Shown here piece by piece: positions 1 through 64,000 of a stretch of DNA of 64,000 bases. The position numbers and the translations under genes were made by a program. The number at the start of each line of letters is the position of its first letter. Positions within the stretch are counted from its first letter, which is position 1. The notes under the pieces were generated by a model. The model made no database searches, had not been told where the DNA came from, and saw nothing but the letters and a program-made list of their open reading frames with translations. Origin of the DNA: Rubritalea profundi (GTDB lineage Bacteria; Verrucomicrobiota; Verrucomicrobiia; Verrucomicrobiales; Akkermansiaceae); contig NZ_MQWA01000001.1 of assembly GCF_002954445.1 (NCBI RefSeq), forward strand, positions 1,284,832 through 1,348,831, read 5' to 3'.

Positions 1-2
1 CG

Positions 3-1913
3 CTCGTCATTCAGGGCACAGCAAACCAACGCGACTACTATTACTCTAGTAACAATTACTTCAATAGCTACTCAGACGACCCTGAGGAAATTGCCTACAG
101 CGCCTATGCAAGCATGACTCGCCCAAAAACCAGAGGAGAACTCGCAATAAACTTCATCCAGCCGTATTTTGAAAAGGCCGATAATGACTCTTATAATTCG
201 TCTTCCGAACCTGACATTGCAGCTCTCAAATCTCAAGCCCTCGCTTGGTACAAAGCACACAAAGAGGACACTCCAATCACGCTGGCAAAGTATTTCCTGC
301 AAAATGGAGAAGAGAAAATGATGACAGGAACCGCGGCTCACCTTATCTTCCTCGAGTCGGATGAAGCCAATCAACTGATTGAGAAAACTATACTTAGCTC
401 TGCTCAACCCAGCTCCTACGCAGCAAGCGTCAAGCCCTACATTATTAAGCGCCGAGAGGCTGGTAGCGAATTTCTAAAAAAGTATGAAGCTCTCCTCATC
501 AAAGAACTCGGTGATGGCCCAGATTTTGAGAAAAACACCTCAGCCCAATACCAAATCAGCAGAGATGGCGGTGTGACCAAATTCATCGCTAAACTCAATA
601 AATACACCAAGCCAGTCAGCCCCAAAGTGCTGCTCACTAACCTTTCTAGAAAAGATGCTAAGACAACAGAAATCCTAGAGCTGCTCGCGTCCCAGCTTAA
701 AGGCAAACCACTCGGCGAACTTCGGCCGAAATTCATCTACGCTGCTGCAAAATCAGAGCCAGCCAAAGCAAGGATGATCATAGGTGTTTTGCTCCAACTT
801 GATATCCCTAATCCGACCAGCATGGATGAAGCGTATGCTGTAGAAATTGGATCCTTCGAGGCCCAAGATTGGAAAAAACTTCTCGCTGAAAAACCTGATG
901 AAGAAAATGCCCGAGGTGAGTCTCTGCGTCGCGACACCGCCCTACTTTTAGAAAACTTATTCACCCCTACTGGTGTCACTGACTCTTACTATGAAATTCG
1001 GGCAACTCTCCCACCAGCAACTTTTAGCACTCTTATAGACACTCGCACAAAGGCCATTCTAGAGAGGGCAGAACTACCCTCTTTACCAGCCAGCGATGAT
1101 ATCAATAACGAGCAAATGTTAGCCTTGGTTGGCAAAATTGCGGGTACTCAACCTACAAAAATGAACTCGGTGATCGAGAGATTTACCCCCTCAGAGTTCC
1201 TCGCCTTAAAGAACCATCTCGATGCGAATGGGGCTCCCAAGAACTATCTCCTCGCTCAGTCCTTTGTTCAAAGACTCAAGTTGAACGAACAACAAGAAAA
1301 AATCCCTAACAAAGATGAAATCCAGAAACTTTTAGAATCTCACTCCCTCATAGGGTGTAAGCTCACAGAAGATTACTTTTCGAAACTAACCGAGCTCATC
1401 AAGGCAAACAAAGAGATCTTCAATCAAGTTGCGATCAACCTGCAAAACTCACCCAACACTATTGGTTTTGAACTCTCCCTATTCAAGACACCACTTTCAT
1501 ATCTACGCCAACTCCAAGAATCAGAAACTCTCCTCAAAGAGGGGGAAATTGACTACTACATCAGCCTCATACGTTACTCAGAGAACTCTGGATCACAAAA
1601 AGAAGTCCTCAGTTCTGACCCAGAATCCGCGCCAAAATTTAAGGCTGAAGTTAAGGCTGAAGTTAAGGACTACATTGGCTCTCTACTCGATAATCAAAGC
1701 AGTTCATGCGTCATCATCACCGCCACAAAACTCAGCCTCAAAAAGCGCCAAGAGGAACTTAAAAAATCACGAGCCCCGAAAGAAGCTCTGCTCAAAAAAA
1801 TGGCTGAAACCCCAGGAGGATCTGTCTATGCCGATCACTTTGAAGACCAGCTCGACTCGGTCACCCTAGAACAGCTGCAGTCCTACTACGATCGTATTCT
1901 CTCTAATCAATAA
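3..1913 (+). CDS. Unknown alpha-helical protein, 5' end outside the window
   Basis: The reading frame is open from base 3 with no stop, and the first ATG (114) lies inside a continuous protein-like stretch, so this is the 3' part of a longer gene that starts before the window. I do not recognise the family. The visible ~637 residues are charged and predicted mostly helical, without an evident membrane segment, and look like a secreted or cytosolic helical-repeat protein. A 12-bp tandem duplication near 1640 encodes a short AEVKAEVK repeat. It ends 38 bp before the MoxR gene on the same strand and is probably the upstream member of that operon. Function unknown; the related HEAT protein further downstream is the only hint, and it is weak. 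Confidence 0.7.
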   Translation, partial: LVIQGTANQRDYYYSSNNYFNSYSDDPEEIAYSAYASMTRPKTRGELAINFIQPYFEKADNDSYNSSSEPDIAALKSQALAWYKAHKEDTPITLAKYFLQNGEEKMMTGTAAHLIFLESDEANQLIEKTILSSAQPSSYAASVKPYIIKRREAGSEFLKKYEALLIKELGDGPDFEKNTSAQYQISRDGGVTKFIAKLNKYTKPVSPKVLLTNLSRKDAKTTEILELLASQLKGKPLGELRPKFIYAAAKSEPAKARMIIGVLLQLDIPNPTSMDEAYAVEIGSFEAQDWKKLLAEKPDEENARGESLRRDTALLLENLFTPTGVTDSYYEIRATLPPATFSTLIDTRTKAILERAELPSLPASDDINNEQMLALVGKIAGTQPTKMNSVIERFTPSEFLALKNHLDANGAPKNYLLAQSFVQRLKLNEQQEKIPNKDEIQKLLESHSLIGCKLTEDYFSKLTELIKANKEIFNQVAINLQNSPNTIGFELSLFKTPLSYLRQLQESETLLKEGEIDYYISLIRYSENSGSQKEVLSSDPESAPKFKAEVKAEVKDYIGSLLDNQSSSCVIITATKLSLKKRQEELKKSRAPKEALLKKMAETPGGSVYADHFEDQLDSVTLEQLQSYYDRILSNQ

Positions 1914-1951
1914 TCTCTTCCAAACGTTACCCACTTTAACCCAACAAACCT

Positions 1952-2935
1952 ATGCCTACCGATACTGCCGCCTCCCAATGGGAATCCGTCCAATCCTCCA
2001 TCGAAACTATCCGTACAGAAACTGCCCGCGTCATCGTCGGCCAAGAAGCAGTCGTCGAGCAAATGCTCGTCTCTGTTCTCTGTAAAGGCCACTGCCTGAT
2101 CGTCGGTGTCCCAGGGCTTGCTAAGACCTTGTTAGCCTCGACTATTGGCCACATTCTTGGCCTGAAATTCCAGCGCATCCAGTTCACTCCCGACCTCATG
2201 CCGACCGATATCGTGGGCTCAGAAATACTTCAAACCTCCGACAATGGTGGCCGTAGTTTCGAGTTCAGACCTGGCCCAATTTTTGCCAACTTGATTCTAG
2301 CCGACGAGATCAACCGAACACCACCAAAGACCCAAGCAGCGCTGTTAGAAGCGATGCAGGAAAAGCAAGTCACAGTCTCAGGACAGACGCGAAAGCTTGA
2401 AGAACCCTTCATCGTCTTCGCAACCCAGAACCCTATCGAACACGAAGGAACTTACCCACTGCCAGAAGCCCAGCTCGATCGCTTTTTCTACAACATCCAC
2501 ATCGATTACCCGACAATGGATGAGGAAGCTGAAATCGTAGCACGCACCACTGGCCGCGAGACTCCTGAAGCCCGCCAACTACTCAATGCTGATTCCGTGC
2601 AGAAACTCCAAGCTGCAGTGCTTGAAGTCCCTCTACCAGACTCAGTCGTTCAGGCAATCCTCAAGCTCGTGCATTCCACCCGACCAACCTCTGAACACGC
2701 CACCAAGTTTGTAAAAAACTATATCTCGTATGGTGCCGGCCCACGCGCCTCACAATGTCTCGCAAAGGCGGTGAGAGCTCTTGCCCTGCTACGCGGTAAG
2801 CCATCCGCAACAATCGAAGAAGTCAGAGCTGCTGCCCTCCCTATCCTTCGTCACAGAATCACGCCGAACTACAATGCCACTGGAGAAGGCATTACTGAGG
2901 TTCAGATTATCGAAGAGCTCATCAAAGCAATCTAA
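1952..2935 (+). CDS. MoxR-family AAA+ ATPase
   Basis: A 327-residue AAA+ ATPase of the MoxR family, the usual length. Walker A is GVPGLAKT (about residues 54-61) and Walker B is LADEINR, followed by the family-typical PPKTQAALLEAMQEKQVT stretch. The C-terminal lid domain ends the protein. MoxR proteins act as chaperone-like ATPases that mature or activate partner proteins carrying VWA domains; exactly such partners follow in the next genes (DUF58, BatA-like, VWA). Start at ATG 1952; the leader has no clear Shine-Dalgarno sequence. The next gene begins 15 bp after the stop, so cotranscription is likely. The family call is secure; the target protein is inferred from context. Confidence 0.96.
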   Translation: MPTDTAASQWESVQSSIETIRTETARVIVGQEAVVEQMLVSVLCKGHCLIVGVPGLAKTLLASTIGHILGLKFQRIQFTPDLMPTDIVGSEILQTSDNGGRSFEFRPGPIFANLILADEINRTPPKTQAALLEAMQEKQVTVSGQTRKLEEPFIVFATQNPIEHEGTYPLPEAQLDRFFYNIHIDYPTMDEEAEIVARTTGRETPEARQLLNADSVQKLQAAVLEVPLPDSVVQAILKLVHSTRPTSEHATKFVKNYISYGAGPRASQCLAKAVRALALLRGKPSATIEEVRAAALPILRHRITPNYNATGEGITEVQIIEELIKAI

Positions 2936-2950
2936 CAACCATTTTCAAAT

Positions 2951-3832
2951 ATGGCAGACAGCCAACATACCTACCTCAAACCTGAGGACATTCTAAAGCT
3001 CCGCAACTACGAGTTCGGAGCTAAGTCGCTGGTCGAAGGCTATCTTGCGGGAAGGCACAAGTCGAACCAACGTGGATCGTCCACAGAGTTCCACGAGTAC
3101 CGTCAGTACTGCCCAGGTGACGACATCAGCATGGTCGATTGGCGGGTATTTGCTCGCTCAGATAGACATTACCTCAAGACCTTCGAAGAGGAAACAAACC
3201 TAGAATGCCACGTCTTCGTAGACTCATCAGCATCAATGGGATTCAAAGAAAAATCCAAGCTGAGCAAGCTTGAGTACGCCTCGTTCTTTGCTGCCTGCCT
3301 TTCATGGTTAGTGATTCACAAAGGTGATCGAGTTGGCCTCCAAATCTTTGACAAAGACATCCGTCACCACCTACCAGCAGGCTCCACCCGGAAGCACCTT
3401 CTCAACATCCTCGACCTCTTAGAAAAGAACAAGGCTGGTTCACAAACCTCACTCGCCACTTCGCTGAAACGAGCCGCTCCTCTGCTAAAGAGAAAAGGAA
3501 CCATCGTCGTGGTCTCAGACTTTTTTGATTCCCCTGAAGAAATTTTCCGCAGCCTTCATCCTTATCTTCATCGTGGATTCCGCGTCCAGCTTTGCCACAT
3601 CCTCGATCCCGCTGAACTCAAGCTAACAGACCGAGGTCTCACGCGATTCGTCGACATGGAAACATCTGAGAACCTCATAGCACACACTACTAATCTTCAG
3701 AGTGAATGGATTCAGGCGATGGAAACCCATTGCCGCAGCCTGAGACGTCTCGCTGCATCTAAGCAAATCGGCTACACCCTTAGCCCAACCACTGAATCCT
3801 ACCACAAGCTCTTCGACCAGCTCGTCAAATAA
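2951..3832 (+). CDS. DUF58 domain protein (VWA-like, MoxR partner)
   Basis: A 293-residue DUF58 protein. The family signature is clear: STEFHEYRQYCPGDD followed by VDWRVFARSDR (about residues 46-75). A VWA-like metal-site motif, VDSSASM, follows near residue 95. Many DUF58 proteins carry N-terminal membrane helices, but this one has none visible and is probably cytoplasmic or peripheral. DUF58 genes are almost always next to moxR, and the two products are thought to work together in assembly or quality control of envelope complexes. It lies 15 bp after moxR and 6 bp before the BatA-like gene, so it is part of one transcription unit. Confidence 0.94.
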   Translation: MADSQHTYLKPEDILKLRNYEFGAKSLVEGYLAGRHKSNQRGSSTEFHEYRQYCPGDDISMVDWRVFARSDRHYLKTFEEETNLECHVFVDSSASMGFKEKSKLSKLEYASFFAACLSWLVIHKGDRVGLQIFDKDIRHHLPAGSTRKHLLNILDLLEKNKAGSQTSLATSLKRAAPLLKRKGTIVVVSDFFDSPEEIFRSLHPYLHRGFRVQLCHILDPAELKLTDRGLTRFVDMETSENLIAHTTNLQSEWIQAMETHCRSLRRLAASKQIGYTLSPTTESYHKLFDQLVK

Positions 3833-3838
3833 GCCCCT

Positions 3839-5854
3839 ATGTCGTTCATCACTACCTACCCCGCGCTTCTTTGGATTCTGGCACTCGTCACGGTCCCAAT
3901 ACTGGTGCACTTGTTTGCCCGCAGTCGGCCACCTTCCTATGCATTCTCCGACACAGCATTCCTCAAAATCTTACTGAAGAAAACGGCGCGCCTTCGCAAG
4001 CCGCAAGATTGGCTGACACTTTTGTTAAGAACACTAGCGTGCTTGGCTCTGCTGCTTGCCATTTTACATCCATTGCTGGTTGCTAGAGATCCAAACGTAG
4101 TCGCCGGCGCCCAGAATAACATCATTCTAGTCATTGACCAATCAGCCTCCATGTCCGCTAGAGATGGAGCAACCACTCGCTTTGATAAGGCTATCTCTGA
4201 AGCCAGCAAGCTCCTCAATGACCTCAAGCCTGATAAGGCAAATATCATCTGGGCCAGAGCCTCAGCCAAATCTGAATACCCCGAGCCCGCTCCCAACCTC
4301 CAATTCCTACACGAAGCTCTGCAAAATGCCGAATCCGTCAACGAGACCTCTGCCGGCCCGAGCGCTCTCAGCATCGCTATCGGCCAATTACAGAAAACTC
4401 AAGGATCTCGAGAGATTTTTTTGATTTCTGATTTTCAGAAGAATAGTTGGAATGGTGCTCAAACCGCACTGCCAGACTCAATCAAGTTGACCAAAATCAA
4501 GGTAGCGTCACAGACTCCTAACAACGTAGCTGTCACAGAACTATCCTGCTCACCTAGCTCGCCCATCATTGGCCAAGACACTCTCATCCGCGCCAAGCTG
4601 TCCAACTTTTCAGATCAAAATCAACACCTTAGTTCCTACCTAAATATAGCCGGGAGCAGACAATCTAAGTCCATCGACATCCCAGCTCATGGCCAAGTCG
4701 AAGTCCTCTTCACTGCTAGTTTTTCCAAAAGCGGCCAACTCCCGATCACGGTCAGCATCGACGAAGACACCTATCCCGCGGATGATTCTAGACACCTCAT
4801 TCTCGACATTGACAGCGGACTCCAGATCACCTCGCTCGAAAGGAATCCTAGCGCCAGCTCTGAAACTCTCGACCGAGTCGCCTCCGCGCTCCCGTGGTTG
4901 AAGCATTCTTCCGTAAAAAACATCAGTAAGATTGGACCAGCAGATATTCTCTTCATTCATGATTGGGATGGATCTAACATCAAACAACTTGAACAAATCT
5001 CACAGAACACAACATTGATAGTCGACCCCTCTATCAGCTGTGGCAACGCGGCTATCGAAGAGTTATTTAGTCTTAAATCCCCATCCTCAGTCATCAACCG
5101 CAGTTCAAACTCTGATGGATGGGAGGCCACCATCTCTGACCCCTCTTCCCCCGTATTCCAGCTCTTCGCCTCTGGTGAATATGGCAACCCCGCGGCTGGC
5201 GTCTTTCACAAACGAATGGATCTCCCCATCTCATGGAGTAATGCTGAGCATATCACCTCGTTTATCTCATACACCGATAACACCCCGGCTATCCTGAGCT
5301 CCAACACAGCGACACCTAGGCTTCTCTGGAACCTTCCGATCTCACCTACCGATTCTAGCTGGGCCCTGCAGGAACCCTTTCTCCCATTCATCGCGGAACT
5401 ACTGCTCCATATCCGACCTGACTCAAAGTTAAATGAACAAGAATTCCTGAGTGGTTCACCACTCTTTTGGTCATTGCCGGATGAGATTGATGCCAGCTCA
5501 GTCACCCTCCAAAAAGACGCGGACGCGCCCTCTCCTACCCAAGTAAACCGCGACGATCTCAGCACCGTACTCCTCAGCGAAGAGCCCGCTGCCCCAGGGA
5601 TTTTCTCATGGAAAATTGGCAACCATGTCAGCCACCTCAACTATGTTAACTTTCCCTCGCCTGAGTCTGATTTACAAACGCTCACTCCCGACTCTCTAAC
5701 TTTTGGCCAGACACTAGCGAGTGAGGATGTTCTCAGAAATGACGCCCTGTCCCAAGGTGTTCCATTGTGGCCGTATTTCCTAGCGGCCGGCATCCTTTTA
5801 CTTTTTGCCGAGTCATTCGCATCGACTCCTCAAAAAATCACAATAGCGGACTAA
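3839..5854 (+). CDS. BatA-like membrane protein with VWA domain
   Basis: 671 residues. The N-terminus has the BatA-type segment: one membrane helix (about 8-25), a basic loop, and a second helix (about 62-80). A VWA domain follows with MIDAS motif DQSASMS near residue 100. The middle is beta-rich and probably periplasmic, and a last membrane helix lies near residues 640-660 before a short tail. Members of this group sit in MoxR/Bat aerotolerance-type operons, where VWA proteins are thought to bind partners through a divalent metal. It starts 6 bp after the DUF58 stop. The TTG-started VWA gene follows after 19 bp. Biological substrate unknown. Confidence 0.88.
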   Translation: MSFITTYPALLWILALVTVPILVHLFARSRPPSYAFSDTAFLKILLKKTARLRKPQDWLTLLLRTLACLALLLAILHPLLVARDPNVVAGAQNNIILVIDQSASMSARDGATTRFDKAISEASKLLNDLKPDKANIIWARASAKSEYPEPAPNLQFLHEALQNAESVNETSAGPSALSIAIGQLQKTQGSREIFLISDFQKNSWNGAQTALPDSIKLTKIKVASQTPNNVAVTELSCSPSSPIIGQDTLIRAKLSNFSDQNQHLSSYLNIAGSRQSKSIDIPAHGQVEVLFTASFSKSGQLPITVSIDEDTYPADDSRHLILDIDSGLQITSLERNPSASSETLDRVASALPWLKHSSVKNISKIGPADILFIHDWDGSNIKQLEQISQNTTLIVDPSISCGNAAIEELFSLKSPSSVINRSSNSDGWEATISDPSSPVFQLFASGEYGNPAAGVFHKRMDLPISWSNAEHITSFISYTDNTPAILSSNTATPRLLWNLPISPTDSSWALQEPFLPFIAELLLHIRPDSKLNEQEFLSGSPLFWSLPDEIDASSVTLQKDADAPSPTQVNRDDLSTVLLSEEPAAPGIFSWKIGNHVSHLNYVNFPSPESDLQTLTPDSLTFGQTLASEDVLRNDALSQGVPLWPYFLAAGILLLFAESFASTPQKITIAD

Positions 5855-5873
5855 CCAAACCCATTATTCTCCA

Positions 5874-8067
5874 TTGAATCCCGTACTTTCAACCCAAGCC
5901 CTGATACCAATTCTGATCCTCATTCTAGGATTAGGTCTTTTCTTGTCTTGGCGTTCCACCCAGCACGCAGGAAAACGTATTCGCATCCTGTTAGTTACTC
6001 TTCGTTGCCTCGTGTTAGCGAGTATTTGCATCCTCTTTTTTAACCCCGGAAAGTGGGTTTCACCTGAGGATTCAACCACCAAGGTTTGGCCCATACTCAT
6101 AGACAACTCACTTTCTATGGCTGTCGATGACGGCCAGTCCACCCGACTGGAATCCGCCCTCGCCATTCACAAAAAACTCTCCGATTCCGCCGACAAAATT
6201 GGAGCTAAAGTGCAGACATTTAGTTTTGGAGACAACCTATCTAGTCCGTCTTCAGCCTCAACCATCCGCCCCAACGCGCTTGCTAGTAATTTGCTTCAAT
6301 CCGGCGAAGAACTATTCAGTTCACTCCAAGCCTCTGGCCAAACGCCCGCAGGAGTCATTATCCTCTCTGACGGAAGACAAACCCAACAACCCTCAGGATC
6401 TAACTTTCTACTCCATTCCAAGGCCCACAACGCTCCTGTCCACACCATTGCCATTGGAAAAAAAAATTGACCCTGTCGATCTAGAAATATCTTCCACTAA
6501 ACGCACAGTCACAGGATTTATTGGCCAAGATATTCATATCAAAGCCACCATTCGCAACCTCCAAATTGCCGATCAAGAAATTGAGATCGAGCTGCTAGAC
6601 TCCGAAGAAAAGCTGCTCAGCAAGGCCTCAATTTCTCTCGTTAAGGGAGAAAAAACCTCTCACACATTCACGATCAAAGCCCCGGAGTTGTCCACTACTG
6701 TCCACCTCCGCATCCCCATTCTAGAAGGTGAACAACGCGACAATAACAACCAATGTGCGGTCTACCTACGCGTGCTCACGACCAAAACCCGAGTCTTCAT
6801 AGCGGAAGGTGCTCCCTACTGGGACTCCAAATTTTTAGCCCAGCACTTGCGGCTGCAACCACACATCGATGTTCAGTCAGTCCATCGCCTCAATGATTCG
6901 CGCTTCTTTAGAATCGACTCAAAAAAGAGCTACCACACGGATTCTGCTGAAAATATTTTCCCTGACTCAGCTGAAGAATTAGCCAAATTTGACCTGATCA
7001 TATTCGGAAAAAATGCTGAGTACTTTCTTACGAACAAGCGCATTGAGCTGCTCAAGTCGTTTGTCAGAGACCAAGGTGGGGCCATCCTCTTTTCACGAGG
7101 GAAATCATACTCAGGGAAACTCCCCGAACTAGCAGATCTAGAACCTGTGACATGGACGGTTGGCCAACTCTCACAATTTTCACTCACCCCAACACCCGAC
7201 GGAAAGGCTTCTGGTCTATTTGGTCAAGCACTCCCAAACCCAAGCTCCACCGTGTGGAAGTCGCTTCCTAAGCTAAAGGATGCCCATCAGATTGAGTCAG
7301 TCAAACCCTTCACTCGGGTATTGGCGCGAGGAGCAATCGATGGTCATCAGAGCACTTTCCCACTGCTCGCAGTTCGGCGCTATGGCCAAGGAGTGACTGG
7401 AATAGTCAATGCTGATGGACTCTGGAAATGGGACTTCTATCCGGAAGCGCGTGAGTTAGGTAATATGTATAGTGAATTCTGGTCCCAACTCCTCCAATGG
7501 ATGGTCGCCTATTCAGAATTCTTACCGGGCTACCAATATTCGTTACGTTCTTCCGCCACCACACTCACCCATGGCAACAACATCACTCTCACTGCTCGCT
7601 ACCGTGGCAGCGACTCACCAGAGCCACCAGTCTTAAGCATCCGATTCGGCTCCTCTCCCCCCCAGACCCTCACTCCCGCTAGAGTTCCGTCAGATGACCC
7701 CATCCCCACATGGAAGGCATCCTTCACTCCGGAAACCCCAGGAAACTACGAGATCACTCTCATCACTCCAGACAAGTCACCGCAACCGACGGCCTTGCTC
7801 CAGGCTATTGCTCCGCCAAAAGAAAGTGACAATTTCAACCCAGATCCGACTTTCCTCAGCGAAATTGCAGCTGCAACAAAGGGCCAAAGTCTCACCGCTG
7901 AGACATTTGAAAGTTATTTTGATTCCGCATTTTCTGAGATTCAGACCACTACTAAAAAAGCAAACGCCACTTGGAAACCGACATGGTCGCACTGGATCAC
8001 CGCTTTTGTTTTGGTTCTTATACTCGGTTCAGAATGGTTCATCCGCAGAAGATCTGGCCTTTCATAA
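5874..8067 (+). CDS. VWA-type membrane protein, reading frame broken at an A9 run
   Basis: Read as it stands, a 198-residue protein starts at TTG 5874 and stops at 6470. The downstream sequence continues in the +1 frame without a stop to 8067 and is clearly the rest of the same protein. Removing one A from the run at 6458-6466 gives one 730-residue protein. It has an N-terminal helix pair, a VWA domain with MIDAS-like IDNSLSM, a beta-sandwich middle, a region resembling a glutamine-amidotransferase-like fold, and a C-terminal membrane helix ending in RRRSGLS. Proteins of this layout accompany the BatA-like gene in related operons. The break may be a sequencing error, a true frameshift, or a slippage site. 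No in-frame ATG exists upstream (stop at 5844), which supports the TTG start. Confidence 0.8.
6458..6466 (+). other. A9 homopolymer at the frame switch of the VWA gene
   Basis: Nine consecutive A residues sit exactly where the 5' frame (ending IAIGKKN then stop) must join the 3' frame (starting near KKIDPVDLEI). Eight A would restore one frame. Runs of nine A are also long enough for RNA polymerase slippage, so a mixed population of products from an intact-length template is possible. Confidence 0.75.
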
Positions 8068-8084
8068 ATTTCTAACACCCTAAC

Positions 8085-10859
8085 ATGTCAAAATTTCAAA
8101 CATCCTATAACCGATTCAAGCACACCTGGAGCATTGGTCTCGTCTGCCGAGCACTGTTCTATCTATGCTCTGCCATGGTGCTACTCACCTTGCTGATAGG
8201 TGTCGCAGACTTTCTTTTTGCTTTCAGCCAAAAGACACGAACTGTTGTCTATTACACATTGGTCGTGAGTTCTATCATCGGCCTAGCCGTTACCTTGATT
8301 CGGTCTATTTTATTAAACAACTCAGAAGTCACAGCTCTAGCAGACAAACAGACCAACTCGACAACTCGGGCGGTGAGTGTTGCTTATGACCTACAAAACC
8401 AACAATCCCCCACCGAGTTACATGCCTACCTTAAAGATAAAGCCCTGGCACAAGCGCACACCGAGCTTCAAGACATGTCATGGAAGTCGAGATTCCCATG
8501 GAAAGCTCTCATCACCTCCATCGTCTGTATTGTCATGACAGCTGGGATTCTAGGAAGTTTTAGCTACTTACAACCTGCTGCCTACACTACAATAAAAGGC
8601 CGGGTGCTCACGCCTGCTAAAGATATAGCCCCATTCACCAATCTCAAATTTTCGCTAAAGAAAGAGAATGCCATCACCCTCTACGGTGGTGAGAACTCCA
8701 TCACTGCTATCATCACTGGTGACGACATCGAAGACTCAGTCTATTGCCTGATTAAGAATCCGACCACTGGAGAAATCGAAAAAACCGAAACCTTCCAAAA
8801 ATCGGATAAAGAATTCACCAAGAAGTTCAGCAAGATAGTTGAAGACCTTGAAATCGCATTTTCCTGCGGCAAAGCGCGCAGTCAGTGGCTGCCTATCAAT
8901 GTAATGCTGCAGCCCAAGTTTGGAGCGGTTCAGCTCACCATCACTCCCCCTCCTTACACCAAGAAGCCGCAACGCAGCATCCCACTCGACGGCAATGCTC
9001 TGAGTATTCTAGAAGGCTCCTCAGTCGTTTTAGATGTCACCTCTAACCGCCCACTCTCAGGAGGCTTGATCACCCTTAGCCCATTCAATGACATCGATAC
9101 TCCTACCGAGCTTCCTGCTGCATCATCCAGCGGAAAAACGACTCAGTTCCAGTGGACCGCCCACCGCAGCGTATCCGTTAGTTGCTCGATTACCGACGTG
9201 AGAGGCACCCACGGATCGTCACCACTAACATTCAACATCCAGATCATCCAAGATGAAGCACCGGCTCCAGAACTCACCAGCCCATCTGCCACCGTCCTGG
9301 CCACTCCTGACTCAATTATCCCATTGCAATGTGAAGTCACCGATGACCACGGACTCAAGGATGTAAGCTTAGTCCGTTCTTTGGTAGGCTTCCGCGACCG
9401 CAGTCAAGTCGTCGCCGCCAACCTCAGCATTACCGACCACTCCTTTACAGAAAAAATAGATCTCGGAGCTCTAGGCGTACTACCAAAGCAAGATCTAGAA
9501 TTCTATTTAGAAGCCACTGACCTCAACCCCTCACTACTAGGCTCCGGCACATCTAACGTGGTCAGAGTCCACATTATATCAGTCGAAGAATACGCTGAGA
9601 GAATCCGCATAAAAACCACTCTCAAAGCCTTCAGCGAACGCTTTAAATTGCTCGCTGAACTTATCGAAAATGCTCGGAACTCGCTCGTGGAGTTAGAGAC
9701 CGCCAATAAGGCTAATGAAGAGAAAAATTTCAACGCCACACTAGAATCGTCAAGAAAATGGCACGAGCAATCCAAAGATTTAGCCTACCAACTCGCCAGA
9801 GACTTCCATGCGTATTCCATGGAAAAAGAACTAGGTGACGTAGCCGCAGCCAGCTCAGATGTGCTCAATGAAAACTTTCTAGAACTTCAAGAAATCACTT
9901 TCAGCAACCCTGTAGAGCTCAATTCCAAGAGCATCGAAAAAATGCTGGAACGCCTCGGCGGAGTGAGAGAACGCGCTAAGAAACTCAAAAAAGAAGCCGG
10001 CCAAGTCAACAACATCGGTGAGGCTATCAAACTTGCCGTCCGCTATAGAGAAATCTACAGCAACCAAAGATCGGTCACGATGCGCTTCACCACCATCGCC
10101 AAAGAAATCCACAAAGGGATTATTAGAAATGCCAGACAACTCCCAAACTTAGCCAAAGTTCAGTTGAAAAACCGAGATGCTTTGCTCAGGCTACTCGTCG
10201 ACATTCGCGCTGTCAGCGAGTCATTGCCGGATGAATTTAGTGATCTAAAAATTGCTCTCGCTGAATTTGCCGAGAAAGCTGACGAACTCAACATCGTGGA
10301 ACCAATGCAAGCCGCTTCAGACGCTGCGAAGTTAGGCAACGCGGATGAGGCCACCTCTCAATCCCAATTCACCCTCAACTTGCTAGAGCAACTACTACAA
10401 CTCAAAGAACCGAATACAGAAGACGGAAATGCATTTTCTCAGATGTGCCAAGGGAAACTCCAAAGGTCAAAATTCCCAGTCCCAGACAAAGTAGATGACA
10501 CACTCAAAGCTATCTTGAAAGCCATGCTCGCTAAGGTCGAAAAGAAAGACCAAGAACAGAACAAAGGCCAAGGAGACGGCGATGGCCCACCTGGAGACGG
10601 CGGTGAGGGAGGTGGTGGACAAGGTGGTAGATCTACAGCAAACCTTCCGATGTTCGGCCCATCTCGCCTAGACTTCAACAGTGCTGGATCTCAAGGTAGC
10701 AATGGCTTAGCCAAGAAGCAACGCTCACATGGCAAACAACAACTAGAACAAAGCCAGCTGCGTAGCTCGAAAAAAGAAGACACTCTCCCATCAAAACTTC
10801 AGCTCTATCGAATTCCCGAAAAATACAAAGACTCAGTCAAAAAATTTCAATCTAACTAA
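8085..10859 (+). CDS. Large membrane protein with coiled-coil region (DUF4175-like)
   Basis: 924 residues. Two adjacent membrane helices occupy about residues 20-75 and a third about 140-165. A long beta-rich extracytoplasmic part (about 170-500) follows, with an Ig-like feel and the phrase QDEAPAPELTSP before the second half. Residues about 505-760 are highly charged and heptad-like, predicting a long coiled coil. Near the C-terminus a Gly/Asp-rich, proline-containing linker precedes a basic tail. The architecture and position match DUF4175-like proteins that accompany MoxR/VWA clusters in Planctomycetes and Verrucomicrobia; I am moderately sure of that family name. It starts 17 bp after the VWA gene and ends 8 bp before the DUF4159 gene. 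Confidence 0.78.
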   Translation: MSKFQTSYNRFKHTWSIGLVCRALFYLCSAMVLLTLLIGVADFLFAFSQKTRTVVYYTLVVSSIIGLAVTLIRSILLNNSEVTALADKQTNSTTRAVSVAYDLQNQQSPTELHAYLKDKALAQAHTELQDMSWKSRFPWKALITSIVCIVMTAGILGSFSYLQPAAYTTIKGRVLTPAKDIAPFTNLKFSLKKENAITLYGGENSITAIITGDDIEDSVYCLIKNPTTGEIEKTETFQKSDKEFTKKFSKIVEDLEIAFSCGKARSQWLPINVMLQPKFGAVQLTITPPPYTKKPQRSIPLDGNALSILEGSSVVLDVTSNRPLSGGLITLSPFNDIDTPTELPAASSSGKTTQFQWTAHRSVSVSCSITDVRGTHGSSPLTFNIQIIQDEAPAPELTSPSATVLATPDSIIPLQCEVTDDHGLKDVSLVRSLVGFRDRSQVVAANLSITDHSFTEKIDLGALGVLPKQDLEFYLEATDLNPSLLGSGTSNVVRVHIISVEEYAERIRIKTTLKAFSERFKLLAELIENARNSLVELETANKANEEKNFNATLESSRKWHEQSKDLAYQLARDFHAYSMEKELGDVAAASSDVLNENFLELQEITFSNPVELNSKSIEKMLERLGGVRERAKKLKKEAGQVNNIGEAIKLAVRYREIYSNQRSVTMRFTTIAKEIHKGIIRNARQLPNLAKVQLKNRDALLRLLVDIRAVSESLPDEFSDLKIALAEFAEKADELNIVEPMQAASDAAKLGNADEATSQSQFTLNLLEQLLQLKEPNTEDGNAFSQMCQGKLQRSKFPVPDKVDDTLKAILKAMLAKVEKKDQEQNKGQGDGDGPPGDGGEGGGGQGGRSTANLPMFGPSRLDFNSAGSQGSNGLAKKQRSHGKQQLEQSQLRSSKKEDTLPSKLQLYRIPEKYKDSVKKFQSN

Positions 10860-10867
10860 CAATCCCC

Positions 10868-11512
10868 ATGAAAACAAAACTACCAAGCTACCTCTGCGCA
10901 ATATTCCTTTGCAGCATAGCAGTCGCCAAAGAAGGAGCCGTCCAGTGCGGCAACCTCATCTATGCTGGCACCAAAACATCACGTTGTTTCAGCGATGAGT
11001 TTCTAACCACTGTTCAGCAAAAAACCAGCATCTCTACGGAAAGAAGATTCAAACAAGTAAAACTCTCCTCTGATGAACTCTTCAAATTCCCCTTTGTCAT
11101 CATGACGGGTGAACAAGACTATTCGCTGACTAAAGACGAACGTGAAAACCTCAAAAAGTATCTCGAAAATGGAGGGTTCTTACTCGCCTCCCCAGGTTGC
11201 TCTAACACCGCCTGGGCTACAGCATTTGAACGTGAAATTAAGCGGATTTTTGGCAAGAGCGCACTCAAAGAAATTGGCTTCGATCACGCACTCTTCAAGA
11301 CAGTTTTTAACGTAAAAGAAATGGGACTCAGTCACGGCGGATCAGCAACTCTCAAAGGCGTCACACACAATGGAAAGCTCGTCGTCGTCTACTCATCAGA
11401 TGGACTCAATGACACCTCCAACACTGAAGGTTGTTGTTGTTGCGGCGGTAACGAAATAAATAACTCGGTCCGAGTCAACGCAAACATCCTCGCCTACGCG
11501 ATCCTTCACTAA
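10868..11512 (+). CDS. DUF4159 domain secreted protein with CCCC motif
   Basis: 214 residues with a signal peptide (cleavage likely after SIAVAK, about residue 21). The DUF4159 signature is visible: FVIMTGEQDYSLTKDER followed by LKKYLENGGFLLAS, resembling a class I glutamine-amidotransferase-like fold without a catalytic triad. Near the C-terminus lies a run of four cysteines (EGCCCCGGNEI), unusual for an exported protein and suggestive of metal binding or redox chemistry. DUF4159 proteins are regular members of MoxR/VWA operons in these phyla. The thioredoxin/CcdA gene two positions downstream would be a plausible electron source for the cysteines (inference). Confidence 0.86.
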   Translation: MKTKLPSYLCAIFLCSIAVAKEGAVQCGNLIYAGTKTSRCFSDEFLTTVQQKTSISTERRFKQVKLSSDELFKFPFVIMTGEQDYSLTKDERENLKKYLENGGFLLASPGCSNTAWATAFEREIKRIFGKSALKEIGFDHALFKTVFNVKEMGLSHGGSATLKGVTHNGKLVVVYSSDGLNDTSNTEGCCCCGGNEINNSVRVNANILAYAILH

Positions 11513-11553
11513 GTATATATCTTAGATCTAACACCTACTTCGTTTCTTAATAG

Positions 11554-14500
11554 ATGCATCGGTTCTTTTTGTCCATCACGCTAGTATTTAGCCTCGCCCT
11601 CTCACTCAATACGTGGGCTCAAGCTGATTTAATCCAAAGTCTAGAGTCTGGTTCTCCATCCGAATCTGATTTGATCAAAGCTACACACGCACTTTCAACT
11701 CCTCAAGCCCGATCGATCATTGAAAAAGCCATTGCAAAAGCCCAGCCATTCCCTCGCAAAAACCTCGTCAATCTACTCAGCCACCAGCAACTCATCGTAA
11801 GGATTGGCAGCCTAGAGCTGCTAGAAAATGCTGCTGCTGAAGACTTTGGTTTCAACCCATGGGACGAGCCAGCGAAAAACGAATCCACCCAACTCGCTCT
11901 TCAGCGTTGGAAACAGTGGGCTGACTCAGACTCTAAAATAGAAAGTAGCTCGGTAAAACTCTCTGAAGAACAACTCCAAAACTATATCCAGCAACTTCTC
12001 TCAGACGACAGAAATCGAGTCCAGAGAGCCCTGCGCATGTTAGAAACCAACAACTTCCATGCAGTCGCAGCTCTCCAGTCATTCCTAATCGATCACCCAG
12101 AACTCCCTGAAGTTAAGCAACTAAAGCTGAAACAAGCTCAATACGAACTCGTCCTTATCAAGGCGAATCGCTCTAAAGCCGCAGGGCTTGCCAGAGATTT
12201 GGTCAAAGGGAACCGAGACCAACAACTCACAGCCCTCAGCCAACTCAAAAAACTGGGCCTTATAGCTATCCCCATCATCCGCGACTTCATTGGTGAACAA
12301 GATGCTCTCACTAGAGAAACGGCTATGGACGCACTCCTCAGTGTTGGTGGCGCACAGGTTCTCTCACTCGTCGTCGAGGACCTTAAAAATGAACAAGATG
12401 TCAACGTCCTCTACGTTGTTCTTAAAAACATCAAAGAAATCAACAACCCACAGTCTATAGCTATCGCGACCAGGCTTCTCACTCATGAAGATGAAGACAT
12501 CGTGGTTGGATCAATCCAAGCTCTCACAAAATTGATAGCTAATAATTCTTCCCACTCCCCCTTTAGCTCATCTAACAAAAAAAATCTAAACTCCGACTCA
12601 CCAGTTCTGCCCTACCTCCATGACTCAAGGTGGCGAGTGAGAGTGGCCGCCATCAACCACGTCACCAAGCTTCAGCTCAAAGCCGCAGGCCCGAACTTGC
12701 TGAAACTCCTCAAGGAAGACGATGACGAATTCGTGCGCTCCCACTGTATTCAAGCAGCTGTAGCCATCAAACTTACTGACGGGCTACCAACGCTAAAGAA
12801 ACTCTTCTTCACCAATGACGAGCTTATTGGAGCCCTTACACCAGCGATCCTTGACCTTTCAAAGTCTATTCCAGCTGACCTGCTGGCTCATCTAAAGTCG
12901 AGAGATCCCGACACCATCATTTCAGCACTCGCAGCATTCACAGATGACAAGAAGCCGATCCTCACTGTTGTCGCGGGCTATGCTCAGCACTCAGATACTG
13001 ACATCTCATGTGCGGCTCTCCGTATTCTAGCAAACGATGACGATAAGCTGAAATTCGACTTCGTCACCAACACCCTCACCGACTCTCTCAAATCTGGTTC
13101 TGAAGCAAAAATTCAAGCGATTCTCACCAGCATCGATCTACCACGCTTAAAAATTACGGACCCAAGACTCTTTCTTCCCACCCACACTTCACGCACTACC
13201 AGCTCTGTTCTTGATCCCCTCTACAAGGCCTTTCTAATGCCGGACGGCAAGCCTCTCACCCCAGCTCTCCCCACTGTAAAAACCGATTCGATTGGTGGGT
13301 TAAGCACCCTACTCACAACTCTAACAAATCTAGCTAACGAGCCCGGCAACAATAAGCGAACATTTCAGATAAGCCTCATTCTAACGAAAGCGGGTGACCC
13401 AAGGGGGCTAAAACTTATCAGCGAGAACATTGCCGAAATGCCTGTCAGCAAAAGGTCCTCTCTCGCTGACTCACTCTATTCTCCTAGCTCCGCTGAAACT
13501 CTCCCCATCTTTGATGTTCTTCTGGAAGATCCAGCTGACCACATCCGCAAGGAAGCGGCTCGCAATGCCTTCACCAATAAGAAGAACCTCAAACTCATCA
13601 AACTGGCCTTAGGTCACGTCGCCCGTGAAGACACATTGCTCAAACCCTCAGAAATCATCCAGTACCCGTTCTTTTCGGCCCTTAGAAAATCTGGTGCAGC
13701 GTCGATCATGCAACAGTGGGCGAGCGAGCAATTTGCTAGCCCAACAGCCTCTGATAAAGTCAAAATACTGGCTCTCACAATCCACGGGAAAGCAATGCGT
13801 GTTAGAGACTCACAAGAAATCGAACAATTCACCAAGTCCACGAACCCATGGGTCCGGCGCGCAGCCTGGTATTCCATCGCTAGTAAAAAATCATCCACCA
13901 CCCCAGAGCAACTAGTCTCTATCACCAAGGACTCTAGCCCGCACGTCAGAGCAATCCTCGCTGAGGTATCGAGCAAAGAACGCACAAACTGGAAGATCTA
14001 TTTTAGCGACTCAGAATCCACTTCAGACAATAGCTATTCATCCTCAAGAAGCCGTCGGCGTATCACTCAAGAGCTCGAAGACGCACTACGAGTGATTGCT
14101 GAAACGGACAGCTCTGTCGTCAACCAATTCGAAGCTAACTTTAGCCTACTGACTCATTCTCGCGATATCAACCTTCCTCTATTCATCGCACTCCTCAGTA
14201 AAACCCCCAAAGAAACCCAAGCAACACGCAGGCTCTCCAGCTATGTAGAAAGCAACTTTAAAAAAATGGGCACAGGGATGCGCCCGCTGCTCGCTTACAT
14301 CGATTTCAAAAGAATCAATGTCCGCTATCACAAAAAAATCCTAGAGCACTTCAAGTCTGACTCGAATGAAAATGAGGCATTCCATTCATTCAAGAATTTA
14401 GCTCAAACCACTCAAGTTAGTGATGCACCCCAACACATCGAAGTCGAAAAAGTAGAACAACCAATCGACCGCAATAAACTCGTCGCCGTCTTTTCGAAAA

Positions 14501-14571
14501 AGAAGGCTGCAAGCAATGTGCCAAAGCTCTCGAAGTCATCGAAGACCTCAAAGCGGATTTCCCATTACTAG
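11554..14571 (+). CDS. Secreted HEAT-repeat protein, probably continuing into the next gene
   Basis: 1005 residues. It has a signal peptide (about 1-22, ending WAQA) and then many helical HEAT-type repeats with typical signatures such as DSRWRVRVAAINHV and DDDEFVRSHCIQAAV. HEAT repeats form protein-binding solenoids. The last sensible residues are ...RNKLVAVFSK, the first beta strand of a thioredoxin fold; the final ~24 residues in this frame look like nonsense. The thioredoxin domain continues in the -1 frame from base 14496 into the next gene. One extra A in the run at 14497-14501 would give a single 1349-residue HEAT-thioredoxin-CcdA protein (11554-15602). Start ATG 11554 follows a 41-bp gap after DUF4159. 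Confidence 0.85.
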   Translation: MHRFFLSITLVFSLALSLNTWAQADLIQSLESGSPSESDLIKATHALSTPQARSIIEKAIAKAQPFPRKNLVNLLSHQQLIVRIGSLELLENAAAEDFGFNPWDEPAKNESTQLALQRWKQWADSDSKIESSSVKLSEEQLQNYIQQLLSDDRNRVQRALRMLETNNFHAVAALQSFLIDHPELPEVKQLKLKQAQYELVLIKANRSKAAGLARDLVKGNRDQQLTALSQLKKLGLIAIPIIRDFIGEQDALTRETAMDALLSVGGAQVLSLVVEDLKNEQDVNVLYVVLKNIKEINNPQSIAIATRLLTHEDEDIVVGSIQALTKLIANNSSHSPFSSSNKKNLNSDSPVLPYLHDSRWRVRVAAINHVTKLQLKAAGPNLLKLLKEDDDEFVRSHCIQAAVAIKLTDGLPTLKKLFFTNDELIGALTPAILDLSKSIPADLLAHLKSRDPDTIISALAAFTDDKKPILTVVAGYAQHSDTDISCAALRILANDDDKLKFDFVTNTLTDSLKSGSEAKIQAILTSIDLPRLKITDPRLFLPTHTSRTTSSVLDPLYKAFLMPDGKPLTPALPTVKTDSIGGLSTLLTTLTNLANEPGNNKRTFQISLILTKAGDPRGLKLISENIAEMPVSKRSSLADSLYSPSSAETLPIFDVLLEDPADHIRKEAARNAFTNKKNLKLIKLALGHVAREDTLLKPSEIIQYPFFSALRKSGAASIMQQWASEQFASPTASDKVKILALTIHGKAMRVRDSQEIEQFTKSTNPWVRRAAWYSIASKKSSTTPEQLVSITKDSSPHVRAILAEVSSKERTNWKIYFSDSESTSDNSYSSSRSRRRITQELEDALRVIAETDSSVVNQFEANFSLLTHSRDINLPLFIALLSKTPKETQATRRLSSYVESNFKKMGTGMRPLLAYIDFKRINVRYHKKILEHFKSDSNENEAFHSFKNLAQTTQVSDAPQHIEVEKVEQPIDRNKLVAVFSKKKAASNVPKLSKSSKTSKRISHY
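14497..14501 (+). other. A5 run at the frame switch between HEAT protein and thioredoxin domain
   Basis: Upstream frame reads VAVFSKKKAAS. The -1 frame reads EKEGCKQCAKALEV with a CxxC thioredoxin motif and joins directly to the CcdA-type gene. The intervening -1 frame opens only at 14478 (stop at 14475) and has no ATG, GTG or TTG before 14589. The tandem Lys codons AAA AAG at the switch could also support -1 ribosomal frameshifting. Confidence 0.75.
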
Positions 14572-14588
14572 AAATTCAACACGTCTCG

Positions 14589-15602
14589 ATGAGCTCGAAC
14601 GATGGCATACTTCTCAACGACCACCTATCTAACAAATTCAGTCTCCCGTCTAATGCCATAGGAAAGACTCCCTCTATCTTCACATCTCAAGGCTATGTCA
14701 CCCCTCCAATTTCGGCGATCAAGCTTGGAGAGCTTCTAGAAAAAACCATGGCTAGCCCGCAGGATGAGACTTGGTTCCAGATCTCTAGTCCTGAGCTGAT
14801 CGCTGCTGCAGAAGAGCGCGTCGACGCCCGCTACGACTCACTCACTCTCCCCATCGTCATCGCCGGAGGTTTGTTAGACGGCATCAACCCTTGCGCCTTT
14901 GCCACCATCATTTTCTTCCTCTCCTACCTCGGAGTCGCCAAGCGCTCGTCTAAAGAAATCTTCATGGTTGGCTCGGCATTTATCCTAGCGATTTTCATCT
15001 CCTATCTCTCAGTAGGATTGGTCTTCAATGAAATCATCGCTAAGCTCACCGAAAATAGCAGCTACCTGTGGCTGAAAAACGCTCTCAACTACGTGTTCGC
15101 GGGCTTTGCTCTGCTAGTAGCTGTGCTGTCGCTAAAGGACTACTGGAAAGCACGCCAAGGTCGCCTCGACGACATGACGCTACAGCTGCCTAACTTCCTC
15201 AAAAAACGCATCAAAGGCGTCATCCGTAAGGGAGCTAAGTCATCACGCTTTGTCATTGCAGCCTTCTTCTCAGGCATAGCAATCTCCTTTCTCGAGCTAG
15301 CCTGTACTGGCCAAGTCTACGCGCCGATCATCTACAAGATCAATCAAGGTGCCGCCGATGCGACCTACATGCTGGTGCTCTACAACCTAGCCTTCATCCT
15401 GCCTCTAGTCATCATCTTCGCTCTAGCGATGGGCGGCATGAAATCCAATGCGCTGATCGACTTCCAGAAGAAGCACACAGCGACCGTGAAGTTGCTAACC
15501 GGTATTCTTTTCCTCTTACTTGCCGCTGTCCTTATTTTCTCAGACTTCTTCAGCGGCCTCTTAAAAAACATCCAGCCAGCACTGCTAAACTTCATCGGCT
15601 AA
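14589..15602 (+). CDS. Thioredoxin-CcdA-type membrane redox protein
   Basis: 337 residues from the first available ATG. The first ~65 residues are the C-terminal half of a thioredoxin fold (KTPSIFTSQGYVTPPISA before a helix); its missing CxxC half lies upstream in the same frame (14496-14588). From about residue 85 follow six or more membrane helices of the CcdA/DsbD transporter type, with the conserved redox cysteines in GINPCAFAT and LELACTGQVY. Such proteins carry reducing power from cytoplasmic thioredoxin across the inner membrane. Here the soluble thioredoxin is probably fused. The partner substrate may be the CCCC-containing DUF4159 protein (inference). ATG 14589 could allow reinitiation, but would make a protein without CxxC. 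Confidence 0.84.
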   Translation: MSSNDGILLNDHLSNKFSLPSNAIGKTPSIFTSQGYVTPPISAIKLGELLEKTMASPQDETWFQISSPELIAAAEERVDARYDSLTLPIVIAGGLLDGINPCAFATIIFFLSYLGVAKRSSKEIFMVGSAFILAIFISYLSVGLVFNEIIAKLTENSSYLWLKNALNYVFAGFALLVAVLSLKDYWKARQGRLDDMTLQLPNFLKKRIKGVIRKGAKSSRFVIAAFFSGIAISFLELACTGQVYAPIIYKINQGAADATYMLVLYNLAFILPLVIIFALAMGGMKSNALIDFQKKHTATVKLLTGILFLLLAAVLIFSDFFSGLLKNIQPALLNFIG

Positions 15603-15800
15603 CATAAAGTTCCTACCGCGAAATAGACGAAAGTTCCGAAAGGGCGAGGACAATGAAGCGACGTTAAACACGAATCGCACTAATTTTAGCAAATCGCACG
15701 GCTGATTCAATCTGCATTCTTAAATCGAGCGTAGCGACCCTCGTCAATTCAGCAGAAATCTCTGTTGAATCTTTGACCCTCTCAGTGCAGCATCTGCCGC
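15603..15800. repeat. Non-coding gap with eroded copies of the dispersed repeat modules
   Basis: Contains weak copies of modules seen intact after 26.6 kb: CTACCGCGAAATAGACGAAAG, GAGGACAATGAAGCG, ACACGAATCGCAC and ATCGAGCGTAGCGAC, in the same order as in the later islands. No gene seen. Confidence 0.55.
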
Positions 15801-16508
15801 ATGAGTATGAACCGCAGCCACCCGAGCATGCCACAAGGCCCTATGACCGTCGGCTCCATCGCCGATGCTAGCCTTCTCGATTACCCATTCTCGGCGGATG
15901 AATGCGAAATCGTAGAGTTCCGTCTCGACGGGTTACTCAAGAACCTGCAACAGGTTCGCGATCTGTTGATCAAACTCAAATCGAGCCAGCTGCAAACGCT
16001 CATCACCGCGCGCTGCACCTCAGAGGGCGGGCTCGCAGCTCTCACCACCGAGCAACGATGCCAACTCATCGGTGGACTCTCACCACTCGCCACCTTCGTC
16101 GACATCGAGCTAGCCAACCTAGAGGAAATGGAAAGCGCCGCTGATCAAGCCCGCACCAACGGAGCTCTCATCGTCGCCTCCTTCCACGATTTCAAAAAGA
16201 CCCCCGACACAGATTTCCTGCGCTCCAAGATCCGCCAAGCCATCGACCTCGGTGCCGACATGGTAAAAATTGCCGTCCATCATAACAGCGTGGAAGACAT
16301 GTATCGCTGCGCTAGTTTACTTCAAGAAGGCCAGCCGATCGCCACTTCACTGATGGGTATGGGATCGCTTGCTCCAGTTTCTCGTGTCCTCTATTCCCAG
16401 CTTGGTTCCTTACTGAATTACGGTTATCTTGGAGTCAAGGAAACCGCACCTGGCCAGTGGCCCGCCAGCTTGCTCAGCCAAGCAATCCGCGCTTCCAAAC
16501 GGTTTTAA
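15801..16508 (+). CDS. aroD: Type I 3-dehydroquinate dehydratase
   Basis: 235 residues, typical for type I dehydroquinase, the third enzyme of the shikimate pathway (3-dehydroquinate to 3-dehydroshikimate). The conserved acidic strand VEFRLD, the catalytic His in VASFHDF and the Schiff-base Lys in DMVKIAV are all present in order, and the C-terminal GSLLNYGYLG segment matches the TIM-barrel family. Start at ATG 15801 (a second ATG two codons later is also possible). It stands alone, about 200 bp after the redox gene, and has no shikimate-pathway neighbours here. Confidence 0.95.
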   Translation: MSMNRSHPSMPQGPMTVGSIADASLLDYPFSADECEIVEFRLDGLLKNLQQVRDLLIKLKSSQLQTLITARCTSEGGLAALTTEQRCQLIGGLSPLATFVDIELANLEEMESAADQARTNGALIVASFHDFKKTPDTDFLRSKIRQAIDLGADMVKIAVHHNSVEDMYRCASLLQEGQPIATSLMGMGSLAPVSRVLYSQLGSLLNYGYLGVKETAPGQWPASLLSQAIRASKRF

Positions 16509-16548
16509 AGTGTTCCGTTGGCCGCATTCCGTTTTCCGATCCGACCCA

Positions 16549-16997
16549 ATGAAACGACTAAGAATCCCGCCTAACGGAACACGGAAAACCGAACGCAAAA
16601 CACTTCCGGCTCAGCGGGTAAAATGGTATAGCCAAATACTTCCCCTACTCATCCTCTGCGCTCTAACCACCTCCTTACTCGCACAGTCTGAAGAGAAACC
16701 TTGGCCTAAGCACCTCAAAAATCGGACTTCGCTCCCAAAGGTCGTTGCCACCCAGACCGACTCGCCACCCTTCCTCTATGAGTCGCGTAACTTCCGCTTC
16801 ATTTCGGATAAAAATCTCGACCTAAACAAAGTCCGCGAGTTCGCAAAAACTGCCGAATCCGTCCCAGCAGTAGTGGCTAACGTAAAAATAGCTCTGCCCC
16901 CTACCCAGCCATTCTCACAAGTCAGAAAGCTGAAGCTCTGCAAAAAAGCCTAACCGCCTACTGGAAACCCAAAGGAATCATCATCACTTTTGAATAG
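16549..16997 (+). pseudogene. Small secreted protein gene, probably frame-broken at a C5 run
   Basis: From ATG 16549 the frame reads a basic N-terminus, a hydrophobic signal-like segment (QILPLLILCALTTSLLAQS) and a stretch with FLYESRNFRFIS, then stops at 16953 after an implausible basic tail. Adding one C to the run 16897-16901 opens a frame with SQKAEALQKSLTAYWKPKG to a stop at 16997, giving 149 residues. The FRFISD segment resembles the start of larger secreted proteins, so even the repaired gene may be a remnant. The first codons overlap an inverted-repeat-like stretch (16510-16615) similar to the intergenic repeats. No family recognised. Confidence 0.5.
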
Positions 16998-17068
16998 TTT
17001 GTAGATTCGATAAAATCTACTCCAACAGATACTTATTTAACTCAATTAGCCTGTCTCATAGAGGAGAG

Positions 17069-17182
17069 AGTGTCGAAGGTCTGAAAGTCTAAGGTCAAGC
17101 TAGCAAAGTCTGGTGACTTTGGGAACCCAGCAATCGCGCCCACGCGATCTCACTGGACTTTGGACCTTAAGACTTTTGACAC
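17069..17182 (-). repeat. Dispersed ~113-bp repeat, copy 1
   Basis: Begins GTGTCGAAGGTCTGAAAGTC and ends with GACTTTTGACACT. The reverse complement aligns along its full length with the two tandem copies at 59346-59542 and 59595-59791, with the centre more diverged. The terminal GTGTC...GACAC are themselves inverted. Confidence 0.75.
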
Positions 17183-17384
17183 TGGCAAATATCGAAGGCC
17201 TGAAAGTCGTGTAGGATTAGACACACACTATGTGCACAATGTGACGCTCTTCCCACGTAACGCGACCGTCCCGGTCGCTCAAAATAATTCCAGCGAAGCT
17301 GCTGACTCACGGCGCTCAGACCTCACCAGCGAACTTCAGCTCACCCAACAGACAGAGAATCAGGCCTTCGGCGATCAACTCAAG

Positions 17385-17428
17385 GCGACCGAGACGGTCT
17401 CACTACGTAACGCGCCCGTCTCGGTCGC
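17385..17428. terminator. Perfect 13-bp inverted repeat (hairpin), possible terminator
   Basis: GCGACCGAGACGG at 17385-17397 pairs exactly with CCGTCTCGGTCGC at 17416-17428 around an 18-base loop, followed on the plus strand by TCAAATTTTC. It lies about 90 bp past the dinG stop (minus strand). The long loop and a second related half-copy upstream favour a repeat element over a classic terminator. Confidence 0.45.
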
Positions 17429-17517
17429 TCAAATTTTCTAGACTTCCAACAAATCTACAGCTTCTGATTTCAAGCTCAAAATAACTCTAAACTCTAAACT
17501 CTACCGGCTCCGCCGGC

Positions 17518-19527
17518 CTAATGCTTCACAATTTTCACTGGCGCGTCGGGGAGTGCTTTGAGGAACATTTTGCCGTAGCGCTTGGTGACCACGCGGTTGT
17601 CGAGGATCACGACAATCCCCTTATCCTTTTCTGAGCGGATCAAGCGGCCTACGCCTTGGCGAAGTTTGATCACCGCCTCGGGCACGGAATATTCCATGAA
17701 CGGGTTGCCGCCCTCAGCCTCGATCGATTCTATTTTTGACTGCACCACTGGGTGGTCTGGCACCGAGAATGGTAAGCGGGTGACAATCACATTGCTCAGC
17801 GACTCACCCGGCACATCGACGCCGGCCCAAAAGCTAGCCGTGCCAAAAAGCACGCTGTGGATGTCTTCGCGAAAGATCTCCACCATCTTGTGCCGTGGAG
17901 TTCCGTCACCTTGGACTAACAGTCGCCAGTCCATTTCTTCAAAATAGTCTTTCATGGCATCCGCCACATTGCGCATCACCTTGTAGCTGGTAAATAGCAC
18001 GAAGGCCTTGCCCTCAGTGTATTTTAAAACTCGCCCAATCCAGTGCACCAAAGCCTCTTCGTAGGTAGGAGTCCCGGGGTCGGGCATCGCCTGCATGACG
18101 TAGATCTCCATTTGTTTTTTGTAATCAAACGGACTACCAATCTGCACAGCCTTGGCATGCTCGGCTCCCACTCGGCGGCGGAAGTAGCTCATATCTTCCT
18201 CACCGGCACTCAGAGTGGCACTGGTTAAAATACAGGTCCGTCCCTTACCAAACATCAGCTCACGCAGTCTATCAGCAACGTTGATAGGAGCTGAACGCAA
18301 GCTCAGCACATCTCCATCGCGTCCAGATTTTTCGATCCAATAGACGCTTTCCTCGTCGGTTTGATCGAGGAAAAGGCGTAAAGTCCCATGCACCTCGCGC
18401 AGTCGGCGGGCACCATCCATCAGCTCCTTGCGGGCTGACGATTCTTTCTCTAACTTCTCAGCTTCATCCTCGACTTTATCCCACAACTTGCGCAGCGGTT
18501 CGGCTAGAGTGTTATCCACAATATCAGCTTCGCGCACTCTCGATTCCTTCGAGTATTGACCGAACTGGACACTCTCTTGGAGTTCATCGAAGAAGTCTTG
18601 TGAACGCTCTAGTAATTCTTCAGCCGCTTGAATCCCCTCGCCACAGCGTAGTTGTTTCAGCAGGCCTTTCTTGTTGCGCGGGTTGTACAGCCTCGACACA
18701 TCGAAACGGAGTCCCGATTGACTCAAGCGCAGACCGAGCTGGTTCGCCGCGACATCCTCCAGTGTGTGGGCCTCATCAAAAATCACGAAATCATTAGGGA
18801 AAATGTAGCCCATATCCCGCTCATCGCGATCGTCTGCAGCTGAATCTAACAACGAAAAGAAAAGTGTGTGATTCACGACGACAACATTCGCCTTCTCCAC
18901 CCGCTTGCGCGCTTTTTGGTAAAAACAATTGCCGCGCGTCCCACAGCTCCGCGGAGTGCAAATGTGCGCCTCGCTACAAACTTGGCTCCAAACTTTAGGG
19001 GACGGACGGAAATCGAGTTCACTCAGTGTCCCATTCGTAGTCCCCTCAGCCCAGTCCCAGACTTGCTTGAGCTCGTCCACCTCACTTGAAGTGAATAGGT
19101 CACCTTTAGAATCCATCGCAATGCGCAAGCGCAATGGGCAAACGTAATTTTGGCGCCCTTTCAGCAAAACCGCGGTAAAATCTATTCCTAAAAGCTTTCG
19201 CACAATCGGGATATCTTTGTCGGTGAGTTGCTCTTGCAGGTTGATGGTGTGGGTGGAAATTACCGCTTTTTTACCACTCTGCACGGCAAACTTCACCGCG
19301 GGAATCAAGTAGGCCAATGACTTTCCCACTCCAGTACCAGCCTCGACAGTGAGCACATTCGCCTGCTCCAGCGCAGAAGCGACCTCCACAGCCATCTCTT
19401 GCTGCTCGGCGCGATACGCAAAATCTGGTGATTTCGACAGCAAGCCATCCGCGGAAAATATCCCGTGAATTTCATCAGCCAAGCCCTCACAAGCCCCAGA
19501 TCCAGTACCTTCTACAAATGCTATCAT
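17518..19527 (-). CDS. DinG-family ATP-dependent helicase (XPD-like, Fe-S)
   Basis: 669 residues, a normal length for bacterial DinG/YoaA helicases, which unwind 5'-tailed DNA, R-loops and damaged forks. Walker A is VEAGTGVGKS (61-70), the DEAH box is VIFDEAHTLED, and four cysteines (CPLRLR, then CSEAHICTPRSC and GNCFYQKA) fit the Fe-S cluster. Late motifs include LFGTASFWAGVDVPG and a C-terminal RQGVGRLIRSEKDKG, motif VI. Start ATG 19527, divergent from the HIT gene across 99 bp, so promoters for both should lie there. Whether it is DinG or YoaA cannot be settled from sequence. Confidence 0.92.
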   Translation of the reverse strand: MIAFVEGTGSGACEGLADEIHGIFSADGLLSKSPDFAYRAEQQEMAVEVASALEQANVLTVEAGTGVGKSLAYLIPAVKFAVQSGKKAVISTHTINLQEQLTDKDIPIVRKLLGIDFTAVLLKGRQNYVCPLRLRIAMDSKGDLFTSSEVDELKQVWDWAEGTTNGTLSELDFRPSPKVWSQVCSEAHICTPRSCGTRGNCFYQKARKRVEKANVVVVNHTLFFSLLDSAADDRDERDMGYIFPNDFVIFDEAHTLEDVAANQLGLRLSQSGLRFDVSRLYNPRNKKGLLKQLRCGEGIQAAEELLERSQDFFDELQESVQFGQYSKESRVREADIVDNTLAEPLRKLWDKVEDEAEKLEKESSARKELMDGARRLREVHGTLRLFLDQTDEESVYWIEKSGRDGDVLSLRSAPINVADRLRELMFGKGRTCILTSATLSAGEEDMSYFRRRVGAEHAKAVQIGSPFDYKKQMEIYVMQAMPDPGTPTYEEALVHWIGRVLKYTEGKAFVLFTSYKVMRNVADAMKDYFEEMDWRLLVQGDGTPRHKMVEIFREDIHSVLFGTASFWAGVDVPGESLSNVIVTRLPFSVPDHPVVQSKIESIEAEGGNPFMEYSVPEAVIKLRQGVGRLIRSEKDKGIVVILDNRVVTKRYGKMFLKALPDAPVKIVKH

Positions 19528-19626
19528 GCGCGCAAGAAGCTGTACTCAATTCCCCCATAACTAGCAACTGAAACACGATTCATCTTCAACTAACAATCAT
19601 TCGATTGTAGGTTGCCGCATTCCATT

Positions 19627-19956
19627 ATGAGCAACGATTTCTACTATGACGAAGCCCTCAGCGGCAAAACTCCCATCGAAAAGGTACACGAGAATGCTGA
19701 CGTTCTCGCCTTCCATCACACTCGCCCGTCTTGGCCAGTGCATATTGTCGTCATCCCGAAGGCTCATATTCCCTCGCTCACTCAGCTGGATGGCCACCCC
19801 ATCGAGCTAGTCCACAAGGTTCTCGAAGTAGTCAGACTAGTCGCAGCTCAGGTGGAACAAGAGCACGGCTCCTGCCGCGTCCTAACTAACCTCGGCGAAT
19901 ACCAAGACTCCAAGCACTTACACTTCCACGTCAATTCTGGTGAACCATTACGCTGA
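19627..19956 (+). CDS. HIT-family nucleotide-binding protein
   Basis: 109 residues from ATG 19627 (a TTG five codons upstream is less likely). The histidine triad is HLHFHVNSG near the C-terminus, and WPVHIVVIPKAHIPSL matches the family core strand. HIT proteins of this HinT/PKCI-like group hydrolyse nucleoside phosphoramidates or AMP-linked compounds. The protein ends soon after the triad, as in short HinT homologues. Stand-alone gene between dinG and gshF. Confidence 0.92.
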   Translation: MSNDFYYDEALSGKTPIEKVHENADVLAFHHTRPSWPVHIVVIPKAHIPSLTQLDGHPIELVHKVLEVVRLVAAQVEQEHGSCRVLTNLGEYQDSKHLHFHVNSGEPLR

Positions 19957-20033
19957 GGGTTAAATAGTTAGGGGCTACTCTATCCAACAGAAGAAAACAT
20001 TGAATTTCTTGGGATTTGGGTTGAACCTGTGCC

Positions 20034-22328
20034 ATGCAGTTTCGCGACGCTCTCACGGTTCCATCCAGCCGAGCATGGCTCTTTAAGGGGAAATTTGGAT
20101 TGGAGAAAGAGCACATCAGAGTGGATCGATCAGGTAAGCTGGCGCTCAGCCCGCACCCCGCAGTATTCGGCGACAAATTAGCCAACCCCTATGTGACTGT
20201 CGACTTCTCTGAGAGCCAGCTAGAGATGATCACCCCTCCCGTCGGCAGCATGGATGAAGCCCTCGGGTTTATGGAAACGATCCACGATATCGTTACCGAG
20301 AATTTAGCCGACGAATTACTCTGGCCACAGAGCATGCCTCCAGCATTGCCCGAAGATGGTTCACAAATACCGCTCGCGCAGTTTACTAGCGAGCATCGGG
20401 CTCTGACTGAATACCGCAGATTTCTTGCTCAAACTTACGGTAGGAAGAAGCAGATGATCTCCGGCGTCCATGTCAACATCAGCCTGTCGGAAACCTTGAT
20501 CGAAAAGCTCTTCGACTCATCTGCTTCAGAACATAGCCTCGGAGTTTTTCGCTCGCAGCTCTACATGAAAGCACTGCGAAACATGATGCGCCATCGTTGG
20601 ATGATGATCGCCTTGTTAGGAAATTCTCCCGCCGCAGATAAAAGCTATATCACGATGTGTCCTGACCTACCTCAAGTCACTCCCAATACCTGCTGCGGAC
20701 AAAAAACTGTATCCGTTAGAGCAAGCATTTGTGGCTACAAGAACAATGAAGACTTCGTGCTCGATTACACCGACTGGTCTAGCTTTCACAGATTAGTTCG
20801 CGACTTAGTCGATGCTGGAAAGCTAATCCACGAAAAAGAACTCTATAGCCCGATCCGGATCAAAACTCACCTGCAGACTGGCGAGATCACTCACCTGGAA
20901 ATGCGCATGTTAGATTTAGACCCTACTACCAAAGTAGGAATCCGCCCAGAGAGCCTCCATCTGCTCCACCTCTATATGCTCTGGGCAATGACACAAGATG
21001 AGCCTAAGCCATTTGATTCCGAGCAACAGAAGATAGCCACTCAGAATCAGTACCATTGTGCCTGCTGCGGATTTGACAGCAAGATAGTAGGCGTCGATGG
21101 CGTGGCCTTCCCGCATAGTTCAAAGAAAGAGGTCAGCAACTTCCTATCAGAAATAAGCGCCCTCGTCCCAGCTGGAAACGATAGCTATAGTGAAGCTGTG
21201 CGCTACTTCCAAAATCAACTCGACTCCCCCGAACTCTCGCCGCTTGAGCAATCACGCAAAGGTATCCACAGCGAAGGCTTCATCGAATACAACCTCACAC
21301 AAGCAAAGGCCTTCCAACAAGTGAGCTCCGAACAAACATTCCGGTTCAACGGACTCGAAGACCTCGAGCTTTCGACCCAACTTATGTTGCGTGAAGCTGT
21401 CCTTCGAGGCATCAGATTCAACCTGCTAGACCGTGATGAGAACTTCGTCCAATTTGAGAAAGACGGTCATACCGAATACATCCAACAGGCCACCAAAACC
21501 TCGAAGGACAACTATGCGACCATCCTGATGATGGAGAATAAACTCGTCACCAAGAAGGTGCTCCACGCAGCCAACCTAACTGTCCCACTCGGCGGCCACT
21601 ACACAGATGCAGCCCACGCCAAAGCCGATTACTTCAGGTATCAGGCAAAGCCAATCGTGGTGAAGCCAAAGTCGACTAACTTCGGACTAGGCATCAGCAT
21701 TCTCAAACAAAACGAAAACCAACAACATTACGACCAAGCGATCGACATGGCATTCGCCGAGGACACGAGTGTGTTGGTCGAGCCCTTTGTCGAAGGCAGA
21801 GAGTTTCGCTTCTTCCTCATCAATGGCGCAGTCGAAGGCATCCTCCACCGCGTCCCGGCCAACGTCTGCGGCGATGGAGCTCTCACCATCGCCGAGCTAG
21901 TAGCACTGAAGAATCAAGACCCACTGCGAGGCAAAGGCTACGTCACCCCGCTGGAGAAAATTGAACTTGGTCAAGCCGAATGCCTCTTTCTCGAAACCCA
22001 AGACCTCACAGTTGACGACATTCCTAGTGAAGACGAGACCATCTACCTCAGAGAGAACTCGAACATCAGCACCGGCGGCGACAGCATAGACTTCACCGAC
22101 GAAGTCCACCCTAGCTACAAGCGCATAGCCAGCCTAGCAGCCAAGGCTGTGGCCGCTGAAATCACAGGTCTCGATATGATCATCCCAGATATCGACATCC
22201 CCGCTTCGGCGGAGAATTACTCGATCATCGAGATGAACTTCAATCCAGCGATCCACATTCATTGTTTTCCCTACCGTGGAAAAAACCGTCATCTCAACTC
22301 CAAGCTCATGACCTTCCTTGGGTTTTAG
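20034..22328 (+). CDS. gshF: Bifunctional glutamate-cysteine ligase/glutathione synthetase
   Basis: 764 residues, the expected size of GshF (GshAB). The N-terminal half is a GshA-type ligase (FGLEKEHIRVD at residues 23-33, and VDFSESQLEMITPP). The C-terminal part from about residue 490 is an ATP-grasp domain (LVTKKVLHAANLTVPLGGHY, KPKSTNFGLGISI, EMNFNPAIHIHCFPY). One polypeptide would make glutathione from Glu, Cys and Gly. Start ATG 20034; no separate gshB nearby. Downstream, the rhodanese gene points to a small sulfur-metabolism neighbourhood, though the genes are 134 bp apart. Confidence 0.95.
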   Translation: MQFRDALTVPSSRAWLFKGKFGLEKEHIRVDRSGKLALSPHPAVFGDKLANPYVTVDFSESQLEMITPPVGSMDEALGFMETIHDIVTENLADELLWPQSMPPALPEDGSQIPLAQFTSEHRALTEYRRFLAQTYGRKKQMISGVHVNISLSETLIEKLFDSSASEHSLGVFRSQLYMKALRNMMRHRWMMIALLGNSPAADKSYITMCPDLPQVTPNTCCGQKTVSVRASICGYKNNEDFVLDYTDWSSFHRLVRDLVDAGKLIHEKELYSPIRIKTHLQTGEITHLEMRMLDLDPTTKVGIRPESLHLLHLYMLWAMTQDEPKPFDSEQQKIATQNQYHCACCGFDSKIVGVDGVAFPHSSKKEVSNFLSEISALVPAGNDSYSEAVRYFQNQLDSPELSPLEQSRKGIHSEGFIEYNLTQAKAFQQVSSEQTFRFNGLEDLELSTQLMLREAVLRGIRFNLLDRDENFVQFEKDGHTEYIQQATKTSKDNYATILMMENKLVTKKVLHAANLTVPLGGHYTDAAHAKADYFRYQAKPIVVKPKSTNFGLGISILKQNENQQHYDQAIDMAFAEDTSVLVEPFVEGREFRFFLINGAVEGILHRVPANVCGDGALTIAELVALKNQDPLRGKGYVTPLEKIELGQAECLFLETQDLTVDDIPSEDETIYLRENSNISTGGDSIDFTDEVHPSYKRIASLAAKAVAAEITGLDMIIPDIDIPASAENYSIIEMNFNPAIHIHCFPYRGKNRHLNSKLMTFLGF

Positions 22329-22420
22329 GAACTAAAATCGAACATCCAACCTCTCAGTCAGCCATCTAAACTCTCTAAAAGGATTCTTCCATAACTGACT
22401 TTATCTTTTGAATATTTCAG

Positions 22421-22430
22421 TATCGCGATA
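22421..22430. promoter_or_regulatory. 10-bp palindrome upstream of the rhodanese gene
   Basis: TATCGCGATA, a perfect palindrome 33 bp before the start codon in an AT-rich leader. It could be an operator for a dimeric regulator, since rhodanese/DUF2892 genes are often controlled by ArsR-type sulfide sensors. There is no second half-site to support this. Confidence 0.3.
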
Positions 22431-22462
22431 TAGTTTAATCTAAAAATCAACAACACTGAGCC

Positions 22463-22999
22463 ATGACCACAATTCCTGTTAAAGAATACCTCGCTGACCG
22501 CAATGCTTTTTACTTAGTAGATGTACGAACTGCATCTGAGTTCAGTGAAGCGCATATTGAAGGAGCCCATCTCCACCCATTAGACTCACTCAATGTGGCT
22601 AAGCTTGGATTTCAAGCACAAGGCAAGAAACTTCTCGTGAGTTGCCTATCCGGTGCTCGCGCTCAGAAAGCAGCAAAACAAATCGCCGCATCGGGGCATG
22701 AAGTAGCGTGCCTTGAAGGTTCCCTACATGGCTGGGAAAAAGATGGACAACCCGTAGTCCGTAGCACGCCGAGTGGGCTCCCATTGATTCGTCAAGTACA
22801 CCTAACAGTAAGCATCATCAATATGACTGCTGCGCTCTTGGCCCTTTTAATCAATCCAGCCTGGGCATGGGTAATCGTAGGAACAAGTGCTGGTCTATTT
22901 CTGGCTGGGGCCACTGGATTCTGCGGCATGGGCTTGCTCCTAGCAAAAATGCCCTGGAACCAAACCTCTCCAAAATCTGACGACTGTGAAGAGGGATGA
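22463..22999 (+). CDS. Rhodanese-like protein with C-terminal DUF2892 membrane domain
   Basis: 178 residues. Residues 1-100 are a rhodanese domain; the active-site loop is SCLSGARAQKAA, with catalytic Cys near residue 65. The C-terminal ~75 residues hold two membrane helices of the DUF2892 type (NMTAALLALLINPAWAWVIV and the next, ending near FCGMGLLLAKMPW). This is the layout of E. coli YgaP, a membrane sulfurtransferase that transfers sulfane sulfur. Probably monocistronic. A weak hairpin (GGCTATG...CATAGCC, 23015-23033) lies just after the stop, without a clear U-run. Confidence 0.92.
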   Translation: MTTIPVKEYLADRNAFYLVDVRTASEFSEAHIEGAHLHPLDSLNVAKLGFQAQGKKLLVSCLSGARAQKAAKQIAASGHEVACLEGSLHGWEKDGQPVVRSTPSGLPLIRQVHLTVSIINMTAALLALLINPAWAWVIVGTSAGLFLAGATGFCGMGLLLAKMPWNQTSPKSDDCEEG

Positions 23000-23014
23000 G
23001 GAGCCTAAAACTAA

Positions 23015-23033
23015 GGCTATGCGTGACATAGCC
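23015..23033 (+). terminator. Hairpin after the rhodanese gene
   Basis: GGCTATG pairs with CATAGCC around a 5-base loop, 16 bp past the stop. It is followed by CCCCCTCT rather than a T-run, so intrinsic termination would be weak. Confidence 0.35.
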
Positions 23034-23165
23034 CCCCTCTCCGTTAACACATTTAAGATCGAATAATCAAAATCTTGTGACAATTTCACTCTAATGGCCA
23101 AATAAACTAGCTCAGCTGCGAGTTTAGATTGCCATCTAACCTTATCCTTGTTTTCTTGATAGGTG

Positions 23166-25019
23166 ATGACAACAGAGCAACCCACCCGCCACCGTGCGTT
23201 GACCAAATGGGTCAACAAAATGATCGCCCTCTGCGAACCTAAAGATGTTCATTGGTGCGACGGATCGCAAGGTGAATGGAACCAACTCTCGGATGAGCTG
23301 GTAGAAAAAGGCACTCTCATTCGCCTCAACCCAGAGAAGCGTCCCAATAGCTACCTCGCCCGTTCGGCCCCATCCGATGTGGCACGAGTCGAGGAACGCA
23401 CCTTCATCTCCACCAAACGTAAGGACCAAGCTGGGCCTACTAACAACTGGTGTGAAGATGCTGTAATGAAGAAAACGATTCTCGAGAAATTCAAGGGATC
23501 GATGAAAGGCAGGACGATGTATGTAGTGCCGTTCTGCATGGGACCTCTAGATTCACCGCTAGCTAAAATTGGGGTACAGGTCACCGACTCCGCCTACGCA
23601 GTACTCAACATGCGCATCATGACTCACATGGGTGCTCATGTGTTAGACCGTTTAGAAAAAGAAGCATTCGGTGAAATCGAATCGCGCCGGACCAAGCCAG
23701 GATTTTTCATCCCCTGCCTCCACTCAGTAGGTGCACCATTGGAAGAAGGACAAAAAGATGTCCCGTGGCCGTGTAATGACGACAAATACATCGTTCACTT
23801 TGTACGCTCGCGCGAAATTGCCTCCTACGGCTCTGGCTACGGCGGAAACGCCTTGTTAGGCAAGAAATGCCTAGCCCTCAGAATAGCCTCTAACATCGCA
23901 CGCGAACACGACTGGATGGCCGAGCACATGTTGATCTTAGGTTTGGAGTCACCCGAGGGCGAGAAAACCTATGTGACGGGAGCTTTCCCGTCAGCCTGTG
24001 GCAAAACAAATCTTTCAATGCTAGTTCCGCCTGAGAAGTACCGCAAAGCGGGCTGGAAGACGACTATCGTAGGTGACGACATCGCGTGGCTTTGGCCGCA
24101 CGAGGATGGTCAACTTCACGCAATCAACCCAGAGACCGGCTACTTTGGCGTGGCTCCGGGCACATCTTACGACTCGAACCCAAATGCCATGGACTCAATG
24201 AAGGAGAACTGCATCTTCACTAACGTCGCTCTCACCGACGACGGCGATGTCTGGTGGGAAGGTATCGACGGTGAAGTTCCAGCGCACCTCATCGACTGGC
24301 AAGGCAACGACTGGACCCCTGCCGATGGTGAAAATGGCGTCAAGGCAGCGCACCCTAACGCACGCTTCACCGCACCAGCCGAGCAATGTCCAACAATCGA
24401 TCCTAACTGGCAAAACCCTGAGGGTGTACCCATCTCAGCGATCATCTTCGGAGGCAGGAGGAAGACGACTATGCCCCTCGTTTACCAAGGATTCAACTGG
24501 GTCCACGGAGTTTACATCGGCGCCACAATGGGTTCCGAGACCACTGCGGCGGCGGCGGGCGCTATTGGCAATGTCCGGCGCGACCCAATGGCCATGCTCC
24601 CCTTCTGCGGCTACAACATGGGCAACTACTTCCGCCACTGGATCCAGATGAGTAAAAAAATCGACAAACTCCCGAAGATGTTTCATGTCAATTGGTTTAG
24701 GCTCGATGAGGATGGCAACTTCCTCTGGCCTGGATTTGGCGAAAACATGCGGGTGTTAGAGTGGGTCGTCAACCGCTGCAAAGGCCGAGCTCGCGGCCAC
24801 GAAACCGCCATCGGCTGGGTCCCACAATTCGAGGACATGGATCTCGATGGGCTCGATGGATTCGATGAAGACACCTTCAACAAGGTGATGAAAATCAGCC
24901 CCGAAGAATGGGAGCAAGAAGTACTCAGCCAAGGCGAGCTCTTCCTCAAGCTCCACCACTCGATCCCGAAAGAACTCATCTACCAGCGCGAGTTATTAGC
25001 CTCACGTATTATTGAGTAA
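23166..25019 (+). CDS. pckG: Phosphoenolpyruvate carboxykinase (GTP)
   Basis: About 617 residues, typical of GTP-dependent PEPCK, which converts oxaloacetate and GTP to PEP and CO2 at the entry to gluconeogenesis. The P-loop with the reactive Cys is [13 protein letters not shown], followed by [12 protein letters not shown], and the [14 protein letters not shown] segment matches the GTP class. Two overlapping starts exist, GTG 23163 and ATG 23166; I chose the ATG. A good intrinsic terminator follows the stop. Confidence 0.97.
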
Positions 25020-25029
25020 ATTTAAGGGC

Positions 25030-25061
25030 AAAGCCGGCAAGCTCCACTTCCCGGCTTTTTT
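25030..25061 (+). terminator. Intrinsic terminator after pckG
   Basis: AAAGCCGG (25030-25037) pairs with CCGGCTTT (25051-25058), and the stem runs into a T-tract (CTTTTTTC). Located 11 bp past the pckG stop. The clearest rho-independent terminator in the window. Confidence 0.85.
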
Positions 25062-25151
25062 CATATCCCTCAGTGGATGAAATGAGCTCCGAGTACTCAA
25101 GAACAACGGGCCTTGCTATGCATTGGTGCGCTTACTATCTTGCTACACGAC

Positions 25152-26105
25152 ATGAACACATTCCAAGCCCTCCGCATCACAGTAGCTCTAACTGCAGCTA
25201 CAGTACTTTCCTCAGGCATGCTCCATGCTGATGACCGTCAGCACAATCCTGACGCATTCACATGGAACCCAGAGCTTTCAAAAAATGGCCCCGTCCTTGT
25301 CACAGTCAGTCTGAAGAGCCAAACCGCCGCAGTCTACCGCAATGGGATCAGGATCGGTAGCTCGGAGGTAAGCACTGGCTTCAAAGGCCACGAAACACCC
25401 ACAGGAGTTTTCCACATTTTAAACAAGGATAAGAACCATCACTCTAAAACTTACGGCAATGCGTCAATGCCCTACTCCGAGCGACTTACTTGGGATGGAG
25501 TAGCCCTACACGCGGGTGCAGTCCCTGGTCACCCGTCATCACACGGCTGCATCCACCTCCCTTATGATTTTTCAAAGAAGCTCTTTGGAATCACTCATAA
25601 CGGAACAACCGTAGTGGTTACAGATGAGGAGCCAGATGTGCATGTCTCGCATGGTCACAAAGTGCAATTTCAAAATGGCACAACGAGTAAGTTCAGCTGG
25701 CAACCTGAACTCTCCCCATCTGGGCCAACATCCATGATCTTTAGCAAGCCTGACAAAAAGCTCTATCTGATTCGCAGTGGCATTACCATCGGCGAGTGCC
25801 CAGTCAAGACGAGCCTCTTCTCCAAACACGTTAAAGGCTCTTCAGCTTTCGTATTCAGTGGCTGGAAAGTCGATGCAAAGGACAAAACCACAACCTCTTC
25901 TTGGACTCAGGTAAGTGGCAGAAAGGCACATCACGCTGAAACTCTCGATGAATGGTTTAAACTTGATCAGCGCTTTCAATACTTACTGCAGGGCATCATC
26001 ACTCCTGGAACCAACCTAGTTGTCACTAATGACCCAGTCAAAAAACGCACAGCCAAGAGCTTCCCGCTGTTCCAAGGTCAGCTCGAAGAAAAAGAAAGCA
26101 AATAA
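25152..26105 (+). CDS. L,D-transpeptidase (YkuD) with degenerate second repeat
   Basis: 317 residues from ATG 25152, which begins a good signal peptide (cleavage after MLHA, about residue 26). The YkuD catalytic motif is HPSSHGCIHLP with Cys133. Residues about 38-76 (WNPELSKNGPVLVTVSL, then AAVYRNGIRIG) recur at 183-220 as WQPELSPSGP and LYLIRSGITIG, so the protein is an internal duplication. The second half lacks HGC and cannot be catalytic, though it may bind peptidoglycan. L,D-transpeptidases make 3-3 crosslinks or anchor proteins to peptidoglycan. Possibly cotranscribed with the cupin gene 23 bp downstream. Confidence 0.92.
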   Translation: MNTFQALRITVALTAATVLSSGMLHADDRQHNPDAFTWNPELSKNGPVLVTVSLKSQTAAVYRNGIRIGSSEVSTGFKGHETPTGVFHILNKDKNHHSKTYGNASMPYSERLTWDGVALHAGAVPGHPSSHGCIHLPYDFSKKLFGITHNGTTVVVTDEEPDVHVSHGHKVQFQNGTTSKFSWQPELSPSGPTSMIFSKPDKKLYLIRSGITIGECPVKTSLFSKHVKGSSAFVFSGWKVDAKDKTTTSSWTQVSGRKAHHAETLDEWFKLDQRFQYLLQGIITPGTNLVVTNDPVKKRTAKSFPLFQGQLEEKESK

Positions 26106-26128
26106 GGCTGACGCTAAATTCTAACAAC

Positions 26129-26590
26129 ATGCAACCCACTCAACTGGAACCGCACCCTGAAGGCGGAAAATTTCGGGAAGTTTTCAGATCGATCCATTCG
26201 GTCGATAGCCAGAATTTAGGAAGACGAAGCGCGCTCACCCACATCTATTTTCAACTAGATCACGGAGAAGTCAGCGCCTTCCATAAGGTCAGCAGCGAAG
26301 AGGTCTGGAACCTCTATAAAGGCGAAGGGCTGAAGCTCTATCAATGGGATGGCGAAAGTGATCAGGTGGAGGTCATTGAACTCTCAGAAGCGGCAAACCA
26401 ATATTGCCATGTGGTCCCCGCCCACCATTGGCAGGCGGCTGAGCCATTAGGAGACTCTACGCTGGTAGGCTGCAGTGTGGCTCCAGGTTTCGAGTTCCAA
26501 GACTTCACCCTCCTACGCGATTGCTGCAGCCTCGCCGAGCAACTCAAGCAAAAGCAACCGAAGCTGGCCTATTTGGTTGTAGATAGGTAG
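26129..26590 (+). CDS. Cupin protein of the DUF985 family
   Basis: 153 residues, one cupin barrel. Family marks include LEPHPEGGKFREVFRS at the N-terminus, HIYFQLDHGEVSAFHKVSSEEVW in the core, and VAPGFEFQDFTL near the end. The His and Glu residues of the metal site are present (FHKVSSEEVW). The reaction is unknown for most of this family. Last gene before the repeat-rich EPS region. Confidence 0.9.
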   Translation: MQPTQLEPHPEGGKFREVFRSIHSVDSQNLGRRSALTHIYFQLDHGEVSAFHKVSSEEVWNLYKGEGLKLYQWDGESDQVEVIELSEAANQYCHVVPAHHWQAAEPLGDSTLVGCSVAPGFEFQDFTLLRDCCSLAEQLKQKQPKLAYLVVDR

Positions 26591-26897
26591 GTAGTAGGAG
26601 ATCTGAAGTGTTCAGATGAATCCCCACCGCGCTCGTCAAGCCGAGCCTGCCACAGAGCTGAGTCGAGCCGCAGCAGTCCAGATCCGGGACAATGAAACGA
26701 GTTCTTACCACGAATAACACCAATCGCACGAATGGGGAGTCGCTTCGCTCCAATGAATAATTAGCAATGAGTAATTAATAATTCTGAACCGTCTGAACAC
26801 TGCTATCTGAACACTTTCTCCTTTCTCCTTTCTCCACACTTTCCCCATTTTCGCGGTAAAGATCACTGCAACGGAATTCTTAATTGGAGCGCAGCGA
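26591..26897. repeat. Repeat island downstream of the EPS sugar-transferase gene
   Basis: No gene. Contains a partial copy of the inverted-repeat element (CGCGCTCGTCAAGCCGAGCC near 26630), the ACCACGAATAACACCAATCG module (about 26708), two GGAGCGCAGCGAC-type modules (26732 inverted, 26885) and a heptamer tandem TTTCTCC x3 (26815-26835). Confidence 0.75.
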
Positions 26898-28391
26898 CTA
26901 CATTCCTTTGCCAAAGAGTATCATATAGCAAGTTTTCACCACGATTGCTACGTCTAGAGATAAAGAATAGCGCCGGACATAGTAGAGGTCGTAGTTGAGC
27001 TTTTCTAGGGTATCCTCGTCATTCGCGCCGTAGGAATAATTGACCTGAGCCCAGCCAGTGATTCCAGGTTTCACCGCATGGCGAAAGTGGTAGAACGGAA
27101 AGCGCTCCTCGTAGCCCTTCACTAGGTCCACCCACTCGGCGCGCGGACCAATCAGGCTGAGGTCGCCGATCAAGACATTCCAGAGCTGTGGCATCTCATC
27201 GAGCCGCGTCTTGCGGATAAATGCCCCGATAGACGTCAACCGATCATCATTCACGCTGGTGTATTTTGCGCCTTTTTCTGAGCCCACCCGCATCGAACGA
27301 AATTTAAAAATCATGAAGGGCTTTTCACGGTGGCCCGTGCGCACTTGGCTAAAGATAATCGGCCCAGCGCTGGTCAACTTTACCGCAATCGCAGTAGCGA
27401 TCAACAACGGCGAGGCAAACACGAAACCAAGCAAGGCAGCCGCGATATCAATCAAGCGCTTTGCTCGGTCGTAGCTGACACTTCGGTTGAGTCGAAATCC
27501 ATCCATCATCGGCCAGTTCATCGTCAACTGACTTGGTGGCTCGATCCGCAGCGTGTTCGCTAAGTAAGTCTCGTAGGTCGCAATCTTATGGCCGAGAAAC
27601 AAGGCTGAGACCATTCTACGGCTAAATTCCTCAGGGATACGCTCCACCTCGGTGGCCACCACATATTGCTCCACATACTTGCCTCGGATCGACGACTGGA
27701 ATGTCACATTCTCGATCGCTTCCACCAAGGGCGAGGTCGAGTCGCCAGCAATCAAACGCGTTCCCACCAGCTCTGGCCTGAAAGTCACCACAATGAACTC
27801 ATGCCCCCCGCCCCGCTTTACCAGGCGCGTGTAGAGATCTCTCCCTCTTCTCCCTGCGCCGATGATACACACCGCATTACCACGCTCATATCTCGCCTGA
27901 ACGCGGGAAAGAAAGTACCGGTAGAAGATAGAAACCGCGGGAAAAAGCACCAAGGCCTCACCCACCACCAATCGTGGCGATTTGAGGTTAACTCCGTAGG
28001 AAACGATCGAGTAAATAAGACAGAAAACGACCACAGCAACACCAATCGAAGCAATAATATGCTCTGACACAAACCGCGCTTGCCGCTTATCTGTCGCATA
28101 ATTATAGCCACCAATCATATACACGCCGATGATACTCGGCAACATGATTGCGAAAAGTACTCGGCGACTGATCGAGTGAGGAAAATCCACACCTGAGTGG
28201 AGGTAAATCGTCAGAGCAAAGATCGCACTGACCAGAAAAATATCAGTCAACAACAAAACCAAAGGGTAAAGACGGATCACCAACTTACGCTTCCAGTGGG
28301 TCCGTTCTTCGACTTCCTCACCAGTGACAGCGAAGATCGAACCGCTAAGCGAGGAGGTCTTCTCGAGGTTTCGCTTCGTACTATTTTCCAT
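26898..28391 (-). CDS. Membrane sugar transferase (WcaJ/WbaP type), first EPS step
   Basis: 497 residues from ATG 28391 (an in-frame start at 28424 would overlap the upstream gene; ATG 28391 lies 4 bp after its stop). The N-terminus has four or five membrane helices, then a nucleotide-binding-like domain (VCIIGAGRRGRDLYTRL), then the bacterial sugar transferase domain (KRLIDIAAALLGFVFASPLL, FKFRSMRVG, RKTRLDEMPQLWNVLIGD, SLIGPRAEW). These enzymes move a sugar phosphate from a UDP-sugar to undecaprenyl phosphate and start repeat-unit synthesis. Last gene of a TPR-exosortase-TPR operon, a usual neighbourhood for exosortase-linked EPS loci. Confidence 0.94.
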   Translation of the reverse strand: MENSTKRNLEKTSSLSGSIFAVTGEEVEERTHWKRKLVIRLYPLVLLLTDIFLVSAIFALTIYLHSGVDFPHSISRRVLFAIMLPSIIGVYMIGGYNYATDKRQARFVSEHIIASIGVAVVVFCLIYSIVSYGVNLKSPRLVVGEALVLFPAVSIFYRYFLSRVQARYERGNAVCIIGAGRRGRDLYTRLVKRGGGHEFIVVTFRPELVGTRLIAGDSTSPLVEAIENVTFQSSIRGKYVEQYVVATEVERIPEEFSRRMVSALFLGHKIATYETYLANTLRIEPPSQLTMNWPMMDGFRLNRSVSYDRAKRLIDIAAALLGFVFASPLLIATAIAVKLTSAGPIIFSQVRTGHREKPFMIFKFRSMRVGSEKGAKYTSVNDDRLTSIGAFIRKTRLDEMPQLWNVLIGDLSLIGPRAEWVDLVKGYEERFPFYHFRHAVKPGITGWAQVNYSYGANDEDTLEKLNYDLYYVRRYSLSLDVAIVVKTCYMILFGKGM

Positions 28392-28395
28392 TATA

Positions 28396-30102
28396 TTAGT
28401 TCTCTCGGAGCTTTCTCGCTTCATCCAGCATGATTCGCTGGTAAGCCGCAGCTGCCTTTTTTTCGTCTAACTGGGTGTGCGCTCGCACCAACCAGTCGTA
28501 GGCTTGGAGCAGTTGTTGCCCATCTAATTCACTCAGATGAGGCTGCATCAAATCAATGATCCCTCGCCAATTCTTTCTCAGCGAATATATGTAGCACTTA
28601 TCAAATGCAACATTAATCGACTGTTTAAAATCCACCTCCACGATCAGGTCGAGTAGATCCAAAGACTTTTGGTAGCTTGATTTATTATCACCTTGGAAAA
28701 TATTAAAGTCCAGCTGATCTGCCGAACCACCTTTAGCCGAGGCAGTAGCTGCGGAGCGCAGAACTATGAGCGAGGATGGGCTCACGGAATTAGAGAGTCC
28801 CACATGCAGCTTAGCTTTCACCTTATCGCCACCGACCCAGGCATCCATCGCCATCGCCAAGTGGGCACCACTGCCGCCAGCCTTCACCAGCACTTCCTGC
28901 ATCTGCCCAGAAAGCAAGGAATAGCCCGAAGCCACATCCACTAGCCCATTGAGCATTTCACCCGCACGGTAAGGCGGCGTTGTAGCTGCGATAGCATTGT
29001 CAAAGTGCTCAAACGCCAGAAGTCGGGACTCCGGGTTGTTCATGCGTAGCAACACCTTGAACAAGCGAATGCGCACTTCCCCAGCCCAAGCATCGTATAC
29101 TCTACGATCCGAAGACAACTTACGTTTGCGCTCGATAGCAACCAAGGTCCGCTCCAGCAAAGCCCGTCCACCCTCCAGATTCTCAGTGAGACCTGAAAGC
29201 ATCACCATGCCTTCCACACGCTCCCTGATATATTGTGCATCATGTGGATCCTCTAGGTCTAGAAATGCCACCAAATCTCGCAGCACTTGCTTTGCCTTCT
29301 CGGCATCACCAGCAGCCGCGTGAACCTGCGCTAATAGCAACCGGCCCTCAGGCGCCAATCCATCCTCAGCCTCCAGCACCTCAAGAGCCGCTGCAGCTTT
29401 TGATTGCGACATCAAAATGCGCGCCAGTGTCAGGCGCCAATAACTAGCATAGTTGCCATCTGGGGCCTGCTCCACCATATTGCGCGCCATCACGACTAAG
29501 GTCTCAGCCTCCTCTGGCCGCATTGCCCCTCTTTGGATTGAATTCGATGCCACCCAGCGTTTTGCCGGCTCATACTCGCGCTCGACAATCAGTTTTTCTC
29601 GCAATGCTCTCGCCCGCGTCACATTGCCATTGGCGCTCGCAGCGATCAACGCTCTAAACAACACTTGGTCGTTATCCTTGTAGGACGGGTGGTGGATCAG
29701 CTTAGAAAACAGCGAGTCCGCCTTCTTATAATCCCCCTCACCCATCGCCTTCAACGCCCCCTGATAATATCCACCATAGGCGCGACCACGGTTACGGTTC
29801 GCATTGATAAAAAACACAGTGAAGCCAATCAATGCCACAATCAACACCGGCGAAGCAAACCACAGTTGTTTCCATGGACGACTCGCCGACCAAGAGTTAA
29901 AGAAGCCTGCCACAGCCCTCAGCGGTTTAGAAAGCGTGAAGAAGAATTCCTCAACTCTCACACCCATAGTGTGATTTTTGAGCAACCGGCTCAGCTGACA
30001 CAGCAACCATTGAGGCCACAGAAAGGGACTCACCAGTAGATAGAGCAGGCGATTGCGGTGCTTCATCCGCCGCATTGTCGAGGATTGGTAAGGATTATTC
30101 AT
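28396..30102 (-). CDS. TPR-containing membrane protein of the exosortase/EPS operon
   Basis: 568 residues. One membrane helix around residues 76-95 (SPVLIVALIGFTVFFINANR) with a positively charged N-terminus suggests a cytoplasmic tail and a periplasmic repeat domain. TPR-like helical pairs follow (YYQGALKAMGEGDYKKADSLF, LARILMSQSKAAAALEVLEA, LLAQVHAAAGDAEKAKQVL). TPR proteins are regular members of exosortase/PEP-CTERM type EPS operons and are assumed to scaffold secretion. ATG 30102 overlaps the exosortase stop by 4 bp (ATGA), and the sugar-transferase ATG follows 4 bp after its stop, so translation is coupled. Confidence 0.85.
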   Translation of the reverse strand: MNNPYQSSTMRRMKHRNRLLYLLVSPFLWPQWLLCQLSRLLKNHTMGVRVEEFFFTLSKPLRAVAGFFNSWSASRPWKQLWFASPVLIVALIGFTVFFINANRNRGRAYGGYYQGALKAMGEGDYKKADSLFSKLIHHPSYKDNDQVLFRALIAASANGNVTRARALREKLIVEREYEPAKRWVASNSIQRGAMRPEEAETLVVMARNMVEQAPDGNYASYWRLTLARILMSQSKAAAALEVLEAEDGLAPEGRLLLAQVHAAAGDAEKAKQVLRDLVAFLDLEDPHDAQYIRERVEGMVMLSGLTENLEGGRALLERTLVAIERKRKLSSDRRVYDAWAGEVRIRLFKVLLRMNNPESRLLAFEHFDNAIAATTPPYRAGEMLNGLVDVASGYSLLSGQMQEVLVKAGGSGAHLAMAMDAWVGGDKVKAKLHVGLSNSVSPSSLIVLRSAATASAKGGSADQLDFNIFQGDNKSSYQKSLDLLDLIVEVDFKQSINVAFDKCYIYSLRKNWRGIIDLMQPHLSELDGQQLLQAYDWLVRAHTQLDEKKAAAAYQRIMLDEARKLREN

Positions 30103-31757
30103 TCTCCACTTTTCTTCTCAATCAATGCTCGCGCTTGCTCCCTAAACGCACCATACATCTCCCTGATTTCTTGCTTGGTTGGTTCATCTAGCGGGAATGC
30201 CGCCGTCACCATCACCTGCGTCTGATAAAAAGTATTTTGGTTCTTATCCACTGATATCCCGTACGGGGCAGTCCATTGCTTCGGGTGCAGATAATACATC
30301 ACCATATCAAATTGGTGCGAGGTCGGCTTCGGCTGCACTGGCTTGCCCTTATGATTACAATGACTACAAAGAATAAACCCATAGTCACCTGTCGGCAGTG
30401 ACATCTCAGTCTCAGAGGCCCCCCAATTCTTATAAGACTCTGGCATCAACAATCCCTCAGCCTCAGTTTTCCAACCAAGCTGGGAATAACAAACCTTCAC
30501 ATCGTGCCACTTATTAAAGGGGTAATCCAGCGCCATGATCACCATCGTGTCATGGTACTCCAATCGCCAAACAAAGGAATACGTCCCCCAAAGGCTCGAC
30601 ATCTCACGCTCCTCTGTCTGCACATCGAGCAATTTCCAGCCCGGCCGAGCAAACTGCACATCAGCGGGGTCAATAATCGCTAGATTTTCCTTATCGTGCA
30701 TGAAGTAGGTTTGATAATTTCCAAAACCCCAACGATAATACAGCACGCTTGCCTCGAAAGCGGTCAGGCAGAGTAAGCTAAGAGCCAGCACACTCGTCAG
30801 CACTGGCCGCGCAGCGCTCGCGCCACTCGTATGTGGCTTGCGCAAACTCTCCAAAACCTTCGAGATTCTAAATCCCACAATCGCATTCCAGACTTTCACT
30901 AGGCCACGACCATCTTTCTTCTTTTCCTTGGTCGCCACAGGCTGCAGGAAGAAACTGTACAAGGCATCACAGCTCATCAGAGCCAGTAAACCGAATGCGA
31001 AAGAAGCCACCAGCATCACATAAACCCAGCCCGAATCCATCAGATCCCAGCCAGCCGTGCCGTAGACAATCCCCACAGTAGCAATCCGCAGCACATTGAC
31101 CACAGTTGCCACAGCAAAGGCACTCCCGATCAGCAGAGCCACATGAAAGCACGGGCGCTTGCGCCACAGAGCATAAAGACACACTACCGCCACCATGCTC
31201 ACCACCGAGAAAAATCCATTACAGATTTTGTCGAGTTCTATTTCGTAGCCATCAATCACCAGCAAATGCCCCTGGACCACATGGTAGGTGCCACTTTGGT
31301 CAATAACCACCGAGGCAATCTTCGAGCTCAGGCTCTCAAACAAATTGAGCAGGCGCTTCTCGATCTGATTCGGTAGTCGCACCAGCAAAAACAACAATGC
31401 CCAGACCGCAAACAAACCAGGCATCCGACGGATTCCCGAGAGATTGGCAGCCAGTAGGCCTAAAACGCCAATCGCAGCCACAGTGGCCACCCAGCCCGTG
31501 TAATAAAGATAAGCCACCGCTGTGAGAAACATACAGGCCAGCAGCCCCAAGCCCAGCGCCAGACTGCTCGGTCCATCCTCAGCCGGCTCCGCCTTGCTCC
31601 ACAGACGGATCGATAAAGACACGACAACCAGCAACAACAAGGGAAACCATTGGTAATGCTGGCGGCCCCAAAGAATCCTTAGGTGGTCCTGTAACAGGGG
31701 CCCCAAGAGCACTAGCACCAAAAGTCCCAGTATCCAAATAGCTCTATTCTTCTGCAT
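30099..31757 (-). CDS. Exosortase-family protein fused to an EpsI-like domain
   Basis: 552 residues. About eight membrane helices cover residues 5-270. The exosortase Cys lies in DKICNGF (Cys179) and the Arg in NVLRI (Arg224). The third catalytic position, normally His or Arg some 20 residues later, is not found: the segment reads GWDLMDSGWVYVM. Residues about 345-552 resemble EpsI/exosortase C-terminal domains (DYPFNKWHDVKVCYSQLGW) and include a CSHCNH motif. The layout recalls exosortase U of Planctomycetes and Verrucomicrobia, but I am not certain of the subfamily. Exosortases are thought to cleave and sort proteins with a C-terminal PEP-like signal; no such substrate is visible in this window. 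Confidence 0.88.
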   Translation of the reverse strand: MQKNRAIWILGLLVLVLLGPLLQDHLRILWGRQHYQWFPLLLLVVVSLSIRLWSKAEPAEDGPSSLALGLGLLACMFLTAVAYLYYTGWVATVAAIGVLGLLAANLSGIRRMPGLFAVWALLFLLVRLPNQIEKRLLNLFESLSSKIASVVIDQSGTYHVVQGHLLVIDGYEIELDKICNGFFSVVSMVAVVCLYALWRKRPCFHVALLIGSAFAVATVVNVLRIATVGIVYGTAGWDLMDSGWVYVMLVASFAFGLLALMSCDALYSFFLQPVATKEKKKDGRGLVKVWNAIVGFRISKVLESLRKPHTSGASAARPVLTSVLALSLLCLTAFEASVLYYRWGFGNYQTYFMHDKENLAIIDPADVQFARPGWKLLDVQTEEREMSSLWGTYSFVWRLEYHDTMVIMALDYPFNKWHDVKVCYSQLGWKTEAEGLLMPESYKNWGASETEMSLPTGDYGFILCSHCNHKGKPVQPKPTSHQFDMVMYYLHPKQWTAPYGISVDKNQNTFYQTQVMVTAAFPLDEPTKQEIREMYGAFREQARALIEKKSGE

Positions 31758-31774
31758 CGGAGTTCTAGGTTTTT

Positions 31775-33244
31775 TTAGTGAGCCGCCAGAGCCCTGTGCT
31801 CGTCGGCGATAATCTTTTGGCCAAGCGCGTCATAGGCCAACCCTAACATCTTATGCAAGTCCTTGTTCGGGCCATCACTCAGCGCGAGCGCTTGCTCTAG
31901 GGCTTGCAGCGCTTCATACCAACGACCCTCAGCCGCCCGCACCTCCCCCAAAGTAAACAACAAAGAATAATCCTCCGCTTGGCTTAATTTCTTGTTGCCA
32001 ATCAAGCGCACCAAAGCGCCTTCAAGCTCAGAAAAATCTGGACCATCCTCTTGCAACTGAAAGCCAACCCAGGCAGCCACCAAACTTGGATCCTCAGCAT
32101 TGAGATCGTGCGCCCGTATCATATGCGCCTCCGCAGAGGCTGGATTGAGCGCAGCTAGAAAAACATGCAGGTCTGCTGCCGCCAGTGGATTGCTTTCCTC
32201 CAGCTGCTGGCTCACCTCGCCAATGCCTTGCTGCACCCTCTCCTTCACTTCTGGATAACGCTCCAGCAACAACTTCAGTGCCGCGACAATCTCCGATCGC
32301 CCGGGTTGGAGGCTGTACGCCTTGAGCAAAAACTCACAAGCTCGGCTCGCCTCAAAATTTTCCTCGTCCAACAAATCGATCGCCTTGAAATACCATTGAC
32401 TCGACTTCAAGCTCTTCACTAGCCCTTCATTTTGCTCACCAAAATCACGCTCAAACTTGCCGACCGCCGACTCGGCCAGATCGCCCTGCTCGAGCACCAT
32501 GGCGTAGAGAATGTAGTCAATCCGCACTCCTATGTCACCACGCTTACTGCCAGTCACCTCACGCCCCAAAGTCGCAAATTTGTGCCAGCACGATTCCTCT
32601 AGACCTAAATTATCACCCGCATAAGCCAAAAGGTTCGCCAGCTGAATGCTCAGGTCGATCTGAGAGTCCTCTGCAACACTCTGGTGGATCACTGCTATTC
32701 CCGCATTCCGTTGATTCTGCGCTAGCAACACCTCAGCCAACAAAACCGTGGCATCTACCAATGCTGGGTCCAGCGCCACCGCTGACTCCAAATGACGTTG
32801 GCAGCGCGCTGTCAAATTTCCTTTATCCAGCAAAACCGGGCTCACCAAATGCTTGCTCCCTGATGCATCCAAAGGATAGACACTTAAAAAGCCGAACCCC
32901 TTACCCGCCAATAAATCCTCAGCCATCCACAAATGCGCCTTAGCATTTCCCTGCGGCGTCTTTGATGCCAGATTCAAAGGTGCCAAACGCTGCATCACTG
33001 CGCGCCCCTTGGCGAATTCACCTTCATCCAACAGCTCAACACCACCCTCGAAACCTAAATTAGACACCTCCTGCGCCAGCTCGGACTGGCGCGCATCGCC
33101 GAAGTCCACTTGCTCGGTCTTCTGATTGGTCATGAGCGCGTAATAAACCGCCCCCCAAAGCACAACAACCACCACCAACGCGATCCAAAGGGCACGCCCG
33201 TAGTAGCTCAACCATTTTTTTAATTTTCGGAGGGGTTTCGCCAT
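31775..33244 (-). CDS. TPR-repeat membrane protein, first gene of the exosortase operon
   Basis: 489 residues. A basic N-terminus and one membrane helix (about residues 17-35, ALWIALVVVVVLWGAVYYAL) precede a long helical-repeat domain with TPR-like units (AGIAVIHQSVAEDSQIDLSI, GRWYEALQALEQALALSDG, LGLAYDALGQKIIADEHRAL). The periplasmic domain may bring exosortase and polymer machinery together (inference). It starts next to a repeat island, so the operon promoter probably lies within 33245-33320, and it ends 17 bp before the exosortase gene. Confidence 0.85.
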   Translation of the reverse strand: MAKPLRKLKKWLSYYGRALWIALVVVVVLWGAVYYALMTNQKTEQVDFGDARQSELAQEVSNLGFEGGVELLDEGEFAKGRAVMQRLAPLNLASKTPQGNAKAHLWMAEDLLAGKGFGFLSVYPLDASGSKHLVSPVLLDKGNLTARCQRHLESAVALDPALVDATVLLAEVLLAQNQRNAGIAVIHQSVAEDSQIDLSIQLANLLAYAGDNLGLEESCWHKFATLGREVTGSKRGDIGVRIDYILYAMVLEQGDLAESAVGKFERDFGEQNEGLVKSLKSSQWYFKAIDLLDEENFEASRACEFLLKAYSLQPGRSEIVAALKLLLERYPEVKERVQQGIGEVSQQLEESNPLAAADLHVFLAALNPASAEAHMIRAHDLNAEDPSLVAAWVGFQLQEDGPDFSELEGALVRLIGNKKLSQAEDYSLLFTLGEVRAAEGRWYEALQALEQALALSDGPNKDLHKMLGLAYDALGQKIIADEHRALAAH

Positions 33245-33778
33245 AACTACCCATCAGCCTGCCCCTGTAATCTCTAACATTCAAGTAATACGTGAGGAAG
33301 ATTTTAGATTAAAAATTAAAGAGGGAAGATGGAAGATGGAAGATGGAAGAGGGCCTGCTATATAAAGCGACTCTACCACGAATAACACCAATTCCACGAA
33401 TCTTGCTCGGATAATGAAATCTCTCTACCGCGAAAAAGACGAAAGAAGCTAAAGTTGCCAGTCCGATGAAGCGGTAGAAGGAGAAAGGAGAGAGGGGGGA
33501 GTGAGAGGAGTGAGGAGTGGGGCAGTGTTCAGACGGTCCAGAATTATTAATTATTAATTGGAGCGCAGCGACTAAGGGGCAACCCTCAACAACCCATTCG
33601 TGCGATTGGTGTGATTCGTGGTAAAAACTCGTTTCATCCTGCCGGCCCTTTAACATCTTTCGTGGTAGAGCCCGTTTCATCTAGCTAGCCCCCTTGACTA
33701 TTGACCCATGACCCATGACTGCCCGCAGGGCTCCTCTACCCTTTCCCCTTATTCCCCCCGCTCCATCGTCCTAGTTCT

Positions 33779-33928
33779 GGAGTGCGCGTGCTCGACACCG
33801 CTCTGGTGGATGGATGTGGCTCGACACATGGGGTGCGGAGCTGAGTAGCCTGGGCTAGAAACGATGCAACCCCACCGCGCTCGTCAAGCCGAGCCAGCCG
33901 CAAAGCGGTGTCGAGCCACACGCACTCC
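33779..33928. repeat. 150-bp MITE-like element with ~24-bp terminal inverted repeats
   Basis: The left end GGAGTGCGCGTGCTCGACAC is the near-complement of the right end GTGTCGAGCCACACGCACTCC, and the match extends by CGCT/AGCG inside. The interior contains further complementary stretches. It has no coding capacity and no obvious target-site duplication. Partial relatives occur near 26630, 38311, 55871 and 62641. Confidence 0.7.
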
Positions 33929-33987
33929 AAACCACTGCAACGGAATCCGTTAAATCAGCGTAATCCGCGCCAAGAACTCGTTTCATC
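33800..33987. repeat. 188-bp repeat, copy A
   Basis: By eye this aligns end to end, without gaps, with 38328-38515 at five mismatches (about 97% identity). It spans the right four-fifths of the inverted-repeat element plus a flanking segment ending GAACTCGTTTCATC. Confidence 0.9.
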
Positions 33988-34080
33988 TAGCTGGCCCATA
34001 AAACGAACACTGAACTCTGCCAACTGAACACTTCTACTCAGCAAGCTTGCTCCACTTTCTAAAAAGTGCATCTTCCTGAC

Positions 34081-35154
34081 ATGTCACAAACCTTCGCACT
34101 CATCCTCGCTGGCGGCAGCGGCACACGCTTCTGGCCACTCTCGCGCGACGCCAAGCCTAAACAACTCCTCGACCTATTCGGCGACACCACCTTACTGAAC
34201 AAAACCATTTCTAGGCTCGAAGGACTAATCCCCAAGGAGAACATCCTCATCCTCACCAACCAGCTTCAACTTGAAGCAGTCAGAGAGGTTGCTCATGAAC
34301 TTCCCGCTGAGAATATTTTTGCTGAACCAGCAAAACGCGACACCGCGCCAGCCGTAGCGCTAGGTGTCGGCCTGGTTGCAGCCCGTGACCCACAGGCAAC
34401 TATGGTGATCCTCCCCGCCGACCAATTAATCAGCGACATCGAGAACTTTCACAGCGTGCTTTCCGATGCTATCACTACAGCGCAACAATCTAATTCACTA
34501 GTAACGATCGGCATCAAACCCACTTGGCCGTGCCCATCATTCGGATACGTAGAACGCGGTGGCGTTAGCCCACTTGCCCCTAGTGGACTCAAAAACGTCC
34601 CACACGAAGTAACCTGTTTCCGAGAAAAGCCGGCTCCAGAGCTTGCGGCTCAATTCCTAGAGCAAGGGAACTTCGCATGGAATGCCGGAATGTTCATCTG
34701 GTCAATTGCGACAGTCATCAAAGAGCTCACCACGCATAACCCTGAATTGGCGAACTTCATCTCTGAACTTCAAAACTCCGACGATATCAACAAGACGGTG
34801 GCTGAGAAATTTGACAAGCTCACACCCACTTCTATCGACTACGCTCTCATGGAGAAAGCTACCAGCGTGCTCAACATCGAAGCCAATTTTGACTGGGACG
34901 ACGTGGGATCATGGATCTCAGTTTCCAAGTACCTCGATTCAACAGAAAGCAATAACAAGACAAACAGCCCACTCGTAGAAATCGATAGTAGCAACAACAT
35001 TGTTTTTACTGAGTCAAAAAACACTCAAGTCGCCCTGCTTGGTGTCGATGACCTCATCGTCGTACAAACCGCCGACTCCATCCTTGTCGCCCACCGCGAC
35101 AAAGCAGACGACATCAAAAAAATCGTCACCAAGCTTCCGAAAGAGCTAACGTGA
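34081..35154 (+). CDS. manC: Mannose-1-phosphate guanylyltransferase
   Basis: 357 residues from ATG 34081 (a GTG at 34066 is in frame but less likely). The nucleotidyltransferase signature GGSGTRFWPLSRDAKPKQLL is at residues 10-29, with FREKPAP and the FAWNAGMFIWS segment typical of GMP/ManC enzymes. It converts Man-1-P and GTP to GDP-mannose. The isomerase domain of bifunctional ManC is absent, so this is the short form. With gmd and fcl nearby it feeds GDP-L-fucose synthesis. It is the only plus-strand gene inside the block and begins right after a repeat island. Confidence 0.95.
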   Translation: MSQTFALILAGGSGTRFWPLSRDAKPKQLLDLFGDTTLLNKTISRLEGLIPKENILILTNQLQLEAVREVAHELPAENIFAEPAKRDTAPAVALGVGLVAARDPQATMVILPADQLISDIENFHSVLSDAITTAQQSNSLVTIGIKPTWPCPSFGYVERGGVSPLAPSGLKNVPHEVTCFREKPAPELAAQFLEQGNFAWNAGMFIWSIATVIKELTTHNPELANFISELQNSDDINKTVAEKFDKLTPTSIDYALMEKATSVLNIEANFDWDDVGSWISVSKYLDSTESNNKTNSPLVEIDSSNNIVFTESKNTQVALLGVDDLIVVQTADSILVAHRDKADDIKKIVTKLPKELT

Positions 35155-35308
35155 AACTCTTCCCGGATGGCTAATGACAGATGACAGATGACAGATGGCG
35201 GATGATGGATGATGGATGATGGATGATGGATGATGTCTCTTAAATCTTAAATCCGACATCGTGAATCAGCTTATCAGCAATCAGCTATCAGCTATCAGCT
35301 ATCAGCAA
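35155..35308. repeat. 7-bp tandem repeat tracts between manC and fcl
   Basis: Three heptamer tracts: ATGACAG x3 (about 35175-35198), GGATGAT x5 (about 35200-35236), and ATCAGCT-type units (about 35265-35310) that run up to the fcl stop codon. Confidence 0.85.
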
Positions 35309-36331
35309 TCACAAGCGCAGCTCCGCTTGACTGCTTAAAAACCATTGATAAGTCTTCTCGAGGCCATGTTCGAGGCTCAAGGAATATTGCCAGCCGAGGT
35401 CCTTGAGTCGGCTAACATCCATGAGCTTCCTTGGTGTCCCGTCTGGCTTAGTCGCATCGAAGGCTAGTTCACCGTCAAATCCGACCACTCGCTGCATCGT
35501 CTCTGCGAGCTCGCGAATCGTGCAATCCACACCTGTACCTACGTTAATATGCGACATCATCGGATCCGTCTGCTTGTCGTAGACGTCTTTAGAAAGATTC
35601 ATCACATGCACACTTGCTGCAGCCATGTCGTCTACATAGAGAAATTCTCGCATCGGCGTACCTGATCCCCACACCACAACATTGGCGGCATCGTTCAATT
35701 TTGCCTCATGGAAGCGTCTCATCATCGCGGGGATTACGTGACTGTTCTCTGGGTGGAAGTTGTCATTCTCTCCGTAGAGATTTGTCGGCATCACACTGCG
35801 GTAATCCACTCCATATTGTCTATTATATGATTCACAGAGCTTTATGCCCGCAATCTTAGCAACAGCGTACGGCTCATTGGTTGGCTCTAAATGGCCGTCA
35901 AGAAGAGCCGTTTCAACCATCGGTTGTTCAGCAAGCTTTGGGTAAATGCAACTAGAACCAAGGAAAAGCAATTGCTTCACTCCTGACTTGTAGGCTTGAT
36001 GGATAATATTACACTCCATCATCAAATTCTCATAAATGAAGTCCGCCGGGTATGTATTGTTCGCGTGAATTCCACCAACCTTTGCGGCAGCTAGATACAC
36101 TTGATCAATCTTCTCTTCTGCAAAAAACTCTGCAACTGCTGCTTGTGAACTAAGGTCCAACTCAGCACGCGTGCGCGTCACTAGCTCACAATTACCAGCT
36201 TCCAACAACTGCCTCGCAATCGCCGATCCCACCATCCCCTTATGCCCTGCTATGAATACACGCTTAGCGTGTGATGACTGATTGCTGATTGCTGATTGCT
36301 GACTACTCGGATCTAACTGATTCTTTTCCAT
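35309..36331 (-). CDS. fcl: GDP-L-fucose synthase
   Basis: 340 residues, extended SDR family; makes GDP-L-fucose from GDP-4-keto-6-deoxymannose with NADPH. Rossmann motif [14 protein letters not shown], active-site [20 protein letters not shown], and [14 protein letters not shown] and [21 protein letters not shown] stretches are all in place. Mature enzymes start about at RVFIAGHKG. Here ~24 extra residues ([20 protein letters not shown]) precede it, encoded by TGATTGC heptamer repeats, and no closer start codon exists. The stop codon is flanked by related CAGCTAT repeats, so the gene sits between two repeat tracts, one of which has entered the coding sequence. Confidence 0.95.
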
Positions 36332-36506
36332 TTCTACTATTTGATTATTCTAAAATTTGATACCCGCTATTTACCGCTAATGGCTGAATAGCTTCACTCT
36401 GATGATTGATGATTGATGGCTGATTTAAGATTTAAGACATTCATCTTCCGTCTTCCGTCTTCCGTCTTCCGTCTTCCGTCTTCCGTCTTCCGTCTTCCAT
36501 CTTCCA
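36332..36506. repeat. 7-bp tandem repeats upstream of fcl
   Basis: GATGATT (about 36400-36418), ATTTAAG x2, then CTTCCGT x~8 ending in CTTCCAT x2 (about 36443-36508). No gene. Confidence 0.85.
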
Positions 36507-36857
36507 TCATTTCCTTAGATATTTGGCGAAGCCGGCTAGCTGTTTGGAGATGCTTTCACAGTGCGCACAGCGTAATTCAGCAATTGAAGGCTCAACGAAA
36601 CCTAATTTTACAGCTAAATAGTACATACTCCGCACTTCGCCGCACGAGCCTTTTGCTATGTCCAGAAAACGGGCGAAATCAGCTGGAGTTTGGCGCTCAG
36701 CGCCTTCCGCGACATTATTCGAGACTGACACTGCCGCGCGCTTTATCTGGTCACAAAATCCATAGTCACGAACCTCTTTAAAGTCAGAGTACACAGAGAA
36801 CGCAATATCTTGCGCCATTTGCCAAACCTCCATTTCTTCGAATCGTTTACCACTCAT
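36507..36857 (-). CDS. Four-helix-bundle protein (23S rRNA-intervening-sequence family)
   Basis: 116 residues. The family signature is clear: FEEMEVWQMAQDIAFSVY at the N-terminus, FCDQIKRAAVSVSNNVAEG in the middle and FARFLDIAKGSCGEVRSMYY later. These small proteins were first seen in rRNA intervening sequences, but many occur inside polysaccharide loci, where their role is unknown. Flanked on both sides by heptamer repeat tracts, between fcl and gmd. Confidence 0.93.
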   Translation of the reverse strand: MSGKRFEEMEVWQMAQDIAFSVYSDFKEVRDYGFCDQIKRAAVSVSNNVAEGAERQTPADFARFLDIAKGSCGEVRSMYYLAVKLGFVEPSIAELRCAHCESISKQLAGFAKYLRK

Positions 36858-37061
36858 TTTGTTGATTATTGATGTCAGATCTAAGATTAAAGATATTTGA
36901 TTTAAGATGTCTGATCTAAGATTAAAGATGTTTGATGTTTGATTTAAAATGTCAGATTTAAGATCCAGGATTTAAGAGTCTTCCCTCTTCCCTCTTCCCT
37001 CTTCCCTCTTCCCTCTTCCCTCTTCCCTCTTCCATCTTCCATCTTCCATCAAAAATGACAC
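36858..37061. repeat. 7-bp tandem repeats between the four-helix gene and gmd
   Basis: Irregular GATTTAAGAT/GATCTAAGAT units (36888-36975) followed by CTTCCCT x~8 and CTTCCAT x3 (about 36978-37050). No gene. Confidence 0.85.
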
Positions 37062-38177
37062 TTACTCAGTCGTGACACTCACCACGTGCCCATGAGCTTT
37101 CAATAAAGTATGAGCCTTAGCCTGCTGGACGTCATTTTGAACCATTTCAGCACACATCTCTTCGACTGTGATTTCAGGTACCCATCCGAGCTTTTCTTTG
37201 GCGTAGCTAGGGTCACCGAGGAGAGTTTCCACTTCCGCTGGTCGGAAATAGCGTGGATCCACTTTGACTATCACCTCACCCACTTTAACGCCTGGTGCTT
37301 TCTCGCGATCGACATTGGTAACAGTTGCAACTTCATTTAGACCTTCACCTGTGAATTCAAGCTCGATACCGGCTTCTTTGGCTGACATCTTTACGAATGC
37401 ACGCACAGAAATTTGCTTACCTGTCGCAATCACAAAGTCTTCTGGAGTGTCTTGCTGAAGCATCATCCACTGCATCCGCACGTAGTCCTTGGCATGGCCC
37501 CAGTCGCGTAGCGCGTCCATGTTTCCTAGGTAGAGGCATTGCTCTAATCCTTGAGAAATGTTGGCAACTGCACGGGTGATCTTACGCGTCACAAATGTCT
37601 CACCGCGGCGTGGTGACTCGTGGTTGAACAAAATGCCATTACAGGCATAGATCCCGTAGGATTCACGATAGTTCACTGCAATCCAGTAGGCGTACATCTT
37701 TGCCACGGCATAGGGTGAACGCGGGTGGAATGGTGTCTTCTCCGTCTGCGGAATTTCTTGAACTTCACCATAGAGCTCAGAGGTCGATGCTTGGTAAAAC
37801 TTTGTCTTCTTTTCTAGACCTAAAAAGCGAATCGCTTCAAGTAATCGAAGGGTGCCTAGCGCGTCGACATCCGCGGTGTACTCGGGAACCTCAAAGGAAA
37901 CCGCCACGTGCGACTGAGCTCCGAGATTGTACACCTCATCCGGCTCCACGTCCTTCATGATTCGAATGAGGTTCGAAGAATCCGTCAAATCTCCGTAATG
38001 AAGATGGAACCGTGAGTTCTCAATATGCGGATCTTGGTAAATGTGATCAACGCGTGCAGTGTTGAACGACGATGCACGGCGTTTGATACCATGCACTTCG
38101 TATCCCTTTTCTAAAAGAAGTTCCGCGAGATACGATCCGTCCTGGCCTGTGATACCAGTAATAAGGGCTTTTTTCAT
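37062..38177 (-). CDS. gmd: GDP-mannose 4,6-dehydratase
   Basis: 371 residues from ATG 38177 ([20 protein letters not shown]); an in-frame start 10 codons upstream is less likely. It converts GDP-mannose to GDP-4-keto-6-deoxymannose, the step before Fcl. The NADP-binding [12 protein letters not shown], the STSELYG strand, [17 protein letters not shown] active site and [17 protein letters not shown] motif are all present. The normal length and motifs indicate a functional enzyme. Confidence 0.97.
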
Positions 38178-38648
38178 AAATAAAGAGGTGTGGCCAATTT
38201 CTACCAAAATTGATGAGGAACCGATAAACCATTCGAGCGTTTAAATCTACCAAATTCTATCTAACATAAAAAAATCGCACCATATAGGGAAGGAGCATAT
38301 AAAATCGGGACTGCTGAGCTCGACTCAGCTCTGATGGATGGATGTGGCACGTCACATGGGGTGCGCAGCTGAGTAGCCTGGGCTAGAAACGATGAAACCC
38401 CACCGCGCTCGTCAAGCCGAGCCAGCCGCAAAGCGGTGTCGAGCCACACGCACTCCAAACCACTGCAACGGAATCCGTTAAATCAGCGTAATCCGCGCCA
38501 AGAACTCGTTTCATCAACCAAGGGCTCCATCAGTCCGGCTCTGAAAACTGAACTCTGCTAACTGAACACTTAGTTATCTTAATTATTCATTGGAGCGCAG
38601 CGACTACCCGCAGGGCTCTTCTAGCCGAGCTGGGGCTCGGCGCTCCAA
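38178..38648. repeat. Repeat island between gmd and ugd
   Basis: Contains copy B of the 188-bp repeat (38328-38515), an AACTGAACACTT module, a GGAGCGCAGCGAC module (about 38591), CCCGCAGGGCTCTT and a GAGCTGGGGCTCGGCGCTCC motif ending at 38643. No gene; the gmd promoter should be in the first 100 bp. Confidence 0.85.
38328..38515. repeat. 188-bp repeat, copy B
   Basis: Same length and orientation as 33800-33987, five mismatches. The sequence to its left diverges (GCTGAGCTCGACTCAGCT instead of GCGCGTGCTCGACACCGCT), marking a boundary. Confidence 0.9.
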
Positions 38649-39992
38649 TCAAGGTTTGCCTACCCCCGAGGCATTGAAGCCAATCGACTCAAGCTTCGGA
38701 AGATCCAGAATATTTCGTCCGTCAAAAATATGCGCGGGCTTTACCATGCTTTGGTAGATCGCTGAGTAGTCGAGGTCTTTAAATTCATCCCATTCGGTCA
38801 GCACCAGGACTGCATGCGCATCCTTGGCTGCCTCTTCTGCTGAGCTGGCGATTTTTACAGATTCGTTTGTGAGTTGTTTGATTTCAGCAGCTGGCACCTG
38901 CGGATCATAGACCACGATGTCTGCCCCCTCTTCGAGAAGGTCGCGACAAATATAAATGGCGGCCGATTCACGGGTGTCGTTGGTGTCCTTCTTGAAGGCG
39001 AACCCGAGCACTGCGATCCGCTTGCCTTGGAGAGTATTAAACAAACTATGAATCACCTTACGGCTGAATCGCTTGCGCTGATATTCATTCATGGTGATCA
39101 CTTGATTCCAATACTCAGCCACCTCAGGTAAGCCAAAATGCCCAGATAGGTAGACAAGGTTCAGAATGTCTTTTTGGAAGCAAGACCCACCAAAACCAAC
39201 AGAGGATTTGAGAAACTTTGGCCCGATCCGGCTATCCATACCAATGGCATTCGCCACCTCCTCGACATCTGCTCCTGATGCTTCACAGACTGCGGAAATG
39301 GCATTGATTGAGGAAACTCGCTGGGCGAGGAATGCGTTGGCCACAAGCTTAGATAGCTCGGACGACCAGACATTGGTGGTGACAATCTTCTCACGTGGAA
39401 CCCAACGGTTGTACACATCGACCACGGTCTGCACCGCCTTCTTACCGGATTCCGTAGAATCCCCACCGATAAGAACCCGGTCCGGATTCTCAAGGTCGGT
39501 AATAGCAGTGCCTTCTGCTAGGAATTCTGGGTTCGATAGAATCTCGAAGAGATGGCCTTTTTCATAGCCTTCGAAAACACTCTTCACCAGCTCAGCTGTC
39601 CGAACAGGAACCGTGGACTTCTCAATCACGATTTTAGGACCGTCACAGGCTTCAGCAATCATCCGGGCACAGCCTTCGATATATCCAAGCTCCGGTGCCT
39701 GGCCTGCGCCAATGCCATAATTCTTCGTGGGTGTGCCTACGGAAATAAAGATGATGTCCGCCAATTTGATGTGTGACTTCACCTCGGTCGAGAACGTCAG
39801 GTTTTTGCCACGTCGATCTTCGACGATCTCTTGCAGGCCTGGCTCGTAGATTGGCAAGCAATCCGAATTCCAAGCTGCAATCCGAGCTTCATTTAAATCT
39901 ACAACAGCCACATCGATGTCGTGACACTTCTTGGCGATCATCGCCATTGTCGGGCCACCTACGTAGCCCGCTCCTATACAACAAATTTTCAT
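38649..39992 (-). CDS. UDP-glucose 6-dehydrogenase, eukaryote-like type
   Basis: 447 residues from ATG 39992 ([19 protein letters not shown]), choosing the start at the Rossmann strand over one 29 codons upstream. It oxidises UDP-glucose to UDP-glucuronate with 2 NAD+. The catalytic Cys is in [33 protein letters not shown] and [17 protein letters not shown] are close to animal and plant UGDH. The C-terminal NAD domain has [19 protein letters not shown]-GlcA would be a precursor for the EPS. Start faces a repeat island. Confidence 0.95.
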
Positions 39993-40568
39993 TATTTTAC
40001 TTTTGTGGGGTGAGAGCCATTCGGCTACTAGAAAAAGGTCTATGCAGCTTCTACGGACCTTCTCGTTAGTGCGCCACAAAATAAACTAACACTTTTTAGC
40101 GTTAGAAAAAATCCACTGCTAGAGTGATCTCATATCCAATCAAGAAGAACACTGTGCTACAAATGAGGAGAGAGTCGCTGCGCTCCAGATGGAAGATGAG
40201 AAAGTGCCGGGAGCGCCAAGCCCCAGCTTGGCTCGTGCACATAAGTGTCGCTGCGCTCCATTTGTGATTCTCGACTCTACCGAGCTGGGGCTCGGCGCTC
40301 CGGCCTCTTCCATCTAGCTGGCTCTGAAAACTGAACACTGAAAACTTCCCCCGCTTCAACAACCCAAGCAACTTTAGCCAATTCCGTCCTTTCTGTAAAT
40401 TCTGTGGTTGGAGCTAGTTTCATCTAGCTGGCTCTGAACTCGCTTCATCGACCAAGGACTCCATCTAGCTAGCCCCCTTGACCAATGACCGCCCGCAGGG
40501 CTCCTTCATCAACCCAAGCAACTTTAGCCCAATTCCGTCCTTTCTGTAAATTCTGTGGTAAAAAACGG
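39993..40568. repeat. Repeat island between ugd and the GT2 gene
   Basis: No gene. Holds two GTCGCTGCGCTCC modules (about 40169, 40245), an inverted pair of CCCCAGCT/AGCTGGGG motifs (about 40206-40232 and 40281-40303), two tandem-related copies of a CAACCCAAGCAACTTTAGCC segment with TTCTGTAAATTCTGTGG (about 40360 and 40512), and GACCGCCCGCAGGGCTCC (about 40486). Confidence 0.8.
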
Positions 40569-41342
40569 CTACCTCCGGAAAAACTGTGGGATTTTAGAAA
40601 GGTTCTTCCACAGCAAGGTGGTTAGCCCCAAGCCATTCTTCTGCATCACAGAATAATCTTCTTTCGATTTCTGGATGATACTCTTCAGGTTCCGATTGCT
40701 CACTCCGCCGGTCCGCATCATCATCAGCACTTTAGGCAAGTAGGCGGCCTTGAGTTCGTGCTTCCACAGGTAGCGGACCATGCTGTCGTAATCCGCTGCA
40801 ATTTGGTACTGGATATCGAAGCCTCCAAGCTCCTCGTAATATTTTCGTCGCATATAGAACGCAGGATGCGGCGGCATCCACCCCTTTTTAAAGTTTTGCC
40901 TATCATACTCCCCACTCGACCAATGACGGACGACGCGAAAGCGCTCTTTTTCCTTTCCCCTTTCTCCTTTATCCTCAGAGGCAGTCACATACTCCAAATC
41001 GCCGTACGCTGCATCAACAGACTCATCTTCAAACATCTTAGCCACCGATGAAAGAACCGCCTCGCCCGGATAAAAATCATCGGAATGCAATAAGCCGATC
41101 ACCTCGCCTGTCGCAAGCCCAAGTCCTTTATTCAGGGCATCGTAGATCCCCTTGTCGGGCTCAGAAACTAGGATGTCTGGCTGGCGCGAGGCCGCAGCAA
41201 GAACCTCTAGGGTTTTGTCAGTCGAACCGCCATCCACAACCACCCACTCGATGTCAGCATAATCCTGGGCAGCCATTGTCTCGCAGGCCGCCCCCATTGT
41301 CTTCTCGCGATTATACACCGCCGTGATGATGCTAATTTTCAT
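40569..41342 (-). CDS. Family 2 glycosyltransferase
   Basis: 257 residues, GT-A fold. ISIITAVYNREKTM at the start, VVDGGSTDKT (nucleotide binding), GIYDALNKGLGLATGEVIG and the LHSDDFY metal motif are all visible. A later FDIQYQIAADYDSMVRYL segment matches WcaA-like enzymes of capsule loci. It adds one sugar to the lipid-linked repeat unit; donor and linkage cannot be told. The upstream sulfotransferase stop is 3 bp before its ATG, so they are coupled. Confidence 0.92.
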   Translation of the reverse strand: MKISIITAVYNREKTMGAACETMAAQDYADIEWVVVDGGSTDKTLEVLAAASRQPDILVSEPDKGIYDALNKGLGLATGEVIGLLHSDDFYPGEAVLSSVAKMFEDESVDAAYGDLEYVTASEDKGERGKEKERFRVVRHWSSGEYDRQNFKKGWMPPHPAFYMRRKYYEELGGFDIQYQIAADYDSMVRYLWKHELKAAYLPKVLMMMRTGGVSNRNLKSIIQKSKEDYSVMQKNGLGLTTLLWKNLSKIPQFFRR

Positions 41343-41345
41343 ACG

Positions 41346-42200
41346 CTATTTAGACGATTCGTCGTCTTGATTTAGCCAGCACATCGTAGGCTCTAACCAC
41401 GGCTTCATTTTCTCAAGAACATTCACCTTAGCTTCAGACCTCCTGTAGTTAGTCTGTTCTCTGTTGAATTTTTCATCGAAGGCTCGATCAACTTCAACAG
41501 AAGCGGGCAAGTCAGCAAACTCGATAATCTCTCTCATCTTTTCAGAAGTTAAATCCTCTAACCGAACCTCCATATACTGACACACAGGTAGCTTCCTCCC
41601 GAAGTGACACGCTTGTTCCACACAGGTTTTCCATTGGATCGCTGAAATTTCGGCTATTGAAAAAGCATCTAACATTTTAGACATCCCAGGGAGTACTGGC
41701 CCCCAATACACACGAGGCTTACCACTCGAAGGTAACAGCCTCTTCATGAACTGCATTCCATATTTGGGAATTTGAGACAAGGATAGTTCTTTCAACCGTT
41801 GGCCAATACGCACACCTGTAAACCCTGAAGTATTCGTCTCCCAGTGCCTCATAATTGATAGACTCGACTCGTAACCATCCCTAACAATATGAATGTATTT
41901 ACCATCTGGAAATACATCATACACAAAAGGAACGCGTAAACAGTTTTGAGGAGTCTTCTCTAAAATATATTTTTTACACGATTTCTTAAGAGCTGCATCA
42001 AAACCTTGGCGGGTATCACTCACATCTTTTTTTGAATAATTACAGTCCACAAAATCTCCATAAAACTTCGCGAAACGCCTCCATAGAGGAGTTGGTTCTA
42101 CCATGTAATGGACATCAGGGTGGCTCGACAAAAGATCTCCCAGAATCGTGGTTCCACTTCTCGGAGCTCCCAAAATGACAATAGGATTATTTTTCTTCAT
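41346..42200 (-). CDS. Sulfotransferase, paralogue 1
   Basis: 284 residues. The PAPS-binding P-loop is GAPRSGTTILGDLLSSHPDV near residue 11, and the 3'-phosphate motif is YIHIVRDGYESSLSIMRHW near residue 105. It would transfer sulfate from PAPS, here presumably to the EPS or its lipid-linked precursor in the cytoplasm. It is highly similar along its full length to the gene at 43704 and follows a LbH acetyltransferase by 9 bp, the same pairing seen in the decayed second copy. Base composition is AT-richer than in the flanking regions. Confidence 0.93.
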   Translation of the reverse strand: MKKNNPIVILGAPRSGTTILGDLLSSHPDVHYMVEPTPLWRRFAKFYGDFVDCNYSKKDVSDTRQGFDAALKKSCKKYILEKTPQNCLRVPFVYDVFPDGKYIHIVRDGYESSLSIMRHWETNTSGFTGVRIGQRLKELSLSQIPKYGMQFMKRLLPSSGKPRVYWGPVLPGMSKMLDAFSIAEISAIQWKTCVEQACHFGRKLPVCQYMEVRLEDLTSEKMREIIEFADLPASVEVDRAFDEKFNREQTNYRRSEAKVNVLEKMKPWLEPTMCWLNQDDESSK

Positions 42201-42209
42201 AAACTTAAA

Positions 42210-42755
42210 TCAGTCTCTAATTTGCTCACGCGTACTTATTAATTTCACAGGATTACCTCCGTACACCGACCACGGTTTAAGGTTTTTTACAGCAACTCCG
42301 CGAGCTGCCAATACAGCACCTTCGCCAACAACCACTCCTGGTCCCACAAAAGAATCGGCACAAATCCATACTTTATCCTCTATCGTGATAGGAGCTTTAA
42401 TAAGAGTCATCGCGGGGTCACGAAAATCATGACTGCCACCACAAAGATGTGCTCTTTGTGAAATAATGACTTTATCTCCAATATAAATTGAACCTAAATT
42501 ATAAATCACCGCATCATTCCCAACAGCACACCAATCTCCAATATTAAGATTCCAAGGGATAAATATTTTCGCAGAAGGGTGTATCCTGACGTGCTTGCCA
42601 ACACTGGCTCCAAACAACCTAAGCATAGAGCGTCTCCACCCCCAGCATAGCCTCGGACTCAACCTGAATAGCGGGCTCAACATAAACCAAAAACACCGGA
42701 CAAGCAGTTCAGACTTGCTCCATTTCTTAATTTTTCTATTCCTTAAAACGTCCAT
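42210..42755 (-). CDS. LbH-type acetyltransferase (WcaF-like)
   Basis: 181 residues. Left-handed beta-helix hexapeptides cover about residues 55-160 (IHPSAKIFIPWNLNIGDWCA, VVVGEGAVLAARGVAV), with the His-containing LCGGSHDF motif of this family and a C-terminal WSVYGGNPVKLI. WcaF-like enzymes O-acetylate sugars of colanic-acid-type polymers using acetyl-CoA. Start MDVLRNRKIKKW resembles the remnant at 44542-44703, so the gene was once duplicated. The following sulfotransferase starts 9 bp after its stop. Confidence 0.92.
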   Translation of the reverse strand: MDVLRNRKIKKWSKSELLVRCFWFMLSPLFRLSPRLCWGWRRSMLRLFGASVGKHVRIHPSAKIFIPWNLNIGDWCAVGNDAVIYNLGSIYIGDKVIISQRAHLCGGSHDFRDPAMTLIKAPITIEDKVWICADSFVGPGVVVGEGAVLAARGVAVKNLKPWSVYGGNPVKLISTREQIRD

Positions 42756-42865
42756 AACTAAACCTTACTAGATTAATCTATTTTCTATTAGTAATATTGA
42801 GCCCTCATTTTTTCCTCTCACCATAGTTAAACACCAAGTTGAAATTAAAAAATGTGTCACAAGTC

Positions 42866-43156
42866 CTATCGTAAAATACGTTGGTAGAATGCTTCCATTG
42901 ATTTAGCAATGCCCGACCAGCAAAAATCTACCTCAATCCATTCACGGCCACGCTCCCCCATTTCAAGATACTTAGCTTCATCTGCAATAACACGGTGGAA
43001 TGTCGCTTCTAAGTCATCAACATTAGGCTCACACCACCAGCCGCATTGATTCTCCACAAGTCCCTGCCACGGAGTGCCCGTAGTAGTTAGCACCGGCGTC
43101 ATCGAAGCCAGCGCCTCAGCCACTACAATGCCAAAGTTTTCACTATAGGTTGGCAT
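42866..43156 (-). pseudogene. C-terminal fragment of a GT4 glycosyltransferase
   Basis: 96 residues starting exactly at PTYSENFGIVVAEALASM, the conserved donor-binding end of family 4 glycosyltransferases, and running to a normal C-terminus (SMEAFYQRILR). The N-terminal acceptor domain and most of the donor domain are absent. Immediately upstream, in another frame, is the 5' piece of a different gene (43143-43508); the two overlap by 14 bp. The fragment cannot be catalytic and looks like the remains of a deletion. Confidence 0.88.
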
Positions 43157-43508
43157 TCTTCACGCCGTTAGCAATACATGCATTCAGCGTATTTTCAGTA
43201 CCTAACACATTGGTGCGTACTGCCTCAATAGGGTAAAACTCGCAGCTTGGTACTTGCTTCAGAGCAGCAGCACTAAAGACATAATCTACCCCGCGCATCG
43301 CCGCATTCAGAGAATCAAACGAACGAACATCTCCAATATAGAACTTCAACTTATCGTTGTTGTACTTCAACCGCATGTCATGCTGCTTCTTCTCATCTCG
43401 ACTAAAAATGCGAATTTCCCCGATGTCAGTATTTAGAAAGCGGTCTAGAGTAGCATTACCAAAAGATCCTGTGCCCCCAGTTATTAAAAGCGTTTTATCT
43501 GTGAACAT
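43143..43508 (-). pseudogene. N-terminal fragment of a CapD/FlaA1-type UDP-GlcNAc dehydratase
   Basis: 121 residues from ATG 43508. TLLITGGTGSFGNATLDRFL, then FSRDEKKQHDMR, FYIGDVRSFDSLNAAMRGVD and SAAALKQVPSCEFYPIEAV match polysaccharide-biosynthesis SDR enzymes. It ends at NACIANGVKNANL, where full-length enzymes continue into a STDKA and catalytic region. The missing two-thirds were replaced by the GT4 fragment. A reading frame upstream of ATG 43508 exists but looks non-coding. Confidence 0.88.
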
Positions 43509-43703
43509 AATTTGGTTAGTTTCTATATATATATCGATTAGGAAATCAAATATCTTTTTAAATATTTTAGCTCTAGATTGTAGTCTGGCAGTCCGATTTA
43601 TTTTAGCCAAGGTGAGCACTTTGGACTGCCGCATAAAATAAAGCAGCACGCTAAACATTGCCCGCGATCTTAAAGCTCGACCAATACTATTACTTTAACT
43701 CGA
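43509..43703. other. AT-rich gap upstream of the capD fragment
   Basis: About 195 bp, strongly AT-rich with an (AT)n stretch near 43525 (TATATATATAT). It may hold the former promoter of the capD-like gene. No gene is evident. Confidence 0.4.
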
Positions 43704-44555
43704 TTAATCGTCAGTATCACGCTGTCCAAGCCAAGACATTGTTGGAGATAGCCACGGCTCCATACTAGCTAACACTTTTTTATTAGCTCCAGATTTCCTG
43801 TAACTCGTTTGCTTGGAGTTAAACTTTTGTAGGAATGCCTCATGCACCTCGTCAGAGGCAGGCAATTCAGTAAACTCAATTATCTCTTTCAATTTTGCTG
43901 AAGTAAGATCTTCTAATCTCACTTCCATATACTGACCTTTTGGTAGTTTCCTTCCAAAATGGCATGCTTGTTCCACACATATCTTCCACTGTATTGCCGA
44001 TATTTCTGCTATCGAAAACGCATCCAACATTTTAGACATCCCAGGAAGCACTGGTCCCCAATAAACTCGAGGCTTCCCTCTACTCGGCATCAGCCTCTTG
44101 ATAAATTGTATTCCGTACTTAGGAATTTGAGATAAGGACAATTCTTTCAGACGTTGACCTATGCGAACGCCAGTAAAACCGGTTGTATATGCCTGCCAAT
44201 GCTTCATTATTGACAAGCTAGATTCATAACCATCTCGAACAATATGTATATACTTCGCATTAGGAAACACATCGTAGACAAATGGAACTCTAAGGCAATT
44301 TTGTGGGGTTTTCTCTAAAATAGTTTTTTTACCTGAGTTAAGATGAGACTGCTCAAATACTTGCCGAGTCTTCAACACCTGTTTAGAAGTATAGTCAGAA
44401 GCAACGAAATCACCGCGAAATTTAGCATATTTACGCCAAAGCGGCGTTGGTTCCACTAGATAGTGCACGTCGGGGTGCTTAGACAATATGTCCCCCAAAA
44501 TTGAAGTCCCGCTCCTTGGGGCTCCTAAAATCACAATAGGTTTACTTTTCTTCAT
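43704..44555 (-). CDS. Sulfotransferase, paralogue 2
   Basis: 283 residues from ATG 44555; a TTG two codons upstream is possible, but the ATG aligns with the start of the paralogue at 41346. P-loop GAPRSGTSILGDILSKHPDV and YIHIVRDGYESSLSIMKHW are both intact. Long identical stretches with paralogue 1 (such as GFTGVRIGQRLKELSLSQIP) show recent duplication. Differences cluster at residues 55-75 and at the C-terminal end. Probably active, perhaps for another position on the polymer. The upstream partner acetyltransferase is a remnant (44542-44703) overlapping its start. Confidence 0.93.
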   Translation of the reverse strand: MKKSKPIVILGAPRSGTSILGDILSKHPDVHYLVEPTPLWRKYAKFRGDFVASDYTSKQVLKTRQVFEQSHLNSGKKTILEKTPQNCLRVPFVYDVFPNAKYIHIVRDGYESSLSIMKHWQAYTTGFTGVRIGQRLKELSLSQIPKYGIQFIKRLMPSRGKPRVYWGPVLPGMSKMLDAFSIAEISAIQWKICVEQACHFGRKLPKGQYMEVRLEDLTSAKLKEIIEFTELPASDEVHEAFLQKFNSKQTSYRKSGANKKVLASMEPWLSPTMSWLGQRDTDD

Positions 44556-44703
44556 TCTCAAATATAGGGTTTCGTTGGTTAACTAATTTTACTGAATTCT
44601 CTCCATATACAGACCAAGATTCTAGATCTTTTACTGCCACCCCTCTCACGGCGAGTTCACGGCTAGTCCATATCTGAAACTTTCTATTATATTTAACATC
44701 CAT
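44542..44703 (-). pseudogene. Remnant of a WcaF-like acetyltransferase with internal deletion
   Basis: A 53-codon reading frame that begins MDVKYNRKFQIW and continues with VRGVAVKDLESWSVYGENSV. The intact gene at 42210 begins MDVLRNRKIKKW and ends with ARGVAVKNLKPWSVYGGNPV. So the first ~14 and last ~35 codons are kept in frame, and the ~130 codons carrying the beta-helix and catalytic His are deleted. It would encode an inactive peptide. It sits just before sulfotransferase paralogue 2, mirroring the intact pair. Confidence 0.85.
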
Positions 44704-44707
44704 AGTT

Positions 44708-45889
44708 TTATCTTTCCTCATTCAGATATTTCAACATTTTACCAAATTCGACCTCCTGAAAAGAAGGAGTATACCTAGCTAAAATCGATGCTCTGCAAGA
44801 ATCCGGACAAATTACGCCCTCATTAATCAGCTTCACAGTCCTTCCAATTTTTGACACTAAAGACGCAATGCTACCGTAATCATAGAAACCTCCAGATACA
44901 GCATCCTCGATAGCCTCGAATTCAGGCATTTGTTCAGAAAATTTATTATGAGTCACCACTGGGGTACCGTATATCAAAGAATGCATCGCAGTGAGACCCA
45001 CTTCACCAGGAGACACACATATATCCGCCATCATCAACATTGGAGCCAAAATTTCATTGTCATAGCAAGCTCCATAAAAGCACACTCTTTCTGCTAAACC
45101 CAGATTACTCACTAGCAATTCAAGCTTAGTTTTTTCAGTCCCATCACCGATTACTAGCAATTTGAAAACTTGCTCAGAGTCATTCAGTTGAGATAGTGCC
45201 TCCATGAGCATATGCAACTTTTTGGGCGGTTCTAAGCGACCAACAAACACCAGCACATTATCATTGGCATCATAGTTCATTTTTCTGTATGCAGCTGCCT
45301 CATCGCTACTCTGAGAATAAATCCGATTTTGTTGCTCACAGTCTAAAGAATTGTTAATGACAAATGCTTGAGCCTCAGGATAGCCCTGTCTGACTAGGTT
45401 ATTTCGTCCAAACCTCCCGTATAGTAGTATGGCATGAGCCATACGATAAAATGTCATCCTAAATGCCATTTTGAAAAAACTTTCATTCCCGTACACCCCG
45501 TGAGTCCAATAAACGACCTTTTTCCCACGTAGCTTTGAGATTATAGAGGCAAACCAAGTGCTAATTCTATATGCATCCCCCCAGTAAACCATAACATCGT
45601 GTTCCGATTTCATAGCAACGGAAACCAACCCGCGCTGCCAAAAACAGATATTCTTGATCGATATATTCTTCAGCCTATACCAGCAGACCCCACCATTATC
45701 GTAGTCACCATTACAAAATTTAGAATCTAGCAGTACCACACCTTTTTTATCCTCAACTGAATCTGCGTAGATAGCCAATTTGTAGCCATTCGCTTGCTCA
45801 TCACTCATCGCTTTGAAAGCGGCATGACGGTATTGAGCGAAGCGATCAGGTACCAAGCCTACTGATAGTTTACTAACTTTAATAGTCAT
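44708..45889 (-). CDS. Family 4 glycosyltransferase
   Basis: 393 residues from ATG 45889, two bases after the upstream stop. The GT-B C-terminal domain has VLVFVGRLEPPKKLHMLMEA, LLVIGDGTEKTKLE, a loop with ADICVSPGEVGLTAMHSL and a later GTPVVTHN. The N-terminal acceptor domain includes KVVYWTHGVYGNESFF. Retaining sugar transfer from a nucleotide sugar is expected; donor unknown. One of three consecutive GT4 genes. Confidence 0.92.
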   Translation of the reverse strand: MTIKVSKLSVGLVPDRFAQYRHAAFKAMSDEQANGYKLAIYADSVEDKKGVVLLDSKFCNGDYDNGGVCWYRLKNISIKNICFWQRGLVSVAMKSEHDVMVYWGDAYRISTWFASIISKLRGKKVVYWTHGVYGNESFFKMAFRMTFYRMAHAILLYGRFGRNNLVRQGYPEAQAFVINNSLDCEQQNRIYSQSSDEAAAYRKMNYDANDNVLVFVGRLEPPKKLHMLMEALSQLNDSEQVFKLLVIGDGTEKTKLELLVSNLGLAERVCFYGACYDNEILAPMLMMADICVSPGEVGLTAMHSLIYGTPVVTHNKFSEQMPEFEAIEDAVSGGFYDYGSIASLVSKIGRTVKLINEGVICPDSCRASILARYTPSFQEVEFGKMLKYLNEER

Positions 45890-45891
45890 TC

Positions 45892-47031
45892 TTATTTGTC
45901 CTTCATGGTTAATGCCCTTAGCTTTCTCACGCCCGAGCATATAGCGTATTCACTTTTATATGATTCAAAAACTTCATTTCTATTATCTGTCACTTCAGTC
46001 AGCGATTGCTTAAAATCAGTCACATCCTCAAAGATGCTGAAGACTCTCTCAGTTAGTTGCTCAAACCCGTATTCATTGCCCTTACGGCAAAGAACCGGCA
46101 AACCATGTCGGAGCCCATCGAAATTACGCACCTTAATACCACTTCCAATCGATGAAGGGTTGATAAAAACATCCGACACCTCCAACAAATCATCCATGGA
46201 CTCAGGATTCGCTATTAGTGAGACAGCTTCAAGGCCGTCACAGGCGTCAATTAAATCTATATGTGGATTTCGACCAGCTATAATCAATTCATAGTCAATC
46301 TCGTCCATACTTGGAAGCACCTCATTCACAAACCAAAGGGCTCCCTCATAACCCTTCCTGACAGAAAGGTTTCCAGTGATGATCATCCTGACTCTTGGAG
46401 CTGTATTCTTGTCTCTTTTTCTAACCTTAAGCTCCTGACAGTCTTCATGATAACCAATCACCTCACACTTTTTCTCACCCGCATTTCCATAAGCGTCAGA
46501 CAAATCATGCTTGTCTTTCTCCGTAAAAGTCAGATTCATATCGCACTGTTTCCAGCCAGCTCCCTGATTATAATCAATCACTCTGTTTATCAGTATCCTT
46601 TGATACCATGGCATTTTAGTGTCAGCATAATACTTCCTCTCGAAATTATGATGAAGCATCACTACTTTCACATTAGTAAAGCGATTTTTAACTACAGCAG
46701 CAAACCTCCCTAGCATAGAGCCGTCTAAGAACACATGCGAAACTCCAACCATCAATGTTTCTAAATTGGTATCTACATAAGGCGTATATCGATCTCTGCA
46801 AATACCTCGTAAAAAATAGACGGCCTTATCCAGCTTATTACGTTGATCCAGTAGCACCAAATCCTCTACCCCATGATCACGGACAATAGATTCTGAGCCC
46901 GAGGGTATCACAGCCCTCACCTGCCCGTCAAAAACCGAAAACACCATTTTAAGAAAGTTTAACGAGGCTATAGATCCTCCCGTCGACTCCCCGAGTGGGT
47001 GCATTGTAATAAATAAAACTTTATGCTTCAT
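45892..47031 (-). CDS. Family 4 glycosyltransferase
   Basis: 379 residues from ATG 47031 (KHKVLFITMHPLGESTGGSI), overlapping the upstream stop by 4 bp (ATGA). The N-terminal Rossmann segment contains the glycine-rich GESTGGSIASLNF, and the donor domain shows VRMIITGNLSVRKGYEGALW, YELIIAGRNPH, DVFINPSSIGSGIKVRNFDG and GLPVLCRKGNEYGFEQL. The INPSSIGSGIKVRNFDGLRHG stretch resembles WcaC/GT4 proteins that handle cell-surface polymers. Substrate unknown. Confidence 0.9.
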   Translation of the reverse strand: MKHKVLFITMHPLGESTGGSIASLNFLKMVFSVFDGQVRAVIPSGSESIVRDHGVEDLVLLDQRNKLDKAVYFLRGICRDRYTPYVDTNLETLMVGVSHVFLDGSMLGRFAAVVKNRFTNVKVVMLHHNFERKYYADTKMPWYQRILINRVIDYNQGAGWKQCDMNLTFTEKDKHDLSDAYGNAGEKKCEVIGYHEDCQELKVRKRDKNTAPRVRMIITGNLSVRKGYEGALWFVNEVLPSMDEIDYELIIAGRNPHIDLIDACDGLEAVSLIANPESMDDLLEVSDVFINPSSIGSGIKVRNFDGLRHGLPVLCRKGNEYGFEQLTERVFSIFEDVTDFKQSLTEVTDNRNEVFESYKSEYAICSGVRKLRALTMKDK

Positions 47032-48200
47032 AAGCCAGCAAGCTGAATAAATGTTTTTTTGAAATGCGCCCAATCTCTCTCGGAAAAGTCATACGCATAT
47101 TGTACGGGTTCAGAATCTTTAAGTTCACAAACAGCTTGAGCAAATCGCTCGACAGAGTCAGTGACATAGACCCCCTCTTCTCTCAGGCTAACATCTAGAT
47201 TGAGCCCCACAATGGGTTTATTAGCGCACATGGCCTGCATCACCTTCCCATGCATACCGAGAGGCCTTTCCGACCATCCATCAGGATATGGGATCATCAC
47301 AACTTCGGTATTCGTTATATACTCTGGCACTCTCTCTGGATCCACTCCCTCAATGTAGGTAATGTTACTATAATTATTCACAGTCACTGTAAGTTCAGCT
47401 GTAAGCTTTTCAGGGCAGATAACTACAACATTCAGGTCATTATCCAGTTCCGCTAATGCAAAGATAGCCCTCCAGTTCGGCACGTGTCCTCCAAGATAGC
47501 AAGCAGAAGGCTTAGATAGTAATTCCTTTGGGCACTGGCACTTCTCTCTAAAACTCTCAATATCTATCCCATTTGGCAAAATAAATGTCCTTGAAGTATC
47601 TAGATCATAGCCATTTTTCATATATAGCTCCCGACCTAGCTCATTCACTAAAAGCACTTTGTCTGCCAATTGCACAATCTTACGCTCTGCAGCGATCAAA
47701 AATGGATCTTTTCTTAAAGCTCCTATACAAGGGTCTGATGGCCTGTAAATAAAGGGTGTGTTAGGGTACCGTTTTTTAAGAGCGCTAAAAGCACACACCG
47801 AAGTCCCACTTTCAATGATCACACATTTAGGAGCAGGAAACATACGCTTGCACTTTTTCGCTAATAGCACATTAGACAACAGCTTCATCTTCATATTGAA
47901 CTTAGCCATCAGCCCTTTCCTTAAAAAACCTGGTATCTCTATATTTAGCGCGGTAAAATTCACAAGTTCATTTTCCATCCACTTGAAATGCTTACCACCC
48001 ATCAGAGCTTTCCAGTTTTTAAAGCAATTTATCTCGTCCTTATTAAGGAAAGCCGCATAGAGCGGTCTAGAATGGGCAGCAAAACCCACATCGTATCCAG
48101 CTTCCAACAAGGATTCACCTATTTTGTGAAAGCCAGCCAGACGTTTAGACTTCCAATCATGAAAAGACACAATCAATACGGATTCACGTACAGTGCTCAT
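47028..48200 (-). CDS. Family 4 glycosyltransferase, GumK-like features
   Basis: 390 residues. SVLIVSFHDWKSKRLAGFHKIG starts the acceptor domain; the donor domain has ACYLGGHVPNWRAIFALAEL, VVICPEKL, YPDGWSERPLGMHGKVMQAM and NKPIVGLNL. The dense WSERPLGMHGKVMQAMCANKPIVG region resembles GumK-type glucuronosyltransferases, which fits the UGDH in the locus, but this is only a suggestion. Its ATG overlaps the wzy stop by 4 bp, and its own stop overlaps the next gene by 4 bp, so three genes are translationally coupled. Confidence 0.87.
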   Translation of the reverse strand: MSTVRESVLIVSFHDWKSKRLAGFHKIGESLLEAGYDVGFAAHSRPLYAAFLNKDEINCFKNWKALMGGKHFKWMENELVNFTALNIEIPGFLRKGLMAKFNMKMKLLSNVLLAKKCKRMFPAPKCVIIESGTSVCAFSALKKRYPNTPFIYRPSDPCIGALRKDPFLIAAERKIVQLADKVLLVNELGRELYMKNGYDLDTSRTFILPNGIDIESFREKCQCPKELLSKPSACYLGGHVPNWRAIFALAELDNDLNVVVICPEKLTAELTVTVNNYSNITYIEGVDPERVPEYITNTEVVMIPYPDGWSERPLGMHGKVMQAMCANKPIVGLNLDVSLREEGVYVTDSVERFAQAVCELKDSEPVQYAYDFSERDWAHFKKTFIQLAGL

Positions 48201-49483
48201 GCTGCTCCCTTCCTAGTTTTCATCGCCTGGTATGGCTCATGACTCACGTAGGCCAGAAGCAAGGCGAAAACCCATATAAATGGCATATGTAGATACACAT
48301 ACTCAGTATTATGCCCAGCACCCAAAAGAATAAACAGACCTATTGTAGCCATCCACCGGTTGTATTTATAGCCTCGATACAGCACGCGTATTTGAAGCGC
48401 AATATAGCCGAGCGCTCCTACTATCCCAATTTCACCTAAAAGAAGAAGGTACACATTATGGGGAGAACCAATGCCTGCTCTTTTCGCACTCCCCAGCATT
48501 AGTTTTTTCCGGGGAGAATAGTTACCTAAGCCCACGCCCAAATAATGACTCTTTTTAGCAATCGCGATAGCTTGGGCTCCGCGGACATCACGGCCAGCCA
48601 AATCAAATGCATCTCCTTTAAAATAATCCACTCTTTTACGCCATTGCTCTACAACATCAGGCTTAAGGTAAAGGAAGCCAGCTCCTCCAAATAAGACACC
48701 TCCTAACATCAGTATTCGTACATAGAACCCACCCCCCTTCGAGTTAGCTTCCTTCAAAAAAGGTGTTGATAGGGCTAGGAGGTAGCATGCCATCATTAAA
48801 GTGGTTCCACGCGACTGAGTGATCACTGTTGCGATGAAAGATATTGCCAGTATTCCCCAGAAAAAAAATGGACGTTTGATAAATAACAGCGCAGACAGCA
48901 AGGCACAAAGGAAAATAAACACACTCGTTCCTGTAGCTTTCCCTACAGTACTTCCTATGCGGCTAGCTTCACCGATTCTACCTACTTCATTGCCAGTGCT
49001 CTCGCTAACATATGTAAGAAACCCTAATCCATAGAGAAGCACTTGTAGAACTATTGCAAAAAAAGGAATCAGTATAATCCAGCGCAGTAACACACCCTGA
49101 AAGGGAGTGAAGCGAATACAACTCACTAGTAAAAATGGAAGAGCTGTGTATATACCTGTTAATATAGCACTAGCCTCAGACGCTTTCGCTAGTGGTATAG
49201 AAATTAGACCGAAGATTAAAAAGAAAACGCAGAACCCAATCATCGCTGGGTTCTTTTTTGTTTTTGTTATAATAGGGACAAACAGAATACTTACGGTAAG
49301 TAAGCTTAGGTCTATAGCGTAATCACCAACTTCATAACAGAGATAGTTTTGGTAGATTGCGGTGGGAACTACACTGGTCACCACAGTAGCTAGCAAAATC
49401 AATAACAACGGATAAGCCTCAGAGAAGCCTTTGGAAGTCTTCCCGTAGCGGTAAAGATTTAGTAATTCTTGGCGGATATTCAT
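48197..49483 (-). CDS. O-antigen ligase/Wzy-type polymerase
   Basis: About 428 residues from ATG 49483; a GTG at 49498 would overlap the upstream gene by 11 bp. About ten or eleven membrane helices. The large periplasmic loop carries the Wzy_C features GVGLGNYSPRKK and AGIGSPHNVYLLLLGEIGIVG, with a His-Asn pair. It would join repeat units in the periplasm after Wzx flipping. The C-terminus ends in a short basic cytoplasmic tail. Confidence 0.9.
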   Translation of the reverse strand: MNIRQELLNLYRYGKTSKGFSEAYPLLLILLATVVTSVVPTAIYQNYLCYEVGDYAIDLSLLTVSILFVPIITKTKKNPAMIGFCVFFLIFGLISIPLAKASEASAILTGIYTALPFLLVSCIRFTPFQGVLLRWIILIPFFAIVLQVLLYGLGFLTYVSESTGNEVGRIGEASRIGSTVGKATGTSVFIFLCALLSALLFIKRPFFFWGILAISFIATVITQSRGTTLMMACYLLALSTPFLKEANSKGGGFYVRILMLGGVLFGGAGFLYLKPDVVEQWRKRVDYFKGDAFDLAGRDVRGAQAIAIAKKSHYLGVGLGNYSPRKKLMLGSAKRAGIGSPHNVYLLLLGEIGIVGALGYIALQIRVLYRGYKYNRWMATIGLFILLGAGHNTEYVYLHMPFIWVFALLLAYVSHEPYQAMKTRKGAA

Positions 49484-49487
49484 ATTC

Positions 49488-50564
49488 TTAGAGGTCACAT
49501 ATTACGACAGACAGGTTTGTGCTCCACTGTCTAAAGTTTGGTTTAGGAATTCTTTGAGCCCAGTCAGGCCTCTGAAAAGAAGAAAAATCTTCAACCAGTT
49601 GATGAAGTTCATCTGTTACTTTTGACTGTATCCGTCCTTTAAAAAAAATATCCTGCAGGTGACGATTAGAGTGTCTCAGAACTCGCTCATCCTCATTTTT
49701 TTCCGCAGAGCAGATAAAACCAAGTTCATTCATTTTTTTGAACTTATCATTCATTAATGTCGTAAATAAATCAAACATCACTCTATCCGGATGAGCCTCT
49801 TTAAAGTTGAGCATAAATTGCCGGTCAATCAGCACACTTATTAATAATTTCTCCCACTTGTTCTGAGGCTTGTACTCGACCAGGGCTGCCATATTTTTCG
49901 CATCAAAAGCCATACGAAAACGTCTCTCGTACATTTGATCAACTGCCATGTTACAGAAATCGTTCTTTTCAGATAGTCCTCCTAAGCGATAATGAGTATA
50001 AAGCACCATATATGGATCTGGATCTATCAAGATGTGCTTGGGTGTATGTTCACCCATCGTCAATATCGTATCAACTTCCTCTAAGTTCCCCATCCAACGA
50101 AGCTCTTTTATCACCACATTACGTCCGGCTATATTTGTTAATTTATCGAGGTGCTCACTCAACAAACTTCTAACTCTTTCTCTTGTCGCACTACAGCTCA
50201 TCCCAGAAAGATGAGAATATATTCCAGAAGCCACTTCTTGAACTGCTAATTCATTAGGCTCTGGATTTGCACGGAAACTCGCTGCCACTTTTCTAAAGTA
50301 TTCTTCATCAAAACCCAAATGATTAAATACCAACGGCTCGAAAAGGGCATTGTACCCCAAGTCCCTAGCATATTCATGTAGTATAGTTGTTGTTCCTGAA
50401 CGAGGCACCCCGCTTACCAAAAGTGGCCCTTGACCATCAAACATCGGTTGATTTTCAACTTGAGAAAAATGCGCCTCAGAACGAGTCTTTAAACCCAATT
50501 TCTGGAAAAGTCGAAAGCCTATTTCCCTAAAACTATAATCTAATAATGAGCGATTCATTTCCAA
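49488..50564 (-). CDS. Sulfotransferase family protein (P-loop type)
   Basis: 358 residues. P-loop VSGVPRSGTTTILHEYARDLG begins near residue 50, and FEPLVFNHLGFDEEYF follows. The protein is longer than the two duplicated sulfotransferases and only distantly related to them. The second motif (3'-phosphate binding) is hard to place; the likely region is KHILIDPDPYMVLYTHYRLG. Cotranscribed with the acetyltransferase-sulfotransferase fusion one base upstream. A role in sulfating the EPS is inferred from its neighbours. Confidence 0.83.
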   Translation of the reverse strand: MEMNRSLLDYSFREIGFRLFQKLGLKTRSEAHFSQVENQPMFDGQGPLLVSGVPRSGTTTILHEYARDLGYNALFEPLVFNHLGFDEEYFRKVAASFRANPEPNELAVQEVASGIYSHLSGMSCSATRERVRSLLSEHLDKLTNIAGRNVVIKELRWMGNLEEVDTILTMGEHTPKHILIDPDPYMVLYTHYRLGGLSEKNDFCNMAVDQMYERRFRMAFDAKNMAALVEYKPQNKWEKLLISVLIDRQFMLNFKEAHPDRVMFDLFTTLMNDKFKKMNELGFICSAEKNEDERVLRHSNRHLQDIFFKGRIQSKVTDELHQLVEDFSSFQRPDWAQRIPKPNFRQWSTNLSVVICDL

Positions 50565-50565
50565 T

Positions 50566-51888
50566 TTATGAGAAATATTTATTAAAAGTAATCACTTGAT
50601 CTTCATCCCATTTAGACAAGTAATGACCCTTATGATGATTAGATACTTTATTTGTTTTTAAGGCCTGCTGAACTGATCCTTCAACACCTAAAAATGCTTG
50701 TATCTCAGACATCTGAGTATCTATTACCTCTAAAGAAACACTCAAATATTTATCAAGCTTCATTTCCTCCAATGACTTCTGAATAAGACTATTCCAATAG
50801 CTATAGTACCAACAATTTTTCTCAAAACGAGAATAGCCATGCCACACATCAGCATCAACATTACCGCATAACCCACCTTGTATTCGATATTTATGCCAAT
50901 ACCGTGTAGAGGATTTAAGAATACGTGGTGTTTCTGAATACCACTCTCTAGCATAAGTTGAATGCACGCATGCCTTTGGCTCACGCTTGAGCCATATGTA
51001 TTTTGCTTCCGGTGTCAGATCTTGTAAGAAGGGAATTAGATTAGCCAATTTTTGGTCTGAAATTATAATTTTCTTATCACTCTGAAAGCTGCTACATTTG
51101 ACCAAAATAAATTCTAACTCAGATCTAACTTCTTCTTTGGTTAATTTTCCGTGAGCAAAGTCGGTTGAAACACGCACAAGAGATTTCCAAGGTTCATGAT
51201 AAGCTCTAATACCTGCGTGTAAATTTAAACTATCTACAATTGCCGTGGACCCTGACCTCCCAGTTGAGAGGACGTAACAAAGATTTTCGCCTAATTCCTT
51301 GGCTGATACACTATCTAAGAAGGCGTCATCACCTAAAGGTAGTCCATTGTTACCTCCATACCTATTCTCTGATTCCACTCGCTCATAATGATCTAAATCT
51401 CTCATTCTAAGAAAACTAGATGGAGATCCCCCTACTATTTCATTCTCCGCCACATCTTTTGTAACAACACTCCCCAAACCTACTATTGCACCATCCCCAA
51501 TATTAACGCCTGGACATATGGACACGTTCATCCCAATCCATACGTTTTTACCAATATTGACCGAGGCGTAGCGTTTGTCATCAGAGTACGGTAGAGCTTT
51601 ACCTTCAAATTCATGATTGTGTGTATAGATCACTAAATTTTTACTTAAACGACTATTATCTCCAACACTCATACCCCCATCTGATGAAAAATAAAAGTTT
51701 TTGCCTATATGAACATTCTTACCAAGAACTATGCCTAATTTATCTGACACAAAGCCCGCGCCTTTAAACTCGACACCTTCGCCTTTCACTCGTATCCGGT
51801 CATGAACTACAAATTTAGTATATTGACGCTTCTGTGAATTCAGCCATTTAAGGAAAATTTCGGATATTATATATATATACTTATTCAT
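50566..51888 (-). CDS. Acetyltransferase-sulfotransferase fusion protein
   Basis: 440 residues from ATG 51888, overlapping the wzx stop by 4 bp. Residues about 55-160 form a left-handed beta helix of the LbH acetyltransferase type (VNIGKNVWIGMNVSICPGVN, IGDGAIVGLGSVVTKDV, GGSPSSFLRM). Residues about 205-440 are a sulfotransferase with P-loop LSTGRSGSTAIVDSLN and 3'-phosphate motif YIWLKREPKACVHSTYA. I know no common family with this order. It joins as one protein the two functions that elsewhere in this locus are adjacent genes. Substrate unknown, presumably a polymer sugar. Confidence 0.88.
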   Translation of the reverse strand: MNKYIYIISEIFLKWLNSQKRQYTKFVVHDRIRVKGEGVEFKGAGFVSDKLGIVLGKNVHIGKNFYFSSDGGMSVGDNSRLSKNLVIYTHNHEFEGKALPYSDDKRYASVNIGKNVWIGMNVSICPGVNIGDGAIVGLGSVVTKDVAENEIVGGSPSSFLRMRDLDHYERVESENRYGGNNGLPLGDDAFLDSVSAKELGENLCYVLSTGRSGSTAIVDSLNLHAGIRAYHEPWKSLVRVSTDFAHGKLTKEEVRSELEFILVKCSSFQSDKKIIISDQKLANLIPFLQDLTPEAKYIWLKREPKACVHSTYAREWYSETPRILKSSTRYWHKYRIQGGLCGNVDADVWHGYSRFEKNCWYYSYWNSLIQKSLEEMKLDKYLSVSLEVIDTQMSEIQAFLGVEGSVQQALKTNKVSNHHKGHYLSKWDEDQVITFNKYFS

Positions 51889-53333
51889 CGCAAATTTAGT
51901 TTGTTTTGATTTTTTCTGCAAATTAGAAAAACTAAAGGAAAATAGATTAAACCGCTCACAATGAGACTCACAGCTGGTATGAATTCACACCAGTTTACGG
52001 CATAAATAGCTATCGAGCAGATTAAAGCTAACGTGAAAATTTTACCCAGAAGATTGAAGTCTAGAGCTTCAACGAGCCGCACGCCCATAATCTTTCTCCA
52101 CCAAAATATGTTAAATGGAAGAGCCCATAAATAAATTGCAGTCACAAAGCCAATAGCTGCATACATAGGGTTCCAGTATTTAGCCACGAGCAAGCTTACC
52201 ACGACACTTATAATTGTTGTTACCACACTTCGTAAAAGAAGCAGTTTGGGTTTAGATGCGGCTATGTACACTACGCCAAAGTAAATCACTCGCATCGGCA
52301 ATAAGAGTAAAAATATTCTAAAAGGTAACGCGGAACCCGCATATTTATCAGAGTATAAGCTCACCATAAATATTTCAGCGTTTACCATAAAATAGATGAA
52401 AACTGGAAATATAACAAGTGCTGTCTTATACGCTGTTTTCGTCCAAAGGCGAACACACTCCACTTTATTTCCAGCAGAATACTGTCGAACAATTTCTGGA
52501 GTTATCACTGCAACCGCAGATCCTGTGAGCATTCCTACAAGTGGGAGCTCCATTGCTCCATTAGCGTAGACTCCGAAGAGCTCCGCAGACAGCATTGGGG
52601 CGACGATAATGAGACTCATCTGCCGCCCACAGTTAGCCACAAAATTCGAGACACAAAGCGGCGTAGAGTATTTAAGCACCTCCGGTACAGACTTAACGAA
52701 TCCTATACTTTTATTAGAGCTAGGTGAAACTTTCCAAATGTAGACACATAAAGGCACAGACACAGCTAGAGGTGCCAGTCCAAAGCTCATAATAACAACT
52801 CTGACCTCGTCCCAGTAATAGGCACAGATAGCAACTATCCCAACTCTGATAACTGCGTGTATGGATGATATGACCGCCGAACTATTCGCTCGTTCCAAAC
52901 CTAACAAAGCATGTAAGGAAATCGTTAAAGCCCCAATCGCCCACACCCATGCAAATATGTAGACGATTAAATCTGCAAGTAGTGGGCTACCATAATAGTC
53001 AGCAAGATTTCCCTTAAAACAGAAGGCAAGCCCCCCTAAGACCAGAGTTACCAGAGTAAACAATAGCACTGCAATACTGTAATACCGACGTGCCGATTGC
53101 CTATTTTTTGGTAGAAAATAAATAAGGGCTTGGGGCAAGCCTAACATAGCGAGAGGTAAAATAACCCGCCCAATGCTAGACACTTGCCTCAAAACACCAT
53201 AATCGGCTTCAGAAAGCACTCTTGAAAGGAACATCAAGAGTGCCAGCGTAGAGAATGAAGTGATCGCTTTTGATGCAGTTAATACCAAGGTCTTGAAGGT
53301 TCTCGACTTAGGATTAATCGCGTTTATCATCAC
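51885..53333 (-). CDS. Wzx-type oligosaccharide flippase
   Basis: 482 residues with about 12 membrane helices, MATE/PST superfamily. N-terminal ISFSTLALLMFLSRVLSEADYG and RQVSSIGRVILPLAMLGLPQ are typical of polysaccharide flippases. It would move undecaprenyl-linked repeat units across the inner membrane. ATG 53333 and 53330 are adjacent start candidates. The next gene (fusion) is coupled by a 4-bp overlap. 52 bp separate it from the wzc gene, so the whole set may be one operon. Confidence 0.93.
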   Translation of the reverse strand: MMINAINPKSRTFKTLVLTASKAITSFSTLALLMFLSRVLSEADYGVLRQVSSIGRVILPLAMLGLPQALIYFLPKNRQSARRYYSIAVLLFTLVTLVLGGLAFCFKGNLADYYGSPLLADLIVYIFAWVWAIGALTISLHALLGLERANSSAVISSIHAVIRVGIVAICAYYWDEVRVVIMSFGLAPLAVSVPLCVYIWKVSPSSNKSIGFVKSVPEVLKYSTPLCVSNFVANCGRQMSLIIVAPMLSAELFGVYANGAMELPLVGMLTGSAVAVITPEIVRQYSAGNKVECVRLWTKTAYKTALVIFPVFIYFMVNAEIFMVSLYSDKYAGSALPFRIFLLLLPMRVIYFGVVYIAASKPKLLLLRSVVTTIISVVVSLLVAKYWNPMYAAIGFVTAIYLWALPFNIFWWRKIMGVRLVEALDFNLLGKIFTLALICSIAIYAVNWCEFIPAVSLIVSGLIYFPLVFLICRKNQNKLNLR

Positions 53334-53385
53334 GAGTCTTTATTAAAATTAATCAACGAGGGTATATTGGAGTAGGTGATGGTTC

Positions 53386-55434
53386 TCACTTATCCCCCCC
53401 ATAGTAGCCATATTCCTCGCCACCATATTCGCCGTGGCCTTTGTAGCCGAGATAATTGGAGCCACCGGTGCGCTTCATGCCATTGACAACGACGCCACCC
53501 AATTTAGCACCGGAGGCTTTGAGCAGATCACAGGCACGGATCATGGCGCCGATGGGGGTCTTGCGGGTACGGACGACGAGAATGACCGCATGGGCATGCT
53601 TGGCGAGGAGGCGGGAATCAGCGACTGGCAGCACTGGTGCGGAGTCGAGGATGATGCGATCGAACTCTGGGATAAGATCCTCGAGCAGGCTGTTGAACTC
53701 GCCTTCGTTGAGGAGTTCGGATGGGTTGGGCGCTTTAGCACCTGAACAGACAACGGTGAGGTTTTCGATCTCGGTGTCACTAAAAACGTCTTGGATGGAA
53801 GCCTGGCCGGCAAGCACCTCGACAATGCCGGGGCCGCCATCTAGATCTGGGAATGTGCCGGACAGCGCGGGTCGACGCAGGTCGAGATCGACCAGCAAGG
53901 TGCGTTCTTTATTCATGGCGAAGGCAGCGGCCAATTCAGCGGCGACGGTGGTTTTCCCTTCACCAGGGATGGCGGAGGTCACTAGGAGGACTTTATTGTT
54001 GTCGTGCTTGCCGAGCAGGATGACTGATGCGCGGAGGTTGCGGATGGACTCGGCGTTGGCCGAATGTGGATCGTGGCTAAGAATCGACTGCCACTTGTCT
54101 TGGCGGCCAAACTTGCTGGAAGCGGGGATGGCGGCCATACAGGTGAGGCCGGTCGCTTCTTCCGCTGAGCGGACGTCGTAGATCTTGTAGTCAAGTATGC
54201 TAAGACCGAAGGCAGCAGCGAAGCCTGTGAAGATGCCAAAGATGGAACCTGCCGCGAGGTAAATCAGACGGACAGATTCTTTTGCAAGACCGATGAAGGC
54301 GGGCTCTACGACCTTGAGGTTGTTCATGCTCTGATTGTCAGCGACATCGATCTCAGTCATCCGTTGGCTAATTGATTGGTACTTGTCACGCGTCTGCTCG
54401 CTTGTGTTATTGAGCAATTTGGCACGGGAGGCGAGAGCGCCCTGGGAAAGCAGCACCCATTTGTCCGCGGCGTCTGACTTGTCAGGGCCATCGCCATCGA
54501 TGATTTTCTCGAGGGCATCCATCTCGTCCTTGTACTCGAGCCAGTACGATTTTTCGCTTGGCTTGCCGGAAGAGCGCTTGATCGCGCCGCCGAAGCTTTC
54601 GAGTAGGTCGGTATAGAGTGCCTCTTCCTGGATGCGGGCGGGGTGCTTGGGCAAGTAGCGCTGGCGCAGGATGATCACCTGGTTCCGCTTTTCCTGAATC
54701 TGCTCGCTCAGTTTGATGGCGGAGACGTAGAACTGCAGGGATTTCTCGGCCAACTCCATCTCAAGTCGCGCGCCGTCGGCTTCTTTCTTGAGAATTTTGA
54801 AGGCATCATCTGATCCACCTATGAGCTGGGATTCTTCCTTTTCGAGGTAGACCTTAAGCAAGGTATCGGCAATCACCCGGGCCGCTTCCGCATCTTGGTG
54901 CTTCACCCGCACATCGATCAACGAGGTGCCGCGACGGCCAGAAATCGTGATCCAGCTTCCGAATGAACTCACTAACTCGTAGACCTCAACCGAGGAAGCC
55001 GGCTTGAAGGCGAGCTCTTCTTCGGTGCGCATGTAGCGTGGCTTGAAGGAAAATTCTGGTGGAATGGCATTTCGCAGCGCCCGGACCTCTGGGCTCTGGG
55101 CGGTGGCGGAAAGGATCGCCGGCCCCATCAGCTTGCTGGCCTCTGTGGCAAGTATAATATCAGGCGTCATCCGCTCTTGCACCAGGTCCTGGCCGAGCAG
55201 CTGACCCGTCTGGATATTTACCTCCAGCACCGCAATCGCTTCACTGCTCGGTGGATTGATCGACATATAGTAGAGGGCTGCAAAGTAGCCGAGCACACCG
55301 AAGATCAGCATGATCCACCAGCGGCTCAGCGCCTGCCGGACATTGCTTATGCCAATGCGATTGCTCACCACGGGCTCTTCAGCACCGGTCGAGCGGTACT
55401 CTTTGTCGTCATCTGCGAAAGGGTCGATATCCAT
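53386..55434 (-). CDS. Wzc-type chain-length regulator with BY-kinase domain
   Basis: 682 residues. The N-terminal part has a Wzz domain with membrane helix about 41-60 and a coiled-coil periplasmic stretch, then a second helix near 380-405. The C-terminal BY-kinase has Walker A AIPGEGKTTVAAEL, Walker A' LLVDLDLRRP and Walker B RIILDSAPVLP. The last ~25 residues are Gly/Tyr-rich with six tyrosines, the usual autophosphorylation cluster. It controls polymer length and, with Wza, export. 569 bp of repeats separate it from wza. GC content is higher than that of the genes just downstream. Confidence 0.95.
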   Translation of the reverse strand: MDIDPFADDDKEYRSTGAEEPVVSNRIGISNVRQALSRWWIMLIFGVLGYFAALYYMSINPPSSEAIAVLEVNIQTGQLLGQDLVQERMTPDIILATEASKLMGPAILSATAQSPEVRALRNAIPPEFSFKPRYMRTEEELAFKPASSVEVYELVSSFGSWITISGRRGTSLIDVRVKHQDAEAARVIADTLLKVYLEKEESQLIGGSDDAFKILKKEADGARLEMELAEKSLQFYVSAIKLSEQIQEKRNQVIILRQRYLPKHPARIQEEALYTDLLESFGGAIKRSSGKPSEKSYWLEYKDEMDALEKIIDGDGPDKSDAADKWVLLSQGALASRAKLLNNTSEQTRDKYQSISQRMTEIDVADNQSMNNLKVVEPAFIGLAKESVRLIYLAAGSIFGIFTGFAAAFGLSILDYKIYDVRSAEEATGLTCMAAIPASSKFGRQDKWQSILSHDPHSANAESIRNLRASVILLGKHDNNKVLLVTSAIPGEGKTTVAAELAAAFAMNKERTLLVDLDLRRPALSGTFPDLDGGPGIVEVLAGQASIQDVFSDTEIENLTVVCSGAKAPNPSELLNEGEFNSLLEDLIPEFDRIILDSAPVLPVADSRLLAKHAHAVILVVRTRKTPIGAMIRACDLLKASGAKLGGVVVNGMKRTGGSNYLGYKGHGEYGGEEYGYYGGDK

Positions 55435-56003
55435 TTAAGATTTAAGATTTAAGATTTTTTGATTTAAGATTTTTGATTACCGGGAGGCATGAAATTTTTC
55501 TACCACGAATCCACACTAATCGCACGAATGCTGCAAGGCTGATGAAACGGGGAGTTTGTCGCTGCGCTCTAATTAACAATTAAGAAGTGGGAAGGGTCGC
55601 TGCGCTCTAATTGAGAAGTGGGAATTGAGAAGTGTGGGAAGGTGGTCGCTGTGCTCTAATTAAGAATTAAGAATTAAGAATTAAGAATTAAGAATTAAAC
55701 AGTGTGTGGTAGGTGAATGGGGTAAACTGGTATTAGGTGGCAGTCAAGAGGCTGTGGAAGGTGGAAGGAAAAAGGGGAGAGGGAAGAATTTAAGATTTCT
55801 GATCTAAGATTTCTGATCGCTAGGATGATGAAGCGGGGAAAGGAGAGAAGATAAAGGCAAGTCGTCTGTAGCTCCGCGCCGTATGTGTCGTGCAACAGCC
55901 ATCCTCAAGAGCTGAATCAAGCCTCAGCAGTCCCAGAAAATGAACTCCCTGCAAAGGAATTATTAATTTTTCATTGTTCATTATTCATTCGCGCGCAGCG
56001 CGC
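55435..56003. repeat. Repeat island between wzc and wza
   Basis: ATTTAAG heptamers (55436-55476), CCACGAATCCACACTAATCGCACGAA, three GTCGCTGCGCTCTAATT modules, AATTAAG x~6 (about 55657-55699), a partial inverted-repeat element (about 55871-55940) and a TTCATTCGCGCGCAGCGCGC tail. No gene. Confidence 0.8.
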
Positions 56004-56819
56004 TTAGAATCTGCTTTCGCGGACGACTATTAGGTCGCCGGCTTCGAGGAAGTACATTTTTGCTTTGCCTTCTTGGATGGCGCGGAGGTCGACCAGTGTC
56101 TGTCGTTGGTTGCGGTGGACGGTGACGGCATTCTTGTAGGCGATACGGTCGAAGCCGCCAGCCTGGGCGATGGCTGTAATGATATCGAGCTTACCTTCTT
56201 TAGGGTACTCGACGATGCCGGGGCGGTTGACATTGCCTGAGATAGTGACGGTGGATTTCTTAAGGGTCAGGCGTGGCACGGTGACGGAGTCGCCGTGCTT
56301 CAAGATTCTGCTGCCTGAGCTTTTGAGGCTGTAGGTATTGATAGCGCCTGACTTGCTGCGCACGATAATGCGGCTGACATTGGCTGTCTCTAGTTGGCCA
56401 CCGGCCTGGGCGACTGCGCCGCGGAGGTCGAGCGCTCCTTCTTCTGGGAATGGGATGGTGCCGGGTCTACGGACATCGCCACCGACGATCACCCACTTCT
56501 CAGCGTAGCCGTGAATCGAGAGGTTGACATTGGCATTGACGAGATAGTCCTTTTCGTACAGCGCTTTGATCTCGTCTTCTGCCTGCTTGAGGCTTTTGTC
56601 GATTACTTTGACGTTGCCGATCAGCGGAAAGGACACGTAGCCAGACTTGCCGATTTGCGCTTCGGTAGCGAGCTCAGGCTCCTGGAAGACAACCATTTTT
56701 AGAGTGTCATCCTTCTGCAGTGTGTATTCTTTGGTGTCAGCAGCCTGAAGTGTGCCACTGGCGAACACGCAAGCGAGAGAGAGGAGGATGTAGCGGAGCA
56801 AAGCGCTCATAGGTTTCAT
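56004..56819 (-). CDS. Wza-like polysaccharide export protein
   Basis: 271 residues with signal peptide (cleavage after ASGTLQA, about residue 26). The polysaccharide-export domain (YTLQKDDTLKMVVFQEPELA) is followed by SLBB-type repeats (VNRPGIVEYPKEGKLDIITA, AGGDVRRPGTIPF-like stretch) and ends in VHRNQRQTLVDLRAI and LIVVRESRF. No lipoprotein Cys is visible at the expected site, so it is not a classical Wza lipoprotein; that is common outside Proteobacteria. It would form the outer-membrane or periplasmic exit pore. Confidence 0.93.
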   Translation of the reverse strand: MKPMSALLRYILLSLACVFASGTLQAADTKEYTLQKDDTLKMVVFQEPELATEAQIGKSGYVSFPLIGNVKVIDKSLKQAEDEIKALYEKDYLVNANVNLSIHGYAEKWVIVGGDVRRPGTIPFPEEGALDLRGAVAQAGGQLETANVSRIIVRSKSGAINTYSLKSSGSRILKHGDSVTVPRLTLKKSTVTISGNVNRPGIVEYPKEGKLDIITAIAQAGGFDRIAYKNAVTVHRNQRQTLVDLRAIQEGKAKMYFLEAGDLIVVRESRF

Positions 56820-56850
56820 GTGGGTGTGATTTATGCAAAGAGGGCAAAAG

Positions 56851-56884
56851 AAGGGGCACTGCGGAGTCTTCCGCAGTACCCCTT
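56851..56884 (-). terminator. Hairpin between the Thr-rich gene and wza
   Basis: Read on the minus strand, GGGGTACTGCGGA pairs with TCCGCAGTGCCCC with one mismatch around AGAC, followed by TTCTTTTG. It lies 27-60 bp after the Thr-rich stop. It could terminate or partly attenuate transcription before wza, or stabilise the upstream mRNA 3' end. Confidence 0.7.
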
Positions 56885-56910
56885 AAAAGAGGATCGTCAA
56901 ACGAGCGAGA

Positions 56911-57801
56911 CTAGTTAACGTCTGTGCCGCCCAATGAAGAAGTCACTGCAGCTGAAGCGGTATCGGCTGTAAGTACTGTACCCTGAGTTAGGATAGCGGT
57001 CACAGCGGCAGTCGTTGTAGTCACAGCTCCGGCTGTATTGGTGGAGGTCGCAGTGACCTGCGTAGCTGTAGCTGTAGTTGGCGCTGTAGCTGTAGTTGTA
57101 GTTGTCGCGGCGGTAGTATCTGTTGCCGCGGTAGTAGTAGATGTAGACGATGTGGTTGTTCCTGTATTAGTAGCCACATCTACCACAGTAGCCTGAGTAG
57201 TCGTAGCGGTACCGCCATCGGCTGTCTCGGTCGTAGTAGTCGTGGTGGACGTGATCGTTCCAGCAGCTGTGTCAGCCTTTGTCACCGTCGTTGTATCACC
57301 AGAAGTAACCGTCGTAGTCTGTGTGGCCACGTTCACTGTCGTAGTATTACCTGATGTTGTGGTCGTAGAAACCGAGCTAACAGTCACAGCTCCAGGAGTA
57401 GCAGTCACTGCTGTGGTAATGGCTGCAGGAGTGACAGCGGCCACCGTGATTGTTGTCGCAACAGTCACGGTTGCTACAGTTACTGCACCAGTGGATGACA
57501 CATTGACCACACTCATGGTCACTCCAGCCGGCACCTGAATGCCTGTGGCTGAAGGCGGTAGAGTCCGCGTCACAGGCCCAGTCACTTCGACGGTTTCCCC
57601 TCCAACGACGTATGATATTGTCTTTCCAGCAGGAACAGTCACTGTGACTCCAGTTCCTTCTGTTGTTGCTGCTTTTGCAGCAGCTTCTGTTGTTTCTGCT
57701 GTAGTCGCAGCTGAGGCTGTAACGGGTGCGAGAACGCCAAGGGCTGCAATCGCGGAGAAAGCGCCGATAGCGCTAAGGTTAAAAAATGTTTTTGCTTTCA
57801 T
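56911..57801 (-). CDS. Secreted Thr/Val/Ala-rich low-complexity protein
   Basis: 296 residues. Signal peptide (about 1-32, ending VTASA). Residues 45-100 look foldable (GVTVTVPAGKTISYVVGGET and TLPPSATGIQVPAGVTM). From ~100 on the protein is almost wholly Thr, Val and Ala with Ser and Gly (runs like TTTTTTTETADGGTATT). No family, no PEP-type C-terminal signal, no LPXTG, no Cys. Such sequence could be a fibrous or heavily O-glycosylated surface protein. Its place between the beta-barrel and wza links it to EPS secretion. The start ATG 57801 follows a C/A-only leader. Confidence 0.8.
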   Translation of the reverse strand: MKAKTFFNLSAIGAFSAIAALGVLAPVTASAATTAETTEAAAKAATTEGTGVTVTVPAGKTISYVVGGETVEVTGPVTRTLPPSATGIQVPAGVTMSVVNVSSTGAVTVATVTVATTITVAAVTPAAITTAVTATPGAVTVSSVSTTTTSGNTTTVNVATQTTTVTSGDTTTVTKADTAAGTITSTTTTTTETADGGTATTTQATVVDVATNTGTTTSSTSTTTAATDTTAATTTTTATAPTTATATQVTATSTNTAGAVTTTTAAVTAILTQGTVLTADTASAAVTSSLGGTDVN

Positions 57802-57830
57802 AGTGGTGGTGGTGTGTTGGTGGTGGTTTT
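57802..57830 (-). promoter_or_regulatory. C/A-rich, SD-less leader of the Thr-rich gene
   Basis: On the coding strand the ~29 bases before the ATG read AAAACCACCACC-AACACACCACCACCACT, containing almost only A and C. It is unstructured and has no Shine-Dalgarno sequence. Such leaders can load ribosomes through protein S1-like binding. Confidence 0.5.
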
Positions 57831-57950
57831 GATATAGATCTAGGCAGTCTGACGCATTTCTTAATAAAGAAGATGCATAAGGTTAGCAACCCTAAAACCT
57901 TACTAAGTCGCTAACAGTGACTCGGCAAGGCTGATTGGGAGAGGATGAAT

Positions 57951-59174
57951 TTAGAAGCTGTAGCCAGCGCTTAGATTGAAAATGAGGTTGCCGAAGTCGC
58001 GTGTAGCAGTCTCGGAGTCATTGTTGGAATAACGCAGACCTGAGCCCAGAGTCACACCACAGTCCATGACGTAATCACCACCGACGAAGAAGGTGACGTA
58101 GTCACTATCGAGACTACCAGTCGCAGCGCTCGAAGTGCCGAAGTAGTTGTCGTGCTCGTAACTCATCCCTGCACGTGCATTGATGCGTGCTGTTGCGGCG
58201 TAGTTAGCGAGGAAGTTAATACCTGTCGCGGTGTAGGACTGACCCGCATCGCTGTAGGATGCTCGGATGTTGTGGTATAGCATGCCAGTGAGTATAGTCT
58301 TGCCCGTGAGCTGATGCTGGGCGCCGAACTCAAAGGTAGGAGATGTCTTGTCTTCCAGGCCATCACCGTCGAATTTGCGGTATTCCGCACCAAGGTAACC
58401 AATCAGAGTGGTTTTCTGCAGCGCCTGGTAGTTACCGCGCGCTCCGAATGAGATAGCATCCTGGGTTGGGTTGAATGAACCGTCAGTGGTGGAGTGCTCG
58501 TAGGCAATGTAAGGACCCACTGAAATCTTGCCAGTCACCTGGTACTGCCAGTTGAGACGTGCATTGTAGCGCTCGCGGTCAGAAAGAGAATTACTCACGA
58601 AATCTTCCGATAACGCAGTGAGGTCGAGATCGAGCTTAGATTTACCAGTCAACTGGTGCGAAAGGCCAAGGTTTGTGGTGAGTCCAGTTTTCTCGATTGA
58701 GCCACTGGCAAATCGGTCAGCACCCTGGGTCTTAGCGTAACCGACACCAAAGTCGACAGATGTCTTTTGGAAGATGCGCTTGTAACCCGCATTGACAAAG
58801 TGATCGACTCCGTCTTGGTCCGAGTTGTCGGCGTAGAAGTTAAAATTAGGCACGTACTTCAAGGACCACTGGTTCTCAGCGTCTGGGCTGTTGGATAATT
58901 CGAGTGGGACGCTGACACGGATGATGACATCGTCGATTTCACCAGCATTGGTTAGGAAGATGTTATCGTTGTACTCAGCTTTGACGTTAACGCCAAACTT
59001 GAAGTAGTCGAGAGCTTGTCCAAGTGGAGTCTCGTCTCGGAATCCTTCTCCGAAGGCGTCGAACGCAGCAGACTGGAGTGCGGCTTCACTGAAGGCACCG
59101 TAGGCGCCTGTAAGATCTTGAGACGCGCGAGGAGTCTGAGCTTGGGCGAAACCAGCGAGACCAAGAGAGGTCAC
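57951..59174 (-). CDS. Outer-membrane beta-barrel protein of the EPS/exosortase locus
   Basis: 407 residues from GTG 59174, the only start in the current frame. The N-terminus is the last part of a signal peptide (TSLGLAGFAQAQT). The natural ATG at 59215 (MKSPQL...) is out of frame by one base at the A6 run 59193-59198; one more A would give a complete signal peptide and a 421-residue protein. The mature part shows alternating strands (VNVKAEYNDNIFLTNAGEID, FGARGNYQALQKTTLIGYLG) and a C-terminal aromatic residue (LSAGYSF), as in outer-membrane barrels. Similar barrels accompany exosortase EPS loci; a polymer exit or surface role is inferred. Confidence 0.84.
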   Translation of the reverse strand: MTSLGLAGFAQAQTPRASQDLTGAYGAFSEAALQSAAFDAFGEGFRDETPLGQALDYFKFGVNVKAEYNDNIFLTNAGEIDDVIIRVSVPLELSNSPDAENQWSLKYVPNFNFYADNSDQDGVDHFVNAGYKRIFQKTSVDFGVGYAKTQGADRFASGSIEKTGLTTNLGLSHQLTGKSKLDLDLTALSEDFVSNSLSDRERYNARLNWQYQVTGKISVGPYIAYEHSTTDGSFNPTQDAISFGARGNYQALQKTTLIGYLGAEYRKFDGDGLEDKTSPTFEFGAQHQLTGKTILTGMLYHNIRASYSDAGQSYTATGINFLANYAATARINARAGMSYEHDNYFGTSSAATGSLDSDYVTFFVGGDYVMDCGVTLGSGLRYSNNDSETATRDFGNLIFNLSAGYSF

Positions 59175-59192
59175 TAGCGCCGGAGTGATTAA

Positions 59193-59198
59193 TTTTTT
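59193..59198 (-). other. A6 run separating the ATG and the body of the beta-barrel gene
   Basis: From ATG 59215 the frame stops after eight codons (TAA). With seven A instead of six it continues as KKLITPALVTSLGLAG, completing the signal peptide. Confidence 0.75.
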
Positions 59199-59345
59199 AA
59201 CTGAGGAGACTTCATAGAATATAGCAATTTGTTCTTTTGAAATAATCTAACGGATAGAATTCGTCAACAGTTTAAATTAGGAATTCCGTTGCAGTGCTCT
59301 TTAACCGCGAAAAAGGGGAAAGTGAGGAGTGAGGAAGTTTTCGGT

Positions 59346-59542
59346 GTTCGGTGTTCAGACTGCTAGAATTATTAATTATTCATTGCTAATTATTAATTGG
59401 AGCGCAGCGACTTAGAGATCTATGTCAAAAGTCTCAAGGTCAAAAGTCCAGACACATCGGGTGGTCGCGATAGCTGAGGTCAAAGTCCCCAGACTTTGCT
59501 AACTTGACCTTCGACTTTCAGACCTTCGACACTTCCATCTTC
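59346..59542. repeat. 197-bp direct repeat, copy 1
   Basis: Begins GTTCGGTGTTCAGACTGC and ends CACTTCCATCTTC. It aligns without gaps with 59595-59791 at two mismatches. The inner ~113 bp is the inverse of the 17069-17182 repeat. Confidence 0.92.
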
Positions 59543-59594
59543 CATCTTCCATCTTCCATCTTCCATCTTCCATCTTCCATCTTCAGTGTTCAGT

Positions 59595-59791
59595 GTTCGG
59601 TGTTCAGACTGCTAGAATTATTAATTATTCATTGCTAATTATTAGTTGGAGCGCAGCGACTTAGAGATCTATGTCAAAAGTCTCAAGGTCAAAAGTCCAG
59701 ACACATCGCGTGGTCGCGATAGCTGAGGTCAAAGTCCCCAGACTTTGCTAACTTGACCTTCGACTTTCAGACCTTCGACACTTCCATCTTC
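59595..59791. repeat. 197-bp direct repeat, copy 2
   Basis: Exactly 249 bp downstream of copy 1 with two mismatches (AATTGG/AGTTGG and CATCGGG/CATCGCG). The 52 bp between the copies is heptamer repeat. Confidence 0.92.
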
Positions 59792-60334
59792 AGTGTTCGG
59801 TGTTCAGAGGTCCGGGTCAGCAGCCATTCGTGAGATTTGTGCTATTCGTGGTAGAGAGTTGTTTCATCCTGCCGGCCCTTTAGCATCTTTCGTGGTAGAG
59901 CCCGTTTCATCAACCGAGCAGCATTCTTAATTATTAATTAGGAAGTGTGGGAGTTCTCCGATGAATGATCAATGATGCCGACCAGGTCTGAACACTGTCG
60001 CGTATAGCTCCTCCGTCACACGAGATTTCGTGTTGTCTGCAAACTGAAGTCTGAACACTTCTTGGTAATTCTGTCGATTCTGTGAATTCTGTCTAAAAAC
60101 CTCATCTAGTCGTTTGCAGAGCTCCGCAACTCCTTCAGAGTTGAACTTGGCGTTGGGATGTATCCCAGCGTAGCGGCTGTGCCGCAACACTGGGCTGAGC
60201 TCCGTAAGCCCGTTGAGCGAGTCGCTGCGCTCCAATTAGCAAGTCTTACCACTCTTCACTTATTAAATACCACTCCTCACTTTTACAAATTTTTCATTGT
60301 TCATTGTTCATTCGCGCCCATAGGTTCGCGGCCG

Positions 60335-61777
60335 ATGTCTCGCCTGTTGAATATTCTTGTTTGTTTTACCCTCATCCTCGGACCGTTGTGTGTGGGTTCG
60401 TATTTTGGTGAGTGGCGTTGGCCGCTGATTTATGCGGCGACGACAACTGGGTTGCTGGCTCTGGTTTTTGCTCGGCCGAAGAAAGCGGGTGGTCGCGTCA
60501 GTTTTTCCGTCTTGCTCACCCTGCTATTACTCATCGCAGCGCAAGGCTATTGGATGCACTACAACACCGGCACGGTCTTTATTGAGAATGAAATCATCGG
60601 CACGGTGCACTACTTTTGGCAGTTCTTACCACTCGAAAGCCAACCGTACCCAGAATACGTCGGCGGGGTCGACCAAGCAGAGGGCTGGGACCGGCTCAGC
60701 TACATCTTGCCTTGTTTGTTGATCGTGCTAGCGGTTCGGCAAATGGTGGCAAGCAGGGTTCTTAGTCTACGAGTCCTCTGTGGGACTATTTTCTGGACTG
60801 GAGTGGCGGTGGCCACCCTAGGGCTAGTCCAGCGCTACACGGGTGCCGAGGGCATCTACTGGAGCGATGACCTCATTTTAAAGAACCGCCCACTCTTCTT
60901 TGGCCCCTACCGCAGCCCCGGCATAGCAACCAGCTATATGAATCTAGGACTGGCGCTGGGGCTCTCCCATCTATTAGCCACCACCCGACGCCTGAGCAGA
61001 CGGAAGGATGCCAAGCCCACCCAGCCGCTGTTCATCTGCATCGGCCTGATCATCCTCTTTACCGGCGCAATGACCGCCGGCTCCAAGGCGGGGACTGTGT
61101 TTGCCGTCAGCACCCTCATCCTCTGGTTCGTGATGAACTGGAGAGCCGTTTTCAGCATGCTACGCAATGCCACCTCGCTGTTACCTAGCGGCAGCCCGCA
61201 TGAACGCAATATCATCTTCAGCGCGATTGCGGCGGCTGGTATCTTTGGTGTCCTCAGCCTCGGCGCCACGGTGACCGAACGCTGGGAGAAGTCGATCGAT
61301 AATGACCACCAAACCCTGCAAGTACGGAATATCGCCAACTCGGTGCAGCTAAAAATGATTGATCAGCCAGAATGGGGATGGGCGGGCTATGGCCCTGGAT
61401 CATTCTTCCCTCTCTTCCCCTTCCATGTGAGCCAAGAGGAAGGTAAAGCACTCAACAGTAAATGGGTCTACTCCCACAACGACCACCTCCAAACGCTGGT
61501 CGAGTGGGGATGGGCGGGCACCGGATGCTTTGTGCTGCTCATCGGTGGCGGGCCGACCATTCTGCTGACTGAACTGATCAACGAGGCGCTGAGTAAGAAA
61601 CGCCGCCACCGCACTGGTAACCTGTTTTACTTCCGCGGGATAGCAATCGCGATGTTTATCTGCCTGCTCCACGCCACCGTCGATTTCCCGTTCCAGATCG
61701 AATCGATCGCCATCACCTTCGCCGCCCTGCTCGGTGCCGCCTGGGCGGGTAAGTCGCTGCGCTCCAATGAAGAATGA
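60335..61777 (+). CDS. O-antigen ligase-family (Wzy_C) membrane protein
   Basis: 480 residues from ATG 60335 (SRLLNILVCFTLILGPLCVG); longer readings upstream are repeat DNA. About 12 membrane helices. The periplasmic loop has the Wzy_C pattern GYGPGSFFPLFPF and WVYSHNDHLQTLVEWGWAGT. It is the second polymerase/ligase candidate of the locus, on the opposite strand. The last nine residues (KSLRSNEE plus stop) are encoded by a GTCGCTGCGCTCCAAT repeat module that has replaced the original end. It may act as ligase, or polymerise a different polymer. Confidence 0.88.
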   Translation: MSRLLNILVCFTLILGPLCVGSYFGEWRWPLIYAATTTGLLALVFARPKKAGGRVSFSVLLTLLLLIAAQGYWMHYNTGTVFIENEIIGTVHYFWQFLPLESQPYPEYVGGVDQAEGWDRLSYILPCLLIVLAVRQMVASRVLSLRVLCGTIFWTGVAVATLGLVQRYTGAEGIYWSDDLILKNRPLFFGPYRSPGIATSYMNLGLALGLSHLLATTRRLSRRKDAKPTQPLFICIGLIILFTGAMTAGSKAGTVFAVSTLILWFVMNWRAVFSMLRNATSLLPSGSPHERNIIFSAIAAAGIFGVLSLGATVTERWEKSIDNDHQTLQVRNIANSVQLKMIDQPEWGWAGYGPGSFFPLFPFHVSQEEGKALNSKWVYSHNDHLQTLVEWGWAGTGCFVLLIGGGPTILLTELINEALSKKRRHRTGNLFYFRGIAIAMFICLLHATVDFPFQIESIAITFAALLGAAWAGKSLRSNEE

Positions 61778-62119
61778 ATAATTAATAATTCCGTTGCAGT
61801 GTTCAGTTCTCAGAGCCGGGACGATGAAGCGGTTTTCACCACGAATAGCACCAATCGCACGAATCGCACGAATCGCACGAATAAGCTGCTCGGGTGATGA
61901 CACGAGCTCTACCGCGAAAAAGGGACGAAAATTTCGAAAGCTGCTTGTAGGATGAAGCGGATTTTTACCACAGAATTTACAGAAAGTGCGGAATTGGGCT
62001 AAAGTTGCCAATCCGATGAAGCGGTAGAGAGAGGCTAAAGGAGAAAGTGATAAGTGGGGAGTGTTCAGTGTTCAGAGCTAGGACGATGAAGCGGTAAGGC
62101 TCTTGATTATCTTGTGGGC
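61778..62119. repeat. Repeat island upstream of the hicBA module
   Basis: ACCACGAATAGCACCAATCG followed by CGCACGAAT units of 9 bp (about 61838-61882), CCGCGAAAAAGGGACGAAA, GTGCGGAATTGGGCTAAAG, and two GATGAAGCGG modules. No gene. Confidence 0.8.
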
Positions 62120-62263
62120 CTACAGCTCATTGATTTCCCTGTGCCTCGGCACAGGCTCTGACACTCCAGACTCTAGGTTATGAAAAATGTCATGCTTGGC
62201 TCCATGACGAAGTAATTCACAGCCAGCTTTTTCTAGCTTCCTGATCAGCTCTCTGCGCTTCAT
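62120..62263 (-). CDS. hicA: HicA-type mRNA interferase toxin, truncated by an amber codon
   Basis: 47 codons: MKRRELIRKLEKAGCELLRH, then GAKHDIFHN and VPRHREINEL, matching HicA with its catalytic His (RHGAKHDIF). HicA proteins normally run ~12 residues further. Here TAG at 62120-62122 stops it after NEL, but the same frame goes on as AHKIIKSL, exactly the missing tail. A single-base change would restore it. Its ATG overlaps the hicB stop by 4 bp. The truncated toxin may be inactive or tamed. Confidence 0.88.
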   Translation of the reverse strand: MKRRELIRKLEKAGCELLRHGAKHDIFHNLESGVSEPVPRHREINEL

Positions 62264-62460
62264 GCTACTTCGACCTCAAGCTCCTGAACTTGCCGAATAC
62301 CAGGGATATCCTCCGAGGAAAAAAGGTCATAAAGATCCCCTAGATGCTCCTTAAGATCCTTAAGATTCTCACCCTGAGTCCAATGATCAGGGAAATCATT
62401 CAGATACCCTAGCAACATCCCGTCAGTCCCTTTCCAAAAGGTAAACTTAAGCTTCTTCAT
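62260..62460 (-). CDS. hicB: HicB-family antitoxin
   Basis: 66 residues: FTFWKGTDGMLLGYLNDFPD followed by HWTQGENLKDLKEHLGDLYD and IPGIRQVQELEVEV, typical of short HicB antitoxins with a partial RNase H-like fold and no obvious DNA-binding tail. It is upstream of hicA and coupled to it (ATGA). HicB binds HicA and blocks its RNA cleavage. Confidence 0.9.
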   Translation of the reverse strand: MKKLKFTFWKGTDGMLLGYLNDFPDHWTQGENLKDLKEHLGDLYDLFSSEDIPGIRQVQELEVEVA

Positions 62461-62935
62461 ATTTCAGTTTAAATTTTAACTACTTTTTGTCAACTGTTGC
62501 CTACCAATGACTAGCCAGCACGATGAAGCGGTAGAAGGAGAGAGTGAGAAGTGTGGAGTGTGGAGTGTTCAGACTGGGAGAGAGGCTAAAGGAGAAAGTG
62601 TGGGAGTGTTCAGACGAAACGGGATTATTCATTGGAGCTCCGCTTCTCTGGAGTGCTGAGGCTTGACTCAGCTCTTGCGGGGGGCTGTGGCTCGACACAT
62701 GCGGTGCGGAGCAGAGTCGCTGCGCTCCAATTAATAATTAAGAATTAAGAATTCCAGATTCAGTCTAGCCTGTTGACCAATGACTCTTGACCGATGACCG
62801 CCCGCAGGGCTCTCCCAGCTCTGAAAACTGAACACTGCCAACTGAACACTTAGCCCCCCTCAGCTCCTTCATCCTACAAGCAGCTTTCGAAATATTCGTC
62901 TTTTTCGCGGTCCTATCCCTACAACAAGAGCCTCA
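62461..62935. repeat. Repeat island between the two toxin-antitoxin modules
   Basis: GATGAAGCGGTAGAAGGAG, GGAGTGTGGAGTGTTCAG, a piece of the inverted-repeat element (GGAGTGCTGAGGCTTGACTC at about 62640, GGCTGTGGCTCGACACATG), GTCGCTGCGCTCCAATTAAT, and the 68-bp inverted-repeat arm at 62762-62829. No gene. Confidence 0.85.
62762..62829. repeat. 68-bp inverted repeat, left arm, flanking parDE
   Basis: Begins AGTCTAGCCTGTTGACCAAT and ends CAGCTCTGAAAACT. It is the reverse complement of 63933-64000 with two mismatches. Confidence 0.92.
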
Positions 62936-63235
62936 TCAATGCTCCGTCGATAGAATGCGTTGATAATCTTGGTCTGAACGAATAACGCGCAGGATTTCAA
63001 CTGCCTCATCACGCAAAAGGTAGAGCACTAAATACTGTCGGAACCCCCGCACGGGCATCATCCGAAATCCCCCTAATAAACTCTGGCTCATTTCCGGCCA
63101 TTCTGAGAGATGCAGGTAGGTATCAGCCACTGCTCCAATCACCCTCCTAGCGGCCTCTGGATTATCTGCTGCAATATAATCAGCTATGCCATCTAGGTCA
63201 TCACGAGCCTTTGGTCGCTCAACAATTTTAAGCAT
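62936..63235 (-). CDS. ParE/RelE-type toxin
   Basis: 99 residues of the RelE/ParE superfamily: KIVERPKARDDLDGIADYIA at the N-terminus, FRMMPVRGFRQYLVLYLLRD and EILRVIRSDQDYQRIL at the end. This is the ParE-type pattern (RGFRQYLVLY). It either poisons gyrase or cleaves mRNA; which one cannot be decided. Its start overlaps the antitoxin stop by 8 bp, so the two are cotranslated. Confidence 0.9.
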   Translation of the reverse strand: MLKIVERPKARDDLDGIADYIAADNPEAARRVIGAVADTYLHLSEWPEMSQSLLGGFRMMPVRGFRQYLVLYLLRDEAVEILRVIRSDQDYQRILSTEH

Positions 63236-63533
63236 CAGCTCGCTGCTTGTCTCTCAAACGCTCTTCTAAACGACTCAGTTGGGTCTTTTTCCAGGATTCA
63301 ACATCCTTAACTTCCATGGCATCCCCACTCTCAAATGCCTCTTGCGCTAGTGATTTTAAATGTGACAAGGCTGATTCTCGCATCACTTTACTGTCCCGGC
63401 GCTCCATTTCCCGTCTTACCGCATCGCGAACGAACTCGCTCGGTGTAGAATACTCTCCGGATTTCACCAAGTGAGTGATCCCTGAAAGCATCGGCTCAGG
63501 TAATGATATATTCAATCTTGCGACATCAGCCAT
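63228..63533 (-). CDS. ParD-like ribbon-helix-helix antitoxin
   Basis: 101 residues from ATG 63533. N-terminal ribbon-helix-helix DNA-binding segment (VARLNISLPEPMLSGITHLV, then YSTPSEFVRDAVRREMER) and a helical C-terminal tail that would cover the toxin. It probably autoregulates the pair. An in-frame start 11 codons upstream exists but does not match the family. Confidence 0.88.
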   Translation of the reverse strand: MADVARLNISLPEPMLSGITHLVKSGEYSTPSEFVRDAVRREMERRDSKVMRESALSHLKSLAQEAFESGDAMEVKDVESWKKTQLSRLEERLRDKQRADA

Positions 63534-63808
63534 ACCTAAAACTACCCCCTGAGCAATAATGTGCAATAGTTAATCACCTCAAGTAGATCCAACCCGCCAA
63601 CAAACCCATCCGCACGTTGAAATGTCCCTACCACGAAAGACACGAAATAAGCTAAAGTTGCCAGCACGATGAAGCGGTCGAAGGAGAGAGGAGAAAGGAG
63701 AAAGGAGAAAGTGAGGAGTGAGGAGTGAGGAGTGAGGAGTGTTCAGTGTTCAGTGTTCAGAGCTAGGACGATGAAGCGATAGAAGGAGAGAGGGGAAAGG
63801 AGAAAGTG

Positions 63809-63902
63809 TTGGAGTGCTGGAGTGCTGGAGTGTGGGAGTGTGGGAGTGTGGGAGTGTGGGAGTGTGGGAGTGTGGGAGTGTGGGAGTGTGGGAGTGTGGG
63901 AG
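63809..63902. repeat. 8-bp tandem array (GGAGTGTG)n
   Basis: About 11-12 units of eight bases, the first two with GGAGTGCT. The one long array here whose unit is eight rather than seven bases. Confidence 0.92.
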
Positions 63903-63932
63903 AGAGTGATAAGTGATAAGTGTGGAGTGTGG

Positions 63933-64000
63933 AGTTTTCAGAGCTGGGAGAGCCCTGCGGGCGGTCATCGGTCAAGAGTCATTGGTAAAGAGGCTAGACT
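63933..64000. repeat. 68-bp inverted repeat, right arm, flanking parDE
   Basis: Reverse complement of 62762-62829 (66 of 68 positions); may extend past the window. Confidence 0.92.

Follow-up and report, generated by a model that had tools for sequence, protein, structure and literature searches.

Heptamer arrays around S23 genes in Rubritalea profundi and other bacteria as possible ends of an IVS-type mobile element

A stretch of 64,000 nucleotides of the Rubritalea profundi genome, analysed here as a whole and called the window, carries many short tandem arrays with a unit of 7 bases, and at least some of these period-7 arrays are likely to be the ends or the remains of a mobile element. 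The lead comes from a gene of the S23 family, which sits between two heptamer arrays. Our preferred reading, held with a confidence just short of even, is that the arrays flanking this gene were brought in by a small intervening-sequence (IVS) type mobile element that ends in heptamer arrays, and that the other arrays of the window are perhaps related ends, remains or gene-less copies. The heptamer excess as such, which the initial annotation knew from cyanobacteria but not from Verrucomicrobiota, is already published: a 2007 study of many bacterial genomes found more heptameric units among their repeats than expected (cited in the sections of PMC4692102 used here), and repeats with longer units are described as generally normal in frequency, at times weakly over-represented (PMC4060949, in the part used). 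Known, then, is the excess of heptamers in bacteria and not its cause; the new lead is the S23 gene between the arrays.

Counting as an array any run in which 10 or more consecutive positions match at the lag in question, we found 27 period-7 arrays in the window against 0.0 expected (mean of 10 first-order Markov simulations), that is, well above chance, as in the repeats known as STRR or heptameric SSR. Periods 14 and 15 gave five arrays each, and every other period from 2 to 24 gave at most two. Of the period-7 arrays, 24 lie within 26813-63902, one lies earlier and two just beyond; those named in the initial annotation were recovered in place or a few bases off (Table 1). Its common period of 7 is real, with the correction that the array at 63805-63902 is built from 12 copies of the 8-base unit AGTGTGGG. 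Its description of the units as unrelated does not hold, since several adjoining arrays keep one 7-base register (63682-63760; 59532-59605).

Table 1. Tandem arrays and neighbouring genes, in window coordinates
Feature	Position	Strand	Remark
CTTTCTC array	26814..26835	+	
AAGATGG array	33299..33353	+	opposite in orientation to TCTTCC arrays (36444, 36979)
ATGACAG to ATGATGG array, single register	35167..35235	+	3' of nucleotidyltransferase gene
(ATCAGCT)n array at fcl stop	35273..35311	+	inverted relative to 36272-36307
NAD-dependent epimerase, fcl-like, downstream of S23	35309..36331	-	PF01370; fcl a putative name
(TGATTGC)3 array at fcl frame start	36272..36307	+	inside listed frame 35309-36331
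TGATGAT / GATTTAA array	36400..36437	+	S23 3' side
(TCTTCCG)7 (TCTTCCA)2 array at S23 3' end	36444..36508	+	array end overlaps S23 stop TGA
S23 gene (23S rRNA intervening-sequence protein, four-helix bundle, 116 aa)	36507..36857	-	PF05635, Pfam E 1.9e-29
Mosaic array	36859..36971	+	16 units, 11 distinct; just upstream of S23 start
(TCTTCCC)7 (TCTTCCA)3 array	36979..37050	+	between S23 and gmd stop
gmd (GDP-mannose 4,6-dehydratase), upstream of S23	37062..38207	-	PF16363, E 2.7e-154
ATTTAAG array	55433..55478	+	
AATTAAG array	55658..55698	+	5.9 copies
249-bp tandem duplication	59336..59791	+	array length differs by exactly 49 bases (7 units) between copies
CTTCCAT x7, then in-register CTTCAGT, GTTCAGT, GTTCGGT	59532..59605	+	
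AGGAGAA, AGTGAGG, AGTGTTC units, one 7-base register	63682..63760	+	
AGTGTGGG array, period 8	63805..63902	+	12 copies

On the scale of the genome, 1.18 Mb of the 4.17 Mb was examined in 60 stretches, together with the window. In intergenic sequence (122.7 kb, including the window) arrays of at least three copies numbered 0, 0, 21, 7 and 2 at periods 5, 6, 7, 8 and 9, the expectation being at most 0.2 for each; in the intergenic sequence of 80 loci from other genomes, selected for holding a heptamer array, the corresponding counts at periods 5, 6, 7 and 8 were 0, 4, 72 and 4. When genic and intergenic sequence are taken together, period 7 does not dominate outside the window: the first 20 stretches (400 kb) gave 8, 15, 9 and 11 arrays at periods 7, 9, 12 and 15. 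Array density is regional, reaching 17 per 20 kb at 1.305-1.39 Mb and ranging from 0 to 4 elsewhere. As with STRR/SSR repeats, the arrays are mostly extragenic, 26/35 in the window and 32/51 in the other stretches lying outside ORFs of at least 100 aa; of the 35 imperfect arrays of this genome, 11 are inside such ORFs. A preference for convergent genes or gene 3' ends was considered and rejected, the three sets giving no consistent rule (arrays per kb in convergent, tandem and divergent gaps: 0.21, 0.15 and 0.03 in this genome; 1.90, 1.59 and 1.31 at the named loci; 0.25, 1.37 and 0.14 in the third set). The same applies to a unit vocabulary common to phyla, own units showing no excess in the 80 loci elsewhere (7/56 versus 6/56 for the complement control).

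The spacer between gmd and the fcl-like gene in the window, about 730 bp long, holds the S23 gene and four arrays, with one further array at the fcl start, and in genomes of the same genus (G006) and the same family (G024) it measures 29 and 31 bp, with neither S23 nor arrays. Over 25 gmd-fcl loci compared, arrays occur in 0/20 of those that lack S23, and an array adjoins the gene in four of the five that have it. The closest solved structure to the window protein is 2gsc (XCC0516, E 5.4e-14), and the presence of an encoded PF05635 protein is the feature that the locus shares with IVS elements. On its two sides a composite array is repeated in the same orientation (score 61 as direct copies and 13 as inverted ones, the null for the latter being 10.2 ± 1.8), so that complementary ends around the gene, and with them the stem that defines an IVS element, are absent at this copy, which counts against the preferred reading; nor does the gene lie in a 23S rRNA gene, being placed between protein genes as are the S23 copies inspected on cyanobacterial plasmids. 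The genome contains five S23 genes, three of which (L220, L223 and L224) have no lag-7 array above threshold; the flanks of L220 and L224 are nonetheless inverted, and L223 has neither array nor inverted flanks.

Across genomes the association of S23 with arrays is more general. Heptamer arrays stand on both sides of a stand-alone S23 gene at 23/35 Verrucomicrobiota loci, against 4/30 for a ParE control from the same genome sample, and arrays lie within 150 bp of the S23 domain match in 15 cases on the left and 18 on the right, against none for ParE. In a set from mixed phyla, whose genomes were pre-selected for holding an AGTGTTC array, 21/30 S23 loci have arrays on both sides. Octamer arrays, too, bracket S23 genes in some cases. 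Complementary flanks (z>4) were found at 23/34 Verrucomicrobiota and 23/30 mixed-phyla loci versus 1/30 for ParE, and direct flanks at the same threshold at 3/34 and 4/30, with none for ParE. PF05635 is present in 47/50 genomes holding an AGTGTTC array and in 0/14 control genomes; within a one-phylum sample, arrays of the ACTGANN type or of its reversed control occur in 27/100 S23-positive and 0/45 S23-negative genomes (Fisher p 1.5e-5, uncorrected for kinship). In random stretches the difference is small and weak, with 9 arrays per 307 kb in S23-rich and 4 per 385 kb in S23-free genomes.

On cyanobacterial plasmids, seven sites that carry an S23 insertion also occur in an empty state in relatives, with neither S23 nor arrays, and at 13/14 of the empty sites tested (12 records) no array of lag 7 or 8 reaches a score of 9 within 200 bp. 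The arm unit follows the S23 lineage: TCAGRAG is common to three sites whose S23 proteins are 79-100% identical, and where arms differ the identity is at most 66%. The arrays beside S23 thus behave like the ends of a spreading element, and the initial view that the repeats are not one spreading element finds no support there. A 5-base target duplication, GTAAT, is clear at one site only, and another site shares 3 bases. There is also a relic consisting of an arm plus a cut S23 gene (L365), and a gene-less hairpin with the same arms is located inside an S23 gene (L375). In elements of about 406-518 bp, the S23 frame is the sole annotated gene, with no transposase of an insertion sequence or MITE among the annotated genes.

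These features place the elements close to several known systems without making them identical to any. The STRR and heptameric SSR of Calothrix, Nostoc (GGGGAYT) and Xanthomonas (GGGAATC) are alike in their period of 7, intergenic location, degenerate unit and fixed positions (Rehm et al. 2015, PMC4692102, sections used); two Xanthomonas genomes have 70 and 75 convergent (inverted) repeat pairs (same source), and GGGAATC is also the arm unit at one S23 locus (L254). They differ in that the main text of PMC4692102 mentions neither S23 nor a four-helix protein, whereas the present arrays go together with an S23 element for which empty sites exist; the sections used of that paper report no general link of heptameric repeats to insertion sequences or transposable elements. 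The IVS elements of 23S rRNA (Coxiella, Leptospira, Salmonella), termed a possible mobile element, likewise hold S23 between complementary ends over about 0.4-0.5 kb, but the stem in Coxiella, 28 bp long, belongs to 23S rRNA helix 45, whereas the elements described here lie in protein-gene spacers and have stems of 7-base repeats; S23 proteins have been recorded for decades without a known function (all PMC4990558, as far as the part used goes). The TAACTGA repeats of Beggiatoaceae, cyanobacteria and Bacteroidetes resemble the present arrays in being patchy over phyla and in changing length by 7-nt steps, and horizontal transfer was suggested for them without a mechanism, but most arrays of their main genome stand just before start codons (PMC4679880, part used); the main text of that paper mentions neither S23 nor a four helix protein. 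Finally, PF05635 resembles the family of Avd, an accessory protein with which diversity-generating retroelements carry out retrohoming (PMC10053308, part used), but reverse transcriptase (PF00078) is absent in 21/45 genomes with at least five S23 matches, and a link of S23 to reverse transcriptase is therefore unsupported. In this genome no Avd-like gene adjoins a reverse transcriptase, the three PF00078 matches (2.70-2.72 Mb) being more than 1.3 Mb from the window S23 gene and at least 0.5 Mb from the other four.

How such an element could move and acquire its ends may be pictured as follows. Its RNA or single-stranded DNA would fold with the arms as stem and the S23 gene as loop, and the folded form would be copied into new spacers, often those that separate operon genes. 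The arms would lengthen by slippage, one unit per step, which we propose is because a matching anchor of about 4-5 bases pairs again at a distance of one unit. On this view solitary arrays are remnants left after deletion of S23, or copies that never carried it. The peak at unit length 7 itself lies outside what the IVS-type element accounts for. A wider proposal, tentative and less likely than not, is that the heptamer repeats in the spacers of many phyla all derive from a single class of mobile element, ancient and active to this day, as its ends, its footprints or its gene-less copies; the element would be an IVS-type hairpin with an S23/Avd-like protein only, self-written 7-base ends and entry between operon genes, including those of CRISPR. 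Linking the heptamer excess with S23 makes both testable, and an S23 gene found in an operon, be it CRISPR or another, may be a passenger rather than a partner.

Plain slipped-strand expansion of intergenic sequence, in which any 7-base copy pair grows or shrinks by slippage during replication, loops of about this size evade mismatch repair and S23 is irrelevant to most arrays, is the alternative that deserves most attention, although we rate it as rather doubtful. It fits the change of length by whole units, the peaks at 14 and 21, the mainly intergenic location and the distance of most arrays from S23, only 7/51 arrays in this genome, 4/256 at the named loci and 0/59 in the other set lying within 300 bp of an S23 domain (the share of sequence that near being 0.3, 0.3 and 0.0%, respectively); this distance also counts against the preferred reading. 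It fits as well the comparison of two Cyanothece strains, whose intergenic differences are mostly indels in 7-nt steps (PMC4679880, part used). A smooth escape from repair, however, predicts periods 5, 6 and 8 too, against the intergenic counts given above. Moreover, variable positions fall in contiguous unit columns in 54/99 arrays against 26.2 expected, a fraction of 0.55 that compares with 0.25-0.29 under simulated slippage with random mutation, and the inverted arrays at S23 and the empty sites are left unaccounted for. Anchored units with 2-4 freely varied positions (CAGTNNN, GATNNNN, TGACNNN), of which the mosaic array with its GAT every 7 bases is an example in the window, could also speak for selected binding sites of a DNA- or RNA-binding protein that makes contact every 7 bases, as could the proposal by MacGregor of translational control for TAACTGA repeats (PMC4679880, part used). 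The several anchors in one genome (TCTTCC, AGTG, GAT and AATTAA in the window) and the inconsistent gene-relative location across the three sets make this an unlikely account.

That S23 genes inserted into arrays already in place is similarly improbable. The similarly oriented flanks of the window S23 would agree with it, as would Pseudanabaena galeata, where long direct arrays stand on either side of an S23 gene and the corresponding cas6-cas4 spacer of the relative ABRG5-3 (L367), S23-free, contains its own heptamer array, built on a different unit, AATTACG; this array also weighs against the preferred reading. The spacer is, however, the one exception among the tested empty sites, S23 flanks are mostly inverted, and the tracking of S23 lineage by the arm unit argues in the same direction. 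An assembly artefact might be suspected from the N runs in 23/60 stretches, with 968 N directly after the window, as a result of which arrays may be under-counted; like arrays in named isolate genomes and complete plasmids already contradict it, and we give it hardly any weight.

For the solitary arrays the picture is less sharp. A search for decayed S23 genes beside the remaining arrays found none, inverted array pairs are not enriched around genes in general, and partners of solitary arrays within 300 bp are inverted in 73/326 and direct in 68/326 cases, which is suggestive at most. A good match to the S23 flanks of the same genome is shown by 14% of the 44 solitary arrays here; in the other two sets the share is 1% (of 252) and 5% (of 42). 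The numbers are small, and own S23 flanks were rejected as the source of solitary arrays. Rho rut sites, with a YC dinucleotide per 7 nt, were likewise dismissed, CAGTNNN arrays conserving CAGT and not YC. That array length shifts by whole units of 7 is supported by direct comparison: of the two near-identical copies in the 249-bp duplication, one has exactly 49 bases more array than the other, and one S23 insertion found on two plasmids has arrays that differ by 14 bases, a whole-unit change of the kind described for STRR/SSR repeats.

By a run-length count requiring 10 or more matches at lag 7, the window carries 27 period-7 arrays, whereas 10 simulated sequences average 0.0; five arrays each belong to periods 14 and 15, and at most two to any other period from 2 to 24, and Tandem Repeats Finder concurs with the run-length count that the window is rich in period 7. 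The initial annotation had placed many such arrays in 26813..63902, where 24 of the 27 indeed fall; one array in this span is built of an 8-base unit (see the table). In the 4.17-Mb genome, of which the window is C1:1284832-1348831 and which was sampled as the window and 60 further stretches, arrays are concentrated between 1.305 and 1.39 Mb, where successive stretches, two of them only 4 and 1.2 kb long, hold 17, 8, 9, 1, 5 and 9, against 0-4 elsewhere, these counts being lower bounds because N runs interrupt 23 of the 60 stretches. Intergenic arrays of at least three copies number 0, 0, 21, 7 and 2 for periods 5, 6, 7, 8 and 9 (window included). The peak at 7 anticipated earlier for the unit-length histogram is therefore present, but for the most part in one region and in intergenic sequence; counted over all sequence in the first 20 of the stretches beside the window, 7 is not the top period.

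Coordinates of genes, arrays and repeats (window positions unless a locus or contig is named)
Position	Feature	Remarks
36507-36857 (-)	S23 gene	
36859-36971	clearest mosaic array	16 units, 11 distinct; in GAT, T and A invariant, G varied once
63805-63902	array	8-base unit
59336-59791	249-bp tandem duplication	copies 98% identical; length gap exactly seven heptamer units
62963-63217 and 63228-63566	ParE-type toxin gene (PF05016) and ribbon-helix-helix antitoxin-like gene	surrounded by heptamer arrays
26600-26900, 33400-33700, 38300-38600, 59800-60100, 61800-62900	spacers, mosaics of longer dispersed repeats	phrases ACCACGAA, GGAGCGCAGCGAC, CTGAACACT, GTTTCATC; several inverted copies, up to 124-150 bp
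R. profundi C1:1348832-1349799 (L050 1-968)	968 N abutting window end	heptamer arrays on both sides of gap
L204 2449-2659	G[AG]ACACT x30	single free position; two forms intermixed without clear order
L214 3766-3858	AT[CT]CACT x11	single free position; two forms intermixed without clear order
L367, about 676-706	AATTACG array	inside cas6-cas4 spacer, Pseudanabaena ABRG5-3

A Pfam search of 20 proteins spread over 26.9-63.6 kb shows this part of the window to be largely an exopolysaccharide locus (Bac_transf, exosortase EpsH, GDP-mannose enzymes, O-antigen-ligase-type and export proteins). One exception, flanked on either side by TCTTCC arrays, lies between gmd and fcl and encodes a 116-aa member of the 23S rRNA intervening-sequence protein family PF05635 (here S23). 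Five matches to PF05635 lie in the R. profundi genome, one of them interrupted by an internal stop, and the family occurs in 100 of 145 sampled Verrucomicrobiota, in 93 above the curated cut-off. Among 35 S23 loci (the five of R. profundi and, taken in listing order, a single locus per genome for 30 genomes) a lag-7, that is period-7, array (score >=12) is present at 23, no more than 150 bp to the left of the domain match in 15 cases and to the right in 18, and seven loci have lag-8 arrays; at ParE loci from the same genome sample, taken as control, lag-7 arrays occur at 4 of 30, none within 150 bp. The 250-bp flanks of S23 are complementary (z>4) in 23 of 34 loci and directly similar in three (L236 was left out, the flank of its chosen frame being <100 bp), the corresponding ParE figures being 1/30 and 0/30. 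A second set of 30 S23 loci of mixed phyla, all from genomes picked for an AGTGTTC array, yields arrays in 21, inverted flanks in 23 and direct similarity in four, and PF05635 is found in 47 of 50 genomes holding that array as against 0 of 14 well-known control genomes. At locus L254 the aligned arms, the arrays at the two ends of the insert, are visibly heptamers, (CGGGAAT)n versus (ATTCCCG)n, a unit which PMC4692102 gives for Xanthomonas.

The gmd-fcl spacer was compared across relatives. Of 25 gmd loci (24 family loci and one paralogous cluster of R. profundi), five carry S23 and 20 lack it; arrays accompany S23 in four of the five, the paralogue's nearest being 1.6 kb off, and occur at none of the 20. 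Between aligned ends the gap with S23 measures 733 bp (window) and 626 bp (paralogue), as against 29 bp in a congener (G006) and 31 bp in a member of the same family (G024); likewise, it is 526 bp with S23 and arrays in G270 and 120 bp with neither in its genus mate G021. The order of gmd and fcl is swapped in many other compared loci. Because the long gaps hold S23 while the short ones lack both S23 and arrays, the four arrays of the window spacer are tied to an insertion. The array clusters at 33.3, 55.4-56.0, 59.3-59.8 and 62-64 kb, which contain neither S23 nor detectable S23 remains, may share this history.

When plasmids were searched with the window S23 protein as query, 25 records matched, mainly cyanobacterial. 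In Trichormus and Scytonema plasmids S23 sits between two genes that adjoin each other in Microchaete and Nostoc linckia. This insert ends in TCAGAAT-type and CTCCTGA-type units and has GTAAT on either side, a single GTAAT marking the empty site. Arrays change length by whole units, the left arms of these two filled copies differing by two units, and Nostoc C052 retains a relic of this insertion, a left arm with a cut S23. Empty relatives also exist for six more sites: a neighbouring pair in one Nostoc plasmid family, the nrdB/nrdA and cas10/cmr3 spacers, a position behind an integrase gene, and a site on an Aulosira plasmid. S23-free relatives are found for the cas6-cas4 S23 of both Anabaena 90 and Pseudanabaena galeata. 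At score >=9, 10 of the 11 filled copies are flanked by lag-7 arrays on either side, Picosynechococcus having a lag-8 array only, on one side, and no array lies within 200 bp in 13 of 14 empty-site tests (12 records). The exception, L367, carries AATTACG units versus AAAAGCT and AAAAGCC arrays in the S23-bearing P. galeata, and may be either a relic or an array predating S23. The arm unit goes together with the S23 protein lineage: a TCAGRAG arm is common to three sites with proteins 79-100% identical, copies with other arms reaching <=66%. The S23 gene of Nostoc N6 is split by a ~180-bp hairpin that shares the arms of the element and contains no annotated gene.

An exact search with the window's AGTGTTC array matched at least 118 stretches, those listed including contigs of Verrucomicrobia, Kiritimatiellae, Planctomycetes, Chloroflexi, Flavobacteria and Desulfobacterales, among others. 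With AGTGTTC masked in 80 of the listed loci period 7 still peaks (98 arrays against 20, 14 and 17 for periods 6, 8 and 9), and ACTGANN x3, present in 57 of 288 Verrucomicrobiota, is outnumbered by its reversed control in a few genomes; since the peak persists and this preference varies by genome, the period is common across genomes and the unit sequence genome-specific.

Imperfect arrays are mosaics of units kept in one register. After trimming of end units, 99 arrays had three or more distinct units and 2-5 varied columns; in 54 of them the variation is confined to a single contiguous block of columns, with 26.2 expected (z 6.4). By source these are 6/9 from R. profundi, 39/70 from 118 loci of other named genomes, picked for carrying an AGTGTTC array, and 9/20 from 20 stretches of other Verrucomicrobiota, two of the sets apparently overlapping slightly (L203 and L080 hold the same array) and identical arrays being counted once. 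Simulated slippage with random point mutation yields only the expected share, 0.25-0.29. For period 8, 6 of 13 arrays show a contiguous block, the remaining periods having too few arrays for comparison, and the anchor sequence varies from array to array, even within one genome.

We infer that the element folds with its arms as stem, is copied into spacers, and that the arms slip; predicted fold energies, obtained with RNA parameters and without shuffle control, are -75 to -169 kcal/mol for four example elements. The resemblance of PF05635 to Avd, the accessory protein of diversity-generating retroelements (PMC10053308), would suggest reverse transcription, but no match to the reverse transcriptase family PF00078 was found in 21 of 45 S23-rich genomes, although absence is uncertain in such drafts. 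Since octamer arms exist, the number 7 is not absolute. Earlier papers already describe an excess of heptamers, their degenerate units and their inverted pairs (PMC4692102; PMC4679880), as well as IVS (intervening-sequence) elements with S23 between complementary ends (PMC4990558); no connection of PF05635 with heptamer arrays was found in the literature searched, whose coverage mostly excludes subscription journals.

S23 also occurs beside CRISPR genes (L357, L366, L369): two genera have it in the cas6-cas4 spacer (type I-D), and Picosynechococcus 7003 in the cas10-cmr3 spacer (type III-B), the latter site having an empty relative. A CRISPR-association screen names 23S rRNA IVP in a figure legend (PMC10910872), and S23 matches in such screens may be passengers.
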